From positions 1-36,680 of IMG/VR virus record IMGVR_UViG_3300009509_000061: 36,680 nt of DNA, one strand, 5' to 3'. The DNA is from a virus. A program made the translations under genes and the position numbers. This document shows positions 1 through 36,680 of the stretch, piece by piece (positions within the stretch are counted from its first letter, which is position 1; the number at the start of each line of letters is the position of its first letter). The notes under the pieces were generated by a model. That model was not told the DNA's origin, made no database searches, and was given only the letters and a program-made list of their open reading frames with translations.

Positions 1-62
1 TAATTCTTAACAAAAACAATTTATATTTTTTTATTGTAAAAATAACTTTATATGATAGTTAA
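1..62 (+). other. AT-rich leader before the first gene
   Basis: Very AT-rich non-coding leader with long T and A runs. A TATGAT at 51-56 resembles a -10 box, but no good -35 sits at the right distance and the first ATG follows at 63. No promoter can be assigned with confidence. The upstream gene lies outside the window. Confidence 0.25.
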
Positions 63-239
63 ATGGAAAACTACATGAACAAGAACTCCTGCCAGAGTTG
101 TATTTACGCAATCCCAACAATAGAATCTATTTCCAAAAAAGATGTGTACTGGCCCGACGATTGGCAATGTGCAATAGATAACGCTGGTTATCCAGACGGA
201 AATTGTGAGGACCATCAGTCCGATACATGGAACGATTAG
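63..239 (+). CDS. Small Cys-containing protein, 58 aa
   Basis: A 58-residue ORF starting at ATG 63, with an alternative in-frame ATG at 75. It has Cys10-x-x-Cys13, Cys36 and Cys48, a spacing that could bind one zinc ion. It is rich in Asp, Trp and Asn and has no signal peptide or membrane segment. The stop at 237-239 overlaps the primase start at 227 by 13 bases, as is usual in this compact genome. Similar small zinc-ribbon-like proteins occur several times in the first 9 kb. No function is recognised; a small DNA- or protein-binding accessory role is only a guess. Confidence 0.55.
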   Translation: MENYMNKNSCQSCIYAIPTIESISKKDVYWPDDWQCAIDNAGYPDGNCEDHQSDTWND

Positions 240-1924
240 AAGCTGCCATTAGTTATGAAAAGCGGGGATTTAGTGTTATTCCCGTTAAAAAAGACAAACG
301 CCCGTTTGTCAAGTGGGAACCTTACCAAAAAGAACGGGCGCCAGAAACACTCATCCGTGAGTGGTGGGCAAAATATCCAGGCGCTAATATTGGAATAGTC
401 ACCGGAAAAATATCGGGGCTAACTGTTCTTGACGCCGATTCTACTGAAGGCAAAAATGCAATAGAAGAATTTTTACCAGACTCTCTGGTTGTCCCGATTG
501 TAAAAACCCCAAAGGGATGGCATTACTATTTTAATCACGCCGAGGGCCTTCAAACCGGAACTCGGATTTTAAACGATTGCGATATCAGAAACGACGGCGG
601 TTACGTTGTCGCCCCACCATCTAAAAACGGTTCTTCCGTTCCCTACCAATGGGAACAAAAACTGCATGAAAAAAACCACTTCTTTCCAGAAATCCCGCAA
701 GTTTTATTTGATATAATTAAGCAACAAAGTTTTAATACTAATACTATAATAAAAGATATATCTAGTACTCTAGATCCTTTAGTATACGCTCAAATCAAGA
801 CGACACCTGACGACACCATGACGACACTTGACGACAGTTTGAGTAAAGGATCTAGGGACAATACTCTTTTCCACCTGGCAAACCATCTTGTCAAGGGAGG
901 GATGCCGGTAGATAATATACGGTTTTTTCTACGTTTTTTCGCCTCCCATTGCAATCCTCCGTTTCCAGAAAAAGAAATCGAAATAAAAATCCAGTCGGCA
1001 ATTTCACGCTCAAATAAGCGCGATTCTAACCTTGCGGCAGAGGTACGAGAGTTCGTACTGTCGTCAAGTGGCGTCTTTTTGTCGTCAGAGTGTCACCAAG
1101 TGTCGTCAGTGTCGTCACGCGACGGCAGGAAAGCGGTTTCAAAAATACTTTCACGCCTTGTAGACGAGGGGATTATTGAAAGAGTTGGTGGTAAAAACGG
1201 GCAGTTTCGAAGAATTGAAAGCGATCTAAATGTTATGGATATCTTTAATGTGAAAAGCGAATATCTTGATATCCATTATCCACTTGGTCTTGAGAATCTT
1301 TTTAAGACAATGCCGAAAAATATAATATTGATAGCCGGGACTCAAAATGTTGGAAAAACCGCATATTTAATGAACCTTGCCGCCTTAAATATGAACCGTG
1401 GGCTTGAGATAAGGTACTTTACATCTGAAATGGGCGAATTGGAATTAGTAGAGCGTTGTAAAATGTTTGAGCCGGGAATACCATTTAATTTTTGGAAGTC
1501 GGTTCAATTCTGCGATCACAACACAGGATTTAAAGATAAACTTGCTCCCGATGGTATAAACATAATCGACTATCTGGAAATATCAGACGCTTTTTACAAG
1601 GTCGCTGAGATTTTAACGGGTATACATGAGCGTCTTGAGAAAGGAATTGCTGTTATTGCCTTGCAAAAGGGAATTAATCAGGAGTTGGGTAGGGGTGCAG
1701 AATTTAGTTTAGAAAAACCAAGATTATATATAACCATGTCAAAAATGGATAAGGACGATACGGAAAAAATGTTTCCAGGAAAAAATAAAGAAGCAAATAT
1801 TGCAAAGATCGTTAAGTGTAAAAACTGGAAGCGAAGTGACATAAACCCAAACGGGATGGAATGTATTTTTAACGTGGTTCACGGAACCAAGATTCACAAA
1901 GCACTTGGATGGTATAAACCATAA
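227..1924 (+). CDS. Primase-polymerase fused to RecA/DnaB-like helicase domain
   Basis: Multidomain replication protein of 565 aa. Residues 1-145 form an archaeo-eukaryotic-type Prim-Pol domain: the metal-binding LDAD (Asp69, Asp71), the GWHYYF segment with His99, and GGYVVAPPS at 124-132 are all present. Residues about 205-262 look like a PriCT helical domain, and 268-330 like a winged-helix segment (KILSRLVDEGIIERVGG). From about 350 a RecA/DnaB-like ATPase follows, with Walker A GTQNVGKT at 371-378 and TSEMG after the next strand. It probably primes and unwinds phage DNA. The next gene, with an SSB-like tip, starts 10 bases downstream. The linker at residues 160-200 is encoded by AT-rich DNA followed by a phased repeat, so the gene may also hold an origin. 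A single protein for priming and unwinding is common in phages and plasmids. Confidence 0.9.
   Translation: MERLEAAISYEKRGFSVIPVKKDKRPFVKWEPYQKERAPETLIREWWAKYPGANIGIVTGKISGLTVLDADSTEGKNAIEEFLPDSLVVPIVKTPKGWHYYFNHAEGLQTGTRILNDCDIRNDGGYVVAPPSKNGSSVPYQWEQKLHEKNHFFPEIPQVLFDIIKQQSFNTNTIIKDISSTLDPLVYAQIKTTPDDTMTTLDDSLSKGSRDNTLFHLANHLVKGGMPVDNIRFFLRFFASHCNPPFPEKEIEIKIQSAISRSNKRDSNLAAEVREFVLSSSGVFLSSECHQVSSVSSRDGRKAVSKILSRLVDEGIIERVGGKNGQFRRIESDLNVMDIFNVKSEYLDIHYPLGLENLFKTMPKNIILIAGTQNVGKTAYLMNLAALNMNRGLEIRYFTSEMGELELVERCKMFEPGIPFNFWKSVQFCDHNTGFKDKLAPDGINIIDYLEISDAFYKVAEILTGIHERLEKGIAVIALQKGINQELGRGAEFSLEKPRLYITMSKMDKDDTEKMFPGKNKEANIAKIVKCKNWKRSDINPNGMECIFNVVHGTKIHKALGWYKP
703..790. other. AT-rich stretch, candidate DNA-unwinding element
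   Basis: Runs of T and A with very few G/C bases, clearly more AT-rich than the flanking coding DNA. It lies in the linker between the Prim-Pol and PriCT domains and directly precedes four TGACGACA-type repeats. AT-rich DNA beside phased initiator-binding repeats is the classic arrangement of a replication origin. The unwinding role is inferred. Confidence 0.35.
798..837 (+). repeat. Helically phased TGACGACA repeat, array 1
   Basis: Four copies at 798 (one mismatch, AGACGACA), 808, 819 and 829. Start-to-start steps are 10, 11 and 10 bases, matching one DNA turn and not the codon period. An inverted set of the same 8-mer lies at 1059-1117. This looks like an iteron-type protein-binding array within coding DNA. 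Confidence 0.6.
1059..1117 (-). repeat. Helically phased TGTCGTCA repeat, array 2 (inverted)
   Basis: Six copies of the reverse complement of array 1, at 1059, 1069 (6 of 8 bases), 1080, 1091 (6 of 8), 1101 and 1110. Steps are 10, 11, 11, 10 and 9 bases. Perfect copies fall mainly at 21-base steps, encoding Ser-Ser in frame, with degenerate half-step copies out of codon phase between them. The array faces array 1, about 220 bases away. Confidence 0.6.
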
Positions 1925-1934
1925 GGAGGAAAAA

Positions 1935-2249
1935 ATGTTTGAAATTTTTTGGGAAAAGCAAGATGAGGAAAGCCTGAAATATGGCAGGGGAATACTTCTT
2001 GAAGAATATGAGGGTAAGTTTGGTCTTGTAGCCGCAAATAAAAGTCAAAATGGCGGTACTATATGGAAACAGTGGGGTTATCCACAGACAAAAGATAAAC
2101 AACCAAGAGAAAGAGCACTTCCGTGGAAAGTTGTACTTGGTAATAAGGCAGAGGCAATAAAAATCCTTGAGTTTTTTCTTAGTCAACTCAACGAGGAGCA
2201 CCAAAATATCCAACAAGACCCAAATATGGAGGATGATCTTCCATTTTGA
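1935..2249 (+). CDS. Small protein with SSB-like acidic C-terminal tip
   Basis: The start at ATG 1935 is chosen because AAGGAGG lies just upstream (1923-1929); an earlier in-frame ATG at 1905 lies inside the primase gene. The 104-residue product ends in MEDDLPF. That closely resembles the acidic Asp-Asp-x-Pro-Phe tip through which bacterial SSB and several phage ssDNA-binding proteins recruit replication partners. The body has many Trp, Lys and Arg residues (IWKQWGYPQ, RERALPWKVV), which fits ssDNA binding. It follows the primase-helicase directly. A role as phage ssDNA-binding or replication-accessory protein is likely, but no family is recognised over the whole length. Confidence 0.7.
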   Translation: MFEIFWEKQDEESLKYGRGILLEEYEGKFGLVAANKSQNGGTIWKQWGYPQTKDKQPRERALPWKVVLGNKAEAIKILEFFLSQLNEEHQNIQQDPNMEDDLPF

Positions 2250-2473
2250 GCGGTGAGATCCAAAACACACTGGCAATAATGAAAGATGGCCTGACCACTT
2301 GTGGATGGTCTGAAGATAACCCACAATGTGAAGAAAACTGTGATGGTTTTGACGAAACGAAAAGAAGAAATGGTCTTCCAAAATGCTTTTATTGGCAGGA
2401 GTTTCCGCGCAAGGGCGACTCTTATTGCACTAATGCTAAGGTCCAATGCTGGGCTGCCAAGAAGTCTAAATGA
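2246..2473 (+). CDS. Cys-rich small protein, 75 aa
   Basis: Starts at TTG 2246, which overlaps the stop of the preceding gene as TTGA, with GGAGG at 2228-2232. A later ATG at 2279 has no ribosome-binding site. Six Cys residues (19, 28, 32, 47, 61, 68) and several Trp suggest a small metal-binding or disulfide-stabilised domain. The stop overlaps the next start as ATGA at 2470. No family is recognised. Its place between replication genes suggests a DNA-metabolism accessory role, which is unproven. Confidence 0.6.
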   Translation: MSGEIQNTLAIMKDGLTTCGWSEDNPQCEENCDGFDETKRRNGLPKCFYWQEFPRKGDSYCTNAKVQCWAAKKSK

Positions 2474-2781
2474 AACCAAAAATTAGACATAAATTTAACG
2501 CTGTGATTACGGAGAGGGATGGCTTTAAGTTCCATAGCAAAAAAGAGGCTAAGTACTATGATCTACTAAAACTTGAAGAACGAGCCGGGAACGTCCTGTT
2601 TTTTTTGCGCCAGGTTCCGTTCCATCTTCCTGGTAATACTCGATATATATGTGATTTTCAGGTCTTCTATGCTTCCGGTGTAGTGAAATTTATAGATGTA
2701 AAAGGGTTTCGAAAATATGAATATGTCGCAAAAAAAAAGATGGTAGAAGCCTTATTCCCGGTTGAGATTATAGAGGTATGA
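2470..2781 (+). CDS. DUF1064-type PD-(D/E)XK nuclease
   Basis: A 103-residue protein matching the pattern of DUF1064, a phage endonuclease-like family. FHSKKEAKYYDLL near the N-terminus carries Glu26, CDFQV carries Asp62, and FIDVKGF carries Asp76 and Lys78, giving the E...D...D-x-K layout of PD-(D/E)XK enzymes. The length is normal for the family. It probably cleaves or resolves DNA during replication or recombination. The start overlaps the upstream stop (ATGA) and the next gene starts before its stop. The exact substrate cannot be told from sequence. Confidence 0.8.
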   Translation: MKPKIRHKFNAVITERDGFKFHSKKEAKYYDLLKLEERAGNVLFFLRQVPFHLPGNTRYICDFQVFYASGVVKFIDVKGFRKYEYVAKKKMVEALFPVEIIEV

Positions 2782-3011
2782 GCAGCCCGTATTTTGTATG
2801 GACCCCCCTTGTTGATAACAATATAGATCCATACAAACGTTCTTCCATAGGGAGTTTAAGAACGAAATCAAAACATCTCGGAGATGGTGGATGGTGTGTT
2901 GGTTGTTTGAAAAATGGTTTATACGAATGGCTTTCAAATGATTTTGTTTCAGCAGAAGGTGTAGTTTGCCCGTCGTGTAAATCAAAACCGGAGATAGTGA
3001 ATGAGCCATAA
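2778..3011 (+). CDS. Zinc-ribbon small protein, 77 aa
   Basis: ATG overlaps the stop of the nuclease gene. Two Cys pairs, CVGC near residues 40-43 and CPSC near 64-67, form a likely zinc ribbon separated by a Trp- and Phe-containing segment. No membrane segment is seen. The function is unknown. Zinc ribbons of this size in phages often serve as adaptors in transcription or replication, but nothing here shows which. Confidence 0.6.
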   Translation: MSSPYFVWTPLVDNNIDPYKRSSIGSLRTKSKHLGDGGWCVGCLKNGLYEWLSNDFVSAEGVVCPSCKSKPEIVNEP

Positions 3012-3231
3012 AACGTGTGAGCAGCATGAACCCTTACGCACACAGACACCCACATCGCATATTAAAAAGCGCATAAATCGTCCTGCAAGAGTATCTGGAA
3101 TTGAGCTAATATTTGTTGAAGCTATTTATGATTATATTCGATCAAAAACAGGGAACTCGATTGAATGGTGCGCTTTAACAGCAATAGAGGTTTTATGTAA
3201 TTATGATCCGAACAAAAGGAAAGAACCATGA
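3001..3231 (+). CDS. Hypothetical protein, 76 aa
   Basis: Overlaps its upstream neighbour by 11 bases and the downstream lipoprotein gene by 4 (ATGA). The N-terminal third is basic and polar and the rest looks helical (GIELIFVEAIYDYIRSKTG). No motif is recognised. Overlapping starts on both sides support it as a real member of the operon. Confidence 0.5.
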   Translation: MSHKTCEQHEPLRTQTPTSHIKKRINRPARVSGIELIFVEAIYDYIRSKTGNSIEWCALTAIEVLCNYDPNKRKEP

Positions 3232-3470
3232 AAAAACTAATCGTCTTAACCATCGCAATTTTTTTGGTGGCATGTGCTACAGAACCACCTATCCGCTCAC
3301 CCTTACCGCCACTTCCGGAGAAATTCGAACTTAAACCACAGATAACCGATAGCCTTCATACTGTAAAGATAGTGGTTGAATCCGCAAATGATTCAAAGGT
3401 GGATATCAATTCTGGAGATGGAATCCAGCGAGGAATGGAAATTGGGAACCCAGAAGGTAGGTTATCTTGA
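3228..3470 (+). CDS. Small lipoprotein
   Basis: An 80-residue protein with a clear lipoprotein signal: Met-Lys-Lys, a hydrophobic core and the lipobox Leu13-Val14-Ala15-Cys16. The mature part begins with a Pro-rich stretch (PPIRSPLPPLPEKF), typical of small phage lipoproteins such as outer-membrane spanin subunits or exclusion lipoproteins. No partner inner spanin or lysozyme was found nearby, so a lysis role is open. It would be secreted and attached to membrane. The lipobox supports a bacterial host with a Sec and lipoprotein pathway. Confidence 0.7.
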   Translation: MKKLIVLTIAIFLVACATEPPIRSPLPPLPEKFELKPQITDSLHTVKIVVESANDSKVDINSGDGIQRGMEIGNPEGRLS

Positions 3471-3605
3471 ATATCTTGGATATGTTCAAAAACCCAAAGG
3501 GCATTTACAAAGATATTTTCAGGTCTGTCTGTCGCTGATGTCCAAAGGTTTTGGGATGATATTAATTGGCTATCAAATAACACGGAAATCCGAGAGATTC
3601 ATATG
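3467..3605 (+). pseudogene. Likely 5' part of the ClpP-like gene, in a different frame
   Basis: TTG at 3467 overlaps the lipoprotein stop as TTGA and has AGGTAGG at 3455-3461, an ideal start signal. It opens a short frame (NILDMFKNPKGIYKDIF) that stops at 3536. From about 3516 the ClpP-like homology continues in the next frame (FSGLSVADVQRFWDDINWL) directly into the MFINSPGG of the downstream ORF. A shift of one base near the T run at 3515-3519 would join both parts into one normal ClpP-like N-terminus. This could be a real frameshift, programmed +1 slippage or a sequence error. Confidence 0.5.
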
Positions 3606-4004
3606 TTTATAAACTCCCCTGGTGGTGATGCTTTCTCTGGCCTTGCGCTTGCAGACGAGATTGGAAGGGCAAAAGCAAACGGCTTTACAATTACGGCCCA
3701 TGCTTCTGGAATTATTGCCTCCGCTGCTGTGCCAATATTTGCATCGTGTAGTGTCCGCCTTGCGGCCCCAGGAACAATCTTTATGGTTCACGAAGCGAGT
3801 CTGTGGAAATGGCCTGGACAAGAAACCGCCTCAGATATTCGATCTCAGGGGGAATTGATGACTCTGTTACAGGATAAGTATATGGAAATTCTTGTAAAAG
3901 GTTCAAAACTATCCCTTGACGAATGGATATTAAAAGAAGCCAAGACAAGCTGGTTTAGCGCCGAGAAAGCCCTTGAGTGGGGGCTTGTCGATAGGATTGA
4001 ATAG
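3603..4004 (+). CDS. ClpP-like (S14) serine protease, main part
   Basis: Residues 3-8 read INSPGG, the ClpP signature. The nucleophile is probably Ser40 in SGIIASAA and the His is His63 in MVHEAS. The end, FSAEKALEWGLVDRIE, is the usual ClpP C-terminal motif. From ATG 3603 the protein is 133 aa and lacks the first strand and helix of the fold, which are encoded upstream (see 3467-3605); that frame has no ATG, GTG or TTG between 3471 and 3602. Phage S14 enzymes usually process capsid proteins and sit between portal and capsid genes. This one lies over 4 kb before the portal, so a different target is possible. Confidence 0.75.
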   Translation: MFINSPGGDAFSGLALADEIGRAKANGFTITAHASGIIASAAVPIFASCSVRLAAPGTIFMVHEASLWKWPGQETASDIRSQGELMTLLQDKYMEILVKGSKLSLDEWILKEAKTSWFSAEKALEWGLVDRIE

Positions 4005-4026
4005 TATGTAAAAAGGAGGGTGCAAA

Positions 4027-4410
4027 ATGCGTAGGGGGATAAGATCAAACGAAACCATCACAAACATAGACTATGACGATCTTGATGTCATAGACTCATA
4101 CAAATTCATTGAAGCCAGGCAGCTCTTTGATGCGGGGCTCATGTTCGTACTGACTGACCCGTATATTGAAAGTCGTTTAAGTGGATGGCGGGAATTTCTT
4201 GAATCAGTCGGGAGCCCTTACTTTATAGTACGCGCATCATCGGTGTTAGAAGACGGCAAATATAATCTTGGTGGTAAGGACAAGGTGGTTATCTTAAAAG
4301 AACGCAAGGATTTTAGGTGTGTTCGGTGTAAGCGATTCATAAAAATTACACATATAAATCAAAAGCGGAAATGCGACTTGTATCCAGAGTGTGACTTGAC
4401 AGAGATATGA
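4027..4410 (+). CDS. Hypothetical protein with C-terminal zinc ribbon
   Basis: 127 aa, preceded by an excellent ribosome-binding site (AAGGAGGG at 4012-4019). The N-terminal two thirds have no recognised motif. The C-terminus has CVRCKRF and, about 15 residues on, two more Cys, which should hold one zinc. The stop overlaps the next ATG (ATGA at 4407). Confidence 0.6.
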   Translation: MRRGIRSNETITNIDYDDLDVIDSYKFIEARQLFDAGLMFVLTDPYIESRLSGWREFLESVGSPYFIVRASSVLEDGKYNLGGKDKVVILKERKDFRCVRCKRFIKITHINQKRKCDLYPECDLTEI

Positions 4411-4571
4411 GATGCCAAAAACAGGATTGCGACTCACGATTGTACGTTAAATCTACACGGCCATTCAAAGATGGTAGTGAAACATATAGGGTTTATAAAT
4501 GCCCTAAATGTGAAGAAGTATATAATTCAACAGAGTGCTTATTGCCAGAAGAAAAAGAAAAGACACCGTAA
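4407..4571 (+). CDS. NrdR/Ogr-like zinc-ribbon protein, 54 aa
   Basis: Starts at ATG 4407 in an ATGA overlap and ends at TAA 4571. The layout MRC-x4-C, then a Ser-x-Arg with a basic and aromatic stretch, then CPKC followed by an acidic tail, resembles the zinc ribbon of the repressor NrdR and of Ogr/Delta phage activators. It could be a small transcription regulator. A promoter and 16-base palindrome lie immediately downstream, making it a tempting candidate to act there. That link is inference. Confidence 0.6.
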   Translation: MRCQKQDCDSRLYVKSTRPFKDGSETYRVYKCPKCEEVYNSTECLLPEEKEKTP

Positions 4572-4575
4572 CTTT

Positions 4576-4591
4576 AGTCCATATATGGACT
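4576..4591. promoter_or_regulatory. 16-base perfect palindrome, candidate operator
   Basis: AGTCCATATATGGACT is a perfect inverted repeat in a short gene-free gap, 7 bases before the -35 box of the promoter at 4599. It could bind a dimeric regulator. It is followed by no T run, so it is not a terminator. Confidence 0.45.
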
Positions 4592-4598
4592 CCAATCG

Positions 4599-4628
4599 TT
4601 GACCGCTTGTATTGATTTATATTACAAT
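4599..4628 (+). promoter_or_regulatory. Sigma-70-like promoter
   Basis: TTGACC at 4599-4604 and TACAAT at 4623-4628, each matching the consensus at 5 of 6 positions, are separated by 18 bases. The expected start of transcription falls at about 4635, almost on the ATG at 4636, so the first gene would be read from a nearly leaderless message. It would drive the protease, terminase and following genes. Confidence 0.5.
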
Positions 4629-4635
4629 ATCCTCG

Positions 4636-4851
4636 ATGTGCAAGCATGGCCTAGATTCTTCAGAGTGGTGTCACTTTTGCCTTGGAGGAAAGCCAACCTC
4701 CTTTGAATGGTGGTGTGGACCTCGGGGTGGTGGTTATATTTGGACTTTATACACCCTTGATTATGGATGGTTTGTAAAAAACTGTTCTAATAGGCAGGGA
4801 GTACCGTTATCATATGATGAGCCATATGAAGAATACGGGTATAATGTATGA
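4636..4851 (+). CDS. Small Cys/Trp-rich protein, 71 aa
   Basis: ATG 4636 is preferred over TTG 4612, which lies inside the predicted promoter. The N-terminus reads MCKHG, then WCHFC, giving a likely C-x-H...C-x-x-C metal site. The rest is rich in Trp, Tyr and Gly. The stop overlaps the protease start (ATGA at 4848). No family recognised. Confidence 0.6.
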   Translation: MCKHGLDSSEWCHFCLGGKPTSFEWWCGPRGGGYIWTLYTLDYGWFVKNCSNRQGVPLSYDEPYEEYGYNV

Positions 4852-5849
4852 GTATGAGAAGTCTTTTAAAGAAAAAAGGCGTTGTTTCTGTAGGTAGGGG
4901 ATACAAATTTGTAAAAGGTAAAAAAACTCCCACAATAGCAGTCGTTTGCGGAGTTGAAAAAAAACTCCCCCCCTTGCAGGTTGATCTTGAAGACATGATT
5001 CCGTCCAACTTTAAGGGTGATCCCACAGACGTAATTGAGGTTGGTATTATCCGTGCGGGGTATCCTATTCCACAAGAACACACTCAGCGAGAACGACCCG
5101 CCAGATGCGGATTGTCAATAGGCCACTATAAAATCACAGCTGGAACTCAAGGGTGTATTGTTACAAAGAACGGGAAGAAATATATACTATCAAACAACCA
5201 TGTGCTTGCCAACAGTAACGCTGGTGCGATTGGAGATCCCATTTATCAGCCTGGTCCTTATGACGGCGGTGGCCCTGATGAACAGATAGCAGCTTTGGCA
5301 GAGTTCGTGCAGATAATATTTGCAGGATCAGATCTACCATCAGATTGTAAAGTAGGGCAAGCCGTGACGACTATAATAAATAAAATACCTGAGTGCTTAA
5401 ACAAATTTCTTCCGCAAAAATATAAGTTTATAACCAGACTTAAAGCCATTTTCCCATATGCGGATTCAACAAATCTGGTCGATGCAGCTCTTGCGCTGCC
5501 CATCGTCCCCGACTTGATCTCACCGGAAATAATTGGGATTGGCATTTCGCATGGACTCGGTACAGCCCAGCTCGGCATTAAAATAAAAAAGACCGGAAGA
5601 ACCACGGAGCTAACCTCCGGTGAGATCCTCCAAGTAAATGTCACCGTAAACGTACAGTACGGTGCCGGGCAGGTTGCTATATTTGAGGATCAATTATTGG
5701 CAGGGGCTATGAGTGCCGGAGGTGATTCGGGCTCTGCTGTCATAGACGATAAGGGACGCATTATTGGCCTTCTGTTCGCCGGGTCTGATTCGGCAACTAT
5801 CATAAACCGGATTGAAAACGTGAGGGATGCTTTAGGGTTTACTCTTTGA
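4848..5849 (+). CDS. Trypsin-like (S1 family) serine protease
   Basis: 333 aa. The catalytic triad can be placed: His118 in LSNNHVLA, Asp212 in VDAALA, and Ser294 in GGDSGSAV. TAGTQGCIVTKNGKKY (98-112) and the end VIDDKGRIIGLLFAG are the usual first and last barrel strands of this family. Residues 1-85 form an N-terminal extension (TIAVVCGVEKK, DVIEVG) of a kind found in bacterial trypsin-like proteins. No signal peptide is visible, so it should act in the cytoplasm or within the virion. It sits directly before the terminase genes. Possible targets are phage structural proteins or a host factor; neither is shown. Confidence 0.85.
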   Translation: MSMRSLLKKKGVVSVGRGYKFVKGKKTPTIAVVCGVEKKLPPLQVDLEDMIPSNFKGDPTDVIEVGIIRAGYPIPQEHTQRERPARCGLSIGHYKITAGTQGCIVTKNGKKYILSNNHVLANSNAGAIGDPIYQPGPYDGGGPDEQIAALAEFVQIIFAGSDLPSDCKVGQAVTTIINKIPECLNKFLPQKYKFITRLKAIFPYADSTNLVDAALALPIVPDLISPEIIGIGISHGLGTAQLGIKIKKTGRTTELTSGEILQVNVTVNVQYGAGQVAIFEDQLLAGAMSAGGDSGSAVIDDKGRIIGLLFAGSDSATIINRIENVRDALGFTL

Positions 5850-5974
5850 AATTATCCCAAAAAACAAGTTGGAATAGCCCTTGGACTCCAAGTAAAAGAA
5901 CTTCAACGGTTATGTTGATATCGGTTCTTCTATTCTGGGCATTGATTTACTGGATTGTATCAACCTGTTTATGA
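5846..5974 (+). CDS. Small single-pass membrane protein, 42 aa
   Basis: TTG 5846 overlaps the protease stop as TTGA and the stop overlaps the terminase start as ATGA, so it fills the gap exactly. A short polar N-terminus with two Trp and a Lys-Arg is followed by one hydrophobic segment from about residue 22 to 41 (VMLISVLLFWALIYWIVSTC). It could be a holin-like or other membrane-active peptide. The class is uncertain because no endolysin is nearby. Confidence 0.5.
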   Translation: MKLSQKTSWNSPWTPSKRTSTVMLISVLLFWALIYWIVSTCL

Positions 5975-6519
5975 ACTTATCACCTAAACAAACAGCCTTT
6001 ATAAACGAATACCTGGTAGATCTGAATGCGAGCGCCGCTGCTCTCCGTGCCGGTTACAGCCCTAAAAGCGCTGGAACTATTGGATATGAGAACTTGAAAA
6101 AACCCCAAATCCAACAGGCGCTTGAGATTAGGCGTGCCGAGCTCATTAAAGAAGGTGGCGGTAAGATCGCAACCCCGGAGGAAGTCTTAGAAGGTTACAC
6201 CCGGGATATGCGTTTTGACCCGGGCCAGCTATTCGATAAAAATGATAAGCCAATTCCAATCGGAAAGTTGCCAGAGGATGTTCGACTTTCTTTGCTTTCT
6301 CATCGTATCTTGGAGACTATCAAGGAAACCGAGGACGCAACCGGAAAGCAGGAGATCATTCTAAAGCGCACAATCGAGGTCCGGTATCCTGATAAAACCA
6401 AAGTGCGCGATTCTTTTATGAAGGCTATCGGCTATACCGATGGCGATGCAGGGGACTCAACCCAGAATATCCAGATTATTATAAACCCCGAACCATTGCG
6501 TAAAGCACTTGAATCTTGA
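5971..6519 (+). CDS. terS: Terminase small subunit
   Basis: 182 aa. The N-terminus (LSPKQTAFINEYLVDLNASA, then ALRAGYSP and a Gly-Tyr-Glu-Asn-Leu segment) is the Terminase_2 helix-turn-helix pattern of small terminase subunits that recognise phage DNA. A long polar middle follows, and the C-terminus should contact the large subunit. The large-subunit gene begins 11 bases before its stop, in the usual TerS-TerL order. Confidence 0.9.
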   Translation: MNLSPKQTAFINEYLVDLNASAAALRAGYSPKSAGTIGYENLKKPQIQQALEIRRAELIKEGGGKIATPEEVLEGYTRDMRFDPGQLFDKNDKPIPIGKLPEDVRLSLLSHRILETIKETEDATGKQEIILKRTIEVRYPDKTKVRDSFMKAIGYTDGDAGDSTQNIQIIINPEPLRKALES

Positions 6520-8155
6520 TGCAGACAGCGCCAAAAAACTTGAGCAATGCCGAGAAACACTTCCTCTGGCATCCTATGAGAAGGCGCTTGAAATATACAA
6601 ATCAATTCGACTTGGTGGATATCTCGATTATATCCCTTTTATTGCTGCTCTTTGTCAATTTGATCGGTTTTTTTTTCTAACACAGATACTCCGGGGGGAG
6701 TACGCCCTTCATCCGTGGGTATATGCCAGGTGTAGAGAGGTCGAGGCTGATTCTGATGATCATTTAGACCTGTGGGCTCGCGGCCACTTTAAATCGACTT
6801 TAATAACATTCGCGGGTAGTTTACAGGAGATCGTCAAGAACCCAGAAATCACAGTCGGGATTTTCTCGAACGATAGACCTACTGCTAAGAAGTTCCTTCA
6901 GCAGATTGCCAGGGAATGTGAGGACAACGAGCTTCTTCACAAATACTGGCCCGAGATATTCTGGGAAAACCCGCGTAAAGAGGCACCAAAGTGGTCGCTC
7001 GATGAAGGGCTTCACCTAAAGCGAAAGGGAAACCCAAGGGAACCGACGATAGGCGCATATGGCCTAGTGGACGCACAGCCGACCGGATCCCACTTTGGTC
7101 TTAGGATTTACGATGACGTTGTGACCGAGGACTCAGTTGGGACACCTGATATGATTACCAAAACAACCGAGCGCTGGGAGCTTTCTCAGAACCTCGCGGT
7201 GCTCGACGTGACCGGGGACAACCCTGCACGGCAATGGCATGTTGGAACCCGATATCATTATGCGGATACTTACGGCGTTATTCTTCAGCGCAAAGCCTTA
7301 AAGGTCAGAGTCTATCCGGCAACCGATGATGGTACATACGACGGCAAGCCGGTTCTAATGACCGATGAAGCCTGGGAAAAGAAGAAACGGTCCGAATCAC
7401 GGTACACGATAGCCTGCCAGCAGCTCTTAAACCCTTTGGCGGGTGAATATCAGGAGTTCAAGCTGGAATGGCTCAGAAAGTATGAGATCAGACCCGAAAC
7501 CCTAAACGTGGCTATCCTGGTAGACCCTGCACACTCGAAGAAGAAAGAAGCCTGCAACACGGCTTTCTCGGTGATTGGGATGGACGCTGCCAGAAACAAG
7601 TACCTGCTCGACGGTGCTTGCCATAAGATGAGCCTAACCGAAAGATGGATAATGCTGAAGAACCTGTGGCTCAAATGGGTAAACCAGAAGGGGATCCAAT
7701 CGGTCATGGTCGGGTATGAGCGTTATGGCCTCCAGGCTGATGTTGAGCACTTCAACGCAATGATGGAAATTGAGAGGATTTCGTTTCCAATTCAGGAGGT
7801 TGCTTGGACATATGCGGGAAGCGAAGCAAAGGACGACCGGATTCGAAGGTTGGTACCGGACCATCAGAACTGGCGTTTCTTTTATCCGCATGAAGGCGAG
7901 CAAACCAAACTTCAGGCAGAAACGATTGACCGAAAGAAGGGGTACCTGGTAGCCAAACCGATCAAAAGGCGCAACGAGGAAGGACGGCTTTACAACCTGG
8001 TAGAGTATTTAATTAACAACGAGTATCTGTTCTTCCCCGCAACGACAAAGAAAGACCTGATGGACGCGATGAGCCGGGTTTATGATGTCAAGCTCGGTCC
8101 ACCTATGTTCGTGCGCGAGGAAGACCTGATACCTGAGCATGTTGGAGTAGACTAA
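6509..8155 (+). CDS. terL: Terminase large subunit
   Basis: 548 aa, the packaging motor ATPase and nuclease. TTG 6509 is the only in-frame start near the junction and overlaps the small-subunit gene by 11 bases. An unusual Walker A, RGHFKST, lies at 91-97 and Walker B LRIYDDV at 198-204. The C-terminal nuclease has Asp339 in LVDPAH, Glu404 in VGYERYG and Asp519 in DLMDAMS, the acidic triad of the RNase H-like fold. The Arg-Gly-His-Phe-Lys-Ser-Thr loop lacks the usual first Gly of the P-loop, a variant seen in some podovirus-like terminases. A T9 run at 6668-6676 encodes Phe-Phe-Phe. Confidence 0.95.
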   Translation: MNLDADSAKKLEQCRETLPLASYEKALEIYKSIRLGGYLDYIPFIAALCQFDRFFFLTQILRGEYALHPWVYARCREVEADSDDHLDLWARGHFKSTLITFAGSLQEIVKNPEITVGIFSNDRPTAKKFLQQIARECEDNELLHKYWPEIFWENPRKEAPKWSLDEGLHLKRKGNPREPTIGAYGLVDAQPTGSHFGLRIYDDVVTEDSVGTPDMITKTTERWELSQNLAVLDVTGDNPARQWHVGTRYHYADTYGVILQRKALKVRVYPATDDGTYDGKPVLMTDEAWEKKKRSESRYTIACQQLLNPLAGEYQEFKLEWLRKYEIRPETLNVAILVDPAHSKKKEACNTAFSVIGMDAARNKYLLDGACHKMSLTERWIMLKNLWLKWVNQKGIQSVMVGYERYGLQADVEHFNAMMEIERISFPIQEVAWTYAGSEAKDDRIRRLVPDHQNWRFFYPHEGEQTKLQAETIDRKKGYLVAKPIKRRNEEGRLYNLVEYLINNEYLFFPATTKKDLMDAMSRVYDVKLGPPMFVREEDLIPEHVGVD

Positions 8156-8316
8156 TGTCCGAATACGAAGTCACATACGGCGAGAACAACTGGCTTGCCA
8201 TCGTTTTAGAGCACGATAACGAGTATTACGAAGACCCGTATGTATACGAATTTTCGAACAGCAGAAGGTTCACCTGTACGGACAGATACGATTCTGGTAT
8301 TTACGGTGGTAGCTGA
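8155..8316 (+). CDS. Small acidic protein, 53 aa
   Basis: Starts at ATG 8155, overlapping the terminase stop (TAATG), and ends at TGA 8316, which overlaps the next ATG. It is rich in Tyr, Glu and Asp, with one Cys. No motif recognised. The gap-free overlaps on both sides support coding. Confidence 0.5.
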   Translation: MSEYEVTYGENNWLAIVLEHDNEYYEDPYVYEFSNSRRFTCTDRYDSGIYGGS

Positions 8317-8456
8317 TGCCGTACACAAAACACCCATATTATGACAGCCTCCCAGAACCGTTAAAGGAAGCATACACAGAGGAAGAATATGCTTGGATGT
8401 CAGACGAGTGTAGAGCTCACCTTGAAGAAGAAGAATGCAACCCAGAGGACGATTAG
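8316..8456 (+). CDS. Small acidic protein, 46 aa
   Basis: ATG 8316 overlaps the previous stop (TGATG). The 46-residue product is very acidic (Glu/Asp runs at the end) with aromatic residues in the first third and two Cys. Its last part overlaps the start of the next ORF. Function unknown. Confidence 0.45.
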   Translation: MPYTKHPYYDSLPEPLKEAYTEEEYAWMSDECRAHLEEEECNPEDD

Positions 8457-8604
8457 GGTCTGCGAGGTTGAGTGTTATAAATGTGGTGATACGGTCATTG
8501 TTTTTTGGCCGTATTGGGGGATTGTTCTTTGTGAAGACTGCCTTGAATATGTAAAAGACATACAATACGTTAATGGTGGAATACACTTAGAATTAATTGT
8601 ATGA
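8389..8604 (+). CDS. Zinc-ribbon small protein
   Basis: The clear part is ECYKCGD, followed about 15 residues later by LCEDCLEY, a two-pair zinc ribbon. ATG 8389 gives 71 aa but overlaps the previous gene by 68 bases; TTG 8422 would give 60 aa and keep the whole zinc site. The product ends shortly before a strong terminator. Function unknown. Confidence 0.5.
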   Translation: MLGCQTSVELTLKKKNATQRTIRVCEVECYKCGDTVIVFWPYWGIVLCEDCLEYVKDIQYVNGGIHLELIV

Positions 8605-8654
8605 ATAAATCCTAACTTCTATTTATCCCGGCCAGGATCAGTAGAAGGACAGAC

Positions 8655-8704
8655 AAAAGGGCAATATGGGGGGCCCCCATCTCTCATATCTGCCCTTTTT
8701 GTTT
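8655..8704. terminator. Strong hairpin terminator, possibly bidirectional
   Basis: AAAAGGGCAATATG at 8655-8668 pairs with CATATCTGCCCTTTT at 8685-8699 with one bulged base, then T residues follow. Inside lies a second perfect hairpin, ATGGGGG/CCCCCAT at 8666-8680, giving a nested stem. The A run on the left side makes the reverse strand end in T residues too, so it may stop transcription in both directions. It separates the early/terminase block from the virion genes. Confidence 0.75.
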
Positions 8705-8717
8705 GGTAAGGGACAAC

Positions 8718-9110
8718 ATGAAACCTATCATAAAATCGTATGAAACGCAAATAGATATTGTGAGCCCTGACAGTTCCGACGCCGCGATTGATGATTATAC
8801 GCTTTCAAAGACCATCGGGGATCTGCTTCAAAGAACCTATCCGAATTACAGTTGGCTTGTCAGGGCGAATCACCGGCAGGGAGTTGTGAACATCTTTTGC
8901 GGTGAGATCGGCTCGGTTCTATCCGGTCGAATACCTTACGGGATGGTTCTGCATATATCCAAAATGACAGACTATTCGATCATGTCAAAGCACGTTGTCA
9001 GACAGGCAGGGGAGTTGCTTGAGCGTGCGAACCTGAAAAGGGGTAAATGGTCTGGGGAATTTCCGACTCATATTGACGGCGTAAAACCTCTGCATCAGCC
9101 AAAGGGTTAG
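8718..9110 (+). CDS. Hypothetical protein before portal, 130 aa
   Basis: ATG 8718 is chosen because AAGGG lies at 8708-8712; an in-frame TTG at 8703 lacks such a site. It is the first gene after the terminator and ends two bases before the portal start. The sequence has mixed helix and strand character and no recognised motif. Position suggests a virion or packaging accessory role. Confidence 0.6.
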   Translation: MKPIIKSYETQIDIVSPDSSDAAIDDYTLSKTIGDLLQRTYPNYSWLVRANHRQGVVNIFCGEIGSVLSGRIPYGMVLHISKMTDYSIMSKHVVRQAGELLERANLKRGKWSGEFPTHIDGVKPLHQPKG

Positions 9111-9112
9111 GT

Positions 9113-11146
9113 ATGGAAGAAGAAATAAAAGAAAAATCTCCTGATAGTCTATGGATAGATCTTGTCCAGCAGGCATACGATAAGAGTACGTCATACTTGG
9201 ACAATAACTATCGTAAAAGCATCGAGGACTCCATCAGGCACTTTCAGTCCCGGCATCATGCAGGGTCGAAATACAATAAACCCAGCTACAACTATCGGTC
9301 AAAGCGGTTTGTCCCCAAGACCCGGGCGGTGATTCGTAACAATGAGGCGGCCATGAGCGCAGCCTTCTTTGCCAATCTGGATATGGTGTCCATCGAGCCC
9401 CAGAACTCAGACAATCCGATTCAGGTAGCAAGCGCCGATGTAATTAAAGCTCTTGTCGAATACCGACTCCAGAACTCGATCCCCTGGTATCTTACCTGCA
9501 TTGGTGCTGGCCAGGAAGTTCAAAAGGTCGGTGTTGTGTGCTCGTATCAGGACTGGTTCTATCGGGAAAAGAAGATTGCGTATGAAGAAATCCTAAACGA
9601 TGTGGAAGGGAACGAAGTTAAGGAAAAAAGATACGAAACCGTAATTGATAAGGACGAGCCAAGAATAAGGCTAATCCCTGTTGAGAACGTGCGTTTTCAT
9701 CCCTCGGCAGAATGGACCGACCCGATCAATACGAGCCCGTTCCTTCAAATTCTGTGGCCGATGTATGTAAAAGACATAAAAGAGCGGATGAAACTCGGTT
9801 CCGCATCGAAAACAGGCGAAACCAAGTGGAAGCCCATTGCTGATGCTGAAATTCAGGCGGTTAAGACCACGCAGTATGATCCAACCAGGTCTGTCAGAGA
9901 AACCAACAGGGAAGACAAGTACGATATCAAGACCGCCAAACCGTTATCGTCTTACGACATTGTATGGGTAATTGAGAACTTCTTTTCCACCAGAAGCGGG
10001 GATGTGACGTTCTTCACGCTCGGAACAAAGCATCTTCTTTCAGATCCGGTGCCTATCGAGGAACGGCATTTTACGGGAGAACGACCTGTTGTAATGGGAC
10101 TTGGGTGCCTTGAAACCTTTAAGGTCATTCCAGACGGTTTAGCCGGGATAACTAAAGAATCTCAGTTCGATATAAACGAGATCACCAATCAGCGCAGGGA
10201 TAATGTAAGCCTTGCAATGAATAAGAGATACTTTATTAGACGCGGAGCACAGGTAAACATCAAGCACCTGGTAAGAAACGTGGCGGGCGGGGGCGTGTTA
10301 ATGAACGACCCGAAATCCGACGTAATTCCAGTGGACTTCAACGATGTCACACGATCTGCCTATATGGAGCAAGACCGAGCCAATGTCACCTTTGACGAGC
10401 TCGCGGGTGGATTCTCTCAGTCGTCGGTTATGACCAATCGGAGTTTAAATGAGACTGTTGGCGGTATGAGAATGATGCGCTCAGAGTCGGGTTCTTTGGT
10501 CGAGTACCTGATAAAAACCTTTGCGGAGACTTGGGTTGAGCCGGTCATAAAACAGTTGGTCAAGCTGGAACAGAAGTACGAGACTGATATGGTGATATTA
10601 TCGCTTGCGGCTCAGAAGGCAAGGCTATATCAGAAATACGGTGTTGATAGAATCACAGATGAACTCCTGAATCAAGACCTTGTTATAAACGTATCTGCCG
10701 GACTCGGTTCAAGTGATCCGACCCTTAAACTTGAAAGACTGCTGTTTGCAATAGACAAATTTAGCCAGGTGGCCGCTATGCAGGCCCAGCTCCCAATGCC
10801 TGTTCTAAATCTTCAGGATGTTGGCAAGGAAGTATTCGGACGGCTTGGATATAAGGACGGCACCCGTTTTACTATACAGCAGGAAGAAGGCGTAAATCAG
10901 CAAATGATGATGATGGTTCAACAGTTGCAGCAGGCAGTTGTTCAATTACAGCAACAACTTGCAGACAAAGAGGCCGACAGGCGCGTAAAGGTTATAAGCG
11001 ACGAAAGAAACCGAGAAGCTAAGTTGTTGGATACTCAGATCAAACAAGAGGGCGAGAATAAGCGCAAAGAGGCCGAAATTCGTGCAGGGATAATTCAGAA
11101 GATGATGGATCTTCAAAACCCGGTCGTTGGTGAGAAAGCAGCTTGA
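9113..11146 (+). CDS. Portal protein (P22-like)
   Basis: 677 aa, encoded after the terminase block and before scaffold and capsid, the usual portal position. The size and layout fit the large P22-type portals: an N-terminal helical and clip region, a central core, and a segment near residue 440-500 (TNRSLNETVGGMRMM, VEYLIKTFAETWVEPVIKQL) typical of portal crown and stem helices. The last 100 residues are Gln- and Glu-rich with an amphipathic pattern (QQLQQAVVQLQQQL), a likely helical barrel or coiled coil projecting into the head. It forms the dodecameric ring through which DNA enters and leaves. Confidence 0.85.
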   Translation: MEEEIKEKSPDSLWIDLVQQAYDKSTSYLDNNYRKSIEDSIRHFQSRHHAGSKYNKPSYNYRSKRFVPKTRAVIRNNEAAMSAAFFANLDMVSIEPQNSDNPIQVASADVIKALVEYRLQNSIPWYLTCIGAGQEVQKVGVVCSYQDWFYREKKIAYEEILNDVEGNEVKEKRYETVIDKDEPRIRLIPVENVRFHPSAEWTDPINTSPFLQILWPMYVKDIKERMKLGSASKTGETKWKPIADAEIQAVKTTQYDPTRSVRETNREDKYDIKTAKPLSSYDIVWVIENFFSTRSGDVTFFTLGTKHLLSDPVPIEERHFTGERPVVMGLGCLETFKVIPDGLAGITKESQFDINEITNQRRDNVSLAMNKRYFIRRGAQVNIKHLVRNVAGGGVLMNDPKSDVIPVDFNDVTRSAYMEQDRANVTFDELAGGFSQSSVMTNRSLNETVGGMRMMRSESGSLVEYLIKTFAETWVEPVIKQLVKLEQKYETDMVILSLAAQKARLYQKYGVDRITDELLNQDLVINVSAGLGSSDPTLKLERLLFAIDKFSQVAAMQAQLPMPVLNLQDVGKEVFGRLGYKDGTRFTIQQEEGVNQQMMMMVQQLQQAVVQLQQQLADKEADRRVKVISDERNREAKLLDTQIKQEGENKRKEAEIRAGIIQKMMDLQNPVVGEKAA

Positions 11147-11436
11147 TAGACGAAAAGGATATAGACCTCTGGATTGAAAGCGTAATTGGCGAGCACGCTG
11201 ACAGGTTTTTTAAGAACGAACTCGGCAGGTGGATAAGCGCACAGGCGATAGAGGAAGTTGAGGGACTTCTTGACGAGTTAAAGATTGTTGACCCAACAGA
11301 TTCAAATAAGATCAGATCATTGCAGTTTGAAATCAAAACACGCGAACACACCTTCAGGTGGCTTCAGAACGCAATTCAAGCAGGAAGACAGGCACTTGGG
11401 ATACTTGATGGTGACGCAATAGACGAGAAAGCGTAA
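11143..11436 (+). CDS. Hypothetical protein after portal, 97 aa
   Basis: TTG 11143 overlaps the portal stop as TTGA. The product is helical and acidic (DIDLWIESVIGEH, EEVEGLLDELKIVD), with no Cys. Genes of this size between portal and scaffold are common, and a role in procapsid assembly is possible but not shown. Confidence 0.6.
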   Translation: MIDEKDIDLWIESVIGEHADRFFKNELGRWISAQAIEEVEGLLDELKIVDPTDSNKIRSLQFEIKTREHTFRWLQNAIQAGRQALGILDGDAIDEKA

Positions 11437-11482
11437 TAGAAACTTTCAAAAGGAGGAAGGATCTTAACGATGAAGGTTTATA

Positions 11483-12580
11483 ATGGCAAGGAAAAAGAAA
11501 GACGCTACCAACAAAGGCGTGTCTTCTGAAGAAACGGAGGACATAACCACTGAGACAGAACAAACCGACCAAGAAGAAGTTCAGGAGTCCGAAAAGCCAA
11601 AGCCCATTGGAACCGGACATTCAGATGAACTTGAAAGGGTCGCAGAGGCAAGGCTTAAAGAACTCGAATCGGAGATTGGGTTGGAACTCGAATCTAACGA
11701 GGTGGAAGCGGAGGAAGGTCAAGAGGAAGACAGTAGGGAACCTGAAGAAGACGAGGTTGAAGCTGAAATAGATGAAGAACAAGAAGGGCATGAGCAGATT
11801 TTTGAAATTATTGTTGATGGTAAAAAACAGACTGTCCCCCTTGCTCAGATTATAGATGCTGGTAAAAGGACATTTCAGAAAGAAGCCGCAGCAGACAAGC
11901 GGTTAGAAGAAGCAACAAGATTAAAAAAAGAGGTTGAAGAATTAAAGAAGTCCATGTCAAAGCCATCCATAAAGGACGTTGTAGATGAGGACTTAAAAAA
12001 AATAGAGGATATACCCGAGACTGACTTTGAGGAACTTCAAAAGAAAGTCACAGAGGCTATCCAGTACGGTGAGGATGAAGATGTAAGTGCGGCTTTTGGC
12101 GAGATATTCAAGCTGATTGGCAGCGCTGGAAGGGGGAAAGAGGCTACTGCCATTGACCCGGAAATTATAGACAGGGCGCTTGAAGAAAAACTCACGACCA
12201 GAGAAATCGCACGGCAATTCGCCAAACCAAGGGAAGAAGGGGGCTTCAAAGACCTCAAGGACGAGCCGAGAGCATACAAGCTCGTTGTTGAGGAAGTTGA
12301 TCGACTCTTAAACGACGGTGCTCCTAACGATTGGGAAACCTATCAAAAAGCAGGAGAGGAAATCAGGAAGTTTTTGGGATGGGAAAACTCTACCCCAAGA
12401 AGAAAAGTTGAGCCCAAAGTGGATGATCTTTCCAAAAAGCGAGAACGTAAGCGAGTGGTTGACTCACTGGAGACAGCAAGTGCCAGAGTCGAGTCGCCAT
12501 CAAAGGAGGAGGAAACTGAGGACCGAAGCTCGGTGATTGCTGCTATGGCAAAAGCCAGGCCCGGTCAGCAAATATTTTAA
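11483..12580 (+). CDS. Putative scaffolding protein
   Basis: 365 aa, very acidic in the first 110 residues (Glu/Asp-rich with few hydrophobics), then a conserved-looking strand (IFEIIVDGKKQTVPLAQIID) and a long coiled-coil region (EEATRLKKEVEELKKSM). This mix, plus the position between portal and major capsid, is typical of head scaffolds, which guide capsid assembly and then leave. Start 11483 has GAAGG at 11472-11476. A stronger AGGAGGAAGG at 11451-11460 points to an overlapping 19-codon ORF at 11470. No protease motif is visible inside. Confidence 0.7.
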   Translation: MARKKKDATNKGVSSEETEDITTETEQTDQEEVQESEKPKPIGTGHSDELERVAEARLKELESEIGLELESNEVEAEEGQEEDSREPEEDEVEAEIDEEQEGHEQIFEIIVDGKKQTVPLAQIIDAGKRTFQKEAAADKRLEEATRLKKEVEELKKSMSKPSIKDVVDEDLKKIEDIPETDFEELQKKVTEAIQYGEDEDVSAAFGEIFKLIGSAGRGKEATAIDPEIIDRALEEKLTTREIARQFAKPREEGGFKDLKDEPRAYKLVVEEVDRLLNDGAPNDWETYQKAGEEIRKFLGWENSTPRRKVEPKVDDLSKKRERKRVVDSLETASARVESPSKEEETEDRSSVIAAMAKARPGQQIF

Positions 12581-12597
12581 CCACTTTGGAGGTATAA

Positions 12598-13539
12598 ATG
12601 GCAGGTCAAATTTGGGCAACGAACAGCCTGGGCGGGTACATGTATTCGCTCAATCTTAGCAAAAAGCTGAGAATGGTTGTTCAGCCGATGGTAAAATTCC
12701 GTCAATTTTGTGATGTCAAGGACGCCTCTCAACAGGGCTTGCATCGTGGTGCTACCTTCCACTGGAACGTATACAGCAATGTGGCAACACAGGGTACGAC
12801 TGTGGCAGAAACCAACACGATGCCTGAAACCAACTTCACCATCACTCAGGGTACGTTGACGATTACCGAAGCCGGTAATAGTGTCCCCTTCACTCAGAAG
12901 TTGGATAACCTGTCGGAGCATCCGGTCACGCAAATAATCAATAAAGTTTTAAAAAACGATGCGGTTAAGTTCTTCGACACGCAGGCGCATGCACAATTCA
13001 ACACCTGCCTGTTGAGGGTCTACCCCGCAACGACAACGACCATCACCCTTACCACAAACGGTACGGTCGGCGGTACGGGTTCAACCGCTCTGGCAAAAGC
13101 GCACGCCAAGCTGGTTATCGACGCTATGAAAGAGCGCAACATCCCGCCGTACACCGGGGATGATTACTATGCAATTTCGTGGCCGTCAACTCTGAGAACC
13201 CTGAAGAACGATCTTGAGAGCATTCATCAATACACTCCCGAAGGCTTCAGGATGATTGCAAACGGCGAGATCGGGAGGTATGAAAATACCCGATATGTTG
13301 AGCAAACTCAAATCGCCAAAGCCGGAACGACCTACACCGATTGGGTGTTCTTTTTCGGTGAGGACACGGTGGCAGAGGCAATCGCTGTGCCTGAGGAAAT
13401 GCGCGGTAAGATCCCGAGTGATTACGGTAGGTCCAAGGGCGTTGCGTGGTACTACCTTGGCGGGTTCGGGATTGTTCATGGTGGCACCGGGGGAGACAAT
13501 ACCCAGTGTCGAATCATTAAATGGGAATCGGCTGCATAA
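12598..13539 (+). CDS. Major capsid protein (N4-gp56-like)
   Basis: 313 aa, starting 7 bases after GGAGG. The pattern matches the N4-gp56 family of HK97-fold capsid proteins: a basic N-terminal segment with FRQFCDVKDASQQGLHRG, a central helix (AHAKLVIDAMKERNIPPYTG), and a C-terminal part with FFFGEDTVAEAIAVPEE and a DYGRSKGVAWYYLGGFG segment. Length fits the family. It builds the icosahedral head. The codon choice shows more C and G endings than the neighbouring early genes, consistent with high expression. Confidence 0.85.
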   Translation: MAGQIWATNSLGGYMYSLNLSKKLRMVVQPMVKFRQFCDVKDASQQGLHRGATFHWNVYSNVATQGTTVAETNTMPETNFTITQGTLTITEAGNSVPFTQKLDNLSEHPVTQIINKVLKNDAVKFFDTQAHAQFNTCLLRVYPATTTTITLTTNGTVGGTGSTALAKAHAKLVIDAMKERNIPPYTGDDYYAISWPSTLRTLKNDLESIHQYTPEGFRMIANGEIGRYENTRYVEQTQIAKAGTTYTDWVFFFGEDTVAEAIAVPEEMRGKIPSDYGRSKGVAWYYLGGFGIVHGGTGGDNTQCRIIKWESAA

Positions 13540-13555
13540 CAGGAGGTGACGATAA

Positions 13556-13999
13556 ATGAGTCAATTTTACGATAGTCATAGATACGGTGTTAGCCAAGTG
13601 CTTAATTTGCGGCAGGCGGCAGCACAAACGTCTGTCATCGCCGCTGCAACCGTAGTGGACAGACATACGTTTATGGACGCTGTAACGGTTAAGGACTTCA
13701 ACCTTGTTGTTAGGTCCGGTGACGTTCTGACTGGAACGGCAGACAGCGCGAGTTGGCGTGTTGCGATTGGAAAGAGTCTTGGTGGAACTGGGACCGTTGC
13801 TGTATTCGGTTCTGCAAAATTGAGCGCTCTGGCACAGGGTGGCACATACGCTACAGGGACAGTTGTTGATTGTTCCTGCACGGAAACGAACTTTGTCGCT
13901 GGTGACGATCTGGTGCTTGAGTATCTGGCGGGTACGGCTTTGCCTGCTGGAACTCTCCAGGTCGATGCCGACGTGAAGTACGTTCTGCGCTACACCTAA
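13556..13999 (+). CDS. Probable head decoration protein
   Basis: 147 aa, starting after AGGAGGTGACGATAA. The sequence is beta-rich with many Ala, Val, Thr and Gly (SGDVLTGTADSASW, ATGTVVDCSCTETNF) and lacks long helices. Small beta proteins just downstream of the major capsid gene are often decoration or cement proteins on the capsid surface. No exact family is recognised. A GC-rich hairpin follows immediately. Confidence 0.5.
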   Translation: MSQFYDSHRYGVSQVLNLRQAAAQTSVIAAATVVDRHTFMDAVTVKDFNLVVRSGDVLTGTADSASWRVAIGKSLGGTGTVAVFGSAKLSALAQGGTYATGTVVDCSCTETNFVAGDDLVLEYLAGTALPAGTLQVDADVKYVLRYT

Positions 14000-14008
14000 T
14001 CCGTAACC

Positions 14009-14028
14009 GGGAGGGGGAAACCCCTCCC
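14009..14028 (+). terminator. GC-rich hairpin with GAAA tetraloop
   Basis: GGGAGGGG and CCCCTCCC form an 8-bp stem closed by GAAA, a very stable GNRA loop. No T run follows, so it may be a weak terminator or may protect the capsid mRNA from 3' decay, setting high capsid output and lower expression of the next module. Confidence 0.55.
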
Positions 14029-14048
14029 ATTTCCAAAAGGGGGATACT

Positions 14049-15140
14049 TTGAAAACAGCGTTTCTGATGAGGTACGGGGCATATGGGGATCATATTCATA
14101 TGTCGAACGTAATCAAAGCATTGGACGAGGACGGATATCATATCACGTTCGAGTACAATTTCAAAGGAGCGCAGATTCATGCGTATAACCCACGGATTGA
14201 CGAGCACAGGTTCTTTGAACCGTCAGATCATACCGACAGGAAAGACTTCTATAATCTGATAGAAGATAAAAAGAAGCAGGCAAAAGATACCCACGACCTG
14301 TTTGTGGACTTCTCGCATTCGCTTGAGGGCGCATTGATCGAGCCGGAAAGAAAGCCGAGTTACTTTTGGCCCCTGTGGATGCGAAGAAAAAAGAACATTC
14401 ATATCTGCTACTATGACCAGTCAATGATATGGGCAGGCTTGACAGACCCTAAGTACATGGGTTGGACAGGTGAGGTATTCTTTAAAAAAGAAGAACATGA
14501 ACACGTTCTGAATCAGTTGAAACCTTATGACGGAAAGTACGTCATTCTGTGGGCTCTCAGGGGAACCATGTGGCAAAAGGCTGTTTGTCATATTGTCAAG
14601 GACATTTGCAACGAATGGCTCAAGCGGCATCCAGATACGGTTATCATAACCACAGGCGACGAGTTCTGCAATAAGTGGGAGTGGGTGTCGGATGTTGGAA
14701 CAACGATTGCTCCGGAGGCAGGACTTGGAGACGGCAGTTCGTCAATCGTCCATAAATCTGCCCGAATGCCTTTCAGACAAGCGCTTCATATCGCCAGGTA
14801 CGCTGATCTTGTTGTCGCGCCTGAAACCGGACTTGGAATTGGTGCAGGAGCGTTTGGAACTCCAAAGATCATGCTTCTTACCTCGGCTTCACTCAAGAAC
14901 ATAGTCGGGAACGATAAGAACGACTATTCAATTCAATCGGACGTATACTGCTCTCCGTGTACCCGGGCCATCTATAACACCCTGAGCTGTTCCATAAACC
15001 GGGAAACAGGCTTGCCGATCTGTGTGGACTTTAAAAAAGAGGATATTTTACAAAAAATGGAGGATGCTTATAGCAATCATGGACTGTATAATCTGTCAAA
15101 CAGAAATGAATTACTTACAGAAAGACCTGTTTATATGTAA
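14049..15140 (+). CDS. Glycosyltransferase family 9 (heptosyltransferase-like)
   Basis: 363 aa. The start is TTG 14049 after the AAAAGGGGGAT box at 14035-14045. MRYGAYGDHIHMSNV (7-21) is the nucleotide-sugar transferase N-terminal pattern of GT9 enzymes, and PETG at 258-261 in VVAPETGLGIGAG is the conserved donor-site motif. A Cys-x-Pro-Cys at 301-304 with a third Cys at 314 recurs with identical spacing in the fused GT9 at 17336-18907, so the two are paralogs. It should move a sugar, perhaps a heptose-like one, to an acceptor in the cytoplasm. The acceptor is unknown; phage surface proteins are one possibility. Confidence 0.8.
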   Translation: MKTAFLMRYGAYGDHIHMSNVIKALDEDGYHITFEYNFKGAQIHAYNPRIDEHRFFEPSDHTDRKDFYNLIEDKKKQAKDTHDLFVDFSHSLEGALIEPERKPSYFWPLWMRRKKNIHICYYDQSMIWAGLTDPKYMGWTGEVFFKKEEHEHVLNQLKPYDGKYVILWALRGTMWQKAVCHIVKDICNEWLKRHPDTVIITTGDEFCNKWEWVSDVGTTIAPEAGLGDGSSSIVHKSARMPFRQALHIARYADLVVAPETGLGIGAGAFGTPKIMLLTSASLKNIVGNDKNDYSIQSDVYCSPCTRAIYNTLSCSINRETGLPICVDFKKEDILQKMEDAYSNHGLYNLSNRNELLTERPVYM

Positions 15141-15747
15141 ACAATGCGAATTGGTAAGTTCAAACATTTCTCCAGACCCTTCAATATATGACAGATCATA
15201 TGAGATTAAATATTCGAGATACGAGAACACTTTAGCTGGAGCTAGGATTCAGGAACTAAGAAGGCAGGCGGTTCTTGACGTAATAGGGTTTAAAAGCAAC
15301 AGGCAATTTAAACTTCTTGATTTTGGGTGTGGGGTTGGAAGTTTCATAAAGGCGATAGCAGATATTATTAATATAAAATCAAGCGGTTTCGATATAAATC
15401 CATACACTCAATATTGCGATATCTCAGTTCTATTTGATGATTACGATATTGTTACAATGTGGGATTCGATAGAGCATTTAAAGAATCCAATTACAATTAT
15501 AAAAAAACTTGATCCTGAGATTCTGGTTGTATGCACACCATCAACAGACGATTGTATGGGTGATTTGATTAGATGGCGTCATTATATGCCAGTAGAACAT
15601 TGCCATTATTTTAACGAATTGAGTCTGGTGAGTCTTTTTAAAGCGTGTGGGTACAGGCTTTTTAGGATTAATTATTCCGAATCAGGTCCAAGACACGGAG
15701 GTGGGGAGAAAAATATATTAACAATGTCCGGTGTAAAAGGGGGATAA
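15079..15747 (+). CDS. SAM-dependent methyltransferase with zinc-ribbon head
   Basis: 222 aa from ATG 15079, chosen because the zinc ribbon C-x-x-C...C-x-x-C (Cys3, 6, 20, 23) then sits at the very N-terminus; upstream starts lie inside the glycosyltransferase gene. The class I methyltransferase motif LLDFGCGVG lies at 79-87, the acidic ribose-binding FDIN at 104-107, and MWDSIEHL at 127-134. This Cys-head plus methyltransferase design is common among enzymes in sugar and polysaccharide clusters. The gene is visibly more AT-rich than its neighbours, suggesting separate acquisition. It could methylate a sugar on the glycan made by the GT9 enzymes. Confidence 0.75.
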   Translation: MDCIICQTEMNYLQKDLFICKQCELVSSNISPDPSIYDRSYEIKYSRYENTLAGARIQELRRQAVLDVIGFKSNRQFKLLDFGCGVGSFIKAIADIINIKSSGFDINPYTQYCDISVLFDDYDIVTMWDSIEHLKNPITIIKKLDPEILVVCTPSTDDCMGDLIRWRHYMPVEHCHYFNELSLVSLFKACGYRLFRINYSESGPRHGGGEKNILTMSGVKGG

Positions 15748-16596
15748 ATGGGACATATAAGTAAGTTATTAGCACTTGGAGAAATAGAACCAAGAACGCT
15801 TACGTCCAATATGATATGGACAGACTTATGCGAGAACGTGCATTTGCATTACAGAAATCTAAGATTTGACTTCTCCGAGAAGGAGTTTGCTGCCTGGCGA
15901 GCTGCGAATCATAATCTTGGTATGGCCGTGGAATATTCGGCAGACAAGTATAAGTTCAGAGAGGGAGATCCTAACTTTCTGGTACAGCAGATGTTTGATC
16001 ATCCACTCGAATCTAATTCAGATTATTATCCAAACAGGGTGTCCATAGAGCTTCAGAAGGATAACACGGTTCATGTCCACTACCGGGATCTTCGGATTCA
16101 TTTAACCCTATCTGAGTTTAACGCGATTGCAGATTTGTTCTGGATAGCAACGGTAGAATTTAAGCGCTCTAAGGATTTTCCGTATAAGGACGTTATTGAA
16201 AAAACGATTGTGAACGTGCATACCAGTCTTATTCAACCATATGATGAGGGCCATAGGCCGGGTGTGATTGATAAAGAACACAGGGATGGGATTGATTATT
16301 GCAAAAAACTTATAGAAGACGGAGAAAAAATCAGACCAATCCTTATTGATAACACCGGACAGCGGTTAGACGGGTTTAAGCGATACATGGCCCATGTGGA
16401 ACTGCTTTTGCCAAAGATTGAATGTATTATAGACCCGAACGGTATCATGGGAGGGCAGCACAATCAGAGTATGATCGCTGATAAGTATATGTGTTCTTCG
16501 TGCGGAGAACCGACAGACCCTAAAACAGTAGGTGGGACAGTTACAAGATGGTTCTGTGATAAATGCGGGTCATGGACCGATTTAACTGAAAATTAG
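15748..16596 (+). CDS. ParB-like domain protein with repeated HYR motif and zinc ribbon
   Basis: 282 aa. Two copies of one motif are visible: VHLHYRNLR at 31-39 and VHVHYRDLR at 108-116, each followed by a helix with Glu-Phe (SEKEFAAW, LSEFNAIA). Residues about 180-228 resemble a ParB/sulfiredoxin domain (LIEDGEKIRPILIDNTG, then LDGFKRYMAH). The C-terminus is a zinc ribbon with Cys249, 252, 270 and 273. The start follows AAAAGGGGGAT. ParB-like domains bind DNA or nucleotides and some have nuclease, CTPase or kinase-like chemistry. The substrate here is unknown; its position between sugar enzymes hints at nucleotide-sugar or glycan work. Confidence 0.6.
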   Translation: MGHISKLLALGEIEPRTLTSNMIWTDLCENVHLHYRNLRFDFSEKEFAAWRAANHNLGMAVEYSADKYKFREGDPNFLVQQMFDHPLESNSDYYPNRVSIELQKDNTVHVHYRDLRIHLTLSEFNAIADLFWIATVEFKRSKDFPYKDVIEKTIVNVHTSLIQPYDEGHRPGVIDKEHRDGIDYCKKLIEDGEKIRPILIDNTGQRLDGFKRYMAHVELLLPKIECIIDPNGIMGGQHNQSMIADKYMCSSCGEPTDPKTVGGTVTRWFCDKCGSWTDLTEN

Positions 16597-16633
16597 CATA
16601 GGATAATGACTGATTTAATTAAAAAACGGACTA

Positions 16634-16696
16634 TCGGGGAGTCGATGGTTTTAAATCCTCCTTTTTCCATCTTTGCCCGAGCGGGTGACTCCCCGA
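16634..16696 (+). ncRNA. Candidate three-way-junction RNA element
   Basis: TCGGGGAGTC (16634-16643) pairs perfectly with GACTCCCCGA (16687-16696). Inside, GATGG (16644-16648) pairs with CCATC (16667-16671), stacked without a gap on the outer stem, and CCC-GAGC-GGG (16676-16685) forms a small third hairpin. The result is a compact 63-base three-way junction in the only non-coding gap of the module. No T run follows, so it is not a simple terminator. No known family is recognised. Confidence 0.4.
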
Positions 16697-16721
16697 CCCA
16701 CTAAAAGATAAGGAGAGTTTT

Positions 16722-16901
16722 ATGAAATACAAACAGAATTATGGTGCAAGCGACAAGGACATTAAAAAGGGTCACTGCAACGATGAGTCTGGTGGTGACA
16801 AAATGGATGATGGACCTCCTAACAAATGGGTTCATCATGGAATCTTATACGATGAGGGCGATGGCGGTTTTGCCGGTCGTCCCAAGGGATCGGAAAGGTA
16901 G
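16722..16901 (+). CDS. Small polar protein, 59 aa
   Basis: ATG 16722 follows AAGGAGAG. The 59-residue product is hydrophilic, rich in Asp, Gly and Lys, with one Cys and two adjacent His. No fold or motif is recognised. It sits downstream of the structured RNA candidate, which could affect its translation. Confidence 0.55.
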   Translation: MKYKQNYGASDKDIKKGHCNDESGGDKMDDGPPNKWVHHGILYDEGDGGFAGRPKGSER

Positions 16902-16906
16902 GAATA

Positions 16907-17326
16907 ATGTTAAATAAAAGGAAGGATTACGGTACGGTTTATGGTGCGAATGGGATATCATACTGGCAGGATAACAAGTATTACAACATATTCGGGTATG
17001 AGGTTGACGAAACTGGGAAACAAATCGAGGAAGAAAAAGTTCCCGAAACCCCAAAACCAGTTCTCAAACCAGAAAACCTGGTTCCCGAGACTCCAAAACC
17101 GAGTGTAATCACTATTGGAAAGGTTGATGAGAAAACAGAATTGCCAGTATCAGACGATGTTCTTGACTTTATTGGCAGGTTGAAAATCGAGGATAAAAAT
17201 CAGGACGGGTTTGTTGATATTGAAGAAATGAGACAATGGCTTGAATTATACGGCCAGGAATACAGTAAACATGCCGGAAGAATGATTCTCGAAAAGAAGT
17301 TAAAGGAAGTTCTCGGTCTGGAATAA
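16907..17326 (+). CDS. EF-hand-containing protein
   Basis: 139 aa, six bases after the previous stop. Residues 96-107 are a textbook calcium-binding EF-hand loop: Asp96, Asn98, Asp100, Gly101, Val103, Asp104, Glu107, flanked by helices. Before it lies a Pro-rich linker with VPETPKP twice (45-51 and 59-65). The N-terminus has many Tyr and Gly. EF-hand or dockerin-like loops are unusual in phages and suggest calcium-dependent folding or binding outside the cell, for example on the virion surface. No signal peptide is seen. Confidence 0.6.
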   Translation: MLNKRKDYGTVYGANGISYWQDNKYYNIFGYEVDETGKQIEEEKVPETPKPVLKPENLVPETPKPSVITIGKVDEKTELPVSDDVLDFIGRLKIEDKNQDGFVDIEEMRQWLELYGQEYSKHAGRMILEKKLKEVLGLE

Positions 17327-17335
17327 GGGGGATGA

Positions 17336-18907
17336 ATGGTCTGGAAACCGGACGCACCTGAATACAACGAGTCTGCTAAAATCAAGTACGATATTGTCAG
17401 ATACACGCGAGGGCTCGGGCTCGATCTCGGATGCAATATTTACAAGGCGTTTCCGCACTTTATAGGCGTTGATAAGATCGTTATAAATCATTTGGACCCG
17501 CAGTATCAAACGTATGCGAGGTTTAATATTGACGTAAGCGCCGATGCTTCAAACCTGTATATGTTCGCGTCCGGTTCAATGGATTTTGTTTTTAGTTCTC
17601 ATTTGTTGGAACATCTTGAAAAACCACTCGACGCATTAAAGGAGTGGTGGCGGGTTATCAAGCAAGGTGGGTATCTGGTTCTCTATCTACCGCACAAGGA
17701 CTTTTACCCCAATATAGGTGAAGAAGGTTCCGCAATGGAGCATCTTCACGACTTTGGCCCCAGTCATATAGTTACGTTTATGAAAGAGGTCGGCGGGTGG
17801 GATCTGGTAGAAAACGAGAGTAGGAATGAAGGAAATGAGTACTCGTTTTTTCAGGTTTACCGAAAGCGCTCGGATAAACAGCAGCTTCACCTTTGGTCAC
17901 GCGAAAGAGCCAAAAAGACCTGTTGCGTTGTTCGCTATGGTGGATGGGGAGATATGATTCAAACGTCCTCGGTTCTACCGCTTTTGAGAAATGCCGGGTA
18001 TCATATCACCGTGAACACGAATCCGAGGGGATACGACGTTTTAAGACACGATCCGAATATTGACGAGTTCTTTGTGCAAGACACAGATCAGGTGCCGAAC
18101 GAGGAACTTGTACCGTATTGGACGAGTCTATCAAAGAAGTTCGATAAGTTCATAAACTTTTCTGAATCCGTTGAGGGAACATTCCTCGCCTTACCTGGAC
18201 GTACTTTCTATTACTGGAATCATCAGGCGAGACACAGTCTTTTAAACCGAAACTATCTTGAGTTCATGCACGAACTTGCTGGAGTTCCTTATATTCCCAG
18301 GCCAAAGTTTTATCCGTCTTCAAAAGAAATCGAGAAGGCTGGAAAACGAATAAGGAAAATAGGCGGCAAGGTTATCATGTGGGTGCTTGACGGGAGCTCC
18401 GTGCATAAACACTGGCCTCTGATGGACAACGCATTTGCGCGGATTTTAACGTCTTCAGACTATAAGATTGTGACCGTTGGCAACGAACTAAGCAAAATGC
18501 TTGAGTCTGGTTGGGAAAACGAGCCAAGGATTATAAAAAAAGCCGGGGAGTGGAGTATAAGGGATACACTCACGTTTGCAATGATGTGCGACATGGTGAT
18601 TGGTCCTGAAACGGGTGTAATGAATGCTGTTAGTTTTGAACCTATACCAAAAATTGTTTTCTTGTCTCACTCGTCTGTTGAGAATCTTTCAAGGGATTGG
18701 TTGAATTGCATATCGCTCGAACCGGAAAACTGCCAATGCTATCCGTGTCATAAGATGATCTATGAATGGAAGGACTGTAAAAGGGCGGCGTTTACATATT
18801 ATTTTAATGATAGGGCGCTTGAGATAGAGGGGTCCATGTGCCAAACCAATATTACTTTAGATAAATTCTGGTCTGCATTTATACGTCATTCAAGGGAATT
18901 TAGTTAA
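17336..18907 (+). CDS. Methyltransferase-GT9 glycosyltransferase fusion
   Basis: 523 aa with two catalytic domains. Residues 1-175 are a class I methyltransferase: LGLDLGCN at 27-34, IGVDK at 43-47, and FSSHLLEHLEKPLDAL in the post-motif. Residues 195-523 are a GT9 glycosyltransferase: VVRYGGWGDMIQTSSV at the start and PETG at 424-427. The C-x-P-C (468-471) plus Cys481 motif matches the stand-alone GT9 upstream exactly in spacing. The start at 17336 follows TAAGGGGGAT. The fusion suggests that the methyl and sugar steps act on the same substrate, one after the other. The substrate is unknown; a methylated sugar on a phage protein is an attractive guess. Confidence 0.8.
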   Translation: MVWKPDAPEYNESAKIKYDIVRYTRGLGLDLGCNIYKAFPHFIGVDKIVINHLDPQYQTYARFNIDVSADASNLYMFASGSMDFVFSSHLLEHLEKPLDALKEWWRVIKQGGYLVLYLPHKDFYPNIGEEGSAMEHLHDFGPSHIVTFMKEVGGWDLVENESRNEGNEYSFFQVYRKRSDKQQLHLWSRERAKKTCCVVRYGGWGDMIQTSSVLPLLRNAGYHITVNTNPRGYDVLRHDPNIDEFFVQDTDQVPNEELVPYWTSLSKKFDKFINFSESVEGTFLALPGRTFYYWNHQARHSLLNRNYLEFMHELAGVPYIPRPKFYPSSKEIEKAGKRIRKIGGKVIMWVLDGSSVHKHWPLMDNAFARILTSSDYKIVTVGNELSKMLESGWENEPRIIKKAGEWSIRDTLTFAMMCDMVIGPETGVMNAVSFEPIPKIVFLSHSSVENLSRDWLNCISLEPENCQCYPCHKMIYEWKDCKRAAFTYYFNDRALEIEGSMCQTNITLDKFWSAFIRHSREFS

Positions 18908-19879
18908 ATGGCAACATCAAAGTATTATTCAGAAACTCGAACAGTAACCCAGATTGTTACCGATGCCCATATTGATCTCGGTATTCACGACCCGGACGAA
19001 TCGCTTGATTCCAATAAGGTTACGGTCGGAATCAGAAAGCTAAACAACATTATATATCAATGGAAAGGCGTTGAGAACTATTGGGTTTCGGCTATGCGAA
19101 TGTGGCAGCGGGAACGTGCCTCCATGACCCTTGTTGCCGATCAGGGTTCATACGATTTAATGCCTGCAACTCTTGCGTTTACTTCCGGAGGAACATACGA
19201 GGTGGCAGTTGGCGATACGATTACAGGAGCAACCAGCGGTTCAACCGCAACGGTTGTTTCTGTATCGGTGACTTCTGGGACATGGGCAGGCGGGAATGCA
19301 GCCGGGAATCTTACCGTTGAGAATCAATCAGCAGCGTTTCAGTCTGAAAACCTGAATGTGGGTTCAAATACAAACGTAGCGACAATCGCAGCCGATTCTA
19401 CCGGGAGCGATCTTGAGATACTGCCTCCAGAGGAAATTTTGTTCGTATCTCTAAAGCACACTTCTTCCGGGTCTGAAATTCGGTTGCACCCAATGAATCT
19501 TGAGCAATACCAAAGTGTTACAAACAAGACTATAAACGGGATACCGACAAGATACTACTACGAGAAACGCAAGGACGTTTCCGGAAAACTCTACCTTGAT
19601 ATCGAGCCGTCATCCACAATCGCGTCAGCATATACGCTTGAGATAGTTTATCGGCAACCACTTGAGATAGCCAATGCCGGTACGAATGAGCTCGATTTTC
19701 CCGCTCATTGCTATCGCGCATTGGAGTTCCAGTTGGCTCTCGATCTCGCTCCTGGGTACAATATAAAAGGAGATACATACTCAGAGATCAGAGATAACCG
19801 TGATAACGCGATGATGCTGATGAACGCAAATGAGCCACAAGACATAGAATTTTATTACCAACCCGGGATTGACGAATAA
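18908..19879 (+). CDS. P22 gp4-like head-completion / tail adaptor protein
   Basis: 323 aa. The outer parts match the P22 gp4 tail-accessory type: an N-terminal helix bundle with LNNIIYQWKG, then EILFVSLKHTSSGSEIRLH, GIPTRYYYEKR and LEIVYRQPLEI. Residues about 89-165 are an extra beta domain (GDTITGATSGSTATVV, SGTWAGGNAAGNLT) seen in various phage structural proteins and inserted into the adaptor core. The protein should bind the portal ring after packaging and start tail assembly. The next gene begins in its stop codon (TAATG). Confidence 0.7.
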   Translation: MATSKYYSETRTVTQIVTDAHIDLGIHDPDESLDSNKVTVGIRKLNNIIYQWKGVENYWVSAMRMWQRERASMTLVADQGSYDLMPATLAFTSGGTYEVAVGDTITGATSGSTATVVSVSVTSGTWAGGNAAGNLTVENQSAAFQSENLNVGSNTNVATIAADSTGSDLEILPPEEILFVSLKHTSSGSEIRLHPMNLEQYQSVTNKTINGIPTRYYYEKRKDVSGKLYLDIEPSSTIASAYTLEIVYRQPLEIANAGTNELDFPAHCYRALEFQLALDLAPGYNIKGDTYSEIRDNRDNAMMLMNANEPQDIEFYYQPGIDE

Positions 19880-21204
19880 TGCCAACAAGAGCACTTCAGT
19901 TCGACATATTTTTAACACCAGTAATTGACTATCGGGACGGGTCTGTTGCCTCCGGATGGACAGTTTACTTTTATGCGGCTGGAACCTCAAACGCTAAAAA
20001 CGTGTGGACGGAATCAAGTAAGACGAATCCGTATACGTCTTATACACTTAGCGGAAGTGGGACAGCACTTCTTTATGGGGACGGGATTTACAAGCTCGTA
20101 TTTAAGGATCGGTCTTCAAATACGATCTTCACATGGGATAATGTGAAATGCCAGGCAAATACTTTTATAGTTTCAACAAAAACAGGGACGTATACTGCAA
20201 CACCAGATGACGACCTTATTCTTGTAGATACAAGTGGTGGAAGCATTGAAATAGACCTTGAAACGGTTGCGAGCTTTGAACATCCGCTTACAATCAAAAA
20301 CATAGGATCAAACACCGTAACGATTGATCCGTACTCGACACAGACGATTGACGGTTTATCGACAGTAACGTTGGTAGCCTTAAACTCGTCTGTCATACTT
20401 TATCCAGACACGAATGCAACCACTTGGCGCCGGGTTATAGCTCAGGCCACTCTTATTGATCTTGACGGCGATACGAAAATTCAGGTTGAGGAGTCGAGCG
20501 ATGAGGACATTATCAGGTTCGATATTGCTGGAACCGAACAGATAACGTTGCAGGATGGCAAGATTGAGCCGACAACCGACAGCGACATTGATCTTGGATC
20601 TGCTACTAAAGAGTTCAAACTTGCCTATATAGAAGGGTATAGAATCACAAGCACCCATAAAGCCATCATGCCGGTGAATGGTGTTAGCGCTGATGCAAAA
20701 TTTATGCTTGGTGATTCAAACACAATCCTATGGATGTATTTAAACACTGCACCTCCTGGATGGAAAGTGCTTTCTACCGGGGCAGACATGGTACTTGCCG
20801 TTGCTGGCGGGGCGCAGGCGTACAATGTCAACGGTGGAAACCCAGATAGTGTGGCAACGTGGACAATTTCTGCTGCAAATGAAAGTTCGCATACGCATAA
20901 TGTTACGGCGCATAACCACATGTGGTACGATTTTACTTCTGCAATCATGGACCACCAGACATTTGATAGTTCTGGGAACTCACTTAATCTTGATAATATT
21001 AACGATAATACAGCGAGTGCGGGAGATGCTTTTATTATCATTTCTTCAGCTGGTGCAGCTGGTATGGCAGAAGAAGATTTATACACAAACAATGCTTCTC
21101 CTTCAACAGATGGTGGTAGTTCGCATACCCACGCAATAGGCGGTGGCGGGACCTGGAGGCCAAAGGCGTCTGTTGGCAAACTGTTCCAACTGGATACGGC
21201 ATAA
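19879..21204 (+). CDS. Tail fibre with collar-type tip
   Basis: 441 aa. The N-terminal 90 residues (LTPVIDYRDGSVASGWTVYF, YGDGIYKLVFKD) form a beta domain often found at the virion-binding end of fibres. The middle (DLDGDTKIQVEESSDEDIIR, SDIDLGSATKEF) is a common fibre-shaft pattern. The end has PPGWKVLSTG, HTHNVTAHNH (339-347) and a second SSHTHAIGG near 416-418, His-x-His metal sites of tail-collar fibres, closing with WRPKASVGKLFQLD. It is probably a receptor-binding or neck fibre. The order gp4-like, fibre, hub suggests a position at the tail base. Confidence 0.75.
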   Translation: MPTRALQFDIFLTPVIDYRDGSVASGWTVYFYAAGTSNAKNVWTESSKTNPYTSYTLSGSGTALLYGDGIYKLVFKDRSSNTIFTWDNVKCQANTFIVSTKTGTYTATPDDDLILVDTSGGSIEIDLETVASFEHPLTIKNIGSNTVTIDPYSTQTIDGLSTVTLVALNSSVILYPDTNATTWRRVIAQATLIDLDGDTKIQVEESSDEDIIRFDIAGTEQITLQDGKIEPTTDSDIDLGSATKEFKLAYIEGYRITSTHKAIMPVNGVSADAKFMLGDSNTILWMYLNTAPPGWKVLSTGADMVLAVAGGAQAYNVNGGNPDSVATWTISAANESSHTHNVTAHNHMWYDFTSAIMDHQTFDSSGNSLNLDNINDNTASAGDAFIIISSAGAAGMAEEDLYTNNASPSTDGGSSHTHAIGGGGTWRPKASVGKLFQLDTA

Positions 21205-21512
21205 TGCTTCTTGAACCAATACAGATAAACGGAATTCCGCAAGGAAAATGTTTTGCGAAAAAGTGTAAGGATTGCGCCCATTATCGTAAGTGGAGAATTG
21301 AAGAAACCGATGGAGTTAAAAAAACAGAGGCAATTAGATCGGTTTGCTCATTTGAAACCCTATACCGTGTTCTTCCAGATGTTGTCGGTTCAATAGATGG
21401 GTGTCAAGCGGCTGTAAATCATACCCAAAATACCGTTTTAAAATTCGGCCAAGCGTCCATTGAAACGCTTCAGCAGATAGATAAAAATTTACCCAAATTA
21501 TTAAAGGAATAA
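21204..21512 (+). CDS. Cys-containing hypothetical protein, 102 aa
   Basis: Starts within the previous stop (TAATG). Cys16, Cys21, Cys24 and Cys48, with Cys67, may bind metal, in the pattern KCFAKKCKDCAHYRKW. The C-terminal part is an amphipathic helix (FGQASIETLQQIDKNLPKLL). Located among tail genes. Function unknown. Confidence 0.6.
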   Translation: MLLEPIQINGIPQGKCFAKKCKDCAHYRKWRIEETDGVKKTEAIRSVCSFETLYRVLPDVVGSIDGCQAAVNHTQNTVLKFGQASIETLQQIDKNLPKLLKE

Positions 21513-21516
21513 GCCA

Positions 21517-21822
21517 GTGTACGAGAATTATAAGTTTCTGAAGTCTAATAACAGGGCAAGGATCACGGTCGATGACAATGGTAATGCTTATTTAGCAAGG
21601 GATTTTTATAATAATGTTACGGGTGAATTAATTATTGAAGCGAGAACGGATATTATTGATCTTAATATGCTGAGTGATTTGAGAGATTCATTTCTTGACT
21701 TGGTTGAAAATATTGACGATTTGATTACTGACACAGAAAATAAGATTGCAGATTGGGTTGAGGCGAACACTCCAGAACCTACACCAACACCGACTCCAAC
21801 GCCCTCAGAGGTGATTCCGTAA
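21517..21822 (+). CDS. Hypothetical protein with Pro-Thr tail, 101 aa
   Basis: GTG 21517 is used, with AAAGGA upstream. The middle is a long helix with Leu/Ile heptads (LSDLRDSFLDLVENIDDLIT), a likely coiled coil. The last residues are a Pro-Thr repeat (PEPTPTPTPTPSE), a stiff extended linker similar in type to the big Ser-Pro repeats downstream. It is probably a minor virion component. The stop overlaps the next start. Confidence 0.6.
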   Translation: MYENYKFLKSNNRARITVDDNGNAYLARDFYNNVTGELIIEARTDIIDLNMLSDLRDSFLDLVENIDDLITDTENKIADWVEANTPEPTPTPTPTPSEVIP

Positions 21823-23264
21823 TGCTTGTAAATCTTCCAATACATCTTGGTATGGTAAAAGCGGTTGATGAGGTCGGCCTAAGAACAAACAACGCTGCGC
21901 TTCAGGATGTTTATATTGACGAACTCGGAAGTGTGAATAGAAGGCCCGGGTTGACCGAGTTTGTGGATCTTGGAACTTCTGCCGCGATTGATGGTCTATT
22001 CTGGTGGGAAAAACAAGATTGGGTTTTAGCTGTATCAAACGGGAATACTTATAAGGTAACAGCAAATGACGGTACGTTCGCTCAGATTACACATGACAAT
22101 ACAAACTGGGCCGCTGGTGGGAGAATCACGTTTGCAGACTTTGGCACGGCTATTTACGGCGCTGATGGGGCAAAGATTAAGAAAATTCCTAACTCTGGAA
22201 ACGTGATTGATATGGCAGATGTCGATGCCCCAACAACCGTGTCTCATGTGGCTTTTTTAGATAAGTACTTACTTGCAAATGAAGTGGGTTCAAGGAATTG
22301 TCACAGATCAGATGTAAACGCTCCCGATACCTGGACGGCACAAACATTTGCGTCTGAAGCTCAGTATGACGATCTAAAGGCGATTATTTCTGCCGATCTA
22401 AGGGTTTTGCTTCTTGGAGATAGAACCCTTGAAGTCTGGTATAACGATGGCACGACCCCGTTTATAAGAGAACAACAGGGATTTATACAAAGTGGGACAA
22501 TTGCACCATACTCGTTCACATATTGCGATAACCCGATAAATACATTGGCATGGCTTGACCAGATGAGAAACGCGGTTCTTCTTTCCGGCAGATCCGCAAA
22601 CGTAATGTCGGGTACGATGACAAAATACATACAGGGATTCACAACGGTTACGGATGCGAGAGGTGACTATATGGTTCTGGCCGGTCGGCCTTATTATATT
22701 CTTAGCTTTCCGACCGAGGACAAAACTCTTGTGTACGATTTTCAAAATCAGTTTTGGTACGAGTGGGGATACTGGAACTCGATATGGTCAGAATACGAAC
22801 GCTGGAGGGGAAATTGTTATTGTCTTGCTCCCGCGTGGAATTTTTCTCTTGTGGGAGACAGGGCGAACGGTAAGATTTATACGATTGACAACACCGAATA
22901 TACCGATGATGGGGATACGTTAAGAAGCCTTATCAGAACCGGGCATATCAACCACGGATATCCGGGGAATAACAAAAAATGCAATGCGCTTCATATTCGC
23001 ATGAAAAGAACCGAAGTTTTAGTTGGATCACCTGCACCGGAAGAAGGGAGCGCAATTACTTTAATGCTAAGATACAGGGATAACGGCATAACATCATGGT
23101 CTACCCAGAAATCAATAACTATGAGTGCTCAGTCTGGTGAAACAGATTACCAGGCGACTATATTACAGCTTGGTATGTATAAATCAAGACAATGGGAGTT
23201 TGTTTTAACCGATGACGCCGCTCTTTGTATCACGCAGGTTCAAGAGGATGTTGATATTCTATGA
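21822..23264 (+). CDS. P22 gp10-like tail hub / DNA stabilisation protein
   Basis: 480 aa. The beginning (NLPIHLGMVKAVDEV, YIDELGSVNRRPGLTEF, then FWWEKQDWVLAVSNGNTYKV) is the start of a beta-propeller-like protein typical of P22 gp10, which plugs and extends the tail after packaging. Repeated strands with Trp and Gly continue to the end. It starts in the stop of the previous gene and is followed by a short gene in an ATGA overlap. The assignment rests on pattern and order and is moderately firm. Confidence 0.65.
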   Translation: MLVNLPIHLGMVKAVDEVGLRTNNAALQDVYIDELGSVNRRPGLTEFVDLGTSAAIDGLFWWEKQDWVLAVSNGNTYKVTANDGTFAQITHDNTNWAAGGRITFADFGTAIYGADGAKIKKIPNSGNVIDMADVDAPTTVSHVAFLDKYLLANEVGSRNCHRSDVNAPDTWTAQTFASEAQYDDLKAIISADLRVLLLGDRTLEVWYNDGTTPFIREQQGFIQSGTIAPYSFTYCDNPINTLAWLDQMRNAVLLSGRSANVMSGTMTKYIQGFTTVTDARGDYMVLAGRPYYILSFPTEDKTLVYDFQNQFWYEWGYWNSIWSEYERWRGNCYCLAPAWNFSLVGDRANGKIYTIDNTEYTDDGDTLRSLIRTGHINHGYPGNNKKCNALHIRMKRTEVLVGSPAPEEGSAITLMLRYRDNGITSWSTQKSITMSAQSGETDYQATILQLGMYKSRQWEFVLTDDAALCITQVQEDVDIL

Positions 23265-23488
23265 GTACGGTTTATCATGTCAGACCACCTCGATCAGACA
23301 GCCAGGAAGAAATCAACAGATTCTATCTCAGGGTATGCGAACTTTTAAGCTACCTAACATACGCCGGAGATCCGACTAATAATGTCACACCAAGATTTAT
23401 AGGAGATAGATGCAACGATACCAGTAATGACGAATGGTACGTTTGTCATGGAATAACATCAGCAGATTGGCAAAAAATAACACCATAA
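23261..23488 (+). CDS. Small structural-type protein, 75 aa
   Basis: ATGA overlap with the hub gene. The end (NVTPRFIGDRCNDTSNDEWYVCHG, ending TSADWQKI) resembles a short beta motif often found at the ends of phage tail proteins. The N-terminal half is helical. Function unknown. Confidence 0.55.
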   Translation: MSTVYHVRPPRSDSQEEINRFYLRVCELLSYLTYAGDPTNNVTPRFIGDRCNDTSNDEWYVCHGITSADWQKITP

Positions 23489-23513
23489 AAGGGGGATTTT
23501 ATGGAGATGAAAA

Positions 23514-24521
23514 ATGAGTTGGTTAGCAGCAGGAGTAGTAGGAGCATCCGTTGCCGGGGGGTTATTAGGGTCTTCTTCTCAATCAAAAGCGGCTAAAAAA
23601 GCTGCAAAGTACGAACTTCAGGCTGTCCAGGCGCAGATAGCTTCTATTGAAAAGATGTATACGCAGGCTCGGGCAGATCTTGCGCCGTATAGAGATGTCG
23701 GCCAGAACGCGCTTTATTCTTTAGCGGGGTATAAGCCGACAACTACTCAAGAGGCAATCCCTGAAGCAGAACGGCAGATAAATCCCGAGTGGGAGAGATG
23801 GTATAAGCAAAAAACAACTCCGGTCGCACAACCGACACCCCCTGGTTGGCAACCGAGCGATATTGTTGGACCGGGCAGCACCCCCCCGCCTGCACCTCCA
23901 ACAAATATAGGACCGGAACCACAAAAATATATCGGACCCGAAACAAGGGACGTTACGACCTACCAACCTGGTGGCGAATCCCCGGTTGACCCCTATTTTA
24001 AAGCCCTCGAAGAACTCACGTTCGAGCTGGACCCTGATGATCCCATTTACAAATGGAGACAGGAAGAAGGCGAGAAAGCTATCAATCAGGCACTCGCAGC
24101 AAGAGGATTGCATGATAGCTCTTACGCCGTGAATAGGATAGGTGAGTTTAACAAATCCCTTCAGGCAGAGGAAGTCAACCGGCAGTATCAGCAGAACTAC
24201 TTGAGAGAATATGGTAAATTAACCGATCTCTATAATATGACCTACGGGAAATACATGGACCTGATTAATCTGGGGTCTTCGGCGGCGGCGGGGTCTGCAA
24301 GTCAGGCTCAGTCTGCCGGAGGTCAACTCTCACAGGCATACGGCATGGCCGGTGCAGCGCAGGCACAGAACGCACTTACGCAGGGCAATATTCAGGCAAA
24401 CACATGGGCGAATCTTGGGGCTGCTCCAGCAAACGCTCTTGCAATATACGGTTATGGAAAACAAGCCGGGCTTTGGGGAACTCAACCTGGAACTATACAG
24501 GTCCCCAATGCAATACCATAG
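23514..24521 (+). CDS. DNA ejection protein, small (P22 gp7-type)
   Basis: 335 aa; the start follows GGAG at 23503-23506. A hydrophobic Gly/Ala-rich N-terminus (AAGVVGASVAGGLLGSSS) is followed by a coiled helix and QARADLAPYRDVGQNALYSL, the recognisable pattern of phage DNA transfer/ejection proteins. A Pro-rich middle and a second helical part (FELDPDDPIYKWRQEEGE, AARGLHDSSYAVNR) follow, ending in Ala/Gln-rich repeats. It is carried in the head and probably helps form the channel across the host envelope. It is the first of three consecutive ejection-type genes. Confidence 0.75.
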   Translation: MSWLAAGVVGASVAGGLLGSSSQSKAAKKAAKYELQAVQAQIASIEKMYTQARADLAPYRDVGQNALYSLAGYKPTTTQEAIPEAERQINPEWERWYKQKTTPVAQPTPPGWQPSDIVGPGSTPPPAPPTNIGPEPQKYIGPETRDVTTYQPGGESPVDPYFKALEELTFELDPDDPIYKWRQEEGEKAINQALAARGLHDSSYAVNRIGEFNKSLQAEEVNRQYQQNYLREYGKLTDLYNMTYGKYMDLINLGSSAAAGSASQAQSAGGQLSQAYGMAGAAQAQNALTQGNIQANTWANLGAAPANALAIYGYGKQAGLWGTQPGTIQVPNAIP

Positions 24522-24533
24522 GAGGTTTTTAAC

Positions 24534-25421
24534 ATGAACGGCATGGTAGACCCTTGGGGTGGGATGCAACAAAGTGTTAATGCGTTAAGAGGACTTGCCG
24601 CATCAACTGAAGCGCAAAAGAGAACCGCACTCGAAGAACGAAGGACAAATGTGCTCGAACAAGGCAATGAGCGCCAGAATCAGGCTTTCAAACTTCAGAA
24701 GGCAGAGTACGGTTTTAAGATGCTTCAAACCAAGTCTGACTTGCTTGATAAGATGCTGCCGAGAATGACCAAGCAAAACTATGGTCGGATTGTTAAATTT
24801 GCGACAGCCCCGGTCACAGAAGATGGTATGGGAGCGTTGCCGGAGGAATTGTTCAAGTCCGAAGAAGCGGTTTCAAACATGACGGATGATGAGTTCGAGA
24901 ACTACAAGAACGAAATGATTGTTAATAATCTCGATCTATTAAGAGCAAAAAGCCTTGAGGAAGCCATACAGAAGATTAAAACAGAAGGCTATGGTGAGCG
25001 GGAAAAGATAGGCACAACCGAGTACGGAAAGCGAGAGGCTATTGAAACCAAAGAATTTCAAAAACGCGAAAAAATGAAAGCAAAGACTAGTACGGAAAAA
25101 GCAGACCCGAGATTAAAAAATATTATGGATCGTGTTCAATCAAATAATACTAAAATTGCCTCATTGAAGTCTGGACAGGAAATTTATTTTGAGCAACCTG
25201 GGAGAGATGAGGCCATTCAAGACTTAACCAAAGAAAATCAGATGCTCGCAAAAAGATATGCTAAGCTTGGTGGTGATCCGGCTGATTTGGGAGTTGAGCA
25301 GCAAGCAGTTTCAATCCAAAGTCAGCCACAAGTCGCCGCCCCTAAAGATTGGCGGCAATACAGTAACAGAAAAACAATTAATAAAATTAATGAAAGAGAA
25401 TCAAGATATTTAAGGCGGTAA
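24534..25421 (+). CDS. Coiled-coil internal virion protein
   Basis: 295 aa after TAGGAGG. Almost wholly helical and charged with long coiled-coil stretches (ALEERRTNVLEQGNERQNQA; REKIGTTEYGKREAIETKEF). No enzymatic motif. Its place between the small and large ejection proteins fits the middle member of an ejection trio, comparable in order to P22 gp20 or T7 gp15, though sequence homology is not claimed. Confidence 0.65.
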   Translation: MNGMVDPWGGMQQSVNALRGLAASTEAQKRTALEERRTNVLEQGNERQNQAFKLQKAEYGFKMLQTKSDLLDKMLPRMTKQNYGRIVKFATAPVTEDGMGALPEELFKSEEAVSNMTDDEFENYKNEMIVNNLDLLRAKSLEEAIQKIKTEGYGEREKIGTTEYGKREAIETKEFQKREKMKAKTSTEKADPRLKNIMDRVQSNNTKIASLKSGQEIYFEQPGRDEAIQDLTKENQMLAKRYAKLGGDPADLGVEQQAVSIQSQPQVAAPKDWRQYSNRKTINKINERESRYLRR

Positions 25422-25423
25422 GC

Positions 25424-28400
25424 ATGTTGCTTGAATCTTGGGAACAAGACCCAGAATTTGCACAATTAAGCAAAGAAGAAAAGAAAAATATTCTCGTCAA
25501 TTATTTTGATTCTGAAATGGCAGACGATGAATTTAGGTCTTTGTCGATAAAAGATCAAGACGAAATAAAGGTTAATTTTCTTCAATCGGAGGGGATCAGG
25601 CCGGACCTTACGTTTTCTCGGGTGATAAAACAAGCAGCGGCAGAAGCGGCTCAAGGACTTGGGAATATCGTCAGATACATGAAGGCGGCAGAGGATCGCG
25701 CAAGTTTTGACGAAGTTGTTGAAAAAGATCCGTACATGATGTCGTTGGTAAAAAAGTCCACACCCGAAGAAATTGAGCAATACCGACTTGATTATGAAAA
25801 GCGCCAAGCTAACATCAAGCGCGGCATGGAGGGTTTTGTAGAAAAAATGCCGGAACCCAAGCCTGGGAGTTCCGGTATTATCGAGGACGCAGCAAGGGGG
25901 ATGGCGCAGTTCTTACCGGCTATGGGTATATCTGCCCTGAGTCCGATGGCTGGTGTTGTAGTTACATTTTCAACTCTTGGCGGTTCAAAGTTTAAAGAAT
26001 TTAAAGATCAAGGAATTGATGACGATACCGCTTTTGTTGCAGCAACACTATCCGCAGCAGCTCAAACCCCGATAGAATTTCTTGGCAACCTGTTTCAGAT
26101 AAATAGTCTGAAACATTTTGCAAAGCCATTTTTTAAGGGTGCTGTTAATAATAAAGCCATTAAATTCTTATGGACAATGGCAAAGAACGCAGGAGCCGAG
26201 GGATTAGAGGAATATTTGCAACAATATCCAGACGAGCTCTCGAATCTCTATGCTGCGAATCCAGACGCATCTCCGCAGGAAATATGGGACGAGTTTAAGA
26301 GAAGATTCCCAGAAATAAGAAAATCGGCCTATGAAGCTGCCAAAGTTGGCGCTGTTGGTGGTGCCATGCTTGCGGGTATAGGCGGGGTCATAACCGCCCC
26401 TGCTCAACTTGGCAAATACCGGATACAACAAAAAGAAGAACAAGTAACAGAAGAAACTCCCGAAACAAAGGGAATCCCGCAACAGGTTTACGAAGACCTC
26501 TCATCCGGTAAAATCACCGAAACAGAACTCAGAAATCAAATCTCATCTCTCGAAAAAGACGACGACCTTAGACCCGTTCTTGAAGAAGGTCTTAATAAAT
26601 ATATAAAGGAACAACCTACAAAAGAGAAAAAATTAACACCCGAAGATCGCCAGAAAATCATTGAGCGTGAAATGGGTAAGGAAGAAGGTGAGCAAGTTGC
26701 CGAAACAATACGAGGCGATGAGGGACAAGTTCAAGAAAGAGGGATTGAGCGACAAGGCCGCGAAGAAGAAGGCCGCGAGGATTTACAACGCCCTGGCGAA
26801 GAAGAAAGGGTTGCCCCCGGTTACGAGGAAGCACAAGAAGAACGCATTGAGGAGCCACAAGTAGAAGAACAACAGCCAAAGGTACGCCCATTCCGTGAAG
26901 AAGTTGCCGAGCCTCTACGGGCCGGTGAAAAGCGTGTTCCGTTCTCCGAGAAGTCCATACCGGATCTTAAAAAGAGCCGAAAGAAGTTGCGAAACCTTGT
27001 CAAGAGCTACCGCCAAGAGGGTATGACCGAGGACGCCGAGAAAGCCGAGAAAGCGATTGCCGAGGTTGACAGGGTTATTAAGGAGAAGTCTGCGCCAGAA
27101 ACCGGCAGAAAACCATCTCAAGACGATTTGGCTAATCTTCTTATCAACAAGGGCTTAATGCGTGCTCAAGATAAGGGTAAGAAGCAATACGCATATACTT
27201 TCAGAAAGGCGATACCGAATAATAAATGGCTGTCTTATAAAGAAATATTTGATAGGTTATGGAAACCTGGGAAGGATGCAGGTGGGGCTCTTACAAGAAC
27301 CCTGCAAGAATGGGCAAATAACGGGATCCTTGAAAGGCGCTGGTTAAAAGATGGTGATACCGTATATGCTTGGAAGGGAACAGAACCGACAAAAGAAACA
27401 TTTACTGAATCAGAAATTGATAAATTATATGAGCAACCATCAAAGCCCGAAGTAACCGAGCAAACCGCCAAACCGAAGGCTAAGCAGAAAGCTTTAAAGC
27501 CTAAACCTAAATTCAGAAAAGAACAACGTGTATCCGTTCGTGAGGGAACAGGTGAAATAGGTAACATGACTTATTTCCCGACAGGATGGAGATATGACAT
27601 ACATCTTGATTCGGGTGATATAATAAATGGTGAAAATGAGTCTGTAATAAGGCCAATTATAGAACCGGGAACCAAACCCGAGGCAAAACCCGAAGCAAAG
27701 CCATACCGCAAACCCATCCGGCGCGAACCCAAAGGGCTCGAAGATGTCAAAAATCTCCGTGCCGCCATCTTGAAACTCGGCCAGATTAAACAGCTTAATA
27801 TGACCGGTGAGGTCAGAAAAATGGGCATGCAATCAAGGATGATGTTTAGTCAGAAAAAAGGAATGCCCTACGACCGTGCCGAGCAAATGCTAAAAGACGC
27901 CGGGTGGCTTGACCGGAACGAATCCATATTCGAAGTCCTGCGTGATCCCGCCAACTTGAAGCGCGGCCGGCTGACCCGCGACATCGGAGAGAAGGCAAAA
28001 GAGGAGCTGACCCCGGAGGACATCGAACTCAAAAAACAAATGGAGCATGAGTCCGAGGCGCCGCCTGAAGGTGAATATACTGAAATAAGAGCGGAAGATT
28101 TACCAGAAGGAAAGGAATTTATCGGAATAACCCCGGATGGCAAATGGGATCAGTGGCATATTACCGAGAAAGATTCGTTTGGCGTTACCTTGCGCGATGG
28201 CACGACGATTGAGTTAAAGCCCGGGGATAAGGTTCAAGTTCTAAAAAGTGAGGTTGAAAATAGATCCCAATCTGAAATTAAAAAATGGACTAAAATTTTA
28301 AATCGTCCCAATAGCGATGGTGAAAATAGGTTAAGAAGATATCTTGCATCTTTAGCACTTGGTAGAAATTTTAGGGAAAAAGTTAATGATTATTATGAAC

Positions 28401-28726
28401 GCAGAGGATTAACTAATTTCATAAATTGGGCATATGATCGTTTAAATATTGAAAAAGAAGATTTTGAAGAAGCCTCAAAACGTATTATTCCAGAAACGGC
28501 AATCAGGAAAGAAACCGGCGAGAAAGTAACAATAAAAAGAAAGCCGAAACAAATTGAAAAGCGTGAACTTAAAATATCCGATGTGCCTTCTGACCTGATG
28601 GTGAACATATCCGCAACGAGAGAAACAACTGGAGAGGTTGTAAAAATAAGGGTGAACGCGAGAAAGGCACTTCAGGAAACAGAAGGTAAACTCGAAGAAT
28701 ACTATAACCTAAAGGCTTGTTTATGA
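25424..28726 (+). CDS. Large ejection / internal virion protein
   Basis: 1100 aa. The N-terminal part is helical. A membrane-like region lies around residues 165-215 (FLPAMGISALSPMAGVVVTF) and another Gly-rich one around 308-325 (VGAVGGAMLAGIGGVITAP), fitting a protein that enters the host envelope. From about 400 it is a long, charged, low-complexity Glu/Arg/Lys chain, followed by smaller ordered segments, as in large polyvalent phage proteins. No lytic transglycosylase motif was seen. One stretch (26661-26864) also encodes a family-like protein in another frame. Best reading: the largest injected protein, possibly carrying several cargo domains. Confidence 0.65.
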   Translation: MLLESWEQDPEFAQLSKEEKKNILVNYFDSEMADDEFRSLSIKDQDEIKVNFLQSEGIRPDLTFSRVIKQAAAEAAQGLGNIVRYMKAAEDRASFDEVVEKDPYMMSLVKKSTPEEIEQYRLDYEKRQANIKRGMEGFVEKMPEPKPGSSGIIEDAARGMAQFLPAMGISALSPMAGVVVTFSTLGGSKFKEFKDQGIDDDTAFVAATLSAAAQTPIEFLGNLFQINSLKHFAKPFFKGAVNNKAIKFLWTMAKNAGAEGLEEYLQQYPDELSNLYAANPDASPQEIWDEFKRRFPEIRKSAYEAAKVGAVGGAMLAGIGGVITAPAQLGKYRIQQKEEQVTEETPETKGIPQQVYEDLSSGKITETELRNQISSLEKDDDLRPVLEEGLNKYIKEQPTKEKKLTPEDRQKIIEREMGKEEGEQVAETIRGDEGQVQERGIERQGREEEGREDLQRPGEEERVAPGYEEAQEERIEEPQVEEQQPKVRPFREEVAEPLRAGEKRVPFSEKSIPDLKKSRKKLRNLVKSYRQEGMTEDAEKAEKAIAEVDRVIKEKSAPETGRKPSQDDLANLLINKGLMRAQDKGKKQYAYTFRKAIPNNKWLSYKEIFDRLWKPGKDAGGALTRTLQEWANNGILERRWLKDGDTVYAWKGTEPTKETFTESEIDKLYEQPSKPEVTEQTAKPKAKQKALKPKPKFRKEQRVSVREGTGEIGNMTYFPTGWRYDIHLDSGDIINGENESVIRPIIEPGTKPEAKPEAKPYRKPIRREPKGLEDVKNLRAAILKLGQIKQLNMTGEVRKMGMQSRMMFSQKKGMPYDRAEQMLKDAGWLDRNESIFEVLRDPANLKRGRLTRDIGEKAKEELTPEDIELKKQMEHESEAPPEGEYTEIRAEDLPEGKEFIGITPDGKWDQWHITEKDSFGVTLRDGTTIELKPGDKVQVLKSEVENRSQSEIKKWTKILNRPNSDGENRLRRYLASLALGRNFREKVNDYYERRGLTNFINWAYDRLNIEKEDFEEASKRIIPETAIRKETGEKVTIKRKPKQIEKRELKISDVPSDLMVNISATRETTGEVVKIRVNARKALQETEGKLEEYYNLKACL
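26661..26864 (+). CDS. Overprinted small basic ORF, 67 aa
   Basis: In the +1 frame relative to the large ejection gene. Starts are TTG 26661, GTG 26667 or ATG 26718; none has a strong ribosome-binding site. The product has YEAMRDKFKKEGLSDKAA, then KKKAARIYNALAKKKG, then PPVTRKHK. This matches the pattern Tyr-Glu-Ala-x-Arg...Lys-Gly-Met/Leu-Ser...Ala-Ala-Arg-Ile-x-Asn-Ala known from small phage and bacterial proteins. The Lys-rich composition partly follows from Glu codons in the host frame, so chance must be excluded. Its status as an expressed gene is open. Confidence 0.35.
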   Translation: MSVKWVRKKVSKLPKQYEAMRDKFKKEGLSDKAAKKKAARIYNALAKKKGLPPVTRKHKKNALRSHK

Positions 28727-29040
28727 GAACATTATCAGAGCAGAGCATAAAGAAACTTCGAAAAGACGGTGCTCTTATTTATAATGAACAGGGCAGAAAG
28801 GTAAAGCCGATCCTAAAAACAGTTGAACCTCAGAAGAAGGATGAAGCCGCAGCGTCGTTGGGTTTTATAAAGAAAGCGCTCCTATCTCTCGTACAGGTTT
28901 TGCACGAACGACTTTCCGGCATACAGGAACAGAACAAAAAAATAACGGCTATGCTGTCTGATAGGGACAAAAAATCATGGAGGTTTAGGGTTGTAAGAGG
29001 AAAAGACGGGACTATCCGTGAGGTTATAGCCAGTAAATAG
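28723..29040 (+). CDS. Small coiled-coil protein, 105 aa
   Basis: ATG 28723 overlaps the previous stop (ATGA). The middle is a likely coiled coil (SLVQVLHERLSGIQEQNKKI). The end, WRFRVVRGKDGTIREVIA, is a short beta hairpin found at the end of several phage proteins. Function unknown; possibly a virion or chaperone component. Confidence 0.6.
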   Translation: MRTLSEQSIKKLRKDGALIYNEQGRKVKPILKTVEPQKKDEAAASLGFIKKALLSLVQVLHERLSGIQEQNKKITAMLSDRDKKSWRFRVVRGKDGTIREVIASK

Positions 29041-29044
29041 AGGG

Positions 29045-29383
29045 ATGACAAGCAACAATCGCATGAAGATTGAGCTTGAAATAGACGATAAATATGCGGA
29101 TACGAACCTCTATTTAATGTGGGGGATGGTCCCGATTGCAAGAAGGCTTTTTACCAAGCAATACTGGGAAATCAAAAGCGGATTTTGCAGTAAGTGCGGA
29201 AAATGTTGCAGGCGTATAACCGACGAAAAGCGCTTTCCGTTTGCGAGTGAAAATGGCTGTATTTATCTAAACGAATATAACCAATGCTCTTTGACAATTT
29301 TTAGACCTGTTGGGTGTTCCATCTCGGACTCTCCGATTGAGTCTTGTACTTTGGAATGGGTGAAGTATGACGACCTATTATAG
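29045..29383 (+). CDS. YkgJ-like Cys-cluster protein
   Basis: 112 aa. CSKCGKCCR (Cys48, 51, 54, 55), later Cys72, Cys81, Cys91 and Cys101, with [19 protein letters not shown], match the YkgJ CxxCxxCC family, which binds zinc or an iron-sulfur cluster. Members are often found beside sugar and secondary-metabolism genes. It immediately precedes the giant Ser-rich protein, whose start overlaps its end by 17 bases, so the two should be co-translated. A maturation role for the repeat protein is possible but unproven. Confidence 0.7.
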
Positions 29384-32300
29384 TGTTGTAACGGGTTCGA
29401 GGATACTTAATTCTTCCAGGGTAGACCAGTCCGGTTCTGATAATGCTGCGGTAACAAACTGGCCGAGGCGCAATGATTTTATCCTTGCAGTTCATATTGA
29501 CGATAATAGCAAGGATGCTGCCGCAAGCACATATAAACTTCAATGGGAAAGAACCGATAACCCCGGTTTTACTGACCTTGCGGCAACCGGGGAGCTAAAC
29601 TATACTGTTGGCGGCGCAACCGCTTTATCCAATGGTACGGCATGTTCTTACGCAAGTGGAGATTGGCGATGTACGGATAAGCAGGGATCGGGTTTTACGG
29701 CCATAGACGGTACGGAAAGAGAGGATTCGAACGCGACTGTTGCATTTGACGGTTCCGATGACGATGAAACCGAAATGCAATGGGCGATAAACACCGATGA
29801 TGCCCTTGTAGACAAGACGTATGCTTTTCAGCTAATTGATACCGCAAATGGGGATGCTGTAAAAGCAGTTGCGGTAACAATTTCAATAATTGGTGGCCCT
29901 TCTGAGTCTGCAAGCGAATCACCATCCGAAAGTCCGTCAGAAAGCCCGTCTGAATCTCCTTCATTAAGCCCGAGCGCAAGTGAGAGTCCTTCAGAAAGTC
30001 CGAGTTTAAGTCCAAGCGCGAGTGAATCACCGAGCGAAAGCCCGAGTGAATCCCCATCTGAAAGTCCAAGCGAATCACCATCAGAATCACCGTCAGAAAG
30101 TGCATCGGAATCACCTTCTGAATCACCTTCGGAAAGTCCAAGTGAATCTCCATCAGAATCACCGTCAGAAAGCGCATCGGAATCGCCGTCAGAATCACCG
30201 TCGGAATCACCAAGCCCTTCTCCAAGCGAACCGTTTGACGGGCATCTATTTGAAGACAGAGACACCTATGTAGAATGGACAGAAACAGGCGCTTTTGAGT
30301 TTCATCCTACACCAACGGAAGCGATTGAAAGTGCATCAGAATCTCCAAGCGAGAGCCCCTCAGAGAGTCCATCTGAAAGTCCGAGTTTATCTCCGAGTGC
30401 GTCTGAGTCGCCATCTGAAAGTGCGTCTGAAAGCCCCTCAGAATCACCATCATTATCTCCATCTGCCAGTGAATCACCGTCTGAATCTGCCAGCGAGTCA
30501 CCATCCGAGAGCCCGAGTGAAAGTCCGTCAGAATCACCAAGTTTAAGCCCGAGCGCGTCTGAGTCACCGTCGGAATCCCCATCTGAAAGTCCAAGCGAGA
30601 GTCCGTCACTTTCTCCAAGTGCGTCTGAGTCACCATCTGAAAGTCCAAGCGAGAGCCCATCCGAATCACCGAGTTTAAGTCCCTCGGCATCCGAATCACC
30701 TTCTGAAAGTGCAAGCGAGAGTCCGAGCGAATCACCGAGTTTGAGCCCTTCTGCATCAGAAAGTCCATCTGAATCGGCCTCTGAATCTCCAAGTGAGAGT
30801 CCGTCACTTTCGCCAAGCGCGAGTGAGTCTCCATCAGAGTCACCCTCCGAATCACCATCGGAGAGTCCGTCGTTATCTCCAAGTGCAAGTGAGAGCCCAA
30901 GTGAAAGCGCTTCGGAGTCACCGTCAGAGTCACCATCTCTATCCCCGAGCGCATCGGAGTCTCCGAGTGAGTCGGCTTCTGAGAGCCCGTCAGAATCTCC
31001 ATCATTAAGTCCGAGCGCCTCGGAATCACCGAGTGAGAGCCCAAGTGAGTCACCCTCGGAATCGCCCTCTCTTAGTCCATCGGCAAGCGAAAGTCCGTCA
31101 GAGAGTGCGTCGGAATCACCAAGTTTAAGTCCTTCTGCTTCTGAAAGTCCGTCAGAGAGTGCTTCCGAGAGCCCATCTGAAAGTGCGTCATTATCACCAA
31201 GCGCATCTGAGTCACCGTCCGAAAGTGCTTCGGAATCACCATCAGAGAGCCCGAGTCTATCACCGAGCGCTTCAGAGTCACCAAGCGAATCAGCCAGTGA
31301 ATCACCGTCCGAAAGTCCGAGCCTGTCACCGAGCGCAAGTGAATCACCAAGTGAGTCACCGTCTGAGTCACCTTCAGAGTCGCCATCACTTTCTCCATCA
31401 GCGAGCGAATCCCCTTCAGAGTCGCCGTCGTTATCACCATCTGCGTCGGAAAGCCCATCGGAGAGTCCATCGGAATCACCGTCTGAGAGTCCAAGTTTAT
31501 CTCCGAGTGCTTCAGAATCCCCTTCGGAATCACCGAGCGAGTCACCATCGGAGAGTCCAAGTTTATCACCAAGTGCATCTGAATCGCCAAGTGAGTCACC
31601 ATCGGAATCTCCAAGCGAATCTCCGTCATTATCGCCTTCTGCATCTGAGTCACCGTCTGAATCACCATCAGAAAGTCCGTCTGAATCTCCATCATTATCA
31701 CCAAGTGCAAGTGAATCGCCGTCTGAAAGTCCCAGTGAATCTGCGTCTTTATCTCCATCTGCTTCAGAGAGTCCAAGTGAAAGCCCATCGGAGAGTCCAT
31801 CATTATCACCAAGTGCAAGTGAGTCACCGTCCGAGTCACCATCTGAGAGTCCGTCACTTAGTCCAAGTGCTTCTGAGTCCCCATCGGAATCTCCATCATT
31901 ATCACCAAGTGCATCTGAGTCTCCGTCCGAGAGTCCTTCACCAAGTCCTTCAGCGGGAGTTTCAGAAAGTCCGTCAGAATCTCCGTCTGAGTCTCCATCA
32001 GAATCACCAAGTCTAAGCCCGAGTGCTTCAGAATCTCCATCGGAAAGTCCATCTGAGAGCCCCTCCGAATCACCATCATTATCACCGAGCGCGTCCGAGA
32101 GTCCAAGTGAATCACCATCGGAGTCTCCCTCAGAGTCACCAAGTTTAAGCCCAAGCGCTTCAGAGAGTCCATCGGAAAGCCCATCAGAGTCTCCATCTGA
32201 AAGCCCTAGCCTAAGTCCAAGCGCGTCAGAATCGCCATCGGAATCTCCAAGTGAATCACCATCTGAGAGTCCAAGTTTATCTCCGAGTGCATCTGAATCG

Positions 32301-33452
32301 CCAAGTGAATCGCCATCTGAGTCTCCATCCGAATCACCGTCATTATCCCCATCTGCGTCAGAGTCACCGAGTGAATCACCGAGCGAAAGCCCATCGGAGA
32401 GTCCGTCATTATCGCCATCAGCAAGTGAATCGCCATCTGAGTCACCATCAGAATCACCGTCTGAATCTCCGTCATTGTCACCAAGTGCTTCTGAAAGCCC
32501 GAGCGAATCACTGAGCGAAAGTCCATCTGAGAGCCCATCTGAATCACCATCTCTTTCTCCGTCGGCGTCAGAATCGCCTTCTGAATCACCAAGTGAGAGT
32601 CCGAGCGAATCTCCATCTGAGTCTCCTTCACCAAGTCCAAGTGGAGAAGTGATATGGACGGATACCACCGATGTTCTTTTTCATGATGGAGATGTTGGAT
32701 CACCAGCAATATTTACACCAAAAGGAACTATTACACCAAGCCCATCCGAGTCGCCATCCGAGTCACCATCTTTATCACCATCTTCGAGTGAGAGTCCATC
32801 GGAGTCACCAAGTTTAAGTCCGAGTGCATCGGAATCACCGTCGGAGTCTCCTTCTGAATCACCAAGTGAGAGTCTGTCTGAGTCACCGAGTCTTAGTCCG
32901 TCTGCGTCAGAATCACCGTCAGAGTCACCATCTGAATCACCATCTGAAAGTCCATCGGAAAGCCCGAGCGAATCCCCATCAGAATCTCCAAGTGAAAGTC
33001 CATCGTTATCACCATCTGCGAGTGAAAGTCCCAGTGAGTCACCATCGGAAAGTCCGTCTGAGTCACCATCTGAGTCACCATCCGAATCACCGTCCCCTTC
33101 TCCGGGTGCGCCGATAGAAGGTACAGTAGCTTGGGGGCAAGTAACCGGAGTGGAAGAAGATTATGCAAGAACATTTGTGGATAATTGGAGTGGGTCTGGT
33201 CAAATAAGTGGGACCGGAGATACCGAGCAGATAATACTTGATAGTGGTGAATACATGGAGAGTGAGATTGTTCACATTGGAGTTAATCAAGTTCAAATTT
33301 TAATTGATAAATATAGAACTGGATCGGGTTCGTCCCCAACGATAAAGTATAAAGATGGTGATACTGAAGAAAACTGTGATTTGGATACATGGAATACTTA
33401 TACGGGTCCATTTTCGTCATCTGGATATAACCGTATACGAGTAGAAAATTAA
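29367..33452 (+). CDS. Giant Ser-Glu-Pro repeat protein 1 (putative fibre/adhesin)
   Basis: 1361 aa. Residues 1-178 form a beta-rich N-terminal domain ([37 protein letters not shown]). Then come long arrays of Ser-Glu-Ser-Pro and Ser-Leu-Ser-Pro-Ser-Ala units, broken by two short unique cassettes near residues 289-318 and 1092-1124. The C-terminal domain from about 1247 has Trp, Tyr and Gly-rich strands ([20 protein letters not shown]). The array must be extended, acidic and disordered or PPII-like, fit to serve as a long spacer on the virion surface. The many Ser beside Pro are good O-glycosylation or phosphorylation sites. No signal peptide, so it is probably part of the virion. Confidence 0.75.
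30231..30320 (+). repeat. Cassette A, copy 1
   Basis: A 30-residue island within the Ser-rich array ([16 protein letters not shown], ending FEFHPTPTE). A related copy is in gene 2 at 34779-34868 with the same length and clear DNA similarity. It may be a small fold or processing or attachment point between spacer arrays. Confidence 0.75.
32642..32739 (+). repeat. Cassette B, copy 1
   Basis: An island with [18 protein letters not shown], paired with the copy at 35292-35388 in gene 2. A run of 46 bases (32678-32723) is identical to 35327-35372, so the copies exchanged or duplicated recently. Confidence 0.8.
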
Positions 33453-33455
33453 GTT

Positions 33456-36179
33456 ATGGCCGCAACGGTAATCACATCAGCGACGAATCAAGTACGGGCA
33501 AATGCCGAGAGCACCGGCATTACTGTAACACATGGATTCTCGCTTTCCAATGGTGACGTTCTTTACGCTTTTTTGGCGCAAGGTGATGATCCAGGAACCG
33601 TATGGGCGAGTTCTTCTGGCGGCACATGGACTTCAATTTTCTTTAGTTCCTCATCTGTCGGAAACGATAGAGTATTAGGCGTTTTGCGCCGGGTCGTAAC
33701 CGATGCCGGGAGTGAACCAAGCACTTATACTTTTACTCTAACCGGAAACAACGCGGTTGACAACCTCGCGGCAGTTGTAGTTCAGGTTCGTGGGGCAAAT
33801 ACTTCTACACCAGAAGATGCTACACCAACAAGCGGCTTGGGTCCAAATGACTTTACCCCAGCTTCAACTACAATAGATACGTCTACCAATAACGCCCTGA
33901 TTCTTCCCGCCCATCTTGCATCTACCGCTTACGGTTATGCTATAGGAAAAACTGCTGGGCCTCCAAATGGCGGCGGGTATTCAATAGTTAATTCAGCATT
34001 ATATGATGATGAGGTCGAAAACTACGGTTTATTCTTAGAAGTTGCTAAACTCGAAAGCAGCGGGGCGGCAGGGACAAAAGACCCGGGAACCTGGACGGGA
34101 ACTCCAGATGATGGAACGTCTGAATGGGATGTTGTTACTATTGCAGTTAGATCCACATCTGGATCGTCAGAATCGCCTTCAGAATCACCATCTGAAAGTC
34201 CCTCCGAGAGTCCATCTGAATCACCATCCGAATCACCATCGTTATCCCCGAGTGCCTCTGAATCACCATCCGAATCACCATCGTTATCCCCGAGTGCCTC
34301 TGAATCACCATCCGAATCACCATCAGAGAGTCCATCAGAATCGCCGTCTGAGTCTCCATCAGAAAGTCCGTCGGAGAGTCCTTCAGAATCTCTATCAGAG
34401 TCACCATCTGAGAGTCCAAGTTTAAGCCCATCAGCGAGTGAGAGTCCAAGCGAGTCACCGTCAGAATCGCCATCTGAAAGTCCGTCAGAAAGTCCATCGG
34501 AGTCGCCGTCTGAAAGTCCGTCTGAGAGTCCATCCGAATCTCCATCCGAGAGTCCAAGTGAGTCATCGTCTGAATCTCCATCAGAATCTCCGAGTGAGTC
34601 ACCGTCGGAATCTCCGTCTGAGTCTTCATCTTTATCTCCATCTGCAAGTGAGTCACCGTCAGAGAGTCCCTCTGAAAGCCAGAGTGAGAGTCCATCGGAG
34701 TCACCAAGTTTAAGTCCAAGTGCATCAGAATCACCATCGGAGTCCCCTTCCGAATCACCGAGCCCATCTCCAAGTGTTCCGTTTGATGGAAATCTATTTG
34801 AGGATAGGGACACCGATTATAAGTGGACTGAAACGAGTGCGTTTGAATTTCACCCAACGCCAACAGAATCTCCAAGTGAATCACCGTCTGAAAGTCCATC
34901 TGAGAGTCCATCGGAATCACCATCCTTATCTCCATCGGCAAGTGAAAGCCCATCAGAGTCGCCAAGTGAATCTCCATCCGAATCTCCAAGTGAAAGTCCA
35001 TCCTTATCTCCAAGCGCAAGTGAGTCACCGTCTGAATCACCATCTGAATCACCATCTGAGTCACCAAGTTTAAGTCCATCAGCAAGTGAGTCACCGTCTG
35101 AGTCACCGTCTGAATCTCCAAGTGAGTCACCATCTGAGAGTCCAAGTTTAAGCCCAAGTGCATCAGAGTCACCATCGGAATCGCCGTCAGAATCTCCTTC
35201 AGAATCACCGTCAGAAAGTCCATCTTTGTCTCCGTCGGCGTCAGAATCCCCATCAGAATCTCCAAGTGAAAGTCCATCACCAAGCCCAAGTGGAGGAGTA
35301 ACATGGATAGATACTACTGGTGTTACTTTTCATGATGGAGATGTTGGATCACCAGCAATATTTACACCAAAAGATGGTATTACACCAAGTCCGAGTGAAT
35401 CACCATCGGAGTCCCCATCCTTATCGCCCAGTGCGTCAGAAAGTCCAAGCGAATCGCCAAGTCTAAGCCCATCTGTGAGTGAATCACCATCAGAGAGTCC
35501 AAGTGAGTCACCGTCAGAATCACCGTCGGAGTCTCCTTCTTTATCTCCATCGGCAAGTGAATCACCGTCTGAGTCACCAAGTGAAAGTCCATCACCAAGC
35601 CCATCGGGGGCTGAACAAATAGTTATAGAAGATATTGTTTTTAATTTAATAGTTTCTTCGGAAAGTCCGTCTGAGTCACCATCTGAGTCTCCGTCTGAAA
35701 GCCCAAGCGAATCTCCGTCATTATCGCCTTCTGCATCTGAGTCACCGTCTGAGTCACCATCTGAGAGTCCAAGTTTATCTCCGAGTGCATCTGAATCGCC
35801 AAGTGAATCGCCATCGGAATCTCCAAGTGAATCACCGTCTTTATCCCCTTCTGCATCGGAAAGCCCGAGTGAGTCTCCATCTTTAAGTCCGTCTGCAAGT
35901 GAGTCACCGTCTGAATCTCCATCTTTATCTCCATCGGCTTCTGAAAGCCCATCAGCAAGTGAATCGCCGTCTGAGTCACCGTCAGCGAGTCCAAGTCCAT
36001 CAGAGGAAATTCAAGAAGGGTATGAAACTGAAACAGGGGGGGGAAGATACGGAATATTAAAAGGTGGGGTCGTTTGGCCGGAATCACCATATGAGCGTTT
36101 ACTTAAAAAGATTAGAAAAGAGGATGAGGAAATTCTAAAAATCATAAAAGCAATAGCAGAATCGGGGATATTAGATTGA
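33456..36179 (+). CDS. Giant Ser-Glu-Pro repeat protein 2 (putative fibre/adhesin)
   Basis: 907 aa. The N-terminal domain (1-236) differs from that of gene 1 and reads like a beta-sandwich lectin or fibre domain (LSNGDVLYAFLAQGDDPGTVW, then EPSTYTFTLTGN). The rest is Ser-Glu-Ser-Pro arrays with cassettes A (442-471) and B (613-644), a third short island (VIEDIVFNLIV), and a charged C-terminal tail (YERLLKKIRKEDEEILKIIK) that may be a coiled coil. It begins three bases after gene 1 ends. Genes 1 and 2 share islands and array style, so they are partial duplicates with different heads and tails, perhaps for two receptors or two places on the virion. Confidence 0.75.
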   Translation: MAATVITSATNQVRANAESTGITVTHGFSLSNGDVLYAFLAQGDDPGTVWASSSGGTWTSIFFSSSSVGNDRVLGVLRRVVTDAGSEPSTYTFTLTGNNAVDNLAAVVVQVRGANTSTPEDATPTSGLGPNDFTPASTTIDTSTNNALILPAHLASTAYGYAIGKTAGPPNGGGYSIVNSALYDDEVENYGLFLEVAKLESSGAAGTKDPGTWTGTPDDGTSEWDVVTIAVRSTSGSSESPSESPSESPSESPSESPSESPSLSPSASESPSESPSLSPSASESPSESPSESPSESPSESPSESPSESPSESLSESPSESPSLSPSASESPSESPSESPSESPSESPSESPSESPSESPSESPSESPSESSSESPSESPSESPSESPSESSSLSPSASESPSESPSESQSESPSESPSLSPSASESPSESPSESPSPSPSVPFDGNLFEDRDTDYKWTETSAFEFHPTPTESPSESPSESPSESPSESPSLSPSASESPSESPSESPSESPSESPSLSPSASESPSESPSESPSESPSLSPSASESPSESPSESPSESPSESPSLSPSASESPSESPSESPSESPSESPSLSPSASESPSESPSESPSPSPSGGVTWIDTTGVTFHDGDVGSPAIFTPKDGITPSPSESPSESPSLSPSASESPSESPSLSPSVSESPSESPSESPSESPSESPSLSPSASESPSESPSESPSPSPSGAEQIVIEDIVFNLIVSSESPSESPSESPSESPSESPSLSPSASESPSESPSESPSLSPSASESPSESPSESPSESPSLSPSASESPSESPSLSPSASESPSESPSLSPSASESPSASESPSESPSASPSPSEEIQEGYETETGGGRYGILKGGVVWPESPYERLLKKIRKEDEEILKIIKAIAESGILD
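34219..34302 (+). repeat. Perfect 42-base tandem duplication
   Basis: 34219-34260 and 34261-34302 are identical, and about 22 bases of a third copy follow. Elsewhere equivalent units differ at many synonymous positions, so this is a young expansion and shows that array length still changes. Confidence 0.8.
34779..34868 (+). repeat. Cassette A, copy 2
   Basis: Encodes PFDGNLFEDRDTDYKW ending FEFHPTPTE, the gene 2 counterpart of 30231-30320. Same length of 90 bases, several synonymous and a few non-synonymous differences. Confidence 0.75.
35292..35388 (+). repeat. Cassette B, copy 2
   Basis: Encodes [19 protein letters not shown], the counterpart of 32642-32739, with a 46-base identical core. 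Confidence 0.8.
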
Positions 36180-36680
36180 ATATAACAATTACTGGAAGCC
36201 GGGGATTTATAGGTTCAAACATTGTTGGTTTTTTACAGAAACCATATCGCGAAATAGATCATACTTTAGGCACTGATTGCCGTGAATTATTCGGGCAAAC
36301 AGGGACTTTGATTCATCTGGCGGCATCAATTTCAGAAGGTGAGTCTTATATGAATCCCAGGAAATATATCAACAATAATATAGGCTCTCTTGCGAAGATA
36401 TTATCAGACAACAAGTTTGATAATGTAATATTTGCATCTTCATCTGCTGTTTACGATATAAATGGGAGATTAGAACCAAGATCAATATATGGTGTTACTA
36501 AACTTGCTGGAGAACATATTATTAAAAACTATGCGCCTAATTATTGGATATTAAGAATCACAAATCCGTTTGGTCCAAATGATAAAAAGTCTGTATTTGC
36601 TAAATTGGCCGAATGTAAAAAACTTAATCGTATATTTACAATTTATAATAACACTTCAATCGAAAAGGATTTTTTTCACG
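36176..36680 (+). CDS. NAD-dependent epimerase/dehydratase, 3' end missing
   Basis: TTG 36176 overlaps the stop of repeat gene 2 as TTGA. The frame stays open for 168 codons to the window edge. GSRGFIGS at 7-14 is the Gly-rich NAD(P)-binding loop of extended SDR sugar epimerases, LIHLAA at 45-50 and FASSSAVY at 86-93 follow, and the catalytic Tyr105-x-x-x-Lys109 is present. Likely substrate is a nucleotide sugar, as for UDP-glucose epimerase or dTDP-sugar dehydratases. It would feed the glycosyltransferases upstream. It sits after the Ser-rich proteins, so sugar supply and possible acceptors are neighbours. The last part lies outside the window. Confidence 0.85.
   Translation, partial: MNITITGSRGFIGSNIVGFLQKPYREIDHTLGTDCRELFGQTGTLIHLAASISEGESYMNPRKYINNNIGSLAKILSDNKFDNVIFASSSAVYDINGRLEPRSIYGVTKLAGEHIIKNYAPNYWILRITNPFGPNDKKSVFAKLAECKKLNRIFTIYNNTSIEKDFFH

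Follow-up and report, generated by a model that had tools for sequence, protein, structure and literature searches.

Candidate mucin-type O-glycosylation of serine-rich tail proteins in uncultured phages, and a separate capsid-linked GT9 gene set

The DNA analysed here, referred to as the window, is IMGVR_UViG_3300009509_000061, an entire linear viral contig of 36,680 bp. It comes from an uncultured podovirus-like phage and carries its primase, terminase, portal, scaffold, capsid, connector, Hc3 and ejection genes on a single strand (+); a search of the 36,680 bp found no tRNA genes. A protease gene (PHROG 20754, 7e-61) lies 5′ of the terminase at 4848-5849, and a ClpP-like serine protease was assigned by eye at 3603-4004 from 'FINSPGGDAFSGLALAD'. 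The genes considered below belong to a capsid-linked set and to an operon at the right end:

12598..13539, + strand: major capsid protein (PHROG 1357, 6.2e-19), which anchors the GT9 cassette
13556..13999, + strand: probable head decoration protein, 147 aa, named from its position beside GT9a
14049..15140, + strand: GT9a, GT9-fold glycosyltransferase, 363 aa (AlphaFold model, 3TOV match, WaaC/WaaF alignment)
15022..15747, + strand: class I methyltransferase (PF13489, 6.7e-16)
15748..16596, + strand: cassette gene, ParB-like by eye, with a zinc-ribbon-like C-terminus (Pfam matches sub-threshold only)
17336..18907, + strand: methyltransferase-GT9 fusion (GT9b), 523 aa (PF08241, 1.5e-11, in the N-terminal part; GT9 domain from its model)
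18908..19879, + strand: connector-type gene closing the capsid slot (PHROG 12985, 1.1e-16, a PHROG without assigned function)
29045..29383, + strand: CxxCxxCC-type protein, 112 aa, first gene of the repeat operon
29367..33452, + strand: W1, Ser-X repeat protein of 1361 aa with a globular domain at each end (Ser-X run count)
33456..36179, + strand: W2, 907-aa Ser-X repeat protein (Ser-X run count)
36176..36680, + strand: nucleotide-sugar epimerase, truncated by the contig end (PF01370, 2.1e-18)

Neither GT9 enzyme of the window has a match in Pfam or PHROGs. The GT9 profile reaches structure 3TOV (E 1.1e-5), and PF01075 was detected in 5 of 17 relatives. The AlphaFold model of GT9a (pLDDT 84.6) has 3TOV as its top PDB match (1.1e-13), the model of the GT9 domain of GT9b (pLDDT 83) matches the same structure at 7.6e-14, and for both models the best PDB glycosyltransferase matches are 3TOV (~1e-13) and E. 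coli WaaF (~1e-11), with WaaC and TibC also among the top matches. As modelled, both enzymes have the GT-B fold of GT9 type. Alignment with WaaC/WaaF shows that the N-terminal G-D, with its catalytic-type Asp, is invariant in the phage GT9s, which lack the WaaC/WaaF donor motif D-[ST]-G-x-x-H; that position reads E-T-G, with no His. The phage enzymes also carry four invariant Cys, of which the first pair forms CxxC while the other spacings differ from those of TibC. A sequence-only reading of this DNA had named two GT9 glycosyltransferases and two methyltransferases, one fused to a GT9, and the profiles and AlphaFold models (3TOV, WaaF), together with Pfam (PF13489; PF08241), confirm these assignments. 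The likely start of the methyltransferase at 15022 is at about residue 20 of the frame, where its homologues begin, and it overlaps the end of GT9a.

We sampled GT9 genes by an alignment-based scan (423 relatives in viral contigs, 80 kept) and mapped the neighbourhoods of GT9 and capsid loci in all six frames; the major capsid protein has 127 relatives in viral contigs, and near-identical capsid genes occur in metagenomes IMG 3300009506 and 3300010413. Of the 70 GT9-sampled loci with enough DNA, 68 had the capsid gene 5′ of the GT9 in the same orientation, the GT9 lay 3′ of the capsid gene in 29 of 31 capsid-sampled loci, and no capsid/GT9 pair was on opposite strands. A connector-type or Hc3 homologue followed the glycosyltransferase in 61 of 77 GT9 loci. 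Homologues of the 147-aa protein, 40-67% identical, occupy the interval between the capsid and GT9a genes of relatives, and four other phages, whose capsid proteins are only 35-65% identical, share the window's order of capsid, decoration protein, GT9a, then methyltransferase, 15748-type gene and others, and GT9b. In L082-L085 this cassette also contains 56-60% homologues of the product of 15748..16596. GT9b is a core gene of the capsid slot. Across this phage group, GT9a, the methyltransferase and the methyltransferase-GT9b fusion recur almost universally as a late gene set; 50,697 isolate phages yielded no match to either GT9 type. A role in the virion is favoured by the fixed place of the GT9s between the capsid and connector genes, and the set probably modifies a component of the particle, for instance the capsid itself or the decoration protein. 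A capsid-family lineage without a GT9, despite sufficient downstream DNA (L071, L075), offers a natural comparison for GT9 function.

At the right end of the window, 1002 of the 1361 residues of W1 and 536 of the 907 residues of W2 lie in strict Ser-X runs, far above chance, and the longest such run is 542 residues. Ser stands at every second residue, with Pro, Glu, Ala and Leu between, so that the tracts are rich in Pro and Glu; the two proteins also have short insert motifs in common. The sequence-only reading was right about the sizes of the two Ser-rich proteins, whose repeats are more regular than it had claimed, and about the nucleotide-sugar epimerase (PF01370), the gene truncated at the contig end. 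All six Ser codons, TCN and AGY mixed, are used, and the maintenance of the Ser-X pattern while the DNA varies suggests selection on the protein. We regard W1 and W2 as putative virion proteins of this phage, with a presumed location in the particle. The TTG start of the epimerase overlaps the W2 stop codon, and the contig ends within this gene, so that whatever lies 3′ of the repeats falls outside it; a scan of viral contigs with the epimerase found no continuation of the window past its end.

Because low-complexity masking blinded tblastn to the repeat sequence, we used a degenerate DNA pattern instead, and this, combined with a search for relatives, yielded Ser-X tract genes in at least 26 records of otherwise different phages. 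Among the matches listed, a GT2 glycosyltransferase was present in 18 of the 26 repeat records, compared with 5 of 24 controls, which were chance matches to the same DNA pattern and were unmatched in taxonomy (Fisher p 7e-4); the 26 count twice one tract gene that L108 and L156 share, and the 8 records with no GT2 among the matches listed include several that are short or end within the tract. In 11 of the 26, again among the matches listed, the nearest GT2 match began on the same strand 3-474 bp 3′ of the tract gene, the distance being within 90 bp in ten of them, whereas random placement in 5000 trials gave a mean of 2.6 such records and a maximum of 8. Epimerase alone (4 of 26 among the matches listed, 1 of 24 controls) and Methyltransf_23 (5 of 26 among the matches listed, 3 of 24 controls) were not clearly enriched with the repeats. 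When 85k bacterial and archaeal genomes were searched with the tract pattern, three matches were returned, with no Ser-X tract in the gene starts examined; they resemble Thr/Pro linkers or chance matches.

In relatives, the domains found in tract proteins are of tail type (Sipho_Gp37, 4e-21; minor tail protein) and of lectin type (Laminin_G_3, F5/8 type C), and the tracts lie within or between them. The neighbouring enzymes occur in varying combinations of Methyltransf_24, GT-D, UDP-sugar dehydrogenase, DegT aminotransferase, NTP transferase (nucleotidyltransferase) and sulfotransferase, with a second GT2 of ~560 aa (GT2b) further along the cassette. A recurrent arrangement, which joins GT2a, the GT2 gene immediately 3′ of the tract gene, to varying sugar genes, GT2b and in most cases a gene of Methyltransf_24 type, was seen in L207, L154, L168, L189, L158, L090, L144, L104, L169 and L203, three of which have a 67-aa gene after GT2b. 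Sulfotransferase-family proteins inside the repeat cassette (L158, 7383-8048; L168, 4236-4997, minus strand, the latter just under the Pfam cut-off) suggest sulfated glycans. In L100 (5534-6209, minus strand) stops or a frameshift disrupt the GT2a gene that immediately follows the repeat gene; other records have intact copies.

GT2a is one homologous family across ten phages, with 39-57% identity to the first member and a length of 286-319 aa where intact. When its profile was compared with PDB sequences, 14 polypeptide GalNAc-transferases led the matches, ahead of generic GT2 enzymes, and the best of these (E 1.8e-11) spans most of the catalytic domain. For the reciprocal analysis, GT2a homologues were sampled regardless of repeats (454 viral contigs, 80 kept), and the DxHC motif was present in 77 of the 80. 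Removal of near-duplicates and of records from the repeat scan left 53 independent loci, and a Ser/Thr-tract gene lay directly 5′ of GT2a in 26 of these, 23 of them with an alternating run of at least 40 residues, the 80 retained loci being those nearest to seeds picked beside tracts. When other positions were drawn at random from these loci, a tract gene was found in 2 of 53 (p 4e-8), and tract genes were upstream in 3 of 80 GT9 loci and 2 of 63 capsid loci. The tracts beside GT2a differ in sequence (SPSE, SPSV, SPSI, PTTTTTPAP), and the conserved feature is therefore their Ser/Thr density. About half of the GT2a loci have no upstream Ser/Thr tract, so that the range of tail proteins on which GT2a acts may be broader. 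No GT2a homologue was detected in 50,697 isolate phages, and a literature search, which left subscription papers mostly outside its reach, found no paper joining the string SPSESPSE with phage and no phage GT27-like system.

The window is connected to this cassette through two of its genes. In record 3300009506_000095 a W1 homologue contains both end domains in one protein (35% and 56% identity), and the order there is a related 112-aa CxxCxxCC gene, the W1 homologue, two more tract genes and GT2a; a 51.5% homologue of the window epimerase lies ~3 kb 5′ of the GT2a gene in L320. The presence of W1 and epimerase homologues in GT2a records suggests that the window is the left-hand portion of an operon of this kind. 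No GT2 gene is present on the contig, which stops ~500 bp after the start of the epimerase that follows W2, and the position expected for a GT27-like gene lies beyond it; a GT2a gene may be located downstream in the window phage. The small CxxCxxCC-type protein of 3300009506_000095 (13228-13563) is a 27% homologue (1.8e-10) of the 112-aa protein of the window, and in both phages it is kept directly 5′ of the W1-type gene.

The sequence-only reading had the phage glycosylating its own Ser-rich arrays, with its GT9 and methyltransferase genes acting on the Ser-Pro repeats. That these genes glycosylate and methylate the repeats is in our judgement very improbable. They share one contig with the repeats, the GT9-like TibC heptosylates Ser of autotransporters (PMC4358343), and a four-Cys C-terminal motif is common to TibC and the phage GT9s and missing from E. 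coli WaaC/WaaF. However, the Ser-Pro pattern was present, window aside, in 0 of 41 capsid/GT9-family records and 0 of 44 additional GT9 records, many of the searched records being fragments and several exceeding 40 kb, and GT9 profile A1 matched 0 of the 26 repeat records among the matches listed, while a closely similar GT9 profile, A3, used as a positive control, matched 29 of 38 control records. Since each is absent from the records of the other, the GT9 set neither depends on nor travels with the repeats, and its fixed position is beside the capsid gene instead. The idea of an enzyme encoded near its Ser-rich target survives, strongly supported by the GT2a of relatives; its proposed route through the GT9 and methyltransferase genes does not, as the survey of relatives shows the independent occurrence that had been named in advance as the refuting outcome. 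We also think it unlikely that the GT9s modify the LPS or another surface glycan of the host and so block superinfection: the LPS heptosyltransferases WaaC/WaaF are among their fold relatives, but their donor-site motif differs, and near-universal presence inside a late capsid module, with 423 relatives in viral contigs, is unlike typical accessory exclusion genes.

For the repeats themselves, the tracts might be plain, unglycosylated spacers between adhesion domains, with the neighbouring GT2 cassette acting on the host surface. The tracts do connect lectin-like and tail domains, the upstream tract is missing from half of the GT2a loci, and enzymes of the kinds found in the cassette also build cell-surface glycans. 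We nevertheless rate this explanation as improbable, because the tight adjacency of tract and GT2a, seen when either gene was the starting point, and the relationship of GT2a to polypeptide GalNAc-transferases point to the tract protein as the acceptor.

The best reading of the window is thus one of two separate sugar systems, a right-end repeat operon (system A) and a capsid-linked GT9 set (system B). Since Ser-rich genes often adjoin a GalNAc-transferase-like enzyme in other uncultured phages, their tail proteins are probably sugar-coated, and we consider it reasonably likely, if far from certain, that mucin-like Ser-X tail proteins are O-glycosylated by a phage GalNAc-transferase-like enzyme, with a separate capsid-linked GT9 system. 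In the mechanism that we infer from the observed gene order, homology and co-occurrence, and which extends to the acceptor, the sugar, the timing, all of the chemistry and the location in the virion, GT2a would put the first sugar on the Ser/Thr of the tract, and the remaining cassette enzymes would make, extend or cap the glycan. The glycosylated Pro-rich tract would form a stiff, hydrated, sugar-coated tail arm, bearing binding domains and shielding the virion. For the window phage, the cassette would begin with the epimerase, and the GT9 set would modify a component on the capsid side. The broader proposal, that many uncultured tailed phages have mucin-type tract tail proteins, GT27-like O-glycosylation encoded in the same operon and elaboration by methyl- and sulfotransferases, of which the window would hold the protein half together with a capsid-linked GT9 set, strikes us as an evenly balanced one.

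To our knowledge, virion glycosylation has been described for only a few phages. If this interpretation is true, mucin-like coats would be common in uncultured phages, given GT2a homologues in 454 viral contigs and 0 of 50,697 isolate records. The Ser/Thr-tract tail protein and the GalNAc-transferase-like enzyme would be a recurrent two-gene unit, a small and testable viral O-glycosylation system, and the near fixation beside the capsid of a GT9 that is often methyltransferase-fused would make capsid glycosylation a possible core trait of a large uncultured phage group.

One close parallel is with mucins, whose sugar chains are started in animals by a polypeptide GalNAc-transferase. The phage GT2a resembles these GT27 enzymes in its catalytic-domain profile, its DxHC motif and its retained E-x-x-E-[IL]-x-F-[KR]-x-W-x-x-G-G region, and its acceptor-like tracts are likewise rich in Ser, Thr and Pro. 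The animal enzymes have a C-terminal ricin-type lectin domain, whereas the phage protein is only ~300 aa long and leaves no room for one. In overall logic, the nearest systems are Gram-positive SRRPs and glycosylated mycobacteriophage virions. In the SRRP loci (Fap1/GspB, GtfA-GtfB; PMC6973325, PMC5207161) a long Ser-rich repeat protein is encoded near its own glycosyltransferases, as in the phages. The phage cassette differs in having a GT2 and no GT4-type pair like GtfA/GtfB (PF13692 matched 2 of 50 records, including, among the matches listed, 1 of the 26 with repeats), and its repeats are strictly Ser-X and lie in tail proteins. For the GT9 set, TibC and the BAHT enzymes provide a match in fold and in the presence of four C-terminal Cys, which in the iron finger of TibC are at 339, 342, 358 and 370 (PMC4358343); the phage GT9s differ in Cys spacing, show no N-terminal beta-barrel in predicted secondary structure and adjoin capsid and connector genes and no autotransporter. 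The modification proposed for system B also resembles that of Mycobacterium phages, whose capsid and tail tube are reported to be glycosylated (Freeman 2023, as cited in PMC12619734); the host and gene neighbourhood differ.
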